A stretch of DNA of 64,000 bases from Paramacrobiotus metropolitanus (Eukaryota; Tardigrada; Eutardigrada; Parachela; Macrobiotidae), in contig NW_026570481.1 in assembly GCF_019649055.1 (NCBI RefSeq), positions 21,597 through 85,596 of the forward strand. Direction: 5' to 3'. The position numbers and the translations under genes were made by a program. Shown here piece by piece: positions 1 to 64,000 of the stretch. Below the pieces are notes generated by a model. That model saw only the letters and a list, made by a program, of their open reading frames with translations, was not told the origin of the DNA and did no database searches. Each line of letters starts with the position of its first letter. Within the stretch, counting starts at the first letter, position 1.

Positions 1-181
1 AAATTCGAAGCCACCACGTATGTAATCGCAATTCAATCTGATTTGTTTGTGTGGCTGGGCGGACGATATCCGCGCCCTTCTGGATCCGTCGTACGACGTG
101 GACGTTCGCACCGGCAAAACGCTATTTTCCATCCGTAAAGAATCTGTGCTGTTTATTGCTATTCAACACTGGTTTGGATAA
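1..181 (+). CDS. 3' end of an unidentified gene (window edge)
   Basis: Two overlapping open frames make one plausible C-terminus. The first runs from base 1 to about base 60 (KFEATTYVIAIQSDLFVWLG). The second runs from base 62 and ends at a TAA at 179-181 (DDIRALLDPSYDVD to IQHWFG). The composition is protein-like and GC-rich, unlike the AT-rich DNA that follows. The two parts are offset by one base around 58-64, which may be a real frameshift or an assembly indel. I do not recognise the protein. The rest would lie upstream of the window. Confidence 0.35.
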
Positions 182-492
182 GCGAACAGGATTGTCTCAA
201 CAAGAGGTAGAAATCTCATAATATTATTTTACTTCTTGTATGTACATTACTTTTACATTCGAGAAGAAGATAGTTTAAATTTTAATATTTTATTTGCATT
301 AATTTATTGAACACACGTATGAAATAGTGGGACAGCAGATGCATGTAATTATTACATACATAAATTATTATACGAAATCGGCGCCATGTACGTATCGATG
401 TATGTACATATATGTCTATACTCGTATAATTATCTGTGTAAATGAAGCCGAAGATGACTCTTGTATTTATGCAGAGTATTATATATACAAAG
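182..492. other. AT-rich non-coding DNA
   Basis: This stretch follows the stop at 181. It is AT-rich with runs of alternating TA and ATGTAT. I see no exon or RNA gene in it. Confidence 0.5.
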
Positions 493-1080
493 CTAACTGA
501 GCCGTTTTTTCGGCCAACATCTCCTCCTACACCGTTCGACACTAATTTTAACACGATAGCTCAAAAAATCCCTAAAATCATCTAGTTTGCGGCAACGACT
601 TTCGTTTTTCAATCTTTTCGTCCTTCGATTTACGAAACGGCTCCAAAACGAATTTCGCTGATTGGTCGACCATTAGAAAGTAACAGAGGATTGGCGGAAA
701 TGCGTAATTTTCGAACCTAAACCGCTGACACATGGCAATGTACGAACATATGCATATTATTGTTAAGCCACACTGCCACATACTCAGTTTGTCCTTGTCG
801 GCTGGTTCATTTTACGGGAATGCAAATTTTATCGTTAAAAAAGTACACTCCTCCTACACCGTTCGCAACTAACTGAGCCGTTTTTTTGTCCAATTTTTAC
901 ACGATAGCTCAAAAAATGCCTAAAATCGTGTAGTCTGCGTCAACGACTTTCGTTTTTCGATCTTTTCGTCCTCCGATTTACGAACCGCGTTCGAAATGAA
1001 TTTCGCTGATTGGTTTACCTTTAGAAATTAAAATTGGATTGGCGGAAATGCGAATCGTTTCGAACGAAAACCGCTGACTA
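493..1080. repeat. Two diverged tandem copies of a ~235 bp repeat
   Basis: Copy 1 lies at about 493-729 and copy 2 at about 845-1078. Both contain the phrases CTCCTCCTACACCGTTCG, ACACGATAGCTCAAAAAAT, AACGACTTTCGTTTTTC and GGATTGGCGGAAATGCG in the same order and end at AACCGCTGAC. Similarity is roughly 80% by eye. The open frames that cross this area are short and uninformative, so I call it non-coding. Confidence 0.7.
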
Positions 1081-1257
1081 ACAGCATGAGGTAAAACTAC
1101 ACTTCTAAGCCAAAGATCACTGTACCGTTAGTTAATACTGTTAATATACTGGATAAAGTGGAGATACAAAAATACGGAAAGGCATAACGTAAAACGGACT
1201 GATTAATGTAACAGTAATTAACGTGGTTGGTAGCCTGGTTCTGAACATGCATATGTT

Positions 1258-1443
1258 TTTATAATTACTATTATTTATATACAGAGCTAACTTCGCCGTT
1301 TTGCTTCATTTACAGAGATTTTCGATTTTCGAAGATAGCAGGACAGGACATGCAGATGTTCTTATAATTAGTATTATTTATATACAGAGTTAGCTTCGCC
1401 GTTTTGCTTCATTTACAAGAATTTTCGATTTTCGAAGATAGAA
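1258..1443. repeat. Direct repeat at the edge of the minisatellite
   Basis: Two copies of a ~100 bp unit lie at about 1258-1345 and 1366-1443. Both contain TTATTTATATACAGAG, CTTCGCCGTTTTGCTTCATT and ATTTTCGATTTTCGAAGATAG. The second copy runs straight into GAAGTACAGGGATTTTCGCC, which is the unit of the array that follows. It may be the sequence from which the array grew. Confidence 0.65.
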
Positions 1444-4400
1444 GTACAGGGATTTTCGCCGGTCAGCCAAAAATACAGAAATTTTTGCCAGTTAGATAGA
1501 AGTACAGGGATTTTGCCGTTTAGATAAAAGTACAGCGACTTTCGCCGATCAAATAGAAGTCAGGGATTTTCGCCGGTTAGATGGAGGTACAGGAATTTTC
1601 GCCGATCAGATAGAAGTACAGGGATTTTCGCCGGTCAAATAGAAGTACAGGATGTTCGCCGGTCAGATACAAGTACAGAAATTTTTGCCGGTTAGATAGA
1701 AGTACAGGAATTTTCGCCGTTTAGATAAAAGTACAGGGACTTTCGTCGGTCAGATAGAAGTACAGGGATCTTCGCCGGTCAAATAGAAGTACAGGATTTT
1801 CGCCGGTTAGATAGAAGTACAGGATTTTCGCCGGTCAGCCAAAAATACAGAAATTTTTGCCAGTTAGATAGAAGTACAGAGATTTTCGCCGTTTAAATAA
1901 AAGTACAGGAATTTTTGCCGATCAGATACAAGTACAGGGATTTTCGCCGGTCAGATAGAAGTACAGGATTTTTGCCGGTCAGACAAAAGTACAGAAATTT
2001 TGCCGGTTAGATAGAAGTGCAGGGATTTTCGCCGTTTAAATAAAAGTACAGGGATTTTCGCCGGTTAGATGGAAGTACACGGTTTTCGTTGGTCAGATAG
2101 AAGTCAGATTTTTGCCGGTCTAACAGAAGTACAGGATTTTCGCCGGTTAGATGGAGGTACACGAATTTTCGTCGGTCAGATAGAAGTCAGGGATTTTCGC
2201 CGGTTAGATGGAGGTACAGGAATTTTTGCCGATCAGATAGAAGTACAGGGATTTTCGCCGGTCAAATAGAAGTACAGGGACTTTCGCCGATCAGATAGAA
2301 GTACAGGAATTTTCGCCGGTCAGATAGAAGTACAGGATTTTCGCCGGTCAGCCAAAAATACAGAAATTTTTGGCAGTTAGATAGAATTACAGAGATTTTC
2401 GCCGTTTAAATAAAAGTACAGGGACTTTCGCAGATCAGATAGAAGTACAGGGATTTTCGCCGGTTAGAATGAGGTACAGGAATTTTTGCCGATCAGATAG
2501 AAGTACAGGGATTTTCGCCGGTCAAATAGAAGTACAGGATGTTCGCCGGTCAGATAGAGGTACAGGATTTTAGCCGGTTAGACAAAAGTACAGAGATTTT
2601 CGCCGGTTAGATGGAGGTACACGAAATTTCGTCGGTCAGATAGAAGTCAGGGATTTGCGCCGGTTAGATGGAGGTACAGGAAGTTTCGCTGATCAGATAG
2701 AAGTACAGGATTTTCGCCGGTTAGATAAAAGTACAAGATTTTCGCCGGTCAGCCAAAAATACAGAAATTTTTGCCAGTTAAATAGAAGTACAGGGATATT
2801 TGCCGTTTAAATAGTACAGGGACTTTCGCCGTTCAAATAAAAGTACAGGGACTTTCGCCGATCAGATAGAAGTTCACTGATTTTCGCCGGTTATATGGAG
2901 GTACACGGATTTTCGCCGGTCAGATAGAAGTACAGGATTTTCGCCGGTCAGATAGAAGCACAGGATTTTCGCCGGTCAGACAAAAGTACAGAAATTTTTG
3001 CCAGTTAAATAGAAGTACAGGGATATTTGCCGTTTAAATAGTACAGGGATTTTGCCGTTTAAATAAAAGTACAGGGACTTTCGCCGATCAAATAGAAGTA
3101 CAGGGATTTTCGCCGGTTAGATGGAGGTACACGAATTTTCGTCGGTCAGATAGAAGTCAGGGATTTTCGCCGGTCAGACAAAAGTACAGAAATTTTTGCC
3201 AGTTAGATAGAAGTACAGGGATTTTGCCGTTTAGATAAAAGTACAGGGACTTTCGCCGATCAAATAGAAGTACAGGGATTTTCGCCGGTTAGATGGAGGT
3301 ACACGAATTTTCGTCGGTCAGATAGAAGTCAGGGATTTTCGCCGGTTAGATGGAGGTACAGGAATTTTTGCCGATCAGATAGAAGTACAGGGATTTTCGC
3401 CGGTCAAATAGAAGTACAGGGACTTTCGCCGATCAGATAGAAGTACAGGAATTTTCGCCGGTCAGATAGAAGTACAGGGACTTTCGCCGATCAGATAGAA
3501 GTACAGGAATTTTCGCCGGTCAGATAGAAGTACAGGATTTTCGCCGGTCAGCCAAAAATACAGAAATTTTTGGCAGTTAGATAGAATTACAGAGATTTTC
3601 GCCGTTTAAATAAAAGTACAGGGACTTTCGCAGATCAGATAGAAGTACAGGGATTTTCGCCGGTTAGATTGAGGTACAGGAATTTTTGCCGATCAGATAG
3701 AAGTACAGGGATTTTCGCCGGTCAAATAGAAGTACAGGATGTTCGCCGGTCAGATAGAGGTACAGGATTTTCGCCGGTTAGACAAAAGTACAGAAATTTT
3801 TGCCGGTTAGATAAAAGTACAGGGACTTTCGCCGATCAAATAGAAGTACAGAGATTTTCGCCGGTTAGATGGAGGTACACGAAATTTCGTCGGTCAGATA
3901 GAAGTCAGGGATTTTCACCGGTTAGATGGAGGTACAGGAAGTTTCGCTGATCAGATACAAGTACAGGATTTTCGCCGGTTAGATAAAAGTACAAGATTTT
4001 CGCCGGTCAGCCAAAAATACAGAAATTTTTGCAAGTTAAATAGAAGTACAGGGATATTTGCCGTTTAAATAGTACAGGGACTTTCGCCGATCAGATAGAA
4101 GTACACTGATTTTCGCCGGTTATATGGAGGTACACGGATTTTCGCCGGTCAGATAGAAGTACAGGATTTTCGCCGGTCAGACAAAAGTACAGAAATTTTT
4201 GCCGGTTAGATAGAAGTTCAGGGATTTTGCCGTTTAGATAAAAGTACAGGGACTTTCGCCGATCAAATAGAAGTACAGGGATTTTGGCCGGTTAGATGGA
4301 GGTACACGAATTTTCGTCGGTCAGATAGAAGTACAGGGTTTTCGCCGGTCAGACAAAAATACAGAAATTTTTGCCGATTAGGTACTGTACGCGCGCGAAT

Positions 4401-4800
4401 TTAAGGAACAGAAAATTGCCCCAGACCGCCTGCACTAGGCGTCGGCTTCTTTGATGTCAAAGAAACCGATGTCTAGTGCGGGCGGTCCAGGGGAATTTAC
4501 TATCCCTTAAATTCGCGCGAGTACATTAGAAGTACAGGGTTTTTTGCCGTTTAGATAAAAGTACAGGGACTTTCGCCGATCAGATAGAAGTACAAGGATT
4601 TTCCCCGGTTAGATGGAGGTACACGGATTTTCGTCGGTCAGATAGATCTCAGGGATTTTTGCCGGTTAGATAGAAGTACAGGAATTTTCGCGGGTCAGAT
4701 AGAACTACAGGATTTTCGCCGGTCAGATAGAAGTACAGGAATTTTCGCCTGTTAGAACAGAGGGATAGGGATTTTCGCCGGTCAGACACAGGGGCAGTGA
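1435..4800. repeat. Minisatellite, ~29 bp unit, about 110 degenerate copies
   Basis: The unit is about 28-30 bp and contains AGATAGAAGTACAGG followed by GATTTTCGCCGGTC. Sub-types differ in blocks: TTGCCGTTTAAATAAAAG, CCAAAAATACAGAAATT and GGTTAGATGGAGGTACA. Runs of sub-types recur. The segment 2341-2460 is identical to 3541-3660, exactly 1,200 bp away, so part of the array was copied as a block. The unit length is not held to a multiple of three and frames break often, so short open frames here are by-products of repetition. A foldback element interrupts the array at 4386-4525. Confidence 0.9.
4386..4525. mobile_element. Foldback / MITE-like element inside the minisatellite
   Basis: The 140 bp interval begins TGTACGCGCGCGAATTTAAGG-like and ends with its inverse (CCTTAAATTCGCGCG then AGTACA). 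Inside, GACCGCC...CACTAG pairs with CTAGTG...GGCGGTC around a central TTTGATGTCAAAG. It could therefore fold into one long hairpin. Minisatellite sequence resumes on both sides with TTAG, a possible target duplication that I cannot fix exactly. It has no coding capacity. Confidence 0.7.
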
Positions 4801-5703
4801 CTGTCGGCGGTTAGACGGAGGTGGTGTCCGGCTGATATGTTATTAATAACATTTTTGGCTGATATGTTATTTGGCTCAACCTTCTTTGTTGACGACGATT
4901 TTAGCGATGGCACCTCAATAAATTGAAGTATATGTATGCACGTTCCGTTTTTTTTGCTGGTCGCCTTTTAGTCGGTTTTTTACATAAGTATGCATTGGCG
5001 GAACAGAAAATCACGCAGTAAATTACTTCAGTACGTAATACACTTCGTCTAACCTCTTACCGATACACGTTCCGTTAATTATAACAGAACGTGTATACAT
5101 ATACCGTTTGTATAATCCAAAACAAACCGCTTTCCGATCCAATTAAATGCCGTTTCCTAAATCTTTATAAAACTACCACATTATTTTCTTCAGTTTTAAA
5201 AATTCTCAACCGAGGCCGGAGGCCGAGGTTGAGCTTGTATTAACAGCCAACAGGCAGTTTCGGGTCAATGCTTCCGCGGTATTTGGCAACATATTAACAT
5301 TATTATTTATGTCGGGATTAAGTTTTGAACTATATCCGTACTCTTAATTTGTGCTTTCCTGAAATTTTTGTGGCTGAAAGAGTAAAAGGAAACCATGCGA
5401 AAATGTTCCTAAACAGTGCTGGGAATTCGAAAATTTACGAATTAGCTAAATTGTATGCGCCAGCTCTGTCGGAGGCGCACAACCATTTTGTTCAGTTTTT
5501 ATACAGTGTGCCACGATATGCTTGTTTTGTTTTGAAAGCAGCTGCCCGATAATAATGATATGGTGTTCTTTCACGCTGACCTTGGCCTATTTTATAGGTC
5601 TCGCATGAAAACTGACCAGCTCGCCTCCTCACGCGGAGGCTAAAAACACCTTGTTGCTGGAGACATCATTCTCACTGGCCATCTAAAGGTCACGGTGCCT
5701 CCA
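4801..5703. other. Non-coding interval with a short perfect hairpin
   Basis: This is mostly AT-rich unique sequence. A hairpin-forming palindrome lies at 5205-5233, where CTCAACC pairs with GGTTGAG around GAGGCCGGAGGCCGA. The small open frame at 5325-5552 has no recognisable domain or splice context and I do not call it. Confidence 0.5.
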
Positions 5704-6000
5704 ATGGACAACCGCACTGATACCTGCGGATTTCCGCTTGTCAACTATACTATCGAGAATGCGTACGCTAGGCGCATACGGCTTTGTGAGACAACCAAGG
5801 ATCCTACGACAGCATATACTGTCCTGCTGCTACTTCCCTTTGGAATATTGGGTAACGGTCTTGGGACTCTTTTGCTGCTGGCCAGATGCTGCACGAAATG
5901 CAAATGCCGTGCGGTAGTCTCATGGCGAACTCGAGCCAAAAGCTGGAACAGATTTGTTTTGGCATATCTAAATCTTCGTTTTCTTTACTGGTGTGTATAA
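5704..6000 (+). pseudogene. GPCR-like N-terminus and first membrane helix (fragment)
   Basis: An ATG at 5704 opens about 98 codons. The first 40 residues are polar, with possible N-glycosylation sites NRT and NYT. One strongly hydrophobic helix follows, containing LLPFGILGNGLGTLLLLA. The G-x-x-G-N pattern is the signature of transmembrane helix 1 in rhodopsin-class GPCRs. A basic cysteine-rich loop (CCTKCKC) comes next, where intracellular loop 1 would be. No second helix is visible before the stop at 6000, and I found no matching downstream exon. It is either the first exon of a gene whose other exons I cannot see, or a relic. A possible polyadenylation signal (AATAAATAAA) lies near 6260. 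Any single-helix membrane protein is the alternative. Confidence 0.35.
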
Positions 6001-6814
6001 TCGTAACTGCCATTTGCTAGAAAGCAATCGTAGCAAAGTTTCTGTTTATCTGTTTAAGCTTATCATTATGGAATTTGTCGCGGCAGGGCTGGAATAAATG
6101 AACTGCGCTACTATACTGCTGATGCTTTTGCCAGAAAACCTTCAGTAGTTTCCATTTAAGTGTTCAGGACTGTCCTTTTTGGAAGCGCACAGGGTAAACC
6201 ACAACGGTTATTATTTCCTATGTCAGAGTTGGCCCCAGCAGACCTGCACTGAACTGTAATAAATAAAATTTATATATACGTTCCGCCACAGACGCTTAAT
6301 AACAACACTGATACGTTGGGTACAAGGAACTCAATCGGGGTGCATCAGTCTCCTGGAAAACCTTGCGCCTAAAGACTTAAAAAGATCCATAATCTACTCG
6401 GAGGTCGCACTTTTCTGCTTTAAGAATTCCACAGACAAATGGGTAAAATTTACTGGGTACGGCCGTGCGTATGGGGTCTGCATGAGCAAATAACGATTAC
6501 GTTTATTCATTTCCTCCTACTGCAGAATTCAGATCCAGTACTTAACTGTATCAGAAAACTATAATCGGGTAATATTTCAGAATAAAAAAAAATAAGCACG
6601 GTCTTTTTCATGGGTACGAGTAGTTGAAGACGAATGGAGACTGAAGCAGTTAGTAATGTTATGGGAGGTGCCTAGTTACATAGCAACCTAACTTCAGTGT
6701 TGAGATTGTTCGTTAAATGCAAGTAGTTCGTGCATTTTGCTTGCACTATGCTCACATCGAGTTTTCGATTCTCAAGTATTCTAAGTACATTTTTAGTGTA
6801 GAAAAGTTGGAAAA
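6001..6814. other. Intergenic region upstream of the CatSper subunit gene
   Basis: About 800 bp of unique sequence. It contains an AATAAATAAA near 6260 that could end an upstream plus-strand transcript. The last 100 bp before the ATG at 6815 would hold the CatSper promoter or 5' UTR, but I see no clear TATA or initiator element. Confidence 0.4.
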
Positions 6815-9800
6815 ATGTCTTCTAGTATTGCATTGGGATTAACGTGCGCACTCTGCCTCGCACTTCGTGCGGAAACGAAAAGCCGATTCTTGGCGCTGCC
6901 ATACATGGACCCGCCTGATACGCTGCTAGATCAACAGTAAGTATAAAACTGAAATTTTGTGTTCGTGTCTGTCAGTGCAGCTAGCTGGTATAGCTAGCTG
7001 GCTTTTGAAGAGACAATCCGTCCCAACGATTTTAAAAGGGCTTTTATTGATTTTGTGTGATGCAGTCGATAGACAGTGGCGCAAAGGTGCATGAATTAGG
7101 CAATAACATCCAGAATTTTTTGCACATCGGGAGTTTTGTTCGGTTTCTGTTCATGCACCGTACAGGCGGTACAGCTGTCATTTTTTCCGGTTCATGTATT
7201 GTCAGTACTGGGTACATCGATGCTTTTTGTGTTGGAAACCCTTCGCTTTATTTATCAGATACCAGTATACGTAGTTCCAGAGGAGAACATTGAGATGCTT
7301 TAAAAAGAACAAGCCGCACTAGTGCGCTGCTAAATAACGACCGCTTTCAGAAATGAATAATTGCAACTGAAATATTTTTTATTCGAAATCACCTTACTGT
7401 ATTTAATTACTTATTACTTCTAATGTTTAATGTTTGCTGTGTATTGTGCTGGTAAGTACATTTCCATGGGAAAAAAAGAAATTCAACAGTGCGTCCCATT
7501 TGCTTAAACACTTGAAGAAAACTACGTTATAATTTTTCCATTATTATTAAGTATCTGTCTATAAAATGTCTATTAAGAAACTGAGTATCTGTCATACCGT
7601 ACATTTGTCAAAAATGTGATAGATTGTATGTACCAGACTAGCCGCGACGGTGACCCTTGTTGCAGTGCCAACTGAGCTCGCCTTTGCAGCGAACCTGGCG
7701 CTGGCGCTCCGCCCTACAGCCTCGCTCCCGACCACGTCCTGCGCTGCCTCTGGAACAGCTCGGTCCTCTCGACAGCGCCACAGGATGCCCTGCTTCTTCA
7801 CACCGACAACACCACCCTCCTGTGTTACATCCTCGACGGCCGCTTAGATCCCCTAGAACCGCGGCAGGTGGAGGTCAGCCGCGCGGCGGTCGCCGCCTTG
7901 GACGCGTGGGTGCGTGTGGATAACGGCAGCAGTCCGCCCTGGGAAAGCTTGATGCGTGGGCAGGCCTACTCGTTGGCAGAGTACGGGGTGTGGGCGGTGC
8001 CTATCAACCGGACGGTTCTCGCGGTGGGACGGCGGGCCGCCTGGCTCCCGTGGACCGTCACCGTGCGGGTGCGGCGGAAGAACAGTACGGTGGAGGTGGA
8101 GCGGACCCGGTTCACCGTGGTGGATCCGTATTCGGATGCGTATTTGAGTTGGTTGTGGGGGAACCCGGTGAGTGTGTCGGATTTCCGGACGCAGACGGCC
8201 GATGGCGGGTAAGCGACAACGACGTCTGGTCACCCATCTCAGGAATTTAAAAATGTTTCTATTGATTATTGAATTTGCAAAGCTGTACTTCAGATGAGCC
8301 GTTAGGAGCGCGCGCATGCAATCATACGCATGTTTTAAATAACAAAGCTGACACTAAAGACAGTGCCATACAGGTGATCTTTATTCATAAACAGTAAAGT
8401 ATTGCCAAAATTCATTGTTACCTTGTATGTTATAAATAACAGTAATTAGAATTTCTATGTTGTGATCGCTTTTTGTATACCGGCACCGAAAACGTACATT
8501 CACGAACGAGATAGTCAAATCGTCCAATGAATCACAATCACTTATGTTCCCAATGTAAAATTATTTCAAAATGAGAATTACATATACCGTATACGTAACT
8601 GAAATAATTTAGGTGGCCATTCCGTTCACGAATGTACGCGTACGTATTCGGTACGTCATACACCAGTAAATATATATAAAATTATAAAATTTTTTAGTCA
8701 TTATACGGAAACCAAAATTACTCGAAGTATCGTCTTCAGTGCCGGCAAAAAGATTCATTTAACACAGCTCAGTAATATTATGTGAATGTCGCGAAACGGT
8801 TCAAACGCTTTCTGGGTCTAAATTCCTTGCGCCCATCTTCTACGATTTTCCTATGTTCTGAAAATATACAGTGCGATAATGCAGTGGAAAACTGCGTACG
8901 ATGTGGTCGAAATTAGTACCATTAACCATGTACCATGGCCCTGGCTAATTGAGATCCTTGCGTTTCTGTTTAGCAAAGCGCTGACCATCCGCAATCCCTG
9001 CAATCCGCAGATCACCATCCTCATCCGGACCCTCCCGGACACCGCCGCCGGGACGCTCCGGGTGTACTTCTCCGTCTCCTGGTCGATGAGCGCTCTGATC
9101 TTCACCGGCTGGCGGAAGGTGGCGACTCTTCCTAGTAACTGTACCCTGACCGCCGCCACGGGGCTGCCGGCATATATCATTCTGCACACAGCATGCGGCG
9201 CCTACGTCACCGACCGCTTGGTAACCACGCCCACGGGCAACGAGAGGACGGATGCGGCGCCGCGCGCGATGCTGTTCAGTCGGGCGGCGGTGTTGGATGG
9301 GTTTGCGGCGGATGCCGGGGCCACGGCGTCGGAGTACTGCTATATACGCACCAGTCCGTCGAAGATCGGGAGTACAGTGGCGTTTAAGAATGCGGCTGGA
9401 GTCAGTGGAGTGGTCGTTCCGCCGTTTCAAGTACATGCTTAACTTAATTAGTTTTTAGTATAATTTTCATTCCTTCTAACTACTTTTAGCATTAAAATAA
9501 TTTTTTCAATTTTTAGTAATTTTTCAAACTGCAGTTTTGTTTAGAAAGCACTTCTGTACCGGCCTGTATTTCTTTAAATTATTTTAACCCGGTAATTAAT
9601 TGTTTTTAAGTGTTTTATTTTGTTAATTATTTTTTTTATATACGTATTCTCGCATTAGATTAATATTCGTTGGAATAAAAAAATTTGTTACACCCTGTAG
9701 GTAGTACTGAGAAATAATATAAAAAAATAAAACTAAATTCCTAACTACAGAGAACTAACAAAGTCAAGAAATAACATCGAATAAATATAATAAAATTAAT

Positions 9801-12558
9801 TGTTGTAAAATGCACAGGAATTCATTACGCCGTTGCTGTCCTATCGGCCGCAAAACGACTCCGACCCTTCCGCACCCCGCACCTCCTTCTTCACCACGAT
9901 CCGCTCCAACCCCGCCGCCATCATCACCAGCCTCGTCCACCCCGCCACGAACCTCCACTACACCCTGTACCGCGCCAACGGCACCTTCAGCCTCTTCGCT
10001 CAACCCCTCTCCGACCTCCGCGCCTCCCTCCCCAGCGGCCGCATCCTGACCACCTTCCCGGACACCTTCCAGCCGCGCCGCTTCCAGGCCCATCCCCTCA
10101 CTCAGCACCTTTACCTTCTCGGGAACCAGCTGTGGATGAGCGCCGACGGGGCCCGCTTCCAGCTCCTCCACGACCGGGAGGTTACGGAGGTGACGTTCTC
10201 CCCGGGGGGCACGCAGATGGCGGTGCGGAGTCCCGCCGGGGTGATGGTGGGCGGGGCCTTTGGCGGGGCTCTGTTTCCGGTAGGGTGCACAGTGGACGGG
10301 AACCAGGCGGTGACCTTTGGGCCGGATGAGCGGCTGTACGTGCTGGATGGCATGACAAACGGGGGCGCGGCGCGCTGTGAGGTCCAGCGGGAGGTGGTGC
10401 TCCCGGGGGCATTCGCCATGATCCCGGTGACATCGGCGGTGTTTTATCTACTGGAGTGGGATACCGGGAACGGGACGCGACAGCTGACGGAAGAGTTTGT
10501 CGGTTATGAGTTCCGACATGTCAGTAATGCTTCCACCAGCTCCGGCGATTATGGTATATCTGCCGTTGCATTTCATTCTTTGCTAGAATTAAAAGAAATA
10601 TGACTACTAAAGAATCGGTTAAACTTATGTTTAAAATTATTTTAATAAACTGACTTCTTCATTTGGCATTTAGTTAAACAAAGTTTTAATAATGTTATAA
10701 TCACGTTTTCAAGTATTATATTTGTTTTAATTTTTGGAAAGAAAAAAAATTAAGTTAGTCTGTGAGTAACAACATAGCAATAAAAAATAGTAATAAAAAT
10801 GTTATCGAAAAACTAAAATTAAATTAAATGAAAAGGAAAGTGAAGGATAAACTTACACTCGTAATAAAAATAATCGAACTCAGTTAATATAAATTGTTAT
10901 ACGCTAAGTTAAAACTGAAATTTTGTCGTAAAGACAGCGGTGTTGTTGTGGACTTCCTCCCGGAAACGTTCGTTTCCACCACGATTCCCGACGCCGGATC
11001 CCTTCTCCAGATTGAACAGTCCTCACCGCTCCTCGCCTCAGCCAGTGACCTTTCCATGGGCCAGTTATCCACACAGGAGAACCTAACCCTCACATTTACC
11101 AACGTCACCGCACCCGTGACCTTTGCCTTAAGCACTTCCGGTGCCGACTGGTCCATCCGTGTCGCGGCCTACTCCACCCTCATCGCCGAGCAATGGGATC
11201 CCTACGGCGGGCTCCTCTGGCGCGGCAGCTTCATCGTCACTGCACTAAACCCGGCCACGGGATGGGCGCTCACCCCGGTCCCTGCCTGGATCTCCACGGT
11301 GGACCTACGTCCCGGAGAATGGAGGCTCGTGTCCATATCGAACCTGGATCCCACTGCTCCGGCATGGGTCCTCCGGGAGAGCGCGGAGGAGTGCCCGTAT
11401 CTGTTGACGTTAAACGGTTCGACCCAGTCTATTGTCAACGTCTACCTTGACCGCGGGGATACCGCGACCCTGGTGGTGTCCCTAAAACCGACCTTCACTC
11501 GCCGGCAGCACCGGGGACTTCCCAACCGTATCCTGGCGTTCCGCACCGCCACCCCGCGGCTGCACATTACCTCCAGAACCTCGGAGACCGCTTTTGGAGG
11601 TTATGACCTCACGTACACCATCGAGGAAGTCGGGACCACGAGCCAGGCGGATTTCTGGTCGACCACCGTGACCTTTACCATGACTTCCGGCAGTTCCGCT
11701 TGCCGGCGGCAGTTAATCGTCCTGAACATTGTCAGCGGATGTCTGAAGGGCTCCGGACTCCGGTACGTCTTCCCGGACGGGATGAGCGACGCAGAGTATG
11801 TCAACGCCACCTTGACGAACAAAATCGGCGACCCAGTTCTCGGACCGATTCCGGTCAACTACCGCCCGCCCTCGGACGCCGACGGGATCGACTTCCCGCG
11901 TTCCCCGAATGTATACAACGCCGACGTGTCGCAACCGGTGCGGACGGACTTCGCCGCGCCCGATCAGTTTCCGGTGGTGTACAAACAGTGCGACGGCTGC
12001 TGCACAGAGGACATGCGCCGCAGCATGCTACTAGCCAACTCCGAGTGCCTCACCCAGGCGGTGTACCTCCCGTTCTCCGGGGACCATCTCTTCCAGCTGC
12101 GTCTGGACACCGGGACCTCCAGCGGTCTCCTCCCGCCCAGCGAACCCGTCCTGGTCCAGGAGCTCAACAACCGGACGGCCTTCAGCATCGTCCTCCCGGA
12201 CGGCAGCCACACGACGCTGGACCTCCTCCGCGCCCGGATGGGGAACACCTCCGGGATCCTGGTGGCCTCCAACAGCACGATCCGCTTCACCGGGACGGGG
12301 TTGTTCCATCTGCGGGCCAGTGCGCTGCCGGAGAGTTCCTACTGCACCTTGTCGACAGAGTGGATGCTGTGGGTGTACCAGGCCCCGTTGGCCTTCCCCC
12401 TGGGGCAGATCTGCCAGGTGGTGACCTTGTTGGTGGTCAGTGTGTGGTTGTTCGTCGTCCTCACGGCGTTGGGCGAGGCGACGCTGGTCGACCGGCGCCG
12501 GCGGACGGCGCAGCGCATGCCCGACCGGATTCCCTTGGTCGACGCGGCGGCTAAATGA
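6815..12558 (+). CDS. CATSPERE: CatSper channel auxiliary subunit, epsilon-like
   Basis: I model five exons: 6815-6936, 7690-8208, 8974-9430, 9818-10553 and 10934-12558. All introns are GT-AG and phases agree (2,2,0,1), giving 1,152 residues. CatSper auxiliary subunits form the extracellular canopy of the sperm-tail calcium channel. Seen here: a signal peptide (residues 1-20), a long extracellular part with many N-x-S/T sites, a region in exon 4 consistent with the family's beta-propeller (about 370-610), and a C-terminal stem. The stem holds the family phrase NYRPPSD near residue 919, then SPNVYNAD, KQCDGCC and CTLSTEWMLWV. One transmembrane helix lies near 1097-1122, followed by a short basic tail. 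The closest family by eye is epsilon/delta, and APLAFP before the helix favours epsilon. The start is chosen because it begins a signal peptide and has no good upstream alternative. The subunit letter is less certain than the family. Confidence 0.85.
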
Positions 12559-13423
12559 GCCGATTGTAAAAGTCATGGGTGTGCCTAGCGGTATTCCCCT
12601 GATTCTACCGTAAACGCAATTAAACAAGCGACACCCTATTGTACTTTATTTCTGGTAAATTCTGCGTTGGATTCGTAACTAATAGACGTATTTCTGGTGA
12701 TACTCGTAGTATAAATTAAAACGCATTTCGGAAGAATTTGTAATTATTTATGGCGCAATATTCCGTGCGGTTTATGCAGTTCTGAAATATTTATTTGATT
12801 CAGCGTTAAGCAATAACTATTAAATTTTTGTTAATAAATCTGAATAGTCGTTCTGTGCGTCCTTTTTTTAAATGAAAAGTGAAAAAAAACAGTGGAATAA
12901 ACAGTCGAATTTAATTAACTGCGCGCAAATTATTCACTTGCATGCACCAGCGAGTGGCAAGAACTGACTGCGCTGCCTTCACTCTGCATCATATATAAAA
13001 AAATGAACCATCAGAATTTTTTTAAGAAAAGCTCACAAGAAACGAATAATCCGGGATAGACAAAGAGGGAAAAAAATTGATACTGGTAAGTGGTAATTAA
13101 TGGAGAAAAATTCAATAATCGATTATTTTGTGCAGCAGACATTAAGTTAACCGCCCTGGAAAGGCTTCCGACAAGCCTTCTCTAAATCTCAAGGCGACCG
13201 CCTTAGGGCTTTTTCACCTTGATTTATTTAAATGCTCACTGTGTTTTCGTTTTGCGATTTTCCATTTTCTGGAATTTTGCAATTTTGCTTTTGGGTTTGT
13301 TTTCTTGGATTTCTTATTTTTCTTTGGCATTTGCTTGCATTTTATTGGAAAGGCAGACTTGAAGCTGTTCGGATAATCTGGACTGATGTTTGCGTCTGGA
13401 TGTGTTTTTCGTGAATCTGCAGA
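12559..13423. other. Intergenic region with two adjacent small hairpins
   Basis: AT-rich DNA separates the CatSper subunit gene from ERGIC2. Near 13159-13195 there are two neighbouring inverted repeats, AAGGCTT-ccgac-AAGCCTT and AAGGC-gac-CGCCTT. They lie about 230 bp upstream of the ERGIC2 start and could be in its promoter or 5' UTR. A CTGCAG ends one base before AATGG at 13424, so a 5' UTR intron is possible. Confidence 0.45.
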
Positions 13424-16400
13424 ATGGAGCATGACGGATTGAGACGGCGCAAAATCGCCGAATCCGAAACAGCGGACCGTGTGGATGCCATCCAGAAGAT
13501 CGCTTCTCTGGACGTCTTTCCTAAAGTATTATAATCCTGGCGAGCTTGCGGATTTCCAGGAGAGTGCTATTTTCTTGTTTGTAGGTTCCTTCGGATTTTC
13601 AGCAACCGACAAAGTTCGGAGCAATCTGTGCGTATTCAAAAAATAACTGAAGTCCTTTTTTCGCTTATTGATCTGTGTTGTATCAAGCATTTCCCTGTAT
13701 TGGTTTGCGTTAAGTGGAGGCGATAGTACAGAGAAGTTACGGGTGATGTTGTGTTGCTGTTTGCAGTGACGGTATCCTGCACATTTCTGATTCTCTTTCT
13801 GGTGATTGTGGAATTTCTCCATTATCGCGAACCGGATTTCCATTATGGATATTCGGTGGATACGGACCACAGCACCAAACTGCCGTTGGTCATTGATATG
13901 ACGGTGGCCAGCGCGTGCGAAGGTAAGACTTTATTTCGGATGCAGCATAATTTATTAGTATTTTTTTCTTAAAAAAAGTGCGTTGGAAATTGCGTCTGCT
14001 CACTCGTCTGTGCAAATTCCCTCTGCATTTTCGCACAGTTAATTTTGCAACAGAATAAAACATTTATTTCTTGGTATAAATCTGAAAGTAATTTAAAACT
14101 ACAAAATTTGTCGAAGTTGTTCAGTTTTCTGCGTGCCCTATAAAAGTGTATTTTATTAGTAAATGCGTTAAAGGAATTCGCCTTTAATTTTAGCATTCCT
14201 CCTTGGACTGACATTTTATGAAATTGTAAATCAGAAATTTTGAATTTTAAGAATTAAGAAGATAAAAATTAAAGAAGATATTAATCGCTAAAATTCGAAT
14301 CGAGGATTGCCCCATTTTAGCGTGCGTTGCTGAGTAGAAATTGAGAAAAACTGTCAGTAATTTGGCGTAGTTAATTCGTAAAAAAATTAATTTTTAGCCA
14401 CCGATGCGGACAAAAAATACAAAATGTTATGACAATTTATATTCGTACTGAAAATTGTTTTCTAATTTTAGCGTTTATTTTATTTGTGTTTTATGATTTC
14501 TTATTTATTTACTGCTCAGAAATTGTAACAAGATAATTATTGACTTAATTAAATGATGATAATAATAAGAAATTAATAAAATAGGTGATACTATAAGTAA
14601 ATAAATAATATGCGAACCATTTCTTTGGTAGCCATCGGCGCGGACAAAAAATAAAAATGTCCTGCAAATTTCATTCGGATAATTTAATTTACAGTAACAT
14701 TTTCTGATTTTTGCGTTTATTTTATTTTTGTATTTATTTACTGCGCAGAAACTGTAACATAGTAATTGAGAATTGGCGTAAATAATTTGTACAAAAAGCC
14801 GTCGGTTTTGTGAAGCCATCGGCGCGGACATTGTCGATCTGGTGAACGAGAACATCGACATGGACGGCGGGCTGAACGAGGAGCCGGCGTACTTCCAGCT
14901 GGGTGAGGAGGACGAGCAGGCCTGGCAGATGCGCCGGCACGTCAACCAGTACATCTCCGAGGAGTACCACGCCCTGCACAAGCTCCTGTGGGTCAAGGGC
15001 TACCGCAGCGCCGTCGCCCTGCCCACCGCCCGCAAAATCCACTTCCGGGGCAATTTGCGACACGACGCCTGCCGCATCTACGGGGTGGTGCATGTCAAGA
15101 AGATGGCCGGGAATTTCCACATTCTGGCTGGCAAGTATGTGCAATAAATCGGCATACGTACAGTCAATTCCGTTACAAATTTATTTTTAATCATTAATTT
15201 AATTAATAATATTAACAGTTTTTTTTAATTCATTTATTGAATTTTAATTTATTATTTTAGATAAAATCATTCCATACTTGTCTGAGTGACGGTAAATTTC
15301 AGTAGTCGATGGATTTCATTGATTTCATCAATTGTTATCTTTGATTTCTTGTAATATGAATAATCCATGTCCCATGAGTTGTTTTCGAAAAATCTGATTT
15401 GAATTGATTTACTAGTTTATGTTTTATGCTCGCTGCTTTTCTTCGTGTTGTTTTTCAGTTGTCATAATTTTTGCATTGGTTTTTCTTACTTTTTACGATC
15501 ACGTAAAAGGAATTGATATTGTTTTTCAGTTGTGTTTCGGATAAATTAGTGCTGCTTATTTATTTCAGAATTAAATATAGAAGTATATTGTTGATGTTAT
15601 TTGCAGGGCGCTGCACGGCGGTGATCTGCACGCGCATATCAGTCTTTTTACCTCCGAATCAGGTGCGTTTGCCAGAATTTCTCGGTTTTAATTACAGTAC
15701 GGCCCATGACACAGTTGGTAGCTGAAATTTCATACAGATTTTTTTTGGGAAAAATTTGTGAATGGTTTTAGAAAATTTAGAATGGAAATATTTTGAATTT
15801 TTTTGAAATAAAAAAAAATTAAAAAATTTTTGATATGTTTAAAAAAAAGATAAAAATTTTGATATGTTTAATTATTAATGTTTTTGCTCATCTATTCATT
15901 AGCCACAAAGTTCTTCTATTAATTAGACACAGGTTTTGTATAAAGAAATATTTGCGAATTTTGTATTAGAGAAACTCTGTTGCGAATAATTTTATGTAAA
16001 AATATTTGCAAATGTTTCGAAAAATTTTGATTAGAAATGTTTTAGAAAGGAATTCAGATGTGTTTGTTGATTTGTTGGGGATGGTTGTGTGTTCATTAAT
16101 TAGACACGAATTTCTCCCATCGAATCGAGCGGTTTGCATTCGGTGCGCAAGATGTGGCCATTATTAATCCGCTGGATGGCGAGGAGAAAACCACCAATAA
16201 ACGTGGGTGTTTCTTTGTTGGAATGATGGAAAATAATGCTCTATATTAATTGTTTGCTGTGTACAGATTCCATAAGTTATCAGTACAATCTGAAAGGTAC
16301 GGTGAATTTCATTAAAATGTGTGGTGCGATTTCTATTATTCCGGTGTGTCTCTGGTGAATTTACATGCAGATTAGCAGCTAATTTTAAATTAAAGATTAT

Positions 16401-18226
16401 CGGAATTTTTAATTTCATAATAATTTTTTAATTCATATTAATAATAATTTTTTGAATAATAATTTTTTAATTCCATATTTTAATACATATTTTTTAACTT
16501 GTGCATATTATTTTCGGCGTTTACATGAGCCGCGTTTCTGCATTAAATATTTTCGATAACTCGTAACTTAATAAGGTTGGTACTGAATTGTTTGAATAGT
16601 GCAGAAAGTGCAGTAAAAGAATAATAACCCAATAATTGAAATTCATCAATAAATGGAAATAACTGTCGTATATTTATTGGGTTAACTTTCATGAAATTTA
16701 TTCTGCAATGTTTCATACGTAGTTGTTCCCACGGATGTGTCCACGCGGGCGGGCTCGGCCATGGCCTATCAGTACGGCGTCCAGTCCATGGTAAGATCAT
16801 GCTGCATTTAATGCGCAAATTACGTAGTTTCCTATTTCTTTACGGTTGTTGAAAAGAGATTGTATTCAGAAAATATTCTGAGAATTTTTGATTATTATTT
16901 TGCATTTTTTTGTTATTTTAGAGTTGTTATTGCTAAATTTTTTTTTTCAATTGATTACTCAATAGTTTTGCTTTTTTAGTTGCAGATGCTTGAAAGCTTT
17001 TACTGGTGAATGTTTTGTTTTCGCTTTTATGGATTATTCAGTCGTCTTAATTATTCTTATTTGAAAGTCTTTATTATTAATTAGCGTTTTTTATTTACTA
17101 GTTTTTTATGTGTATTTCCATGAGAGAAAAAACACAGTAAGAAGAACAAATTCGGTCTTTAAGCTTGGCTGACGGTTTTCTGTTTTGTAGGAGCGGATTC
17201 TGAATCACTCAACAGGCAGTCATGGCATTCCGGGGATTTTCATCAAGGTTAGCCAAATTGAAGCGACAAATGCTTGCCCAGAAATTTGCCAACGTTTAAC
17301 GCTATCATTTTAAGTCCTTTATGACATTTTTATCATCGGCTTGCATGCGCTTAAAAATAAATTGATCGTTGATGTTTAGGATTACTGCTCCGTAATAATT
17401 TTGCTGATGTACGTCGATACGCACCTACGTGCACGTATTTTTTAAACGAAAGTGCTATGCGCCTGGAATTTTCTAAATTTAAATTCGGGTTTTTCTGAAT
17501 TTTTTATTTTTTAAATTGTTGCTAGAAAATTCACTAAAAAATAAAAGTAGGAGAAACAGTAATGTAATTAACAGCAGAAAAATAAAAATCTAATAAGATT
17601 CAGGTGTTGATAAAGAAATAAAGTAATAATAACTTGGTTCTGAATAATACTCATTATGTCAGGCGCATTTTCGTTCGTTGCAGTAGTCAAAAACAACGAT
17701 TTATGTTTGAATTTTTTAATTTTATTTGTTCTAATTTTCCTTTTTACGATTGTTTTATTTTTTATTTGTTTATTTTTCTGTTATTTAATCGTTTAGAGTG
17801 AACGATTAATCATTACATAAATGTATAATCGAAAATTTAGTAATCAACTAATAAAAATAAATTTTTGTTTTACTTCGCTGTATGACAGTGCCTTCTCTAA
17901 TGGTGGTTGCATGTTTTGCATCGCAGTATGACATCAACCCACTGAAGATCAGCGTCAGTGAGCAGCCGGTGCCTATTCTGCACTTTCTGGTGCGCGTCTG
18001 CGGCGTGGTGGGCGGGATCTTCGCCACGACCGGCATCGTCAGCTCGCTGATCCAAGTGATCGTGCAGCGCGTGATGGGACGCTTCTCCCAGCGAAAGATC
18101 CCCTTCTACAAACAGGACTCTCTCCCCGACAAGGATCTCCATCCCAGTTCGCCGACCAGCAAGCAGACCGTCCAGGATAATGCGCTCTTCACCGCCTACG
18201 CACCGTCCACCGTCAAGAATTTGTAG
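13424..18226 (+). CDS. ERGIC2: ERGIC2, ER-Golgi intermediate compartment cargo receptor
   Basis: Ten exons: 13424-13525, 13603-13627, 13767-13922, 14816-15134, 15607-15662, 16104-16202, 16267-16296, 16723-16790, 17191-17247 and 17927-18226. They sum to 1,212 bp in phase (403 residues; human is 377). ERGIC2 cycles between ER and Golgi in COPI/COPII vesicles, in a complex with ERGIC3. Seen here: LDVFPK in the N-terminal ERGIC domain, a first membrane helix at about 43-66, then IGADIVDL. The lumenal COPII-coated-vesicle domain carries AGNFHI, NFSHRIERFAFG, INPLDG, ERILNHSTGSHG and PGIFIK. A second helix (VCGVVGGIFATTGIVSS) lies at about 324-346, with a cytosolic tail after it. Exon 2 is only 25 bp and is the least certain. 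Without it the ATG frame meets a TAA just after exon 1. A helix-loop-helix topology with both ends cytosolic is known for the family. Confidence 0.9.
14391..14835 (+). repeat. Tandem copies of the exon 4 splice acceptor in an ERGIC2 intron
   Basis: The true exon 4 begins at 14816 with CCATCGGCGCGGACATTG after an AG. Two upstream copies of the same junction lie at about 14396 (AGCCACCGATGCGGACA) and 14630 (AGCCATCGGCGCGGACA). Each is embedded in a similar ~200 bp intron block containing TTTATTTTATTT and ACTG-CAGAAA-TGTAACA. After GCGGACA both decoys run into AAAAAATA and quickly reach a stop, so using them would truncate the protein. Confidence 0.75.
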
Positions 18227-18591
18227 ATTGTCATTGAGCTGGGTTTCTAATGTTGTGTCGGTATCAGCCAGGAAATGTGATAGAAATTTTGGTTAAATCT
18301 ATTCATTTTGTCCAACTGGGGGTGACTTTTAATTGGTGTGTAGCTTTGTTTTCATGGTTAGTGTTGGACGAAGCTGTACGCGTGTTAAAAATTTTAGATT
18401 GTTTTTATTACCTATTAAAAACTGACAATTTATTCAATATACAGTGCAGGCGAGATAATTGTGCAAATATCTGTACATTCAGAAGAACTCATCCCAAATA
18501 ACGTGAGACCGGATCGTGTACAACACAGTCACAGCATTACCATGCACGCATAATTTCCGGATAGAGCATTTAGCCGCAAATCCGGTCTAAG
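18227..18591. other. ERGIC2 3' flank up to the LTR element
   Basis: AT-rich sequence that should contain the ERGIC2 3' UTR. TATTAAA near 18413 is a possible polyadenylation signal. Near 18503 there is GTGAGACCGGATC, which resembles the outer end of the neighbouring LTR in the opposite orientation. It may be a small LTR scrap or chance. Confidence 0.4.
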
Positions 18592-18595
18592 CGGC
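18592..18595. repeat. Target site duplication, left copy (CGGC)
   Basis: CGGC directly precedes the left LTR if the LTR is taken to start at TCTAATGCTAG. The same four bases directly follow the right LTR at 42717-42720. A 4 bp duplication is usual for Gypsy-type integrases. Confidence 0.65.
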
Positions 18596-18954
18596 TCTAA
18601 TGCTAGATCCAACTGTGATCCAGATACGGAGACCTAAACGGAATAGATCCCGTGGAGTGAGCTATGCGATTAGTATAGCGAACTACGCGTAATCACGAAA
18701 CGTCGCACCGCTAATAGCTGACTTTTAATTAATTGGAAATTCCGACAACAGAAAATCAATAATGATCGGCGCAGCTCGATCGTAAAGCGTGGAGCCCATT
18801 CAACAGTGTGTAACACTGTGCAGCACGTGCTATGCCGCGCCCACTAACACAACTCAAGCCAATCAGAAGAGACACAACACAGACACGTAATCCTAAGGCG
18901 TAGCGCCACAGGCGTAGCGCCACTGACGTGAACGCTAGTGATCCCGGTCTCACA
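18596..18954 (-). repeat. 3' LTR
   Basis: This 359 bp copy matches 42362-42716 except for an extra AATT in TTTTAATTAATTGG. On the minus strand it begins TGTGAGACCGGGATC and ends GATCTAGCATTAGA. It contains a CCAAT-type box (CTGATTGGCT), the palindrome AGCACGTGCT with an E-box core, and a doubled GGCGTAGCGCCA. The ~65-codon open frame in it is on a non-ATG start and is not called. Confidence 0.9.
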
Positions 18955-20198
18955 TGCCTCTGGGGGGATGCCGAGCTCCTGTGAGGCTGGACACACTCCC
19001 GAATCCACGAGAAGACGACGGTCGCCGGTGTCTGTGTGTGCTCAAAAACATCAAATTCTCTTAATCCATTTTATCACATCAATTACATAAAGGCACAATT
19101 TCATTTAATACGATGTGAATAAAGAGATCCAATTATAAAAATACTATCATAAAACAGATCAACAGTTAAACAGATCAACAAAAGTATGAACCAAATGTAG
19201 ACTAGGATCCTCCATTTCTGACTCGTAAAGGTCACAGGTCCTGTCCACCGTTTTCCGCACATTGGCCCATTCCGCTCCGTTGAGCAATTTCGCGCATCCG
19301 TAATGCGACTTTCATCACAATCCGCTTGAGAATCAGGTGCGTATCAAGTACGACTTAGGAATACTGCTTCACTCTTTGGAATATGGTGCGTATCATTCGT
19401 ACGACTTCAAAATGAGATCCAATAAAGGTCATGGAGGGACGTCAATGAAGACAAGCGTAGTTCGCTTCCTCCCTAATAAAGGTCATCCTTTGTTGAGATG
19501 ATCCGTTGAGATGTGCGGCTCGTTTTGGGTTAATGGTCCCAAAGGTCATGCGACTTGAATTCCGATACGGTGACTCTGTTGGGCAATTGATGATCCCAAA
19601 GGTCATCCCACTCGTCAAAACTTCTGTTAAAGGTCATGGAGGAACTTAGCCGATTTTCTGCGGCTTCAAGCACTTCTTGCTTGCCTCCTGGTAAAATTTA
19701 CAGTTTGACTTTTCCGTCGCACATCCAACTTCAATATGCCTCGAGCGGCCAGAGTGCCGGCAAGTTTACCGTAGCATCTCTGATGGGGCCGGCTAATTAC
19801 CGGATTGAGTTTACCCCATAAAATTTCCACCTTAAATCTTTGACTCTTGTTCGCCGCTTGTGGCTTACGTTAGTACGAGAAATCCGGCTTGATTACCGTA
19901 GTTTTTCTCGTTTTAATTTTAACACTGAATCGCTTGAAAAGAGTGCCGGCATAGTTTACCGTAACAACTCTAATGAGGCCGGCTTTATAGACCGAATCAA
20001 TTTCAACCCCAATAGATATTCCACATGATTTCTTTTAGGCAATTCTGTGCTATAAACGCTGCAAACAACAAATACACAAATACAGTTAATGTTAACATGT
20101 CACGTGTCGCGCCCTTTATACAACACCATTTTAATCTTTGTGACGTACCGACAAATGCCGTAGACGTCCTTTTAATAGTGTGATCCTAACGATCAGCA
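18955..20198 (-). other. 3' non-coding region of the LTR element
   Basis: No long frame is open here. Six exact AAAGGTCA octamers read on the plus strand, at 19227, 19424, 19478, 19541, 19598 and 19629. This is the opposite strand from most copies in the coding body. A ~65 bp direct repeat lies at about 19754-19818 and 19943-20010 (shared GTGCCGGCA-AGTTTACCGTA and GGCCGGCT). A shorter repeat, GGTGCGTATCA...GTACGACTT, occurs near 19340 and 19387. I see no strong polypurine tract next to the LTR. Confidence 0.7.
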
Positions 20199-22964
20199 CT
20201 ATTCCATTTCATTTGAATCGCCCTGGCCATCTCTCGGCGGGCGTTTCTTAGCGCTTTCCGGTTGGTTTCGATCGGAAGTTCGGTCAACTGGTTCCGTCGA
20301 GTCAACTTCCATGACCTTTGTCGGGTCAACTTCGCGCTGGCCACGACCTTTACCTTGGCGACTTCGCTTAACCGCCTCAAGTCGATGGCGTGCGTCATTT
20401 TCTTCGAGTCGCAGTCTTCGGTTATCAGGGTCTTCCGCCAATCGACGCTGCACGTCGGCGAGATTATCCCGCAGCTGTTGGTTTCGGATGCCGCGTCGTC
20501 CCATCTGGTTAGGCGCACGGTCTGGGCGACGGTCACTTTTCTTCACTAAGAATTCATCAATGTAAGTTTCGATTCCGTCCACCGGTTCGACGTAATCGCT
20601 TCCCAGAGAATCTTTGATCTTATTAATCCTTTCTTCTACTTGGGATGCGTGGCGCTGTGTCAAGTTGCCCTTTTCCATCCGTGTCTTACATTTCTTCAGC
20701 GCCTTCCGAGCCGTATGCGCTATGCTGATATGTTCCATCGGTTGTCCCAACTTGGCGACATGAGCTCGGAAGAACGGTGGAATGTCGTCCTTCATGGTAT
20801 TAGACACTAATTGATTCTGTGTCTTGTAATGTGCCAGTCTCGCAGCAAAGACCTTTTGCCCCATCCTTTTTGCGGCATAGTCCTTAGGATCCACCTGTAG
20901 TCCTATCGATGCCCTTGCTGCAAGCAACTTGAAGGCTGGATTCACATGTCGTAAAACAAACTGAGCCACGTATTCTTGGCGTTCGGGATAGTCTCTGTAG
21001 TAGAACTGTGTCATCCCGATTGGGTCAGTTGTGTCCAGCGGTACATCCAATAAACTTAAATCCACCAAACTGTGTAGCCCATTCCGTCTGATAGGGAGAT
21101 AACAGTCCCGTACTGAATCGCGGTGGATGAATAATCGACGAAAAGTTCCTTGTTCCACTCCCTGTTTAATCTCTCTCGCATAACCTGAGTCAAGTAGGAA
21201 TTGGCTCAACTGTCTCAGAATTGTGAGGATCTTGTTAGCTTCGACCGAATCCGATTCAATACCAAAGTATCGACAGATTTCGACCGTTTGCTCATCGATA
21301 TCAGTCGTGTTGTATTCCATATCAATACTTTCAGGACGTCGGTTGTCAAATCTGGAGTTTTGTCGCTGATCAGCCTGGCGATAATTATCCGGTTCTCGTT
21401 GACCTTCCAGTTCACGTTGTTCTCCTGACTCGGGCTGCGACGGTTCATTACTCGCCGGTGAAGCCGGTTGAAGGTCACTATCCAAAATCACGTTTCGTCG
21501 ATGGGTCACATTCTCTTGAGACGCGGTTTCGACAACTGAGCCAGTGCCTTCCATCGCGTCATCTTCTTGTACGGCGCTCACAATTGGATCCACAACGTGA
21601 ACCACTGACTCCACCCGCTGATACTTTGGGGGTGAATCTTCCCGTTCAGTGCTTGATGACCTTTTACTTGCGCCCGAGTCAAAGGTCGCATAAAATGCGG
21701 CTCTCTGTTGCCATCTCTTATCCTGTGGGTCAGGCGTTCGATTTCGCGTATGTTCACGTCTTTTATCCCATGACCTTTCGGGTGTTGACATCCTGACGTT
21801 ACGATTCCGGAATGCGACTCCCATCGGCACCTGATGCCCTTGCTTTTCAGGCTCTGTACGGAATGTCTCCGCACGCCGTTTTTCTTCACGTCCTCTCGTC
21901 GCCGCCAAAATCTTTGCCGTATCGATTTTCCTTTGAATACTCATTTCTGTAACTTCGTCTCCATGGCGCACCCATCCTCTTCCGCCACGGTAATCTCTGT
22001 CATGAGAGCGTTCGCGTGACCTTTCGTTGCGGTAGTCACGTGTCCTCTCACGAGAGTGTTCGCGTGACCTTTCCCTCTGTCGTTCAGAAGTTCGCTCATA
22101 TTCTCGTGAATGTCCGCGTGACCTTTCTCTATGCGGGGGCGAACGTGGTCGTATAAAGCCTTCGTCCCGTTTAAAATTCCTGAATGCCTGCAGCACATCG
22201 CTTTCGGTTCGGCGAGATTTACGTAGGTCATCCATACGTCTTTCGACTTCCTTCTTTATGTAGGGTGCCGGCGCGAACCCGTCTTGAAGTCGTTTCTTCT
22301 CCCGCAACAGCATTTTGAATACCTCGTCTGACATGGCAGCTGGATCTTTCGTTATCGTTTCAATTTGTATGATAAGTGATTGTCGTACAAGTTGCATTTC
22401 GTCTTCGTTAAGGCTGGCCATGCCCGTAGGTGCAACTAAACTCGATGTGCTGGGCAGCCCCTCTCGTGCAGCCTGTTCACTTGCTCTCTTATTTTCCGCA
22501 TTAATTTTCGCGCGGATTTCGTCTTCCATCTGCTGAGCTCGCATCTTCGCTTGGTCTTCTTCAAATTTCTTCCGATACGCGTCTGTCTGTGGACACTTCA
22601 ACGGCTCCAAGGTGTCATCCCAGCCAGGTTCGTTGTTTCGGATCGCTTCTCGATAACGATCTTCGAATAGCATTCGCTCTTCTACTGGGATGCTGCCGTA
22701 ATTTCTTGCGCTTATGAGATTTCGAAAAACGTCCAAGTTCCCACGTTTGGCTTCCATGATCCCAACAAGCGTGACGGTATGTGGGTCTTCCAGCTTGTGA
22801 ATACAAGTGTAGCAAGGGAATTTCTTTTTGTTGTTCCTTAAGCAGTCCGGACACTTTGGATTATAGCCCGTAAACTGATCGATGTCTGCCGCCATTCCCG
22901 AACGTTTAGAAGGGGCTTGACCTTTTTGTGCCATCTTTCTCTTCAATCTGCAATTATAAAACAA
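20199..22964 (-). CDS. Element ORF C: zinc-ribbon and RS-rich protein, ~910 aa
   Basis: This is the last ORF before the 3' LTR. The first ATG is at 22932. A splice-acceptor-like TTTATAATTGCAG lies just upstream, so expression from a spliced RNA is plausible. Near the N-terminus a CPDC...CYTC pair could bind zinc. A helical region and an S/R/E-rich stretch follow, with repeated ERS and RSRE units like SR splicing proteins, partly written by the AAAGGTCA octamer. The C-terminal half (from about EICRYFGIESDS) is a compact globular-looking region. The tail is basic and ends in charged repeats. I do not recognise a family. It has no membrane helix, so it does not look like an envelope protein. A nucleic-acid-binding accessory protein is the best inference. 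Confidence 0.65.
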   Translation of the reverse strand: MFYNCRLKRKMAQKGQAPSKRSGMAADIDQFTGYNPKCPDCLRNNKKKFPCYTCIHKLEDPHTVTLVGIMEAKRGNLDVFRNLISARNYGSIPVEERMLFEDRYREAIRNNEPGWDDTLEPLKCPQTDAYRKKFEEDQAKMRAQQMEDEIRAKINAENKRASEQAAREGLPSTSSLVAPTGMASLNEDEMQLVRQSLIIQIETITKDPAAMSDEVFKMLLREKKRLQDGFAPAPYIKKEVERRMDDLRKSRRTESDVLQAFRNFKRDEGFIRPRSPPHRERSRGHSREYERTSERQRERSREHSRERTRDYRNERSRERSHDRDYRGGRGWVRHGDEVTEMSIQRKIDTAKILAATRGREEKRRAETFRTEPEKQGHQVPMGVAFRNRNVRMSTPERSWDKRREHTRNRTPDPQDKRWQQRAAFYATFDSGASKRSSSTEREDSPPKYQRVESVVHVVDPIVSAVQEDDAMEGTGSVVETASQENVTHRRNVILDSDLQPASPASNEPSQPESGEQRELEGQREPDNYRQADQRQNSRFDNRRPESIDMEYNTTDIDEQTVEICRYFGIESDSVEANKILTILRQLSQFLLDSGYAREIKQGVEQGTFRRLFIHRDSVRDCYLPIRRNGLHSLVDLSLLDVPLDTTDPIGMTQFYYRDYPERQEYVAQFVLRHVNPAFKLLAARASIGLQVDPKDYAAKRMGQKVFAARLAHYKTQNQLVSNTMKDDIPPFFRAHVAKLGQPMEHISIAHTARKALKKCKTRMEKGNLTQRHASQVEERINKIKDSLGSDYVEPVDGIETYIDEFLVKKSDRRPDRAPNQMGRRGIRNQQLRDNLADVQRRLAEDPDNRRLRLEENDARHRLEAVKRSRQGKGRGQREVDPTKVMEVDSTEPVDRTSDRNQPESAKKRPPRDGQGDSNEME

Positions 22965-23262
22965 TCCATCATAGTAACCTTTTCGACGTTAATCCTTCCC
23001 ATGTTAAGGCTTTCTATCATTTTTACGCCTATTCCGTTACTGAGCTGAGGCTTTCCTAGCTCCTGCTGCCTTTTCTATCACTGTAACGTGGTGACCTTTC
23101 TCACGTTATCAGCACTTTCTGACTACTGTGACCTTTTCTATTAGTCCTAGTACTGCTTTCAGTTGACCTTTCGTAACACTTTTCCTTTTCGTTTTAAATT
23201 ATTTTATGCTTTTTCTGTAATATGCAGGGTTCATTACTCGCTGCATACTACACTCGATTAGT
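22965..23262 (-). other. Spacer between element ORFs B and C, rich in the octamer
   Basis: About 300 bp with no long frame. Three exact TGACCTTT copies (plus strand) lie near 23091, 23143 and 23167, with further near-matches around them. A splice acceptor for ORF C is possible at its left end. Confidence 0.6.
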
Positions 23263-23948
23263 TCACTCGGATTCTTTCGTCGATGGTTTATACGGCTTGA
23301 AATCGATTCGGCCATCTGGCTTAATATGAAGCACTTCGTCCGAGATCAAGGCTTCAACGGCATTCTTAATCCACTCCTTATCGCTTTCAATATTCAATTC
23401 TCCCAATTCATAATTGACGGCCATGAAGTTCGAAAGGTCATTCCATGACGCGCCATTGGTACCACCAATGGCGTCCAGAGCCACATCTGTGATGGCTATC
23501 TTCCGGGCCTCCAGTTCCATTTTCAGTCTGGGCGTTCGTTCCGTGCCCTGTTTCGGAAGGTAGTAGACGACTTTGTTGTCTTTGTTGTATTTACATCCCA
23601 ACTTTCCTTCCTTATATGCTCGTTTGAGAGCTCGTTCAGTCATGTTAAGTGACGACCTTCCGTTCGTATTTATTGCCACTTGTCTTTTCAGGTCTGTCCC
23701 AAGCATTTCTTTTCCCGAATAATCTGGAGTGCAGCTTGGACTTCGTTCCATGTGCGATTATTCACGTCCAATGCCGGCCCTAACGTGTAATCTGTAGCCT
23801 CCTTTGCCGGTGTACCGCTACTTTTCTGGGAGGATGTCGAGTCCGTTGGGTCAGCCGTCGCTGTCTCGTCGATCCTCAGCTTTGCCAGTGATCCTGATGA
23901 TGACCCCGCCGATTTTGGTTCGGCTGTCTTCTTCTCCTCTTGCGGCAA
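23263..23948 (-). CDS. Element ORF B: winged-helix (linker-histone-like) protein, frame-broken
   Basis: Two overlapping frames, 23948-23688 and 23751-23263, appear to be one gene interrupted by a one-base shift near 23700-23720, next to an AAAAGAAA run. The upstream part is acidic and serine-rich and ends in a predicted helix. The downstream part has two similar segments. The second contains ALDAIGGTNGASWNDLSNF, then NYELG, EWIKNAVEALIS and LHIKPDGRIDFKP. The order (helix, G-x-S turn, Y-x-x-x-Y-like helix, long helix, G-containing hairpin ending in F) resembles the H15 winged helix of linker histones H1/H5. This is a pattern judgement only. A DNA- or chromatin-binding role is inferred. Confidence 0.5.
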
Positions 23949-23990
23949 AGTCTTTTGACCTTTTAGATCGCCGACCGATTTCGATCGTTC

Positions 23991-26900
23991 CTACTCAAAG
24001 ACGTCCTTTAATGGTATGAACAGTGATTTGTGAAACACCTGGCGCGCCGAATCCGCTTCAGCTTCTGCCGCTGCCTTATCCATCGGGAGCATGACCTTTT
24101 CTTTCTCCCGTTTATCTGACGTCTCATGACCTTTCGGTTGATCTTCTGCGGTAGTTCCAGATGTTTCTTGACCTTTCGACTGTTCACCTTTTTCTGTCGC
24201 AGGTCTAGAAGGAGCCGTTGTTGTAGTATCGTCATCACTTCCCGATTCCGAGTCCATTGGGCCTTTTGTCTTCGATGAAACTGTGACCTTTTCCATATCC
24301 TGACTGTCGGACATATTACAGTGGATCTGTCTTTCCGGTGGTATTAGACCAACTCTCGTGTATCGGATCGGGTGTCCTTTATTTGCGTTTGTTGTAGCAA
24401 GGATATTCTGTTTAATCAATTTTGGCAATACACGCTCGGTTGCCGTGTCGATCTCCTTTATCATCCCATTCCCGTCATTCCAAACTGCGTTGGTATATTG
24501 GCTAATCCGATGGCTTGTTGATCCTAACGGGCTTGTCATTCCTGCGATTGCCCTTTCTACTCGCATTGGGACCGCTTCATTCGGAGTTGTCAGCGCTTTA
24601 TCCGAACTGGCTGGTCTGAACAACTTGGCCTCATACGAGAAACTCGGATGCTTCTGTATAAGTTTTCCTGCGTTCCGCGCGAATTCCAATACGACGTCGA
24701 ACTTTTGTTTAGTGAAGCTACGATGTTGTTTCTTCAAATACGTCTTCAGGCCTGCTTTAAATTTAGATGTCACCGATGCTGTTCTTATTCGTGTGAAATT
24801 CTTTTCAGCTCCATTATACGCTCTGATCACTTCATCGACCGTGTTCAAATTATCATCATCGGGACCATCAAATTCTTCGTCTGAGGTGAAGTCCAGTTCA
24901 CTCTCTCCATCTGGTTCAGTGTAATTAACCGTCGCTAATGCGTCGATTTTCGTGACTGTTTTGCCCTTTCCTTTGGTCTTAACGGGTTCGCTCTTTGCTT
25001 TTTTCCCTTTATCCAGAGCTTCCGCTAAGCTTCTTGGTTCAGTGGTTCTTGATCGTGTCGTTTTCGAGTCCGTGTGTGACCTCGCACTAACCGTCGAAGT
25101 GCTTGGAAGGCTCACTTCCGATGCCTCCGATTCACGCGACGTCTCCCGTTTCGCTTTTTCTCGGATCTGTTTATCCTTGCGCTCCTTTGGCGTGGACGCG
25201 GAAATGACAATAGGGACAGCTTGTTTCACCGCTATGACCTTTCCTTTGGTTTTTGATGGCTCTGCTGTAGCCGATTGGATAACTTTCTTTGACTTCGTAG
25301 GTGTCGATGACCTTTCTTCGACTTCACCAACTGACTCGTCCAATATCTCCACATCGTGAGACGCCGGTTCATCTCTTTTCTTCTTCCCGGTGCTTGTGCT
25401 ATCGCTTTCATCACCGCTCTTTTTCTTCTTATCGTCTTCCTCCTGTCGTTTCTTCTTTCCTTCTTCCTCCCGTCGTTTCTTGAGAAAATCGCCTTTCTTA
25501 ACCTTGTCCCGGTTCATGGCCTCTTCCAATCTGGGCGCTTTCCTCGGTTTGACTTTTGAGGGCTTGACCTTTAAGGGCTTTTTATGCTTATCGGCCGTTT
25601 CTTCGTCTGAGCCTTCTTCCTCAGGTGGGTCCTCGTCTTCCGACTCTGGTTCGTCGTCACCAGGTGGATTACAATGGGCACAGTTTGGTTCATCACACTG
25701 AAGGTGCTCATGACTTCCTTGGGCAATCTCAAGTACTCTTTGTAGCGAACGTCTGGCCCCTCCTGTTTCAGTTACATTTGCCGACGTGCCCTGCGCCTCT
25801 TCCGTCTCTCCGGCTCCGCCTTCTTGTGCCGGGGGATGAATTTCCAAGTGCGCTGTCTCCTTCAGCTGTCCCTGTGAAGCGACCTCCCACAAAGGGTTCT
25901 TCTTAGCGTCGTAAAATACCGTTTTGTACGATCCGTCTTCCATTCGTCTTGTGAGTCGGAAATGTGCTCCATCGATCTCCGCTCGATGCCGCATCATGCT
26001 GATGAGTGTACTTGCTTGGACCACCGCATCTTCCCGGTCACTTTCAGGTATCAGATTCCATAACTGTTCTATGGCTGCCTGATTCGCATTTCGAGCGCTC
26101 TCTTCCGATACATCCCATGGGGCATATGGAACCGGGTCTCCTGTTATTGGATCGACTATCACTGCAGTTATGGTTTCCACAGCTTCTCCATTACCACCGA
26201 AAAGTCTGAGGGTGACCTTTCTGCTTGTCGCCTCTGTATATCTCAGGACCGACTCATAATCATCTGACGATCGTTTCTTCGGATCTGGATCCGCCGTCGG
26301 TTTTGAGCGAGTTCTCTCTTTGATCAACAGTTTGCCGTCCGTTGTGTATGTATATGCCAAGTGGTCATCATCTGTGCCCACTTTGATACGGATCCATGCA
26401 TCTTCTTCGGTTGCAACTTTAGATACCACGTGCTTCATCATCTGAACGATAACTCTTGGGTTATGACGTTCTTCTGGGGGAATAAACTGTAGCGCCTCAT
26501 TGACTATCGTTTTTGACTCTTTCCCAATGGCATCCTTGACTGACCTATCCGCGAGGGGATTATACGAATCGATCTCTTTGTTCGTTTTCTTATCGACTAT
26601 TCGTGCAGTGACCTTTCGTTCTTTATGATCTTCCCCAGTGTATTTGGCCGTGAAACTTCTACACTTCGGGAATCGAATCTGACCTTCTGTTCCTTTCGGC
26701 GTGGGTGGTACACTCTTTCTACCCACTGGAATCGGGGCCTGTGGCTTTGCCGGCTCAGCTGGTGTTGCTTTGCTTTCTGTGGGCTTCTTTGTTCGCTGCC
26801 CTTTCTTATCGGTTTCTTTTGGGCTTGTCGTCGGTGATCTCACTCTTTTTCCACTCTTCGTGGTGCCACTGGATGGTTCTGTGACCGAACTAGTACGTCC

Positions 26901-28160
26901 ACGTCCTGATCCTGCAACCGAGCTGGCCCGTGACCTTTCTGCTCGTTCCGTTAATACGGCATCAATCTTCTGCTTTGTGGCCAAAAGGTCCTCGTCCGTC
27001 ATTTCATCAACCGGGGCATCTTTTTCAGCTCTGGGTTTAGATGGTCCCGCGACGCTGGTAGGATGCATCTGTCTTGTTTCCGGGAACACTTTAAGATACT
27101 TAAGGATCTTTTCGACGATCGAAGGCCATGGCCTACCATTTAGCGACGGGTGATATTGCCACATCGACGCAACTTTTATCGCGTATTCCCTGCGCTCTTT
27201 TTCGATCAGTTTTGTCTTTTCCTTCAGGGCGATATGACATGGTTTAATAACGGCTTCCAGGCTGATCAACTTTCCGTACCATGCGTGCTCGTCTTCAACT
27301 CGCATGTGAATTCTATAAAGTTCGCGGCATTTTCGATTAAATTCTCGGATAGCTTCCAAGTCGTTTTCCGTCAGTTTGTCCTCCTTATTCGGAATCATAT
27401 TTAAGCTTGCGTCGTCCTCTCTCAAATCCAAAGGAAGCTTCGGTGCATATGCATGTATTGACGGTTCACCTGGAGGCGTAAGCCGTAAACCATCTGGTCC
27501 AGTCTCGTCCAAGTTTGGACCCAATGACGGTAGAATGCCTCTCGGTCGCCTTCCTCCTCTGTGTGGCGAATTACGATGAGGGCGCTGCGCTCCAAGTTGC
27601 TGCGGTGTTCTCATGCGAGGCGCTCCGATGTCCGACAGTGACAAGCCTCCCGTCTCCGGAAAAGGCGGTAATATCGGAGATGACCTTTGTGACTGTACTG
27701 GGGTCGCTAACATTCCGCTGAATCCTCCATGTCCCGTAAATCGATTCGGTGGAGTCTGTTGTGGTGGCGGCATCAACATTCTTGCCGGTCCCATTATCAT
27801 CTGCGATGGTCCCGCCGGTGGGGTATACGATCCTGGATACGGTTGATAAGGGGCGCTCGTTGCTTGTCCCGAATACTGGGTTCCGGCAGGTGAGCCGTGG
27901 TGCACCCAGTTAACCGTGTCCTGATAATTCGTCTGCTGTCCTGGATCGTGGTACACGTAATATCCCTGTCCTCCGTAGTAACCTCCTTGGGTTGTTCCAG
28001 GTTCGTTCTGAGCCGTTCCCACTGACGACGTCGATCCTTCACCATATGACGTGTCATAGCCGTATTCACCTTCCATTCTTATAGGTGTTGATGCTTTTAG
28101 TGGGTTTCCAATACTTTCCGAGTCTGAATTATCCGAGTTTTGTCGTTCCAATCTGTCCAT
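23991..28160 (-). CDS. Element ORF A: 1,389 aa protein with prion-like N-terminus and doubled domain
   Basis: One intact frame from an ATG at 28160. Residues 1-170 are low-complexity and rich in G, Y, Q, P and S (GGYYGGQGYY type). Residues 240-360 form a helical region. From about 500 to 620 and from 680 to 800 there are two diverged copies of one domain: RIVDKKTNKEIDSYNPLADR matches VIVDPITGDPVPYAPWDV, followed in both by a helix ending near an I-x-x-M-M/M-M segment and a strand pair. A CDEPNCAHC cysteine cluster follows at about 830, then long charged K/E repeats. The globular C-terminal part (about 1130-1290) holds VWNDGNGMIKEID. TTCGTTTTATAG upstream of the ATG is a splice-acceptor-like signal. 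The family is unknown and no membrane helix is present. The position after integrase is where envelope or accessory genes sit in retroelements. Confidence 0.7.
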   Translation of the reverse strand: MDRLERQNSDNSDSESIGNPLKASTPIRMEGEYGYDTSYGEGSTSSVGTAQNEPGTTQGGYYGGQGYYVYHDPGQQTNYQDTVNWVHHGSPAGTQYSGQATSAPYQPYPGSYTPPAGPSQMIMGPARMLMPPPQQTPPNRFTGHGGFSGMLATPVQSQRSSPILPPFPETGGLSLSDIGAPRMRTPQQLGAQRPHRNSPHRGGRRPRGILPSLGPNLDETGPDGLRLTPPGEPSIHAYAPKLPLDLREDDASLNMIPNKEDKLTENDLEAIREFNRKCRELYRIHMRVEDEHAWYGKLISLEAVIKPCHIALKEKTKLIEKERREYAIKVASMWQYHPSLNGRPWPSIVEKILKYLKVFPETRQMHPTSVAGPSKPRAEKDAPVDEMTDEDLLATKQKIDAVLTERAERSRASSVAGSGRGRTSSVTEPSSGTTKSGKRVRSPTTSPKETDKKGQRTKKPTESKATPAEPAKPQAPIPVGRKSVPPTPKGTEGQIRFPKCRSFTAKYTGEDHKERKVTARIVDKKTNKEIDSYNPLADRSVKDAIGKESKTIVNEALQFIPPEERHNPRVIVQMMKHVVSKVATEEDAWIRIKVGTDDDHLAYTYTTDGKLLIKERTRSKPTADPDPKKRSSDDYESVLRYTEATSRKVTLRLFGGNGEAVETITAVIVDPITGDPVPYAPWDVSEESARNANQAAIEQLWNLIPESDREDAVVQASTLISMMRHRAEIDGAHFRLTRRMEDGSYKTVFYDAKKNPLWEVASQGQLKETAHLEIHPPAQEGGAGETEEAQGTSANVTETGGARRSLQRVLEIAQGSHEHLQCDEPNCAHCNPPGDDEPESEDEDPPEEEGSDEETADKHKKPLKVKPSKVKPRKAPRLEEAMNRDKVKKGDFLKKRREEEGKKKRQEEDDKKKKSGDESDSTSTGKKKRDEPASHDVEILDESVGEVEERSSTPTKSKKVIQSATAEPSKTKGKVIAVKQAVPIVISASTPKERKDKQIREKAKRETSRESEASEVSLPSTSTVSARSHTDSKTTRSRTTEPRSLAEALDKGKKAKSEPVKTKGKGKTVTKIDALATVNYTEPDGESELDFTSDEEFDGPDDDNLNTVDEVIRAYNGAEKNFTRIRTASVTSKFKAGLKTYLKKQHRSFTKQKFDVVLEFARNAGKLIQKHPSFSYEAKLFRPASSDKALTTPNEAVPMRVERAIAGMTSPLGSTSHRISQYTNAVWNDGNGMIKEIDTATERVLPKLIKQNILATTNANKGHPIRYTRVGLIPPERQIHCNMSDSQDMEKVTVSSKTKGPMDSESGSDDDTTTTAPSRPATEKGEQSKGQETSGTTAEDQPKGHETSDKREKEKVMLPMDKAAAEAEADSARQVFHKSLFIPLKDVFE

Positions 28161-28286
28161 TAACTGTGCTTACCTTCTATAAAACGAAACAATAAAGGTT
28201 AACTTTTTGCACATTGGTGACCTTTCTTTTTGCCTTCCCAACTCCTATCTTTAATTTAATGTGACCCCTTATTTATGTCTATGTGG

Positions 28287-29624
28287 TTATTTGTTCTCTC
28301 GTCCTTTAGTTATCCGATCAAGAAGTTCTTTCTCGGCTGCATCCTCAGGTTCGCCTTTTTGGGTCAATAAGTCCGTAGGGGTCGGTTTCTTTTTCTTCTG
28401 TTTGGCTTTCCGCTCGTTAATTGCTTTCGCTATATCACGGCCCAATTGTTCAGCTTTTGATTTGACCGCTTCTATCTCCTCTTCTCTCTTTTTTATGAGG
28501 TCATTCTCATTACCGGTAACAGTGCGTGGTTCGAAAAAATTCGGGTCACGCTCTGACATCTCAGCGTCCGTACGCTGTTTCGAAAGGTCATCCTTATCTT
28601 CGGTAGCAGTGCGTGGTTCGAAAAAGGATTGTTGCAGGTCCTTTTTGGAGGTACACTCTGGTACTTTAGAGGTCGGTTCGTTGTCTTGTTCCAGTGACCT
28701 TTCTGCCAAATTACCAGCCTCCGCGTTCAACTTGATTGTGACTGCTGTTTCGAAATCCTTATCCTCTTTCTTCTTTCTTCCTCTTTTCTTTGTAGATTTG
28801 TTTTCTTTTTCCATTTCAGGTAGCGGAGGTGGTTCGAAAAAAGGTTCTTTTTGAGGAGTATGCTCTGCGCCCTTATCCACTTTTTCCCTTTCAGGTAGCA
28901 GAGGTGGTTCGAAAAATTGATTGGTACCATTTTTCGAAGCAAGCTCGGCTTCTTCCGTTTCTTTTTCGTTCAACGTTCGTTGCGAATCTTTCTCGTCGGG
29001 TAATGGCGGATGCCACGGCTTTAACCGATCAATGGAAACCACTTTTAGATCCGCTTCCTTCTTCGGATTCTGCTCGATGACCTCCGCTTCGTTTGTTCGC
29101 GGGAAGCTAAGAATTTTCCACACTTTATCGTACTTCGACTTGAAATCCGACTGGTTTTCTTTCTTCCCCTGTTTAGTATCTTTTGGAAGTCGTATAAGTA
29201 CCAAATCGCCCACTTTGAAATTCGGCTCCGATTTCTTCTTATTATAAATTTCCGCATTTTTCTCATATGCGTCTTTGATGTTACATCTCGCCACTTCTTC
29301 GGCAAAGGTCAAGTTCTTTTTCATGGTCTCCACCCATTCGTCTGGAGTTCCGTAATCATCGGGTATATTCGTTTTTGTAACCACATCTTCCGGCATTGTC
29401 ATTTCTCTGCCGTGTAGCATATAGTATGCTGAATATCCCGTTGTGGCGTGCACGACTCTGTTCATCGCCGAAATAACATATGGGAGATACTTGTTAAACT
29501 TTCGCTCATTTCCCGCTTTTAGGTATTGCGCCAAGCCATCAGCAATCGTCTGCATCTGTCTCTCCACTTGGCCTTGACCTTCTGGGTGATACGCCGTTCC
29601 AAATGTGTGTTTAATTTTAAACAC
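28287..29624 (-). CDS. Integrase, C-terminal part of the core plus long tail
   Basis: This frame carries the third catalytic residue of the D,D-35-E core in YHPEGQGQVERQ. The usual integrase C-terminal domain follows, with GDLVLIRLPKD, SKYDKVWKIL and IDRLKPWHPP. After that comes a ~230 residue hydrophilic tail not usual for Gypsy integrase. It holds four FFEP repeats (FFEPPLLPE, FFEPPPLPE, FFEPRTATE, FFEPRTVTG) and ends in a lysine-rich coil. It is split from the first half of integrase by a one-base frame change around 29640, beside an AAAA run. Confidence 0.85.
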   Translation of the reverse strand: MFKIKHTFGTAYHPEGQGQVERQMQTIADGLAQYLKAGNERKFNKYLPYVISAMNRVVHATTGYSAYYMLHGREMTMPEDVVTKTNIPDDYGTPDEWVETMKKNLTFAEEVARCNIKDAYEKNAEIYNKKKSEPNFKVGDLVLIRLPKDTKQGKKENQSDFKSKYDKVWKILSFPRTNEAEVIEQNPKKEADLKVVSIDRLKPWHPPLPDEKDSQRTLNEKETEEAELASKNGTNQFFEPPLLPEREKVDKGAEHTPQKEPFFEPPPLPEMEKENKSTKKRGRKKKEDKDFETAVTIKLNAEAGNLAERSLEQDNEPTSKVPECTSKKDLQQSFFEPRTATEDKDDLSKQRTDAEMSERDPNFFEPRTVTGNENDLIKKREEEIEAVKSKAEQLGRDIAKAINERKAKQKKKKPTPTDLLTQKGEPEDAAEKELLDRITKGRENK

Positions 29625-30096
29625 ATTGGTGACCTTTTGCCAATACTTCAGCTGTAAAGTGTCGTCCGCGATCCGTATGCAGGATGTGCGGTGCTCCGTG
29701 TACCAATATCACGTGCTTCACGAACACTTTAGCGAATTCTTTGGCCGTTGCCGTTTTCATTGGTACCGCAATCACATATTTCGTCAGTTGATCAATAAAC
29801 ACCGCTATGTACTTATATCCCCGTTTCTTGGTCGGTAACAAAGGTCCTTTCAAGTCAGCATATACTCGGAAGAACGGATGTCCCACTTTAATCTCTTGCA
29901 ATTTTCCAGGTGGACATTTCCTCGGTGTTTTACGGAACTGACATCCTTGACAGGCGAGTATGTAATTCTTCACGTCTGTACTCATCCTGTCCCAGTAATA
30001 TCGGAGTCTTATTGCTGACAATGTTTTCTCAAATCCCAGATGTCCCGCTGCTTTCTCGTCGTGCAATGCGTGGATTATTGCTCTTCGCATTGACAA
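29617..30096 (-). CDS. Integrase, zinc-binding domain and first part of the core
   Basis: The HHCC zinc domain is visible as HALHDEKAAGHLG...CQGCQ. Two of the three catalytic acidic residues are present: D in VYADLKGPL and D in HTDRGRHF. The frame then stops and the third acid lies in the next frame. Integrase cuts the target and joins the cDNA ends. The 4 bp target duplication here agrees with that activity. The upstream junction with the RNase H linker is also frame-shifted near 30090. Confidence 0.88.
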   Translation of the reverse strand: MSMRRAIIHALHDEKAAGHLGFEKTLSAIRLRYYWDRMSTDVKNYILACQGCQFRKTPRKCPPGKLQEIKVGHPFFRVYADLKGPLLPTKKRGYKYIAVFIDQLTKYVIAVPMKTATAKEFAKVFVKHVILVHGAPHILHTDRGRHFTAEVLAKGHQCV

Positions 30097-30818
30097 CGGT
30101 ACAACATATGACCTTTCAAGTTTTCCATTTTATCCTTTACTCGGTATAATATACCATTCCATAACTGGTAATGCACTTCAAATTTCGATCTTGTTTCCGC
30201 GTCTGGTAGGTGTTCCAATTCGTCTATGATCATTGCCAGATGGGGATCTTTCAACTGTTTATTCCGCAATTGCAAGTTTGAGTCATCAACCTCTTCTTCG
30301 TCACCTTGCAGGTTGACAATGCGAACTGTCGCTGTACTGAGTTCATTCCAATCCTTGATGACCTTGCATCGTGGTAACGGTTTATACCGCTTTTTCGCCT
30401 GTTTTGGGAATCTCAACAGTTTGATTGGGCATTCGTTCAACGCTTGTGCCACTTTGTCCGTTTCCCAAAGGTCATCTCTATTCTCCGCTCTATCATCAAG
30501 TCCCGTGACCTTTCCATTCTGCATTTGAGATTCCGCGTCAAGTCCGGTGACCTTTAAGTCACTAACGGCGGGCAACCAGCTTCTCACTCGGTTCACTTTT
30601 GCTTCGTTTTCAGCCGACTCGTTCGCCGTAGCTGAAGTGACCTTTAATCGTTCTCCTCTGTTCCACCATCTGCAGGAACAGCTGTCCAACTTCAATTGCC
30701 GGTTCCTTCGTATCAAACTCCTTCTTGTAATCCTCGAAATTCGGAATCTCGTCAAATTCTTCTTCGTGACACGTCGGACCTTCAATTGGCGCTCTTGATA
30801 ACGCGTCCGCGTTGTCAC
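30075..30818 (-). CDS. Linker between RNase H and integrase (shifted frame)
   Basis: The downstream half holds the usual Gypsy linker: a helix with KQLKDPHLAMIIDELEHL and then YQLWNGILYRV. The upstream half overlaps the RNase H frame and is probably read only in that other frame up to about 30640. Several KVT and KVTGLD units reflect the AAAGGTCA octamer. The frame stops shortly after entering the integrase zinc domain region. Confidence 0.6.
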   Translation of the reverse strand: MTTRTRYQERQLKVRRVTKKNLTRFRISRITRRSLIRRNRQLKLDSCSCRWWNRGERLKVTSATANESAENEAKVNRVRSWLPAVSDLKVTGLDAESQMQNGKVTGLDDRAENRDDLWETDKVAQALNECPIKLLRFPKQAKKRYKPLPRCKVIKDWNELSTATVRIVNLQGDEEEVDDSNLQLRNKQLKDPHLAMIIDELEHLPDAETRSKFEVHYQLWNGILYRVKDKMENLKGHMLYRCQCEEQ

Positions 30819-31989
30819 AATATTTTCCCGGTTTGTATTCGATTTTAAATTGGTGACCTTGTAATGCCATTGCCCATCTTGTCAGGCGTGGGTTCATTCC
30901 GACTTTATTCGTCTCTGACCTTAACAAATTGGTGAGCGCCTGATGATCCGTCCTTACGGTGAATTCAGCATAATCAATGTACGGCTTGAATTTTCTGACA
31001 GCAAACACGACTGCCAGACATTCCCATTCTGTTACACCGTAATTCTTCTCCGCTCCATGTAGGACACGACTGGCGTACGCGATCGGATGTCCATCTTGTG
31101 ACAGTACGGCTCCGATTCCCTCTTTGCTCGCGTCGCATTCAATAACGGTCGGTTTCGCGGGGTCAAACTTTGCCAGTACTGGACCTTCACACAACAACTT
31201 CTTCAAACTATTGAACTCTTCTTCATGTACTGCAGTCCAGTCCTTTTTCACGTGTTTATCTTGTCTCAGCAACTCATACAAGTGGCAAGTCTTCTGTGCG
31301 TATCCCATTATGAACTTGCGATAATAATTCGCCAGTCCAAGGAATGACCTTAACTGCCTTTCTGTTTGAGGCCGTTTGAACTCTGAGACCGCGGTGACCT
31401 TTTCCGGGTCCATACGAATTCCGTCCTCGCTGAGTATATGACCCAGAAATCCCATTTGTCTCATTCCAAATTCGCATTTCGTTGGCTTAATCGTGAATCC
31501 CGCTTCCACCAGACTCATTAAAACATTTCGCAGATTCTGCATGAAAATTTCCCAAGTTTTTCCGGCGAAGATCACGTCGTCGATATACCCGAAAACGCAA
31601 CCCTTTCTTTTCGCTTTCGAAAGTACTTTATCCATACACAATTGAAACGTTGCTGGTCCGTTGCATACGCCAAATGGCATTCTTTTAAATCGGTACATTC
31701 CATCTTGTGTTACAAAGGTCGTCTTGTTGATTGACGCTGGATCCATTGGGATCTGCCAGAATCCACTTTGTAAGTCCATTTTTCCGTAATATTTGTTGCC
31801 TGCGCACGCGTCGAGCAACTCATCCGGATTTGGTAACGGGTAATTATTCTTTCTCGTTAGCTTGTTAAGCATGATGTAATTGACGCAAAATCTTGTTCCC
31901 ATTGTTCCGTCGCCATTTTTCTTTACTGCCAATACGACTGGGAAACTCCACTCGGCGTCTGACGGTTCAATTACATCTTGTGCCAACAT
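30610..31989 (-). CDS. Reverse transcriptase and RNase H
   Basis: Ty3/Gypsy RT motifs occur in order: SFPVVLAVKKNGDGTMGTRF, the first catalytic D in GKMDLQSGFWQIPM, RMPFGVCNGPATFQ, and the YIDDV active site, then FLGHILSEDGI and the thumb with FLGLANYYRKFI. RNase H follows with its acidic residues in place: ECDASKEGIGAVL, a glutamate in EWECLAVVFAVRKF, RTDHQAL and NADALSR. All catalytic residues are present, so the domain itself is intact. The usual fingers sequence just upstream (HVIDTGDAKPVNV) is in another frame, a one-base break near 32030-32060. Confidence 0.93.
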   Translation of the reverse strand: MLAQDVIEPSDAEWSFPVVLAVKKNGDGTMGTRFCVNYIMLNKLTRKNNYPLPNPDELLDACAGNKYYGKMDLQSGFWQIPMDPASINKTTFVTQDGMYRFKRMPFGVCNGPATFQLCMDKVLSKAKRKGCVFGYIDDVIFAGKTWEIFMQNLRNVLMSLVEAGFTIKPTKCEFGMRQMGFLGHILSEDGIRMDPEKVTAVSEFKRPQTERQLRSFLGLANYYRKFIMGYAQKTCHLYELLRQDKHVKKDWTAVHEEEFNSLKKLLCEGPVLAKFDPAKPTVIECDASKEGIGAVLSQDGHPIAYASRVLHGAEKNYGVTEWECLAVVFAVRKFKPYIDYAEFTVRTDHQALTNLLRSETNKVGMNPRLTRWAMALQGHQFKIEYKPGKYCDNADALSRAPIEGPTCHEEEFDEIPNFEDYKKEFDTKEPAIEVGQLFLQMVEQRRTIKGHFSYGERVG

Positions 31990-32213
31990 CTCTTCGATAT
32001 GCTTTGTTATAAACTCGCGGCCTGTCCAACTCGTTCTGGCCGGGTTACATTTACTGGTTTCGCATCTCCCGTATCAATTACGTGGGTGACCCCTTTCACA
32101 TCTCCATACGGTTTCCTTGATGTGGGTAAGACTTTCCAGAATTCCCAAAACGCGTTGTACACGTCGTTTTTCTGCTCTTAAGGTAAGGTCAGGTCCCAAT
32201 TTCAGGTTTTCGA

Positions 32214-32582
32214 TTATCTTTTAAGTTCAGCTTTCGTTGTCTCATCCACCTCAGGGTCTTCGAGTACGTTCTTTACTGTCCCTGCGTTGACCTTTACATT
32301 CTCCATATGTTCGTACGGCTCAACGTAGCCGAGAAGCTGATTTTTCTTCACGATTCGGTATTTGCTACTGTGATTTGCGATAACGATTTCGAAGTATTTT
32401 CCCCTGTGGTCCGTCACTCCTGCCAACGGTTGCACTTCAGTTTCCACTTGTGGGACCGGTGTAAACATCAGCTTGTTTTGAGCCGGTGCATATTTTCCCA
32501 TCTTGACCTTTACACGTGTGCAGTTTGACGGTTTCAATTTGATTCGCTGATCGCTGTAAACTTTGATCACGTCCTTCGACAT
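32214..32582 (-). CDS. Protease-RT spacer segment of pol
   Basis: A short frame with QRIKLKPSNCTRVKVKM and YRIVKKNQLLGYVEP. This is the beta-rich segment found between protease and RT in many Gypsy elements, where the substrate-like LLGYVE element precedes the RT fingers. It ends before the RT frame, and the following ~180 bp continues pol in other frames. Confidence 0.6.
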   Translation of the reverse strand: MSKDVIKVYSDQRIKLKPSNCTRVKVKMGKYAPAQNKLMFTPVPQVETEVQPLAGVTDHRGKYFEIVIANHSSKYRIVKKNQLLGYVEPYEHMENVKVNAGTVKNVLEDPEVDETTKAELKR

Positions 32583-32790
32583 TCTAGCTTTTCCACTTTC
32601 AATCTTCTGACTTTAATATCCTTTTCTTTTCCTCATCTACTTCGTCATCTTCATCCAAGTCCATTAAATCCTCTTGCTCCGAAAGGTCACTTACACCTGA
32701 ATCTTCCGAAGTTGTTGAGTTATCGCTTGAACTCGTCCACTCGGAGTCGGGTTACTGCTCTCATATTCTTGTGCAGTGGCTTGACCTTTG

Positions 32791-33804
32791 TCACGCCTTT
32801 TCGAGTGGACGCTCATCAACTCCTTCATCTTCTGATGAAAGGTCACTTTCGTTTTCTCGCGAATCGCTAAGTTTTTCGCTTTCGAATTTTTTGAGCAGGG
32901 GTTTGTCCCCTTCTTTTGCCTTTCGCCCAGTTCGTGCAGCGACTCTCGGGTGACTCCTTGCTACTCGAATTCTAGTTGGTGACCTTTCTAATTGGTCGGA
33001 GTTTGACCTTTCTTCGTCCGATTTTGACTTTTCCAGTTCATTTATTTCTTCGCGACTCGTTAATGGCTTTTCGGTCAACTCGACCGGCGGGCATTCCTCA
33101 CCGTTATCGAGTGACCTTTCTGCGTTTTTTGCCTCAGTTGCTGGGTTTTGCTGCTCGTTCGATATCCTTTCAACTTCCTCTTTGAACCTTTTCCACATTT
33201 CACCTCTGTCCGTTAACATTTGCGCAATATCGAAAGCCGACTTTGAACTTTCTTCTGTTTCATTCGATTTCCCTTCGGCTATCTCTTTAACTGATTCCTC
33301 TTTCTCTGCTTCTTTGACATTCCCTTTATTGGTTTCATCCTGTTGAACTGTTTCGTAACCTTTAGGTCGTTTAGGACCAACAAAGATGCAGTTTGCCATC
33401 AGCTCTTCAGTGACCCATTCATCATTCGGAATCGTTTCGTACATGCACCACGTATCACCACCTCGTTCTGGGTAGTCCACTCCGTCTGGATCTGGTGCAA
33501 AGGTCACCTTTTTCTTTTGCATCAAACCCGGTAACCTTCTTTTCCGAGTTACCTGTAGTTCTCGCATTTCTTTTACGTCAAATTTGGGGATTTCTTCCTC
33601 GAATTTCTTCCAATATTTCTCGAATGCTTTTTCGTTTCCCTCTTTTAACGCGTTGTAGTACACTTCAAGTGATTCGTAGACAGGTGTACCAAGTCCTGCC
33701 GGGAAGATGATCGTTCTCCCTTCACCTTTATACATGTGGTTCACACGGAAGTCCCAGAAAAGATCAACTCTCGCTTCTTCCCACATTTCTCCTTCCTCGG
33801 TCAT
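32791..33804 (-). CDS. Element ORF between protease and RT, charged, unknown
   Basis: 337 codons. The first ~130 residues look globular (LFWDFRVNHMYKGEGRT, YETIPNDEWVTEELMANC). The rest is a hydrophilic E/K/S-rich region with repeated ERS units that coincide with the octamer. No family is recognised. Position and composition suggest a spacer or accessory domain of the gag-pol polyprotein. Confidence 0.5.
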   Translation of the reverse strand: MTEEGEMWEEARVDLFWDFRVNHMYKGEGRTIIFPAGLGTPVYESLEVYYNALKEGNEKAFEKYWKKFEEEIPKFDVKEMRELQVTRKRRLPGLMQKKKVTFAPDPDGVDYPERGGDTWCMYETIPNDEWVTEELMANCIFVGPKRPKGYETVQQDETNKGNVKEAEKEESVKEIAEGKSNETEESSKSAFDIAQMLTDRGEMWKRFKEEVERISNEQQNPATEAKNAERSLDNGEECPPVELTEKPLTSREEINELEKSKSDEERSNSDQLERSPTRIRVARSHPRVAARTGRKAKEGDKPLLKKFESEKLSDSRENESDLSSEDEGVDERPLEKA

Positions 33805-33820
33805 TTCTTCTATCTCTCGT

Positions 33821-34513
33821 TCAAATCTCTTTTCCTGTTGCTACCGGATCGAGAGGATCTTGGATTCCTTTCTCGACACGTTGCAACCAATGGTTTAGCC
33901 ATCTGCCTCTTCCAATTATAAAACTTTCTACACATGACAACCACGTTCGATATCTATTCCAGTGATACCGTTCGATGTGTGGTTTCCACATTTCGTTTGT
34001 CCGCATGATGCTTTTCGCTTTCTTTTGGGCATGACCTTTAAGGTCTGCTAATGCGGCATTACATCTTAGCCATTCTGAAGGGTCATCTTGAGAGGCATTT
34101 TCACAACATTCCGCGCATTCCCATTGTGGTTGCACTCTGCACGGATCCTCAAAGTAACCGTGGTGACAGCTCCCGGCTCGTTCTTCTGGAGTTAATGTCC
34201 TTTGACTCGCTTCAGGTTTAACCTGTTCCTGTACTGTGGTATCTTCCTCACATTCGATTGGAGTCACGCTTTTATCCTCAGAGGATATTTCAATGACCTC
34301 TGGTTCTTTTTCTGTTCGTTGACCTTTCAATTGTTCGAGTGCCTTGTCGCGGATTTCGCTTGTAAACATCTGTTCTTCTTCAACTATTCGTTTCAAAACT
34401 CGTAACCTTTCGCTCTTTTTATCCTTCCCCACTTTAGCCGTCTTTATTTCCAGTGCCTCTGGTACTGGGATAGCTTGCAACACCTTTTTCTGTGTCTCCT
34501 TGCTTACATTCAT
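33821..34513 (-). CDS. Element ORF, cysteine-containing spacer protein
   Basis: 230 codons. The N-terminal part carries one IPVPEA repeat and a coiled segment. The middle has CHHGYFEDPC...WECAECCENA, a cysteine/histidine cluster that could bind zinc. The C-terminal part is tryptophan-rich (HIERYHWNRYRTWLSCVE), an architecture seen in retroelement capsid helices, but I cannot assign it. It overlaps its upstream neighbour by 80 bp in another frame. Confidence 0.45.
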   Translation of the reverse strand: MNVSKETQKKVLQAIPVPEALEIKTAKVGKDKKSERLRVLKRIVEEEQMFTSEIRDKALEQLKGQRTEKEPEVIEISSEDKSVTPIECEEDTTVQEQVKPEASQRTLTPEERAGSCHHGYFEDPCRVQPQWECAECCENASQDDPSEWLRCNAALADLKGHAQKKAKSIMRTNEMWKPHIERYHWNRYRTWLSCVESFIIGRGRWLNHWLQRVEKGIQDPLDPVATGKEI

Positions 34514-34823
34514 CTGCGATCATACTTCTCCCGTCCGGGAGAAATATGATCGCCTCATCGGTATCTGGCGCAAGCGGTTCCTTTTTCTTTTCGTTAACTT
34601 CTTTGAGCTTTCCACTTTCACTTTTCTTCTCCGGTGCCTCTGGTACCGGGATTATCCGTTGGCTAATCTCGTTCGGCTGCACTCTCGTCATTCCCGGTGC
34701 CTCTGGTACTGGGATGACCTTTTCTCTTCCCTTTTGTGTCGGCATTGTCCGATTTAATGTGTTTTCGATCTCCTGCTGAATCATTTGCAACTGCTCAAAT
34801 GGTGACAAATCTTTTCGCGTCAT
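34434..34823 (-). CDS. Element ORF with PVPEAP repeats
   Basis: 129 codons between protease and the cysteine-containing ORF. It has two copies of IPVPEAP. Two more copies lie just outside it, one in the preceding frame change (about 34845) and one in the next ORF (about 34453), so the repeat spans three frames. The DNA phrase behind it is CCAGTACCAGAGGCACCGGG on the minus strand. Probably a disordered polyprotein linker. Confidence 0.45.
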   Translation of the reverse strand: MTRKDLSPFEQLQMIQQEIENTLNRTMPTQKGREKVIPVPEAPGMTRVQPNEISQRIIPVPEAPEKKSESGKLKEVNEKKKEPLAPDTDEAIIFLPDGRSMIADECKQGDTEKGVASYPSTRGTGNKDG

Positions 34824-34861
34824 CTTTTTCTTTTCGTTTCCCGGTGCCTCTGGTACTGGGA

Positions 34862-37186
34862 TTAGCGTTTATTAACCGTTTGAGAATTTCCCGTCTGTTT
34901 TACAAGTTCGGTGACCTTTCCGACTTGAACTTTGGCGACTGGTTTGGGGTCATCTTCTTTCTCTTCTTCGCCTTCATTATCCATCAGTACGAACTTCTTC
35001 TCTAAGAAGTCGAATCCCAGTAGCACTTGTACGTCGTCGCACTTCGGTCGGACGTAGAAGGAATGTTCGCTTGTCTTCTTTCGTAAGGTCACTGGTGCTA
35101 CGCAGTAATGCGTCACCAGGAATCCTGACGTTCCGCTAATTCCGTTTATTTTCACCAGTCTATCTGGTGGCAATGGGAGCATATGAAGTCCATTCTTCTC
35201 GCAAAACGGTTTGCTGATCAGCGACGTCTCAGCGCCGGTGTCCAGCATTGCGTTGACCTTTATATCTCCCACTTTCACTTCATGTGTGTATGCTTCAATT
35301 CTTTTGGGCAATTTTCCGTTTTGAATCTTCAAGGTGTGAATCTTACATTTCACAGGGATAAGCGATACTGGTCCCGGGTCCATATCGGGAAGCACTTGTC
35401 CTTTTGCTGGAGTGCTGTGACCTTTCAGTATCTCGCTCAGCTTATCAATCCTATGTGGAACATTAGTCCGAACGTCGTAATATTTTCGCGGCTTTTCTTT
35501 ATTTGTTCGCTTCTCTGTAGCCATTTTATCACCGATGACCTTTTCCACGTTCTGCACTTGCTCATTTGCTTTTGTGCTCTCCATGTGACCTTTAGTCACT
35601 TCATTTATCGTTTGATGGATCAGTTCCTCTTTGCGATTTTCATTTCGTTTATCTCTCAACTTCTCAATGACTTCACTTGTTATTTGGTCCGCTCGCTTCA
35701 GTTCGTCTTCTTCGCTATCTTTCTTCTCATCTGGTGACCTTTCATATGTAACCATGTCATATCCCTTTTCGGTCATCCATTGCATCACTTTTGCAGATAC
35801 TTCATTGTTCGTTTTCGTTGGGTCAATTTGCGAAGACATCCCGTCTGTTCGGGCTGGTGACTTGTCATTGGCATCCTTTTGCAGTGCTTGTGATAAGTCC
35901 CGTGACCTTTCAACTGCGCTACTCTGTTGCGTTTGCGCTATCTCATTTGACCGTCCTTTTTGTTCATTTTGCGCTAAGTCCTGTGACCTTTCGTTGCGCT
36001 TCATGACAAATCCGCCACCTGTCAGCTTTTGTATGGGGACTTTTTCTCCATAATTCGGCGGTTTATCCTGTGGTGGAGCATTGCGTGAATGATTCCAGTC
36101 AGCGAATGTCTTCTTATATTCCTCTGGATTGAATACTGGGATTGGGTTCGGTGACCCTTGCGCTGGTTTCCCGGTAACCAACTCTTCTAGTCGCTTTCTT
36201 TCACATTGCGTTCGCAACTGTTGCATGTCCCAGTAGTCGTCTTGTGACATTTTCGCTTTCTGCTTTGCCTTCGGCGTTACGGGTATCCACATCCCGTGAT
36301 TGCCGTTCGGTCTGTAGGCCACTTTTTGCCACTTTTCCTTCTGTTGCAGCGTTATTGCATCTACAAGTGAGTCATCGGAGTTCTGTTGTGCCAATTCGCC
36401 ATTCTTTTGCTGCGCTGTTCGCAGTGTCAAGTCTGTTTCTTGACCTTTTAACACGACGCTGTCGCCGTGACCTTTCGCATTCGCACTCGCTCCTTGACCT
36501 TTAACGTGGACTTTTCCAACAGAAGGTGACCTTTCATCTTTACTAATGACGGTGATATTCTGCTTAATCCATTCTTGCCTTATTCGCTTCTCTTCTTCGT
36601 CTTCTGAACAATTCCAAAACTTTGGCTTTGGTTCCCCGTAACAATCGCACCTTGGCTCATTCGCCTTGTCGTTTTCTGCCAAGTATTTCCGGAATTTCGC
36701 GTGTTGCTCATTTCCCTCTTGCGCAGTATCGTTCTGCGGTGGTGAATTTTGGTCTTTCGATTTGCCATTTATCTGTTTCCGGAACCATTCGTGGTGCATT
36801 TCCACTTCTTCTGCGGTATCAGTTTGTGGTTTCTTCTGGTTTAACAGCGCTTGTTGAATCTTGGCATTACGTAATGCACGACGTTCAGCTAGCACTTTCT
36901 CGCTGCAATACGGTGACCTTTCATTTTGCTGCACTTTTTGCAGTGTCGCGCTACCGTCACGACAATTTCCACTCGCAGTACCATTCTGCGGTGACCTTTG
37001 ATTCTGTGACGGTATCCTTATAACCGTTCCATTTTCTTTTTGCGATGACGGCATCCATATAGCCGTTTCTCTTTGCTGTGGCGGCATCCATCTAGCCGTT
37101 TCTTGTGGTTGCGGCATCCATATAGCCGGTCCATTTTGCTTTTTCGCTGACGGCATCCATATAGCCGTCGCAGTGGTCACATTCAC
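34862..37186 (-). CDS. Long linker with IWMP repeats and retropepsin
   Basis: About 770 codons open without a clear ATG start (first ATG around 37153), so it is likely a downstream part of the polyprotein. Its start has five copies of an IWMP/RWMP/IRIP unit of ~15 residues. A long Q/N/K/E-rich region follows. The aspartic protease sits near the C-terminus: AMLDTGAETSLIS at about residue 645 and LLGFDFLEKKFV at about 722, the catalytic and flap-distal hallmarks of retropepsins. The protease would release gag and pol proteins in the particle. Many ERS, KGH and KVT units come from the octamer. Confidence 0.8.
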   Translation of the reverse strand: MNVTTATAIWMPSAKKQNGPAIWMPQPQETARWMPPQQRETAIWMPSSQKENGTVIRIPSQNQRSPQNGTASGNCRDGSATLQKVQQNERSPYCSEKVLAERRALRNAKIQQALLNQKKPQTDTAEEVEMHHEWFRKQINGKSKDQNSPPQNDTAQEGNEQHAKFRKYLAENDKANEPRCDCYGEPKPKFWNCSEDEEEKRIRQEWIKQNITVISKDERSPSVGKVHVKGQGASANAKGHGDSVVLKGQETDLTLRTAQQKNGELAQQNSDDSLVDAITLQQKEKWQKVAYRPNGNHGMWIPVTPKAKQKAKMSQDDYWDMQQLRTQCERKRLEELVTGKPAQGSPNPIPVFNPEEYKKTFADWNHSRNAPPQDKPPNYGEKVPIQKLTGGGFVMKRNERSQDLAQNEQKGRSNEIAQTQQSSAVERSRDLSQALQKDANDKSPARTDGMSSQIDPTKTNNEVSAKVMQWMTEKGYDMVTYERSPDEKKDSEEDELKRADQITSEVIEKLRDKRNENRKEELIHQTINEVTKGHMESTKANEQVQNVEKVIGDKMATEKRTNKEKPRKYYDVRTNVPHRIDKLSEILKGHSTPAKGQVLPDMDPGPVSLIPVKCKIHTLKIQNGKLPKRIEAYTHEVKVGDIKVNAMLDTGAETSLISKPFCEKNGLHMLPLPPDRLVKINGISGTSGFLVTHYCVAPVTLRKKTSEHSFYVRPKCDDVQVLLGFDFLEKKFVLMDNEGEEEKEDDPKPVAKVQVGKVTELVKQTGNSQTVNKR

Positions 37187-37266
37187 TGCAGTACCATTCT
37201 GCAGTGGTGACCTTTCCCTTTTATCCGGTGGTTTAGGGTCGGGTCGATCAGTAGGCTCACCGGTGC

Positions 37267-37518
37267 CTACTGATCTTGCCCGTTTCCCTGAACCGGCGCC
37301 CCGCCTTGTTGCGCGCCTTGCACATTTCCTTGTTGTTCATTCACCGGGCCACCTCCGTTTGGCTGGCCACCACCCTGTTGGTAGTTTCCGCCTCCGCCAT
37401 TTCCACCGCCTCTGTAATTTCCGCGGCCATAGCCTCTGTTCCTTCCTCTGAAGCCGCCGCGGCCAAAGCCACCGCCGCGATAGCCGCCTTGGCCGCCCCC
37501 ATTTCCATTTCCATAGTT
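37267..37518 (-). CDS. RGG-box glycine-rich segment (separate frame)
   Basis: A third frame, open between a TAA near 37520 and a TAG at 37267-37269, encodes a glycine-rich chain with GGYRGGGFGRGGFRGR and RGYGRGNYRGGG, then a G/Q/N-rich end. RGG boxes bind RNA and promote condensates. It follows the zinc knuckle, so it looks like the tail of the nucleocapsid, shifted by an indel. The alternative frame through the same DNA is alanine-rich and is less convincing. Confidence 0.55.
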   Translation of the reverse strand, partial: NYGNGNGGGQGGYRGGGFGRGGFRGRNRGYGRGNYRGGGNGGGGNYQQGGGQPNGGGPVNEQQGNVQGAQQGGAPVQGNGQDQ

Positions 37519-37569
37519 CCGTTACCTTGCTGAAAGTTCGCTTTCGCCTGGTACCATTGCGTGATCAGG

Positions 37570-37755
37570 TCATATCCATTTGCGACTGCTTGGCGCCAAC
37601 CACCGAGCCCACAGTCGTTGCCACTCGTTGAAGGCAAACAGGTTTGGGTTCTGTTCCGGTGGTGTATTGGCGAATTTGCATCCCTGGGTCTGGTGGTTGC
37701 CATACATACAGTACTGGCACATCTGCACATTGTTCGCCACCCATCCGTCAATCAT
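37570..37755 (-). CDS. Nucleocapsid zinc knuckle
   Basis: The frame shows CQYCMYGNHQTQGC, a perfect CX2CX4HX4C retroviral-type zinc knuckle. It lies directly after the capsid frame and before the RGG box, the normal gag order. The knuckle binds the element's RNA. The frame is short because it is cut off from its neighbours by frame changes on both sides. Confidence 0.75.
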   Translation of the reverse strand: MIDGWVANNVQMCQYCMYGNHQTQGCKFANTPPEQNPNLFAFNEWQRLWARWLAPSSRKWI

Positions 37756-37882
37756 CTGGAACTTAAACTCAGTTCGTGAATCTCTGTTCCCTTGTTGACC
37801 CTGATGGAAGTTCCCTGACCTGTTGATTCCCTCCTGTGGTATTCATCCATTTCTGTGGTGCACCATTCTGACCTTCTGTACC

Positions 37883-38938
37883 TCACTGAGCTGCTGCCTG
37901 TATCGCCGCCACCATTGCATATGTTATCGGTTGTCCCGTCTGACTGTCGATAAAGGTCACCTTTTCGGTGACCCTCTGACCGGAGTCTCCACGGTACTCA
38001 ACCGGCTGCTGGACTTGGCGCAGCTGCCATTCTCTGTTGCGGTACATTTTCGACTTGCCTTGGCGAATGGTCACGTATTCCTGATTACGTTGACCTTTAG
38101 GCGCCTTATATTTCTCTTCGCCGGTGGCCCAATGTCGGAAGAAGTCCTTCACGTCCGTTGGCGTCTTGCACTTTTGTATCCGCAATGCCTTGTAGAGTTC
38201 ATTGTCTCCTCTACATCCTTCAATTAAGAATCCGACTGCTTGTTTCTCCGTGATGATTCTTTTTGCTTTAAATTGCATCATCGCCTGATAATACTGGTCC
38301 AGCGATTCCTTTCCGAGTTCAAATTTCCTTGCATAGGCCTCACGTAAGCCTAAGACTTCTTCATCTCGATCACCATATTCATCTTTGAATTTGTCCATCC
38401 ACTCTGTTATTGAGTATTCAATTCCATCTTCGGCTGCGATGTCCTTTTCCCCTTCAAACCATGTTTTTGCAGGACCTTTCACCGCACTTGCTATCTCAAT
38501 CATGATCTGATCGTCCGTGAGCTGGTAAGTCCTTTGTGTTTCTTTCACTAATCGTGTCCACCCACTCACTGTGTCACGACTGCCGTCAAAGGTCATGAGT
38601 GGTGTTTTCCTGGCCATCGAGTTAAGTGCTTTTGTCAATTGCACCGCTGTATTTTCTGCTCTCTGGTCATCGTCTTCTTCGCTACTTCCATCATCACTTT
38701 GATTTCGTTTCGCCTTTCCATACCGGGATTTCCTAGGACGCTCCTGCCGGCTGGGTGGTCTGTCCCGTCGCCCTTCATCGATGAACACATTTGTTTCCAT
38801 GTGCGGGGGAAATTGTGAAGGGTCACCTCGACTCATATGCGGGTAACTTTCCGATGGTGGTTCTTTGTCATCTTTAGCCTTTTCCCCGTCCTTTTCGTTT
38901 TTGACACTTCCTCTGCCAGTACCAGTTCGTAGCGGCAT
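37883..38938 (-). CDS. Gag capsid protein
   Basis: 351 codons from an ATG at 38938. After a charged leader comes an all-helical Ty3/Gypsy capsid: LMTFDGSRDTVSGWTRLV, then ASAVKGPAKTWFE, EWMDKFKDEYGD, ESLDQYYQAMMQFKAKR and AVGFLIEGCRGDNELYKAL. These correspond to the retrotransposon gag N- and C-terminal lobes (F-D-G at the start, the W-F helix end, F-x-x-x-F/Y and the L-I/G turn). The end holds KVTFIDSQTGQPITYAMVAAI. It would assemble the particle. It overlaps the coiled-coil ORF upstream by ~100 bp in another frame. Confidence 0.82.
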   Translation of the reverse strand: MPLRTGTGRGSVKNEKDGEKAKDDKEPPSESYPHMSRGDPSQFPPHMETNVFIDEGRRDRPPSRQERPRKSRYGKAKRNQSDDGSSEEDDDQRAENTAVQLTKALNSMARKTPLMTFDGSRDTVSGWTRLVKETQRTYQLTDDQIMIEIASAVKGPAKTWFEGEKDIAAEDGIEYSITEWMDKFKDEYGDRDEEVLGLREAYARKFELGKESLDQYYQAMMQFKAKRIITEKQAVGFLIEGCRGDNELYKALRIQKCKTPTDVKDFFRHWATGEEKYKAPKGQRNQEYVTIRQGKSKMYRNREWQLRQVQQPVEYRGDSGQRVTEKVTFIDSQTGQPITYAMVAAIQAAAQ

Positions 38939-39423
38939 ATCGAAGTGGAAGCTTTACCCGTGCCCGTTTCATGCGCCTTGCTGTAACTGGGCGGGGGCGA
39001 TTCCACCGTTGATGTTCTAACTCCGTGTTGTAGGAGCTGTTCATCTTTGTGTTTGTTGGACATTTGAAGAGCTTTATTCTCATCTTCAAGGCGCTTAATC
39101 CTTAAATCGAATTGTTCTTTCTCATTCTTCAGGTTCTGATTCTCTTGGTTGACCTTCGACATCTGCTGATGCAGTTGAAGCGTTTTGTCTTGAATGACCT
39201 TTTCAGTATCATTTTCCACTTTCCTGATGTGTCCCGCCAACTGGGTCACATCCCTTTCCAACGTCATGTATTCTTCGGCTGCTGCTTTCAGCTGATTTTT
39301 CGTCACGGTGACCTCATCTTCTCTTGTCATCGCCGTTTGTGTCATATCAATCAGCTCCGTATTCAGTCTGATAATCTCCTGTGTCTTCTGATGGACCGTT
39401 TGTTGCCACTCTTTATCCTTCAA
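38833..39423 (-). CDS. Coiled-coil ORF, second part
   Basis: Nearly all of this frame is heptad coiled coil (LNTELIDMTQ, VNQENQNLKNEKEQFDLRI). It overlaps the end of ORF 1 by four bases at GAGTTTTGAAGG and has no ATG at its start, so it reads as a continuation after a -1 shift. That could be programmed frameshifting or an indel in the T4 run. The last third carries PPPSYS and a basic tail and overlaps the capsid start. Confidence 0.6.
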   Translation of the reverse strand: MKDKEWQQTVHQKTQEIIRLNTELIDMTQTAMTREDEVTVTKNQLKAAAEEYMTLERDVTQLAGHIRKVENDTEKVIQDKTLQLHQQMSKVNQENQNLKNEKEQFDLRIKRLEDENKALQMSNKHKDEQLLQHGVRTSTVESPPPSYSKAHETGTGKASTSICRYELVLAEEVSKTKRTGKRLKMTKNHHRKVTRI

Positions 39424-40895
39424 AACTCGAGCACTGTGACCTTTTCGTCCAAAAGGTGTGTCTCATGTTCCCACTTCATGCCTTGCTCGGCAATTGTCTT
39501 AGCAGTCTTTTTCAACTCGGTATTCTCTTCGGTGACCTTTCGAACATCTTCTTTCAACGACTTGTTCTCTTCCATCACCTGCTTAATTTCATTCTTCAGC
39601 CTCACACCTTCAGTGGCTGTGAGCTCCCTCAGGTCCTTAGCCACTTTGACAGCGTCATCGGCTCTCTTCTGATGATCTTGTGATTCTTTCTGAAGGGTTC
39701 CAATGTTCTCGTCCCGTAACTTCAATTCATTTCTCAACTTAAACACTTCGTTGGTGTTTGTCAGCAATCGTTGGGTCACGTCGACGAGTTTGGCCGCGTA
39801 TTCGTCTCGCTTGGCTTCCGCTTCGGTGACCTTAAGTTTAAGTGAGTCACATTCGTCCTTCAATTCCGCTAAGTGCCGTGACCTTTCGGCTGATTCCTCT
39901 GACATGCTCTCGTTGAGGTCACTGACTGCAAGATGACCTTCCATTTCTCTGTCATCCACCATTTTCAAGTACTCTTCAGCGAGTTCTTTTTGACGCTCGT
40001 ATTTGATCTTCCATTCGTCCGCTGCACTTTCCAAATCCACCTGTTGTTGTTCCAGCTCATAAATACGAGCATCCAGAGATCCTATCCGATTTTGATATTC
40101 CTGTTTCTTCTTCGTCACTAGGCCTTCCTTGGCTTCGAGTTCTTCTTCCAACTCCTTCACGCGTCTCTTGAGAGTTGACGTGGGGCTGTTCGGTGATGGC
40201 GGTCTAACATTGATGACCTTTCCAGTTTGTGTCCTTTCAATAAGGTGCTCGGGTATGTCCTTAAACGGTGTCATCCCTTCAGCACGGTCAGCTTCTTTCA
40301 TCGCGGTCTGGAAGGACATATTCATTGTCGCTTCATCATCCGTGAAGTATGACTCGTTCGATTCGTCTGAGACCATCGGAGTTGCCCAAAAATCATCACC
40401 GACAGTCTTATCGTGCAGTGAAAGGTCATCCAATCCCAGTTCAGCCAATTCCATTTCTGTGACCTTTGTCCTGCCAGCTTCCGACTGAACCAGGTTTACA
40501 TTTTTATCCTGTTCAGTAGTTCCGATAGTGGTAGCATCCGACTGTGATGCTCCAACTAGTTCCACTCCTTTCCCTGTGGGTATTTCCTCCCCGGTGACCT
40601 TTTTCTGGTTCATCGGATCGCTTCCCGCCGTAGACGCGGGAGTGTGCTTCTGGTCGTCGCTTGAACTTTCCTGATTGGCGACCGCCTCGAGCGCCTTCTG
40701 ATAAGTGCTATCAGAGCCTCGTGAATCCTTCTTCTCGAATGCCTTGGGCGCTCGAGTGTTCCGCTCATGTCCAACTGGACGTGAGTACGGGTACAGATCC
40801 TTTTTGTATGGATTTGGTGCGCTTTGCTGTGAGCTACGGGAGCTTTTGCTTCCCTGACTGCTGTTAGATGTCGGTTCCTCTTGTTCTCTGTCCAT
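39420..40895 (-). CDS. Element ORF 1: serine-rich head and long coiled coil, 491 aa
   Basis: The first ORF of the element opens with an ATG at 40895. Residues 1-130 are disordered and S/Q/K-rich. Residues 130-250 are acidic, with DDEATMNMSFQTAMKEADR. Residues 260-490 are almost continuous coiled coil (RRVKELEEELEAKEGL onward). It resembles the N-terminal gag coiled coils of some retroelements but no family is recognised. It would help particle assembly or bind another element protein. The octamer encodes KVT at several coil positions. Confidence 0.7.
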   Translation of the reverse strand: MDREQEEPTSNSSQGSKSSRSSQQSAPNPYKKDLYPYSRPVGHERNTRAPKAFEKKDSRGSDSTYQKALEAVANQESSSDDQKHTPASTAGSDPMNQKKVTGEEIPTGKGVELVGASQSDATTIGTTEQDKNVNLVQSEAGRTKVTEMELAELGLDDLSLHDKTVGDDFWATPMVSDESNESYFTDDEATMNMSFQTAMKEADRAEGMTPFKDIPEHLIERTQTGKVINVRPPSPNSPTSTLKRRVKELEEELEAKEGLVTKKKQEYQNRIGSLDARIYELEQQQVDLESAADEWKIKYERQKELAEEYLKMVDDREMEGHLAVSDLNESMSEESAERSRHLAELKDECDSLKLKVTEAEAKRDEYAAKLVDVTQRLLTNTNEVFKLRNELKLRDENIGTLQKESQDHQKRADDAVKVAKDLRELTATEGVRLKNEIKQVMEENKSLKEDVRKVTEENTELKKTAKTIAEQGMKWEHETHLLDEKVTVLEF

Positions 40896-42348
40896 GTTGA
40901 TCGGATAACTTGGACGCTCCTGTCAATTGTTCTCACACACACGTTATTGTATGGTTTATTCAATAATCCTAAAGGTCACTCTGAACCTCCGAAATTTTTC
41001 TAAGTCCTTATTAAAGGTCACTTTTCGACTGAAAAATTTCGACTAAGTCCTTTGTAAAGGTCACTTTTTCGGTAAAAAGTTCGAGAGATTTGCCCTAAAA
41101 GGTCACTTTCGGACAAAACTTCGAAACCGCTTTTACAGCTCAGAATACGTTAGCGAATGAAATCCTACAGCTACTGATATCGCTGTACTATTAATCAACT
41201 CAATTCCAACTCCGTTAAAGGTCACCGTTGATCACTTTCAGATCATAAAGGTCACTAAAATTAGGTCAATTTGATCAATTCGAGCTTTTTGGTAAAGGTC
41301 ACTTTTCAAAGTCAAAAGTCAACTTCTGGTCTCAAAGGTCACTTTCCGACTCAACTCAACTCAAAGGGTCACTTTCCAGTTCAATTTCTGTTAAAAGGTC
41401 ACTTTCCGCTCAATTCCAGTTAAAGGTCACTTTTAAGCTCAATTCGATCAAAGGTCACTTTTCCTTTGTCTCCACTCAAAAGGTCACTTTTCGTCTCAAT
41501 TATCTTATCTCAAATCAAATTTCCCATTACAGCTAGAGTTCAGCGGAAAATCCCCATTCGGGTTGTTTACTTCTTTCTGATTGGTCCGCTAGCTCAAAAT
41601 ATTCAGTTCAAATTTCGGCCAATCACAGCTCAGATAACTGACCAATCACGTTATTCCGTTAAAAATTTTTATCTGCCTGACGTCACGGTCAACGGCCAGA
41701 CATGCGCGCCGCGTGCAAAACTCCGCCTACTTCTACGCTCAGCTCAGTACGGACCAATTAAAAATGAGAATTTTACCATCTAACCAATCCCGTAATTAAT
41801 AACGGGTTTTCTACCTGTTTCCTCGTCCGTTCCACGAGAATCGATCCAGATGATCCAGATTCTTCTTCCACTGTCCGTTCCCGCGCTGCCGCCGGTTTTA
41901 CCGTAACGGTTGTGCCGCACGCTTTTGGTCGGTTACTGTGCCGGCTGACTGCCGTAGCAACGGTAGTGGTGCTCTACTCCAGTTTGGAGGAGTCTGATCT
42001 GTCTTTTCCGTGCGCCCCTTTCAGCGCTTCGCCTCCTGTGGCCCACGGCTTAGGATTCGCTGAATCCTTGCCGAGTAACGGTGACACCAGTGCAGGTCTT
42101 CGCTGAAGACTCGCACCGAGAACACCGCCGACTGAACTCTTGAACTCTTTCACAGCAGTGGAACAGCACAGGTCTTCGCTGAAGACACTGCACCGAAACC
42201 AAGGCTGGTAATCCCGTCCGATGAGGAACTTGCACCGCTTGTGGTGTTGCGCTTTGCTGTCGGATAGACCTGTGCCTTACTGGTCGGGTTTCACGTCAAA
42301 TAACAGGCCAACTTTGCCTGACACAAATCAAATCAGAGAACCGCTGTC
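40896..42348 (-). other. 5' leader of the LTR element
   Basis: About 1.45 kb with no long frame. It holds the dense AAAGGTCA cluster (next entry) and two copies of the perfect hairpin GTCTTC-GCT-GAAGAC at 42096-42110 and 42172-42186. Such palindromic loops are typical of retroelement dimerisation or packaging signals, but the role here is inferred. Confidence 0.6.
40971..41486 (-). repeat. AAAGGTCA cluster in the leader
   Basis: Twelve exact AAAGGTCA octamers read on the plus strand at 40971, 41013, 41056, 41098, 41217, 41247, 41294, 41334, 41394, 41422, 41450 and 41479, plus one AAAGGGTCA. The first four are spaced 42-43 bp apart and most are followed by CTTT. In the element's RNA they read UGACCUUU, the complement of the copies in the coding body. 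As DNA, AAAGGTCA is the NBRE, the monomer site of NR4A nuclear receptors. Confidence 0.9.
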
Positions 42349-42361
42349 GGCTCTGCTACCA
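42349..42361 (-). other. Primer binding site, tRNA-Met-like
   Basis: On the minus strand TGGTAGCAGAGCC follows the 5' LTR with no gap. On the plus strand it reads like a tRNA 3' end, GGCTCTGCTACCA. The last 11 bases agree with the CCA end of animal initiator tRNA-Met. It would prime minus-strand cDNA synthesis. Confidence 0.8.
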
Positions 42362-42716
42362 TCTAATGCTAGATCCAACTGTGATCCAGATACGGAGACC
42401 TAAACGGAATAGATCCCGTGGAGTGAGCTATGCGATTAGTATAGCGAACTACGCGTAATCACGAAACGTCGCACCGCTAATAGCTGACTTTTAATTGGAA
42501 ATTCCGACAACAGAAAATCAATAATGATCGGCGCAGCTCGATCGTAAAGCGTGGAGCCCATTCAACAGTGTGTAACACTGTGCAGCACGTGCTATGCCGC
42601 GCCCACTAACACAACTCAAGCCAATCAGAAGAGACACAACACAGACACGTAATCCTAAGGCGTAGCGCCACAGGCGTAGCGCCACTGACGTGAACGCTAG
42701 TGATCCCGGTCTCACA
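42362..42716 (-). repeat. 5' LTR
   Basis: 355 bp, equal to the 3' LTR apart from one missing AATT. On the minus strand it should carry the element's promoter. CTGATTGGCT and AGCACGTGCT are the clearest candidate factor sites. No AAAGGTCA occurs in it. Confidence 0.92.
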
Positions 42717-42720
42717 CGGC
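42717..42720. repeat. Target site duplication, right copy (CGGC)
   Basis: CGGC follows the 5' LTR and matches 18592-18595. Confidence 0.65.
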
Positions 42721-43081
42721 CAATCGTATTCGGTCACCATTCTACTTTAACTTTGCCCGCTGGATTCACGGCTTCGATATGCTGAATCAGTTTTTGGCAT
42801 TCGGTGACACGTTGAACGGTCGAAGGCGAAGATCGAGTCGTGTATTCTTTGCTGCTGTACTTACCTTTAAGTGTTTCTACAGTGCTCCAGTTTAATTCAC
42901 TCGCTGCTTACGGAACCGCTTACGTTATCCGAGAACGGACAATCTAGAACTCCCGTAAAGTCATTTGCGCTAATTGAGATAGACAGCAGTGGTGGTAAAA
43001 AAAGTTATTTCACACTTTAAAATTACAGTACTGTAGCTGCTTAGAACCATCACCAGCAAACGGAGCACTCCAGTGTCAGCC
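42721..43081. other. Flank between the LTR element and F-box gene A
   Basis: This 360 bp should contain the promoter and 5' UTR of gene A. I see no clear TATA box. The insertion site lies only ~365 bp from the start codon. Confidence 0.4.
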
Positions 43082-45066
43082 ATGGTGGACGCAGTATGCT
43101 TCAGCAACAGTGTGGATGTTCTGGGAGACGACAGCCTGCTGCGCTACGGGCGCGTCGTGGACGTGGCCAAGACCGGGCTCTTCATCGACTTCCTCTGTCC
43201 CCAACGACGACGCGAGTTCACGCCATTCAGTCAGGTTTTCTTACGTGATACATCAGTTGCTGCGCTTATCGATTCTCTTATAACTCACGGTCACGGACCT
43301 TGCGGTTTTTCCAAACTTCGCGGTCTGACCAAACCTGTGGAGCTACTGGTACGGGAGACTGCGTCCGGATCATGGATGTGGTTACCGGCCGAAGTTCTCA
43401 ACTTGACGGACGGTATTCCAAACTCCCAGGATGACGTGGCCGTCGCTAAATGGTGGAACAACGGACGCTGGTGCGTAGATATTTTCCCACGGAATCGGAC
43501 TCGTTCCCGAACGGGGATGCAATGGTGGACGAAAATCGGTCGGCCGATTCCAGCTGCGTATCTGTCCGATTCTATGGGATCTGACGTTCGCGATAAGCAG
43601 CCTGTGATGGTGGGCGAAGAGGATTATCAAATGTGGAGCGTGCAGTTGCCGGAAACTAACGGCCGTCTCTCCGTCGAAGATGTACTTAAACGCGTGCAAA
43701 GCGATAAATGGGTGCTACTAGAGCACGAGAGGATAGCGGCTTGCGTTGAGATCGCCAACGGACATTTGTGGTACATTGTTCGACGGAACAAGGAAAAGGA
43801 TGGCGTGTCTTTCGCGGTAAGAGCAGTGCGGAGACCACTAATATACTTCGCGAAGGCCGCTAAAAAACCTTTGATATTTACAGAAATCTTGTGAATGGTT
43901 CGGAATAGAACTGATTCAGCGTCTTCCACTGATAATGGCAACGACGGATGGAAACATCGAGGGTGACATCGGCGCACTATCACTGGATTTGTTGCTGAAC
44001 GCGTTTTCGGTACTGGAAACCCTGAAGCAAACCGAATTGCGCGCCGTGTGTGCTAAGTGGGACGCCCTCTTGCAATCGCCGCAGCTGACCAGTACTATAA
44101 TTGTGAAGAGCTATGGACGAAATCTGTTGGAGGGATGTGGCCATTCCATGCGCGTCTACCTGCTGACGTCTCCTATTTTTAAATGCCTTCGTTCCACGAC
44201 CAGGCGGATCATTGTGGCATCCCGGGGACGGATCCTGCACGAACGTGATTACTGTACAATTTTCGCCATGATCGGTTTTGTTGCGCGCCATAACGCCGGC
44301 ATTCATCTGACCGCCATCCATTTGGTGGGCGGACGTTTCGAACTGCTGATGGGATCAGGGAAGGACAACGTACACTACGCCGAATGCTATTCACATCTGC
44401 CGGAAAACCTGTCCTCTGACAAGTACAAATTCACGGAGCGCCACTTTCGCTTGATCGATTTCGTGGGAACTTTGCGCGGCAGTCCGTGTGATGTCATCTC
44501 CTTGGTCAAGTGTGTAGTGCAGCTGGAGTACCGAAGTCCAATCAGTAACTATGAATTTTCACGGCCCAAGCTGCTGATCAGTGTTATCGCGGGGCGGGCG
44601 TCAACGACGGATGATGTGGGTAGCGCGATGTGGAATGTTCTGGAGGATGCACTGCCGGCGGTGACTGACGAGCAGTTTCAGATGCTGGGACGATATCTAA
44701 CTGTGCTGGCCGTCCACGGGAACGCTGATGATTTCTTGCAACGGGGCGCAAATTCAAACCGCCAGGTGAAACGAAAAGGTCTCTCAAATCTTCGGGTGAA
44801 CAAAATAATTGAGATTCTTGTTGCAGATGTTGTGTACTGTGCAGACCGCTGATCCGCGGGAGACCGTGTATTGTCGCGGAAAGCATTGGTGCGTGGATGG
44901 ACTGCAGGATTTGGAGCTGGAGAAAGTGTCCCGAATCACGCTGCACTTTCTGATGCAAATGGCGCGATTGCAGTGTCGGTTCTGGCCAGGCTGTGTCCAT
45001 CGTGCTTTACGTGGTCTGCAGATCGCTGATTGGCCTGATGTCGTCGCGTATTTCCGCAGTTTTTGA
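43082..45066 (+). CDS. F-box family paralogue A, intact, 618 aa
   Basis: Three exons: 43082-43816, 43884-44765 and 44827-45066, all GT-AG and in phase. Exon 1 is the family's N-terminal module (about 245 aa). It has VDVLGDDSLLRYGRVVDV, GLFIDFLCPQRRREF, a tryptophan motif (WMWLPAEVL), VAKWWNNGRWCVDIFPRNR, and later ANGHLWYIVRR. The repeated short beta segments around W/F/D residues recall Tudor or Agenet folds, but that is only a guess. Exon 2 starts with an F-box (LSLDLLLNAFSVLETLKQTE...RAVCAKWDALLQ), which in known proteins binds Skp1 in SCF ubiquitin ligases. A ~230 aa substrate-type region follows. Exon 3 has QTADPR, YCRGKHWCVDGLQDL and SRITLHFL. The last intron (61 bp) has a weak GTGAAA donor shared with paralogue G. 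The start is the first ATG before the conserved module. Confidence 0.75.
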
Positions 45067-45289
45067 TGGGAAAACTGGAGCTTTTTCTACACTATGGTGG
45101 TGGAGAATTTTTTAGAATTTCGTTTGATTTTCGAGAATTGAATGAAGCCAGTGTTTAACCGATCTAATGATATCGTCAAACCGGCTCCAACCAGACTGAA
45201 TCGGGAGCGATCGACGATAGTGTCATTTTCCTAATTAAAGCAATATTATTAAAAGAGAAAGGGCTCTTATGCAAAGGGTACACCGCTGA

Positions 45290-45454
45290 CGATCAACAAC
45301 TTACATCTGCAGATGGGGAAGGTGTCCCGCATCACGCAGCCCTTTTAATGGAGATGGCAAGATGCCAGTGTCGGTGTATTCGGGATGATGGGGATCTTGC
45401 ACAGGATCGCAATGCTGACTGTGTTAAATACTTTTGCCGTTCTCTTTAATAAAT
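45290..45454 (+). pseudogene. Relic of an F-box family last exon
   Basis: The sequence matches the third-exon region of paralogues B and C, with GGGGAAGGTGTCCCGCATCA, GATGCCAGTGTCGG and CACAGGATCGCAATGCTGAC. It is frame-shifted, has an early TAA and lacks the exon start. It shows that another family copy once stood here. Confidence 0.65.
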
Positions 45455-46153
45455 GAAGAGGGTAATCCTTGAGTGATGGGAATGTTTTAGTTTGTCATGC
45501 ATGGAGAACATCGCAGGTTTAAGGTGTTCTTGTGTTGTCTTGGTTTACCAATTCGATGAGAATGTCTTAGAATGTTGTTTCATGCTTTGAGAGCTTCTGA
45601 ATTTTCGGCTGACCTTTTTGTGCCTTGATGAACAACCGGATTTACAGTGTCGGTTTTATCTTGATAATCGTACTCGTACCGAACCATCATGGGAAATGGG
45701 ATTATTGTTGGTGTCCAAATTCCAATTTAACATGTTTAATTGTTATTAATGTGGCGTATGAGTATTGTGCTACATGTTCCTTACCGCCCACTTAGTGGTT
45801 GTACAGCGCAGCACGGCGCTGTATAACACATAATCATATCAAGAGCTTTACAGCTTTTCCGTTGATCTAGTGCGGCTTAAGTAGCAACCTGATCGAACGG
45901 AACGGTGCCATCCTGCCACCTTCCGCTCATCTGTTCAATAAATCCAGTCGGTTGATTGAATAGCCACAAATCTGGTTCTATGCGCCGATGTTCATTTCTA
46001 TTCATTTCTGTTTTCCAGAATTCTTCTCGCCAATGCACGTTTTAGCATGAAACACCATTGCACGACATTATTATCAAATTATTGCATCAAGGAAGCAAGA
46101 GAACAGTTCGAAACTTTGAAGCACTCAACGCGAGAGAATAAACATTCTAAAAC
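45455..46153. other. Non-coding interval between paralogues A and B
   Basis: Unique sequence of mixed composition. A small inverted repeat, TACAGCGC-AGCACG-GCGCTGTA, lies near 45806-45828. No exon is visible. Confidence 0.4.
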
Positions 46154-46558
46154 ACGTCTGTAACCGTCCAAAACGTCCGGACGTCTGAGACGTCCGGCGG
46201 ACCTTTTGGCGCCTAAACCGTCCAAAACGTCCGGGGGCCGCCAAAACGTCCGCCGTAAATTTTGCCCGCCTCGTTTTTTTTGTTTTTTCGTCGTAGGTTT
46301 GTAGCCGGACGTTTCTGCCTGACCGGTAATTCGTAGCCGGACGTTTCTGTCTGACCGTTGACAGGCTGAAACGTCCGGCTACGAATTACCGGTCAGGCCA
46401 AAACGTCCGGCTATAAACCTACGAAAAAACAAAAAAAATGAGACGGGCAAAATTTACGGCGGACGTTTTGGCGGCCCCCGGACGCTTTGGACGGTTTAGG
46501 CGCCAAAAGGTCCGCCGGGCGTCTCAGACGTCCGGACGTTTTGGACGGTTACACACGT
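46154..46558. mobile_element. Foldback element, ~405 bp near-perfect palindrome
   Basis: The left arm starts ACGTCTGTAACCGTCC and continues AAAACGTCCGGACGTCTGAG. The right arm is its inverse, ending GGACGGTTACACACGT. Arms of ~190 bp meet near 46350 (CTGACCGTTGACAGGCTGA). Both arms contain CGTCCGG units and a TTTTTTTTGTTTTTTCG / inverse block. The open frame crossing the right arm is spurious. A short relative lies at 59254-59332. Confidence 0.8.
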
Positions 46559-46599
46559 CCATCACCCAGGATTACGCCCACGTATTTCTAAAGAGTGCA

Positions 46600-49115
46600 T
46601 CACATCTTCTTGCGGCAAAAGTATTTCACGCAGTCAAAATTGCGATCCTGTGCAAGTCGCCCATCATCTGGAATAAGCTGGCAGTGGCATTTCGCAAACT
46701 CCAGCAAGAAGTGCTGCGCGATGCGGGACACCATCCCCAACTGCGAATCTCCCAGCCCATCCATGCACCACTTCTTCCCTCGATAGTGTGATGTCGGTCG
46801 CGGATCAGCCGTCTGCACCGCGCACAACATCTGCAAAAACGTTCATCAATTTAATCAAAAGAAGAATTTTAATGAGATTCCATGGAACAACACCATTATT
46901 TTTTATTCGATTAATCAGTAATTTACGCCTTTACCTTGTGGATCTGCTTCAGATCAGTACTGGGGCTCCTATTGCTTGCCAGTAAAGCCAGCCATTTAGC
47001 CAACATGTGGGTCTCTTCACCGCTTAACGCCGGCAGCGCCGCCTCCAGAACATCCCACATCGCGCAGCCCAAATCGAGCGTCCTCAGTCGCCCGACAGGA
47101 ACATTAACCAGCACGATGGGCGCAATCCCCATTATATCATCGCCGAAATACTTCAGTTCAACTTCACAACCGACCAAGTTGATCCAATCATACGGACCAG
47201 TACGCATAGCTACGAAATCACAGAGACGAATCTGCGATCCGTTGGGTCTCTTTCTCAGCTCTTTCAATCGCTGCTCCTCCGACAGATGCCACACGCACTC
47301 GGTGTAGCGGCACGTTTCTACGGTCGCTCCCATCATAAGCCGGAACCGTGCGCCAACCAAATAGATGGCTCGCAAATGAACGTCGGTAGTGCACCGCGCA
47401 ACAAAGTCGACCAGGTCGAAAATCTCACGATAGCCACCGGCAGTTAACTGTCCTTCCTGGGTCGCCACAATAATGCGCTTGGTGGTCGAGCGAAGACATT
47501 TGAAGATGGGAGAGATCACCGAATACACAAACCCGGAATATGTCTCATAAGAATCGCGTCCGTGGATTTTCACAGCAATGCTATGGGTGAGCTGCGGTGA
47601 TTGCAAGATGGAGTTCCAGGCGGCACACACGCCGCCCAATTGTGTGTGCTTCTGAGTATCCAAGCAAGAAAACACATCCAGTAATAGCTCTACGGGTAGG
47701 ACGCTGACATCACCCAGGATCTGGTTAGGGCCGGACTCCCCAATCGCCGCAACCATCCGCGAAAGACGACCAATGAGCTCTTTTTCAAACTGCTCACCGG
47801 CCCCCTGTCCATAGGTGCATAGGGTAAATTAAAAGTTTTTAAATTCAAAAGCAACATGCTTCACTGCTTATTTATTGTCTAACCCAGAAGCGCGAGTCTG
47901 CGGTTTTCGTATATTGCCGACGAATGTACCACAAGCATCCATCAGCAGCCTCCAGAAACGCTATTTGCAGTTCCCTGTCCTTTACCCACTTTCCCAAACC
48001 TCCGTTCAAGCTTTTAACGAGTTCTTCAGCCGACACTGAACTGCCATCTTTCGGCAACGCCACGCATTTCTTCGTATACGTCCACTCATCCACGCTTCGA
48101 GGTCCGCGAGAAAAGTTGGGCCCTGAAATGTGGGGTTACGGTAACGATTCCGGGGCACACTGTCTGATTCACGATACTAAATGCCTAACAAGTTACAAGG
48201 CTCACGTACAAGCTTGTCCCGTAATATCTAACACATTGACACACCGACAAATACCAGTTCAAGAGTTACGCCAAACTATATACTACGGCGCGCGAAGCCA
48301 CATTATGCACGCTTGCTGCATTGGCGTGGCTGATGCAGGCCAAACAGTACACTTCGAGCAAGAGTATAAACTATCAATGTAAATTATAAAACGTTTATTT
48401 TTTTCTCTTTTGATGCTAACTATTACCATAAATATTGACTGGACAAAATTGCCATTGCGGTAGACGTAGTACAGTAGCAATCGTTTATAGCGCAAGCTTC
48501 GCTTTACAAAAGGCGCTTTCAACAATGCCATTACGTAAAAAATTACGGGACAGGCTGGCATACAGCCTGCTTAAACAGCTTCTCACCTGAACCAGGGAAC
48601 GAGTATACTGTTGGAGTCGACCGACCGATGGTCTCCCACCACCTGTTCGGTGTTCTGTAGCGGATCCGATTCAGCGGAAAAATGTCCGTGCAGCAGCGTC
48701 CGCTCTCCCACCATCGCAGTACGGCTACGTGTTGTAACAGTGGACTATCAGTGCGGAGGAAGTCAATATGTGACACCATGTTGTCCGTCTCGTGAACGAA
48801 CTGCTTCAAACTGAGCAGTTCGGCCGGAAACCACGTCCATGGTCCGGCAGGGATGCCTGGTAGCAGTACTTCGACAGCAGAGCAGAAATCGCGAAATTCA
48901 AAAACATGAGCCACACCGTACACATTTAGTGGACCGGCAGCAAGTTGATCAGACAGAAAAAGTCGATTGAATGGAATTAATTCGTGTCGTCGCTTGGGAC
49001 ATAAGAAATCGAAGAAGAGCCCCGTATCGGCGACGTCCACTACACGCCCGTAGCGAAGCATGCCGTCGTCTCCCAAAACATCAACACTGTTCCAGCGGGA
49101 AACTGCGTCCGACAT
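46600..49115 (-). CDS. F-box family paralogue B, intact, 622 aa
   Basis: Four exons on the minus strand: 49115-48587, 48122-47884, 47804-46935 and 46830-46600, in phase throughout. Here the N-terminal module is split by a ~460 bp intron: the first exon ends at VYSFPGS and the second begins GPNFSRGPRSVDEWTY and ends DSRFW. The third exon carries the F-box (LPVELLLDVFSCLDTQKHTQ...GVCAAWNSILQ) and the middle region with CDFVAM and YDWINLVGCEVELKYFG. The last exon has QTADPRPTSHYRGKKWCMDG. It is head-to-head with paralogue C, 1.13 kb apart. A ubiquitin-ligase adaptor role follows from the F-box only. The partner and substrate are unknown. Confidence 0.75.
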
Positions 49116-50249
49116 GGCTGAAGTCGACTACGGACAACGAAGGTCTGGAACTGGAATAGTGGAATGCTTGGTTAATGCTGTCACGTTACTGCCATCAAAC
49201 GGTGTAAACCTCAATCAGATTACGTCGAGATAAAAAGCAATTGTCCAGATGATACAGACCTTAGAGGGCGTCGCATTTCTTACCGGATTTTTGTAACGTC
49301 ACAAAGTTCTTGGTTGGCCTAAGCAAAATAGAAAATCGTGCAGTGATTCAAATAAGGAACCACGGCAAGCATGAGAACGTTTTAGACTTGTAGTCATGAT
49401 CCCTCTTCTGCGACTGACTAACCAATGATGGAAAAGGCTGAACGTGGTGCATAACGAAGAATCGAAGATGAAGTTGTTCCACCGACTTTTACGGAAAATT
49501 AATAATCTGCCAGAATACAACGTACTGTACGACTCTACGATACGTAGTGAAGCGCTAGTGCTATGCATTTTAACCCTGGGGATATTAATGTACGATGTGC
49601 GTACGTGATGTGCTGTTGATACGACGTGTTGCTCATTTATTATCTTTCGCTGTTTTTCTTTTTTTACTTTGGCAGTTAATCCGTCCACACTAACTGCAGG
49701 TTTAGCGAGAGATAGAAACAACGACTACTTCGAAGTAGTAGTAGAATACATAAAACAGACCAGACGTACGGCACATCCCGTACGTACGTTCTACAAAGCA
49801 TTCTCAGGGTATAAAGCATGCCTTACGTTACGTAACGTACAGCAAGTTGTATTCTGGCTTAACAGAAGTACTATCAGTATTTCTACAGGAGTCGGTTGGA
49901 GTACTTAGTGTCAATCTTGTCCATTATGTTAATCAGTCCCAACTCACTCCCAAGAGAAGAGACATCAGTTTTGATTATCGTGCTGATGCTTGCCGTAGTT
50001 TCTAAATCTGAATTACTGCGCCATTCTCCCTATATTTTGCTGTAGGTTAGGGGACCCAAGAACTTCCGACTTTATAGAAATCAGGTAAGAAATGCGACGC
50101 CCTGTAATGCCTGTATCATCTGGATATTTGTGTTTTTCATTCAGATGTCCTCTAACCGACGTTTGCATCTTTTTTTGGCAGACGCGTTAGAGAGCATCAA
50201 CCAAGCATTCTAGCGGCAAACCCTTCGTCGATTGTGGCCAACGTCAGCC
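49116..50249. other. Divergent intergenic region between paralogues B and C, with inverted repeats
   Basis: The sequences upstream of B and C mirror each other. The left repeat is about 49232-49330 and the right about 50034-50137, sharing TCCAGATGATACAG, AGGGCGTCGCATTTCTTACC and AAGTTCTTGG. Closer to each start, AACCAAGCATTC also occurs on both sides. The central 700 bp is unique. The two promoters probably lie in the mirrored arms. Confidence 0.65.
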
Positions 50250-52471
50250 ATGCCGGACGCAGTTTTACGCTGGAACAGTGTCGATGTTCTGGGTGATGAT
50301 GGATTGCTGCGTTACGGACGCGTCGTGGACGTTACGGACACTGGCCTCCTTGTCGACTTTCTGTGTAACCATCGACGACGCGAGTTAACGCCGTTCAACC
50401 GAATTTTCTTGTCGGACCCATTTGCTGACGATACACTAGATGAGTGCCACGTGGCTCATGCGTTCCACCATGGGAATTTTAGCATCGCCGTCGACGTGCT
50501 GATGCGAGAGACCACATCCGGAGCATGGACATGGTGGCCGGCGGAATTACTAGTACTTAATTTGAAACAAGACGCCGTTTCTCCGGATGGCGACATCCGA
50601 CGTCCTGACCGGTTTCACATAGATATTCCATTATTGTACGATGTGGCCGTGGTGCAGTGGTGGAAAAACGGACGCAGCTACATGGACATTTTCCCGCTGA
50701 ACCGGATTCGCTACAGAACGCCACTCAACTGGTGGGCCACTGTCGGGCAATCAGTTCCAGCTGCATATTTGTCCCAGGGAACAGGTGAAGCTTAATCAGA
50801 ACCATATAGTTAGTCCTGTCAGATATCAAATATCGTTAAAGAGAAAATGAGCTGAAAGCCTGAAAGGGTAATAATATGACATCCATTTGCGTTCTCCAAT
50901 ATTTCAGGACTCGCGAGCCATCGCCCATGTTATCGAGGGCCCCGAAGCTTAGACGAATGGAAGTTTGCGAAGCGATGTGTGCCGTTGCCTCAGGATTACT
51001 GTTCATTGTCGGGTGAAAAATTAGTACAACTTGTGAATGATGAAATAGGTAACTGGAAAAAGGATGAACTGCATCCTGTTTGCGTGGAAGTTGCTAATGG
51101 CCACCTGTCATACATTCTTCGGCAGTTTAAGAAAGCGAGGGAATCGCGCTTCTTGGTAAGAATTTCATTAGTACACGTTTCATCTGCCTCTCGGATTTGA
51201 CAAATCAAACGTTCACCAGTCTTTGGACGTTCTGCACAGGCGGCTTGGGAACGGTTTGAAGGGGAACTCACCACCGATCTCCCGTGGATCATTGCTGCCG
51301 CGGTGCCCCACCCTATCCAGGTCCTAGGTGATGTCAGCGTTCTACCCGTTGAACTATGCCTGGAAGTGTTTTCTTGCTTAGACACTCAGAAGCAGACGGA
51401 ATTGCGTGCTGTGTGTGCCGCTTGGGACGCCGTCTTACAGTCACCGCAGCTGATTAATAACATTCTTGTGAAAATCTGCGGACGCGCTTCCTGGGAGAAA
51501 CGTGGTGGATTGGCCTATACGCTGATCTCTCCCATCTTCAAATGCCTTCGCTCGACCACTAAGCGCATTATTGTGGCTACCCGGGGAAGGATGCTGGATT
51601 CCGGTGAATGTCGGGAAATTTTTCGCATGATCGAATTTATTGCGACGTGCAGGACCGACATACATTTAACTGCTATTTATTTGATTGGCGCAAGACTCCG
51701 GCTCATGATGGGAGCGGCCATAGAACAGTACTACTCTACCGAGTGCGTGTGGCACCTGCCGGAGGAACAGCGTTCTAAAGAGGTCAAAACAACGGCTCTC
51801 TAATTCGCCTCGGTGATTTCGTGGCAGCTGGGCGTGCTTGTCCGTGTGACTGGATCAACTTGGTTGACTGTAAAATCGAACTGAAGTATTTCGGTGATGA
51901 TGAGACCAAGAGTGCGCCTAGACTGCTGATCAATATTCCTGTCGGGCAAATGAGGACGCGGGATTTGGGCTGCGCGATGTGGGATGTTCTGGAGGCGACG
52001 CTGCCGGCGTTAACCGATGATGAAACCCACTTTTTGACCCAACGGCTTGCTTTAATGACCAGCAATGGAAGCTCCTGCGCCGATTTGAACATGATTCACA
52101 AGGAAATCCATCGTAATCAATAATCAACCGGATGTAAAACGGTGTTGTTCCGTGTTGTTGTTGTTGATTTTGTTAGAACCGTGTTGTTGTTGTGGAATCT
52201 TTCTTTAAATTCGTATTATGTGGAAGTTGTTGAACGTTTGTTGCAGATGTTGTGTGCCGTACAGACAGCTGATCCGCGACCGACATCCCACTATCGCGGG
52301 AAGAAGTGGTGCATGGATGGACTGGCAGATCTGCAGTTGGGGAAGGTGTCCCGCATCACGCAGCACTTTTTGCTAGAGACGGCGAAATGCCAGTATCACG
52401 GTAGTCGAGACTATGGGCAACCTGCGCAGGACCGTAATACTGACTGCTTGAAATATTTTTTTCCGAAATAA
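50250..52471 (+). pseudogene. F-box family paralogue C, disrupted
   Basis: Exons 50250-50784, 50908-51155, 51240-~52098 and 52247-52471 match paralogue B. Exons 1 and 2 are open and in phase (MPDAVLRWNSVDVLGDDGLL; GPRSLDEWKFAKRCV). The third exon has the F-box (LPVELCLEVFSCLDTQKQTE). Its frame shifts near 51785-51795 at GTCAAAACAACGG and then continues in another frame with CDWINLVDCKIELKYFG. The donor at its end, CAC AAG GT in B, is CACAAGGAAAT here, so the last intron may not splice. With two lesions it is probably a pseudogene, unless the shift is an assembly indel in the A4 run. Confidence 0.7.
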
Positions 52472-52688
52472 AATGTTTTTGAAAACAATGGAGTGGCTAA
52501 TCCCGATTCGTGGGTGATGGGTTCACCTTCCTGCGTCGAGAAAGCGAAGGACTTGAGCAGGACCGGGTTGGCCTTGGTTTAATAATCTGATGGAAGCATC
52601 TTACACTGTTTTATGTGCGTTTGAAAATTTTTATCTGATCTTACTGGCCTTGCCTAATTAAAGAAAGACGTAATCGACAGTAGTACTA
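52472..52688. other. Short spacer downstream of paralogue C
   Basis: An AATAAAATG directly after the stop may be the polyadenylation signal. Nothing else is seen. Confidence 0.35.
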
Positions 52689-53366
52689 CTCGAAACGGAC
52701 TTTAAATGTGTTTTGTAAGATACAGAGCCGGGAGTTCTGTAAAAGTGAATCTACCAATGGTACAGCGCTGAATCTTATAGAGCGTTACAGAGCAACGAGA
52801 CCACGGTTTCCAAAAGCGCCCAGTTACCGTAGTTGAATTGGTCAACGATTTATTCATTTTCACAACAATTTTGTGGCAGTTTCCTTTCTGTTTTTCTGGC
52901 GATCTGAAGTTTTGTTAAGTTAAGAAATCAAACGACTGGTGAAAAAGCGGAAGGCCATTGCATGTAAAGTACGCTGAGGTGTTCCTCGCGCTGACGGCTA
53001 TGGCGAAGCTGCTTGTTGCCACGATACAAATTCAAACATGCACAGTCGGAGGCAGCTAAAATCAGTGAACAAAGCAGAACTGGAATGTTGATTCGATAGA
53101 AACAATTAAACTCCCGTTAATTACACCCTCAAAACTTGAAAATTAAAAATAGGACTTAGACGTACAGCGGACTGTGCACCCACATCAAAAATAACTTTGA
53201 CGTAGCAAGAAATGCGAGTTCTGTATCGTAACGGAGCCAGGAGAGTTCCTTTTAGATACAGAACACTTTAACTCGGCCGTCCAATCAGAGGTAGGGGGGT
53301 GTGATCGAAAAATTACAGAACTTCCGGCTCTGTATCGTACAGAGCGCATTTAAAGTGCCTTTCGAG
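52689..53366. mobile_element. MITE-like element with ~56 bp inverted ends
   Basis: The left end starts CTCGAAACGGACTTTAAATG and continues GATACAGAGCCGGGAGTTCT. The right end is its inverse, from AGAACTTCCGGCTCTGTATC to CATTTAAAGTGCCTTTCGAG. Most of the ~56 positions pair. A partial extra copy of the end lies inside, near 53210-53280. It has no transposase, and the target duplication is unclear (CTA on both sides at most). Confidence 0.7.
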
Positions 53367-54528
53367 TCTAGCTAGTATTAGTTTTCTGTAAAATACTGCA
53401 AACAGATAACCGTATTGAACAATCATGGGTAACTGGTAATTTAAAAATTGTGAAAGGTTGGGAGTAATTTCAGCAGTCGATATTTGTTTTCGTCCGGGAT
53501 GCGTAGTAAGCTTATTGACTGAATGACCCATCTAGTGCATACACCATGTCAACAACGTTTTTATGGCTTGAATATACTGTATATGTCCTTCTACCGATAA
53601 AACCGTTGAACCAGCTCAAAAATATTCTGTACGGAAAAAGGTGCCACGAAATTTTAAGTTATTTCAAACTGGGACGAAATAAATTTTTCCATGACTTCAA
53701 ATTGCAAGTCACTTTTCTCAGTGAAAGAGTCTTGCATTTTTTAAAAACGTTTTGTTGTTTCCAGTAGCAAATACTGTTGTCGAATGGATGAGCATAAGCG
53801 ACTTACAGTGCGGTTAGGGATTTGGGAGTAGCAGACCAACAGACGAAACCGACATGCTGTTCAGCCAACCAGAGCAAGTGGCAGTGGCCCAGTCGGAACA
53901 ACATGGCCCAACTGGCAGAAAACAGCAAACGCGGGAAGTACTCATTCCTTGAGCAGATGAGAGATTTATTTTACCTGCTGGCCGCAGAGACTTTTGGAAC
54001 TTTTAAAAAGCTTTTGCGGAGATCGTTCGTTTCGTGGACAGAAAGATACGCGATGTGGAGCCTCGCTTTACCGCCTTTTTGAGACAGCGTTTAAGCCTTG
54101 CTGTGGTTAGGGGTAATGCGGCCGTTGTGCTCAGCACTTTTGGAACGAGCGTGAGGCCGAATAAACGGGATATCTTCAACGATTTGGGTTGTTTTACAAA
54201 GATTAAATTTGAATCAGTTTTATTAGTGCGACAGGCGAAGGCTTTCTTTTGTTATGCCGGTGACCTTTGCAAATAAAAACAACAAAAATATACTTTACTG
54301 AAAGCCAATTATCCGCTCTTAGATTATCATTCGTTAATCAAAAATTCCACAACGTCATATATCGCAAAAACAAAACATACGCGTAGTTCATACGCAAAAC
54401 TGTCTTCGATTCAAGACACATACAAACACAATCAATCATGATGGACGTTGCAAATTAGTACTGAAGCATATTTCATCTCATTATCAAAACCCTGCCAAAT
54501 AAAAGTAGGTACGCCGTGCAAACGACGA
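53367..54528. other. Non-coding interval upstream of paralogue D's 3' end
   Basis: Several short open frames (53546-53767, 53822-54082, 54034-54276) overlap in different frames. None has a recognisable domain or convincing splice sites. The part 54034-54190 has fairly protein-like composition and could be a decayed exon, but I cannot support that further. Confidence 0.35.
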
Positions 54529-56421
54529 CTAATGGGCTAAAACTGCTCGGACAATATCATCTTGACCGCTCACTTCGGCATATAGTTCAACCAGGAAAGA
54601 CAGTGTGATTCGCGACAGCTTCTCGAGCTGCAAACCTTCCAGGCCGTCCACGCACCAACGCTTCCCACGAAACTGCGCCGACGACCGTGGATCGGCCGAC
54701 TGCGTCGCGCACAGAGTCTGCAAACACAATAACGACTTACAGACATTAATCGAAAGCGGGAGAACTTCCTATGAGGGAATCTCACCTTGCAGATATATTT
54801 TCCGTACATTTCCCATTCCCCGATCCACTTGAGTCCGTCACAGAGTCTGCGCAGCTCTTCCTCCGTCCGTGCCGGTAGCGCCGCGTCCAGTGCACCCCAC
54901 AAAGCGCAGCGAATATCCCGGCCTTGCGAGAGTCGCGCTGCGGGAATCTCCATCGCAATAGGAAATCCCCAATGTCGCCTGCATCCCGGTTCTAGCTGAG
55001 GAGCGTAGAGCACGCGCACAATGCAGTTCGCCAAATGGACGGCATCGCAAAGAAGACTGCTGCATAACGCAAAAAACTCCTCTAAAGGATAGTAGCTATA
55101 CGTTTCATCCCGTATGTTTTTGGCAGGATCCGGCTGGCACAGTACACACTCGTCTGTGTGCGTAGGATCGACACCCCAGCTAATATGCAGGCTTGGTTCG
55201 CAACGGCTAAGCAATATACTGCGCAGGCGGATTCCGGCACGCTTTTGCGCCACATAGTGGATCAGGTCGCCCAGCTGCATCAGGTCACACACGCGGACGT
55301 GCCAGTTTTTACCGTCAATTACAATGTGCCGTGTGCCACACTGCAAGCGTTTGTAGACCCTTGCCACCCAGAAAAAATCCGCGAATCGCTCCTTGAAAAC
55401 CGAACCGTCCCCGATCAGAATGCAGCTACGAAGCACGGGCGTTTCCATCATCGTGTTCCATGCCGTGCATACCGCGCGCAAATCCATCTGGGCCACCGTC
55501 TCCAAGTGCGAAAACACTTCCAGCCACAATTCCACCGACAGCGCTATACCGGCGTTTGTTGGTGGGACATCATCGGGAACTTTGAACATGCTGACCAGCT
55601 CCTTCTGGAAACGGAGAACAGCCTAAAAATGCGAATACGCGTGCCAAAGACTGTTTACAAAAAACTATTCTTAGGTTCGAATTTTCCTTTCATACCAACA
55701 ACTGCTCTGCCCACCAGGAGCTTCCTTGCGCATTACAACTCTGGTAAATGTAGCCGAGACGGCCGTCCACCTGTTCCACCACGGTCACTGCGCAGTGAAG
55801 AGGATACCAGTTGTATTCGTTTAATCGCTTGATGAGCATCTCTGCTTCCTCGCTGCAGAACAAGCGAAATTCGTCATCCAGCTGCACTGTATGCTTGACG
55901 AAGGTCTGTGGGCCGATGAGATCGTTAGGATCAGCATCGTTAGTTGGCGAATCCACCCCGCTGCCTGACGCAGTCCGACGGCAAGCCATTCGGCGCATTG
56001 TGAGCGCTTCCTCCACTGGCCAACGGAGGCGTTCCATGGGAACAAACTCTGTACACGGCATTCCGCTGTCCTTGCGTTGCCAGTGTACGTCGATCCCATC
56101 GCACGCCACGCACAGCTTTTTCCGCAGGTAACTGACGGCTTCGCCAGCGAGCCAGATCCAGGGGCCGAACGAAGTCTCCGGCACCAGAACTTCCACGGGA
56201 ACGGGAGTACTCTGCGCAGTACACGCCCGAACGAGCTCGTATTGCTGCAATTTGTTAGGCCAGAAGACGCTGCCGAATGGAATATGCTCACGGCGGCGGT
56301 TGGGACAGAGCATGTCGACGAAGAGCCCGCTGTCCGCCACGTCCACCACGCGTCCGTACCGCATCTTCCCGTCATCTCCCAGAACGTCCACGCCGGTAGC
56401 GAGATGCATTCCGCTAGGCAT
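54529..56421 (-). CDS. F-box family paralogue D, intact, 583 aa
   Basis: Three exons: 56421-55696, 55622-54786 and 54717-54529, in phase. Exon 1 (242 codons) has GVDVLGDDGKMRYGRVVDVA, CPNRRREHIPFGSVFW, WIWLAGEAV and RLNEYNWYPLHCAVTVVE...GRLGYIYQ. The N-terminal module is therefore complete but belongs to a different subfamily from A to C. Exon 2 contains the F-box (LSVELWLEVFSHLETVAQMD...RAVCTAWNTMMETP) and a cysteine pair (ECVLCQPDPAK). Exon 3 has QSADPRSSAQFRGKRWCVDG and SRITLSFLVELY. It is head-to-head with E at ~860 bp. Exon sizes agree exactly with E, so E can be read against it. The start is the first ATG in frame, and an upstream TTG is less likely. Confidence 0.75.
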
Positions 56422-57279
56422 GGTTGACAATGTTTGGCAAAAATTCCGAACACTGTGTGTAGTGGTGCGAATCGAATACCGTCCGCCCGAAACTTTCTCC
56501 TAGACCAGCAAATCAGTCATGAAATTCGCTAGAAAATTGCTATGATTCGTACGGGCAAGCAGCACGCATTGAATGTGTGGTAATTCTTTGAAGGTGTAAA
56601 GAAGAGCATTATTAAACTAGCAGCGACGTATTTTCTTACTTTGGTAATGGTATCACTCAAGCAAAATCTGAAAGATTGGCCGCCTTGCATACTGCCTGAG
56701 TCTGGCTCACAGAACGATTTCACTTGGAACAAGAACCTCGTCCAGTTGCTTGTACTGTATTGTACTGCATTATGATGCGGTTGTAGAATTGTTAATGTAA
56801 TACTGCGCATTTATATCCGCTTCCGGCATGGCGACGATGGCGTTCATGCCACTGATGGGGCGGTTGGTAACCGCTAAGCGACCAATCAGCCACTACGATC
56901 AATTATTACAATAGGTACTGAGGTACGTACGTATGTTGGTTGAAATTTGCAACTACAGGCTCTACATACTTTTATTCAGACAGTGCTCTGGAGGCAGTTT
57001 GTAAGGTAGACAACGGAAATTTTGCTAGATACTACCATATTAAGGTATAAGAAATTAGTATTACGCAGCTGCTAGTTTGCTGTTGCTCCTCTTCACACGT
57101 TCAAAGAATCACCACACATTCATAGCATACTGCTTTGCTTTCTATCATTTCTTGCGGATTTCATCATTGAATTGCTGGCCTAGGATACACAGCTTCTAGC
57201 GGAGCATATTAGTTTTGCGCCACTACGCACCGGGTGCCGAAATTGTGGTGCGCATTTGTGTTGCTCAACATTGTACACC
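56422..57279. other. Divergent intergenic region between paralogues D and E
   Basis: The ~100 bp next to each ATG mirror each other: both sides have GTGGTGCG- or CACCAC-type words and an ACATTGT near the start codon. The middle is unique. The two promoters are probably here. Confidence 0.5.
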
Positions 57280-59156
57280 ATGCCCAGCGGGATGCATCGC
57301 GCTACCGCCGTGGACGTCCTAGGAGACGACGGGAAGATGCGGTACGGGCGCGTGGTGGATGTGGCGGACAGCGGCCTCTTCGTCGACTTGCTCTGTTCCA
57401 ACCGACGCCGCGAATATGTTCCATTCGGCAGTCTCTTCTGGCCTAACAGGTTGAAGCAATACGAGCTGATTCAGGCGTATAATGAGCCGAGTTCTACCGT
57501 TCCCGTGGAAGTTCTGGTGCCGGAGACACCGTTGGGGCCGTGGATTTGGCTCGCTGGGGAAGCCGTCAGTTTCGTACGGAAAAAGCTGTCCGCGCAGTGC
57601 GACGGGGTCGACGTGCACTGGCAGCGGAACGAAAGCGGAATGCCGTGCACAGAGTTCGTTCCAAACGAACGTCTCCGCTGGCCAGTGGAGGAAGCACTCA
57701 CACTGCGCCGAATCGCTTGCCGCCAGACTACGTCAGGAAGCGGACCGGATTCGCCAACTAACGATGCTGATTCTACCGATCTTATCGGTCCAAAGACATT
57801 TGTCAAGCATACGGTGCACATGGATGTGGAATTCGGATCGGTTTGCAGCGAGGAAGCGGAGATGCTCGTCAAAAGATTGAACGAATACAACTGGTATCCT
57901 CTTCACTGCGCTGTGACCGTGGTGGAACTGGTGGACGGTCGTCTGGTCTACATTTGTCAGCTTTCTAACGCGCAAGGCGGCGCCTGGTGGGCGAAGCAGT
58001 TGTTGGTATGAAAAGGAACTGTTAGTTTATAACCGACTCTGTAACGCGTCTACCACATTTTCAGGCGGTTTTACGTGTCCAGAAGGATCTGGTCAGCGTT
58101 TTCGATATTCCCGATGATGTCCCACCAACAAACGGCAATACAGCGCTGTCGGTGGAGTTATGGCAGGAAGTGTTCTCGCACTTTGACACTGTGACGCAGA
58201 TGGACCTGCGTGCGGTATGCTCTGCGTGGAACACAATGATGGAGACGCCCGTGCTGCGTGGCTGTATTCTGATCGGGGACTGTTCGGCTTTCAATGAGCG
58301 ATTCGCGGATTTCTTCTGGGTGGCGAGGGTCTACAAGCGCTTGGACCGTGGTACACGGCACATTGTGATCGACGCTAGAAACTGGCAGGTGGGCCTCGGT
58401 GACCTGATGCAGCTGGGCGACATCATCCACTACGTGGCGCAGCAGCGCCCCGGAATCCGGCTGCGCAGTCTATTCCTCAGCCGTTGCGAACTAAACCTAC
58501 ATATTAACTGGGGTGTCGGTCGTACGCACACCGAAGAGTGTGCACTGTGCCAGCCGGATCCTGCCAAAACCATTTCGGATAAGACTCATTGCTACTTTCC
58601 TTTAGCGGAGTTTTTTTGCGTTGTGCGACAGTCTTCCATGCGAAACTGTCCACTTGGCCACTTGCACCGTGCGTGTGCTCTACGCCCCTTTTCTTCACCC
58701 GGGATGCACGCGAGCGTGCGGATATCCTATTGCGATGGAAATTCCCGCAGCGCGACTCTCGCAAGAGCGGGATATCCGCAGCGCTTTGTGGGATACGCTG
58801 GACGCGGCGTTACCGGCACGAAAGGAGGAAGAGCTGCGCCGACTCTGTGAAGGACTCAAGTGGTTCGGAGGATGCGAAACGTTCGAAAAATTCGTCTGCA
58901 AGGTCGGATTCACGATTCTAGATTTTTCTTCCACTTTAGTGTCTGTAAGTTGTGACTGCGTTTGCAGATTTTGTGCGCGACGCAGTCGGCCGATCCGCGG
59001 GCGTTTGCGCATTTTCGCGGGAGACGATGGTGTGTGGACGGCCTGGAAGGTCTACAACTGGAGAAGCTGTCGCGAATTACACTATCTTTCCTGGTTGAAC
59101 TGTATGCCGGAAGGACCGGTCGGGATGATATCGTCCGAGCAGTTTTAGCTCATTAG
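57280..59156 (+). pseudogene. F-box family paralogue E, one-base frameshift
   Basis: Exons 57280-58005, 58065-58902 and 58968-59156 match D exon by exon (726, 837 and 189 bp in D; 726, 838 and 189 here). The extra base is a seventh T in the run at 58611-58617, where D has six. The frame changes in the middle of exon 2 and the rest of the family sequence continues in the next frame (VRVLYAPF, AMEIPAARLSQ). The exon 2 donor is also weaker (GTCGGA against GTGAGA in D). The F-box (VELWQEVFSHFDTVTQMD) lies before the break. It is either a very young pseudogene or an intact gene with a homopolymer error in the assembly. Confidence 0.7.
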
Positions 59157-59253
59157 CCGTCGTTTGCACAACGTACCTTGTAGTGTAACTGGCTTGCTGG
59201 AAATGCTTTAGTACTAATTTTATTTGCAGCGTTTGTCGTGAATTATTGCACTT
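59157..59253. other. Spacer after paralogue E
   Basis: Short unique sequence. Nothing is recognised. Confidence 0.3.
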
Positions 59254-59332
59254 GTGTAACCGACCAAAACGTCCGGACGACTAAGACGTCCGCCGGACGT
59301 CTTGGTCGTCCGGACGTTTTGGTCGGTTACAC
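59254..59332. mobile_element. 79 bp hairpin, short relative of the 46 kb foldback
   Basis: It starts GTGTAACCGACCAAAACGTC and ends with the inverse ACGTTTTGGTCGGTTACAC. The arms pair almost completely around CGTCCGCCGGACG. The outer ~25 bases are nearly the same as the ends of the element at 46154-46558, so both belong to one family. Confidence 0.75.
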
Positions 59333-59935
59333 ACGTGTTTTGAATCGAACACTGACGAAAACTGAGGATTTTTATGGGCGACTTTGGAGAATATTTAATT
59401 TACCCAATAGTCCAATAATAATGTAAGGCTAGCTACAATGTAATTGGCTTTTTGTTAAGTACATTACGATTACTGGGTGGTTTAACAAAATGTCGGTCTC
59501 GTCCTCTGGTTTCTTACTTCCAAAGCCCGTAACGGAAATAATATTACCTGTTTTGCTGAAGTGCGCACTGCGTAGTAGTTTTTTTATCTAGTGTCTTCTT
59601 GCAGTGCTAAAATTAAAGATATTAGTAAGCTCTTTGCGGTCTACTCGGCATTAAATACCAACAATACTGGCGGAGATGCATTGACTTATCGTAGGCTAAA
59701 GCCCTTTGAAGTCGATGTGTAAATTGTAATCATGTGAATGTAATAATCAACAGAGCAACTGAAGACACATACGGATTTGTAAATTACTCATAATTATTTT
59801 AGGGAGATGTTTGGAACTTGCACAATAGGTCGATTTGGTGAGACGGGTTCTGATTCAAAAACAGCAGTTTGGTAATGTCAAACGGCCGTTAGTACAGCAG
59901 ACAAGGGTGGTATGCTGATGTCCGGCTTTACAGTA
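59333..59935. other. Non-coding interval
   Basis: AT-rich unique sequence with no convincing exon or repeat. Confidence 0.35.
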
Positions 59936-60395
59936 CTTGAATGTGTATCATATTCGGTCGCTTTACGTATACGGTTCCATATTTCGGTCGCCGGTCACTT
60001 GCACCTGCCCCCCCCCCCCCCCCCAAGTGGCGTGCTGCACGAATAGCTGCTGATCGCACAACGTGTTTTTCATGTATTTCTCACTTGTCTGCCAAAAAAA
60101 ATCAAAACAAAATTTCATCAAAACAAATTTTAAAACGTTGGAATTTTAAAGTTTTGAAGTTGGGAAACTCGGAAGAGCGGTTCTTTTACCTTGCACGGTT
60201 GCACCCGCTCCAGTTCCTGTTCTTCCTTTTATGGAAGTTTTCCTGTGAATTTCATGCTACAAAATTCATGAGGGAAGTTTTTACTATGAAATATATTTAT
60301 TTCTGCTATTTTTGTTTGCCCGAAAATTTTGACACCGGGTGACCGAAATATAAAACCATAAACTTGAGGTGACCGAAATATGCGACACATCCAAG
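59936..60395. mobile_element. MITE, 460 bp, TA target duplication
   Basis: The left end is CTTGAATGTGTATCATATT and the right end is its inverse, AATATGCGACACATCCAAG, with TA on both outer sides (59934-59935 and 60396-60397). Each end holds two ATATTTCGGTC-type subrepeats. A TA duplication is the mark of Tc1/mariner-type transposition. A run of 17 C lies at about 60008-60024. The ~130-codon frame inside is low-complexity and not called. Confidence 0.75.
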
Positions 60396-60814
60396 TATAG
60401 AATTAACTGATATGTAGCATACAAAATTTAACTGTTAATAGCCTATATCTATATGCGTAGACCGTAAATAAGTTGTATAGCCTCAAATAAGTTGTCTCCT
60501 CCATCTTTGTCAGATTAATCGGCTAACACTACGCGCGGTAAGCTAGACTCACACTACACAGAAGATTAATTGTCATCTTGCACTGAGTGTCGTCATTCGG
60601 TTATCAGTCGAAAGAGTGAATCGAGTGTACATGTGGTCGTAAATCGTAATCATCTAATGTAAATGCACTCGGCATAAATTTTAATCAACCCTTACCTTGC
60701 ACATTCCTGCAAATCTGGGTGCACTGGGCGAGAAAATACCGCTTCACAGGACTTCAGTAAACTGCCTGAGCGCCGTACCAGTCAACAGTACTATCCGATC
60801 GGTTATCTTGAAAC
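60396..60814. other. Upstream region of paralogue F
   Basis: About 420 bp that would hold the promoter of F. It is AT-rich. No motif is assigned. Confidence 0.35.
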
Positions 60815-62345
60815 ATGTCGGACGATATTTCCCGCGGCAACAGTGTGGATATTTTGGGAGACGACGGCCTGCTTCGCTATGGACGCGTTGTGGATGTGGC
60901 TGACATTGGGCTCTACATTGACTTCTTCTGCCCCAACCGCCGACGCGAGTTAACGGAGTTGGATCGACTTTACTTAAACGCTGCTGATCCACAGATTGCG
61001 GACGATGAGGACGACCTGGCTCGTTCTTTGCCTAGCCATTCGACCATTCCGATCGAAGTGCTGACACGAGAAGTTCCATCTGGGCCATGGACGTGGTTCC
61101 CGGGGGAAATTCTGACTTCGACCGATGGCGTGGCTTTCTGTTCGTCCGACGTGGCCGTGGTGCAATGGAACAATAATGGAAGCTTCTGTACGGACATTTT
61201 TCAAAGGAGTCGGATTCGCTGGAGAACACCGAAGGAGTGGTGGACCACCATCGGTCAGCCAATTCCAGCTGCATATCTCTCCTCGGAAACAAGTGCGTTT
61301 GTTTCGGTATTTCGCATGATTTGCAGTTTCCGTATTTCACTTGTCTTGTGGGCAGCCAACGTCCCAAGAAAATCTAACGAAGCGGGATGGGATATTTACA
61401 GTACGTCAGTCTTAATCGCTATGAAATGTTGCAGCTCCTGAGCGGTATAACGGGCCCGAAAGCGTGAAAAAATGGAAATATGTGAATCGTTGTGTGCGAC
61501 TGCCAAGCGAGTACTGCTCCGCGTTCGTGGAGCAACTCATTAGACGCCTGGACGGCAACAGAAAGAGAGACAATGAAGACGGTCAAATGACATTCGTGGA
61601 GATGACCTATGAATGCTTGTGGTACATTCAGCGGATGCGTAAGGATACGTTTGAATGGATGTTCTGGGTAAGAAGCTTTGTTTCTCTCTCGGTGATACAT
61701 CGATTTTACTGAATTTTCGTTAAATATGCATCAGTTAGGAGTATATGGTTTACACGTGTGTAGGCGGGTCTGCGAGAGTTTGAAAAGACCCTCAATGAGC
61801 GTCTTCCGCTGATGACGGCGATGGCGGGTGTCGAGCCCAACCCTATCCAGACTACGAGTGAAATCCACTTCCTACCGGTTGAGTTGCTGCTGGAGGTGTT
61901 CTCTTATTTGGTCACCCTGAAGCAAACAGAATTGCGCGCCGTGTGCGCCTCCTGGAACGCCGTTTTATAATTGCCGCAGCTGACCAATAACATTGCTGCA
62001 GACGGCTGTCATTTCTATCCACTGGAAGAACATAATAAGGACTTTCTCTGTCCGTGTGATGCAGTTAACCTGGTCAACTGTGAAGTGCAACTGGAATTTG
62101 CCATATCCGGTAGTTATGGTCGCAGCGCACCGCCTCAGCTTCTGATCAGCGTTTCTCAAGGGCGAATCCCGATGACGGATGATCGGGACAGCGCGATGTG
62201 GAATGTCCTGGAGTCGGCGCTGCCGGCACCAAGCACTGAGCAGATCAACAAGCTGTTGAAATTGCAGGCATGGCTTATCGACATAAGCAAGGAGGGTTTT
62301 CGGATCAACTGGAGCTTATGCTGCATCGTTTTGGCACTTTGTTAA
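60815..62345 (+). pseudogene. F-box family paralogue F, disrupted
   Basis: Exons 60815-61292, 61435-61667 and 61764-62345 follow the B/C pattern. Exon 1 has NSVDILGDDGLLRYGRVVDV and exon 2 has GPESVKKWKYVNRCVRL. Exon 3 begins with an F-box (LPVELLLEVFSYLVTLKQTE...RAVCASWNAVL) and then has an in-frame TAA near 61968, where other copies read CAG or CAA. Right after QLTNNI about 110 codons of the family are missing, and the sequence resumes at FYPLEEHNKDF and VNLVNCEVQLEF. The last exon (QTADPR...) is absent. A stop, a deletion and a lost exon make it a pseudogene. Confidence 0.8.
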
Positions 62346-62783
62346 ATTATTTTATCAGTAGAAGAAGATAATGAGTCTGTATTTTCATTGAAGCATATGA
62401 CATTCGTGTGGGCGTGACTTCTCAATTAGAATCTAAAAGAAGTCCGGTGATTTGCTTCTCAGCTAGAAATGACGGAGCTAGAAAACAAGTCGAAATATTA
62501 AAGCTACAGTTTTTATATGTGGTAGTTTATAAGTTCTTGGCAAGTTGCTGATCGTCAGCGGTGTAACCTCCACATACCAGGCTGTTCAGTTTTCACTGCT
62601 TTAACTAATAATCGCCGAAACCTGACACCATCGTCTGAAGATCACGACTCAGGCTGGCTGGAGCCGGTGTGACGAAGTCAGCAGAACGGTTAAACATTGG
62701 CTGCTCTCCAGTCACGGCAATCAAACGAAATTCCAAAAAAAATTTCCCCCACCATAGTTTAGAAAAAGCTCCCATTTTCACCA
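62346..62783. other. Spacer between converging paralogues F and G
   Basis: Non-coding. It would hold both 3' ends. No clear terminator-like or repeat signal. Confidence 0.35.
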
Positions 62784-63923
62784 TCAAAAACTGCGGAAAT
62801 ATTCGACGACATCATGCCAATCTGCGATCTGCAGACCACATAAAGCACGACGGACACAGCCTGGCCAGAAGCAACACTGCAATCGCGCCATTTCCATCAG
62901 AAAGTGCTGCGTGATACGGGACAGTTTCTCCACTTGCAAATCCTGCAGTCCATCCACGCACCACTGCTTTCCGCGGCAATACGCGGACTCACGCGGATCG
63001 GCCGTTTGCACAGTACACAGCATCTGCAACACGAATCTCAAATTAAGTATTTTGTTCCCCCGATGATTTGAGAGACCTTTTCGTTTCACCTGACAGTTTG
63101 AATGTGCGCCCCGTTGCAAGAAACCGTTCGCGTTCCCGTAGACGGCCAGCGCAGTCAGATATCGTCCCAGCATGTCAAACTGCTGATCAGTCAGCGCTAA
63201 CAGTGCATCCTCCAAAACATTCCAGATCGCGCTATCCAAATCTTCCGCCGCTGACGCCCGCTCCGCGGGCACATTGATCAACAACTTGGGCCGTAAAAAT
63301 TCATAGGGACTCTTCGGGCTGCGGTACTCCAGCTGCACTTCACACTGGACCAAGGAGATGGCATCACATGGACAGCTACGGAAAACTCCCACGAAATCGG
63401 TGAAAAGAAAGTGGCGTTCCGTGAATTTGAACTCGTACGAGGCTATATTTTCCGGCAGATGCGCATGACACTGGGTGCTGTCCACGTTGTCCTTCCCTGT
63501 TCCCATCAGCAGTTCGAACCATCCACCCACCAAATGGATGGGGGTCAGATGAATGCCTGCGTTATGGCGCGCAACAAAACCGATCATGGCGCAAATTGTA
63601 CAGTAATCACGTTCGTGCAAGATCCGTTCCCGGGATGCCACAATGATCCGCTTGGTCGTGGGACGAAGGCATTTGAAAATAGGGGACGTCAGCATGTAGA
63701 CGCGCATGGAATGGTCACATCCCTCCAACAGATTCCGTCCATAGCTCTTCACAATAATAGTATTGGTCAGCTGCGGTGATTGCAAGATGGCATCCCACTC
63801 AGCACACACGGCGCGCAGTTCGGTTTGCTTTAAGGTTTCCAATACCGAAAACACGTCCTGCAACAAATCCAATGATAGCGCGCTGATGTCACCCTCGAAC
63901 TTTCCATACGCCGTCGCCATCAT
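62784..63923 (-). CDS. F-box family paralogue G, partial at window edge
   Basis: The F-box exon (63923-63090) and last exon (63023-62784) are present on the minus strand. The 66 bp intron between them is open in frame, so the two also read as one continuous ORF. It is closest to paralogue A: LSLDLLQDVFSVLETLKQTE, RNLLEGCDHSMRVYMLTSPI and WCVDGLQDLQVEKLSRIT. Upstream, the stretch matching A's exon 2 start (GGTTCGGAATA-AACTGATTC) lacks one base, so the link to the N-terminal exon, which lies beyond the window, would be out of frame. Either translation starts at the ATG at 63923 as an F-box-only protein, or the copy is broken. Confidence 0.65.
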   Translation of the reverse strand: MMATAYGKFEGDISALSLDLLQDVFSVLETLKQTELRAVCAEWDAILQSPQLTNTIIVKSYGRNLLEGCDHSMRVYMLTSPIFKCLRPTTKRIIVASRERILHERDYCTICAMIGFVARHNAGIHLTPIHLVGGWFELLMGTGKDNVDSTQCHAHLPENIASYEFKFTERHFLFTDFVGVFRSCPCDAISLVQCEVQLEYRSPKSPYEFLRPKLLINVPAERASAAEDLDSAIWNVLEDALLALTDQQFDMLGRYLTALAVYGNANGFLQRGAHSNCQVKRKGLSNHRGNKILNLRFVLQMLCTVQTADPRESAYCRGKQWCVDGLQDLQVEKLSRITQHFLMEMARLQCCFWPGCVRRALCGLQIADWHDVVEYFRSF

Positions 63924-64000
63924 CAGTGAAAGACGTTGAATCAGTTTATTCCGAACCGTTCACAGGTCCTCTATAAATATTGAAGATTTTCAAGCGGCCT

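Follow-up and report, generated by a model that had tools for sequence, protein, structure and literature searches.

We analyzed a window of 64,000 nucleotides from the tardigrade Paramacrobiotus metropolitanus (the whole stretch of DNA, to which all plain coordinates refer) whose minus strand carries an LTR retrotransposon at 18596-42716. A single 4-nt indel is the sole difference between the 5' and 3' LTRs, and GCCG stands on both flanks of the element (42717-42720 and 18592-18595) as a target-site duplication. Pfam analysis placed the domains in the order protease, reverse transcriptase (RT), RNase H, and integrase, which is the Ty3/Gypsy order, and we therefore assign the element to Ty3/Gypsy. 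Its features are listed below; "octamer" means an exact copy of AAAGGTCA in either orientation, and sense refers to the strand of the element.

18596..18954, minus strand: 3' LTR, 359 nt, octamer-free
19227..19636, minus strand: 3' noncoding array (tail), 6 octamers, all antisense (exact count)
20202..40922, minus strand: coding body, 62 sense and 10 antisense octamers (exact count)
20202..22988, minus strand: 929-codon ORF without a Pfam match, 36% identical to family C (see below) over 352 amino acids
23994..28169, minus strand: 1392-codon ORF without a Pfam match, with a relative in family B (Pfam and family comparison)
29620..30129, minus strand: integrase H2C2 and core domain (Pfam PF17921, PF00665)
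30613..32073, minus strand: RT and RNase H (Pfam PF00078, PF17917, PF17919)
34865..37336, minus strand: gag-side ORF, 824 codons, with an aspartyl protease domain at its end (Pfam PF13975, 3.5e-8)
40971..41486, minus strand: leader array, 12 octamers, all antisense (exact count)
42350..42361, minus strand: TGGTAGCAGAGC, resembling a primer-binding site and immediately following the 5' LTR (read from the sequence), which we take to be of the initiator-Met-tRNA type
42362..42716, minus strand: 5' LTR, 355 nt, octamer-free

Several further ORFs of the element, like those of 1392 and 929 codons, had no Pfam match above the cut-off. The few weak matches below threshold included Speriolin_N (18.2 bits) and linker histone (15.6 bits, cut-off 22.4), the latter in a short ORF at 23266-23757. 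Beside the integrase (H2C2), no DNA-binding domain was found above the Pfam cut-off in the element proteins, and scans of the window with Rfam (gathering cut-offs) and for tRNAs gave no matches. A protein search with the RT returned general relatives, at most 48% identical among the 120 matches listed of 5019. Residues 1 to 600 of the gag-side ORF had two relatives among 8000 scored candidates, both from P. metropolitanus (66% identity with 84% of the query covered, and 90% with 38% covered). The reading frame of the window copy shifts several times. Alignment with 29 other copies suggests that many small length differences in a 4.2-kb stretch are private to the window copy, and its frame changes, present despite the near-identical LTRs, would reflect young decay or an assembly error.

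Elsewhere in the window, tandem arrays that repeat roughly every 28 to 29 nt cover some 3.4 kb of 1245-4900, with a 103-nt pair at 1245-1450. The region 43909-63946 holds nested inverted repeats around F-box-like genes, with arms of 223 to 902 nt that are 77 to 90% complementary; judged by these arms, it is an inverted gene-family cluster. Two further arms of 138 nt at 46154-46558, 129 nt apart, are 96% complementary, and by this likeness they are a recent inverted duplication.

An exact octamer throughout the element

The element contains 90 exact copies of AAAGGTCA, 62 sense and 28 antisense, where 1 to 2 are expected. On the plus strand of the window, TGACCTTT occurs 62 times and AAAGGTCA 10 times between 20312 and 40602, and AAAGGTCA accounts for 12 of 12 octamers in the leader (40971-41486) and 6 of 6 in the 3' noncoding part (19227-19636); both LTRs have zero. 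A preliminary description of this DNA had counted about 62 versus about 10 in the body, 12 and 6 in one orientation at the ends, and none in the LTRs, and our exact counts reproduce these figures without change. Its assertion that the number is far above chance also holds. In 100 dinucleotide shuffles per part, the mean sense and antisense counts were 0.76 and 0.21 for the body, 0.03 and 0.05 for the leader, and 0 and 0.05 for the tail, all below 1, with 4 as the highest single value, and an order-2 Markov model predicted about 2 for the whole element.

The octamer is strict at all eight positions. Its 24 single-mismatch neighbors occur 0 to 7 times each versus 90 for the exact word, with some modestly over expectation (GAAGGTCA, 7 versus 1.9; TAAGGTCA, 5 versus 0.8). 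The following base is also restricted: G follows in 0 of 90 copies, where about a quarter is expected, and C in 51 of 90, and this not-G rule applies in either orientation.

The body at 20202-40922 holds 72 of the 90 octamers, 65 of them within ORFs of at least 130 codons. There the 56 sense octamers are spread over the three codon phases (13, 20, and 23), and the 9 antisense octamers occupy the two phases in which they create no stop codon. The use of all three phases by sense octamers shows that selection acts on the nucleotide word and not on an encoded peptide. The flanks of body octamers are dissimilar to each other, and their spacing is random, with a coefficient of variation (CV) of 0.93 versus 0.98 for random placement (95% range, 0.79 to 1.23). 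We tried a regular, nucleosome-like spacing as an account of the placement and rejected it, the body CV falling inside the random range. Of the 12 leader octamers, which read TGACCTTT in the transcript, 9 occur as AAAGTGACCTTT, and 8 of the 11 steps between them measure 28 to 43 nt.

Purifying selection among genome copies

We searched the window's own assembly (169.8 Mb, 533 contigs) for other copies of the element. A piece of the RT gave 437 candidates, and the 40 that were scored are 90 to 100% identical to it. The paired-octamer pattern of the leader occurred 869 times versus once for the reversed control. Seven stretches in viral contigs also fit the paired-octamer pattern, with two or three octamers each.

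Selection was assessed at 30 loci (the window and 29 others) over a 4.2-kb stretch of pol that includes 16 octamers; together with one pair of leaders and a few tails, this is the extent of the conservation data. At third codon positions, the 29 copies differed from the window copy by 14.5% outside octamers versus 0.7% inside them, and the corresponding values were 2.6 versus 0.2% at first and 1.6 versus 0.3% at second codon positions. Each of the 16 octamers was intact in 25 to 29 of the 29 copies. We counted 15 substitutions within octamers where sites matched for codon position predicted 232, and 5000 draws of 16 random eight-mers never gave fewer than 90. The ratio of observed to expected substitutions was similar for sense (10/173) and antisense (5/59) octamers. 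These results show that, over the 4.2-kb pol stretch, the octamers are under purifying selection at the nucleotide level and that this selection is nearly indifferent to orientation in the body. The preliminary description had named conservation in other copies as the check on its claim; in this stretch the octamers changed at about one-fifteenth of the rate of matched sites, and neutral-rate decay was not seen.

Low divergence reached from about 1 base before the octamer to 2 to 3 bases after it (about -1 to +10, from 16 sites only), a constrained span somewhat longer than the eight-base NBRE, the monomer site of NR4A receptors, which we take AAAGGTCA to be. Substitutions compatible with G-U pairing on the RNA numbered 4 versus 71 expected in sense octamers and 0 versus 21 in antisense octamers, and pair-breaking ones 6 versus 88 and 5 versus 53, respectively. 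G-U-compatible changes are as suppressed as the others, which favors a protein reader over base pairing.

Outside the coding body, the leader compared with one other copy had mismatches at 2 of 96 octamer positions and 127 of 1332 positions elsewhere, with 10 of 12 octamers kept. The tail, in closer copies, had 0 of 48 versus 75 of 1020, with 5 of 6 octamers kept. Two more distant tail copies retained 2 of 5 and 3 of 5 octamers, and there the octamers were hardly better kept than their surroundings (5/37 versus 104/586 and 4/37 versus 108/592 mismatches).

Sister families and strand orientation

The element of the window belongs to what we call family A, and we read parts of two diverged sister families.

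C1:2157001-2178000, sense on the plus strand: family B
C1:201729-220359, sense on the minus strand: family C, with LTRs of about 336 nt

RT proteins are 82 to 90% identical among the families, and ORFs upstream of the RT are 25 to 66% identical. No sequence related to the 1392-codon ORF, the largest without a Pfam match, was found in family C. Families B and C show a nucleocapsid-knuckle pattern; family C has one CX2C...CX2C stretch, which is no more than a match to the pattern. The parts read contain 69 exact octamers in 13.1 kb (B) and 87 in 18 kb (C), followed by G in 1 of 69 and 2 of 87 cases. The motif is identical across A, B, and C rather than family specific. In homologous ORF alignments of 25 to 94% protein identity, A and B have 25 octamers in common (A has 40 there, B 57) and A and C have 26 (A has 43, C 57), with overlapping BLAST alignments taken as given and B covered up to its last 6 kb. 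About half of the positions differ while the octamer and its density are retained, which shows that sites are gained and lost with density kept. With the octamers masked, families B and C (L046-L049) also contain repeated AGGTGGCCA and CAAGGTGGC, 8 each per family where 0.1 to 0.2 is expected, and these are possibly a second motif or a coded repeat.

Body octamers are mostly sense in all three families (62:10 in A, 70:14 in B, and 61:14 in C; 193:38 in total), giving ratios of 6.2, 5.0, and 4.4. Markov models of orders 1 to 3 with the octamers masked predicted a sense excess of 4.1 to 9.0 for A, 8.1 to 13.9 for B, and 7.5 to 13.0 for C, and with a 4- to 14-fold excess so predicted, base composition suffices for the body polarity. 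The ends differ. Cut at the ORF borders, five end regions (three leaders and the tails of A and C; the B tail is not included) hold 35 octamers (12, 7, and 5 in leaders, 6 and 5 in tails), all antisense. The preliminary description had reported a polarity that flips at the coding borders; the antisense ends bear this out, and the sense excess of the body is what base composition predicts. The leaders are partly homologous to each other, as are the A and C tails, and because these arrays are homologous and look tandem-derived, they represent few independent events. The antisense ends may be two old events preserved by duplication, as one would draw from this homology and from the one-orientation arrays of VANDAL transposons. 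In a further A-like copy, the part aligned with the tail has one sense octamer. We do not dismiss the antisense orientation of the ends as meaningless.

Host genes and the candidate reader

Outside the element, the remaining 40 kb or so of the window contains 7 octamers (5685, 10311, 11046, 11117, 11669, 45610, and 54261), where the preliminary description had put the number at about three. Four of the 7 lie in exon-like ORFs of a host gene.

9809..12555, plus strand: CATSPERB gene, 4 octamers (10311, 11046, 11117, and 11669) in two exon-like ORFs (Pfam)

The second ORF matches Pfam PF15149 (2.6e-30), and the first matches PF21548 below its cut-off; a protein search with the CATSPERB ORF found none of 8000 candidates at an E value of ≤0.001. 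Synonymous shuffling, repeated 5000 times, gave a mean of 0.32 octamers and never more than 3, versus the 4 observed. Two paralogous host genes (L058 at C1:277k and L061 at C1:332k), 83% identical over 807 nt, have 5 of 5 octamers in common. Three of these, in the form GGTGACCTTTATA, precede the presumed ATG by no more than about 150 nt, one is in signal-peptide-like codons, and one lies further in with the opposite orientation. Genome-wide, TATAAAGGTCAC was found 289 times versus 49 for its reversed control. The 30 TATA-linked loci fetched represent 26 separate places (two clusters gave three rows each); 6 loci match element proteins, L065 and L069 match the element tail, and 18 of the 26 places were not recognized as element. 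Among 8 ORFs near TATA-linked octamers, there was one Pfam match (a C-type lectin) and no common function.

The genome contains the octamer 42,562 times and the reversed word 15,522 times. For AAAGGTCAG, a word avoided by the element, the counts are 4042 versus 2427 for its reversed control (1.7-fold), and for AAAGGTCAC they are 19,414 versus 3461. By our estimate, element copies plus a chance background could explain these totals, which alone therefore do not show host use. The octamer does occur in host genes, on the evidence of one window gene, one paralog pair, and the TATA-linked excess, cases that are few and partly chosen post hoc. We also observed a AAAGGTCAG satellite, a word that the element avoids, with 8 repeats at 90- to 91-nt steps (G000, C1:2537724-2538368), and a nonelement stretch with AAAGGTCATCCACCTTTC-like repeats (L053, 458-1470).

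About equal protection in both orientations in the body, strictness, the ninth-base rule, the intolerance of G-U changes, and occurrence in coding, noncoding, and promoter-like host DNA together favor a double-stranded-DNA-binding protein. Because the octamer matches the NBRE exactly, a nuclear receptor of the NR4A/HR38 type is the leading candidate. We counted 63 zf-C4 stretches in the genome, and a published account gives 42 C4-type proteins for P. metropolitanus (PMC12941274). A search with an approximate NR4A sequence gave a candidate NR4A-like DNA-binding domain, a match that is split over C45:296815-298439 (86% identity for query residues 1 to 29, 73% for 22 to 70, and 67% for 57 to 88). 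This match was alone among 38 in reaching the end of the C-terminal extension of the query; the best single stretch was another receptor (C22, 52% over 82 amino acids). A host genome with zf-C4 domains and a putative NR4A-like domain, and an element in which no DNA-binding domain beside the integrase rose above the Pfam cut-off, favor a host factor over an element-encoded one.

We therefore propose, on the sequence evidence, that the octamer is a double-stranded DNA site for a host factor that keeps the element open or transcribed, with an NR4A/HR38-type receptor as first candidate, a proposal that seems to us about as apt to prove right as wrong. The site would be AAAGGTCA followed by any base but G, with C preferred, and a sequence-specific host factor would read it at some 70 to 90 sites per copy, in coding and noncoding parts and nowhere in the LTRs. 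By coating the whole provirus, this factor would keep it open or transcribed; binding would promote transcription, shield the element from silencing, or do both. The tissue would perhaps be the male germ line, in which other animals have active CatSper-beta genes. The preliminary description had offered the element as a platform for nuclear receptors: this DNA reading is the better supported of its two, by conservation in both orientations, the not-G rule, and the host genes, and the receptor itself is a candidate. Against the host factor stand the octamer-free LTRs, where promoters usually lie, and the 35 of 35 antisense ends, which a site read on either strand does not predict. The poorly kept octamers of the two more distant tails, a constrained span beyond the eight NBRE bases, the better single-stretch match to another receptor, and the small number of host cases also count against it. 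A broader form of the proposal, possible though doubtful, is that AAAGGTCA plus not-G is a 9-bp code of host promoters and certain gene bodies such as CatSper-beta, which a clan of giant retrotransposons has copied about 70 to 90 times into itself, coding sequence included, so that a host program would express or protect the element along its whole length.

It is fairly unlikely that the element addresses itself, through an octamer-binding protein of its own that lifts silencing, coats the cDNA, or directs packaging or import, with the host copies incidental. Several conserved ORFs without a Pfam match and the subthreshold linker-histone match at 23266-23757 leave candidates for such a protein, and a density kept through turnover, with one octamer common to three families, would suit it. 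VANC21 binds a dense, one-orientation 9-bp motif of a kind spread by tandem repeats (PMC5735166). However, the only DNA-binding domain recognized above the cut-off was the integrase H2C2, to which families B and C add a nucleocapsid-knuckle pattern, and the largest ORF without a Pfam match was not found in family C. The octamer is also the same despite 25 to 66% identity of the ORFs upstream of the RT, whereas VANC motifs differ between families, and it is present in host genes.

The preliminary description had also read the octamers as an RNA address code, in which the ends pair with the body. In the form weighed here, antisense ends would pair with the sense body of the same or a second transcript and so compact, dimerize, or package the 23-kb genome. 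A 9-bp AAAGGUCAC/GUGACCUUU duplex is possible, and both the antisense ends in five regions and the 193:38 sense excess of the bodies agree with it. The idea is weakened and now appears distinctly improbable: base composition already predicts the body polarity, antisense body copies are about as conserved as sense copies, changes that keep G-U pairs are suppressed like those that break pairs, exclusion of G at the ninth base is no pairing rule, and the octamer also lies upstream of presumed host start codons. Recognition of AAAGGUCA in single-stranded RNA by an RNA-binding protein would fit the mostly sense body copies but neither the about equal conservation of antisense body copies nor the wholly antisense ends, and is very improbable. 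Least probable by far is a peptide repeat, recent duplication, or assembly artifact; the tandem-derived look of the leader and tail arrays speaks for duplication there, and for the body this account is refuted by the three codon phases, the dissimilar flanks, and the presence of the word in many copies and three families under selection against change.

Selection at synonymous sites that holds a single exact DNA word along a retroelement would be a clear natural example of a regulatory code in coding DNA. With 90 sites here, many copies, three families, and sharp specificity, it offers a ready-made assay for finding the reader protein, for understanding the continued expression of giant retroelements within the small genome of an animal, and for identifying host genes with a common code. 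We found no retroelement with AAAGGTCA in such number in the open-access literature, judged by titles and abstract openings and mostly without subscription papers, and within the same scope nothing similar for germ line nuclear-receptor sites, giant Gypsy elements (20 of 315 papers), or tardigrade LTR elements.

VANDALs are DNA transposons. According to the source on the Arabidopsis VANDAL/VANC system (PMC5735166), they resemble the present element in having a short, dense 9-bp motif, in one-orientation, tandem-derived noncoding arrays, and in motif gain and loss between related copies. They differ in a motif that is mainly noncoding, in a transposon-encoded binder, and in motifs that change between related families (PMC5735166). 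Our element is Ty3/Gypsy, its motif runs through the coding body (72 of 90 copies) and is common to three families, and as in a VANC-type system the motif is enriched and held at high density. DNA uptake sequences of Neisseria and Pasteurellaceae are likewise exact short words, far above chance in coding and noncoding DNA; unlike the octamer, they are bacterial, genome-wide, and serve DNA uptake. The leader of Drosophila gypsy has about a dozen Su(Hw) sites outside the LTR, and our element resembles it in placing putative host-protein sites in a Ty3/Gypsy leader, although the gypsy motif is another one and is not known to be spread through the coding body. As a sequence match, the octamer is identical to the NR4A monomer site, and NR4A2 prefers C at the 3' side of its site.
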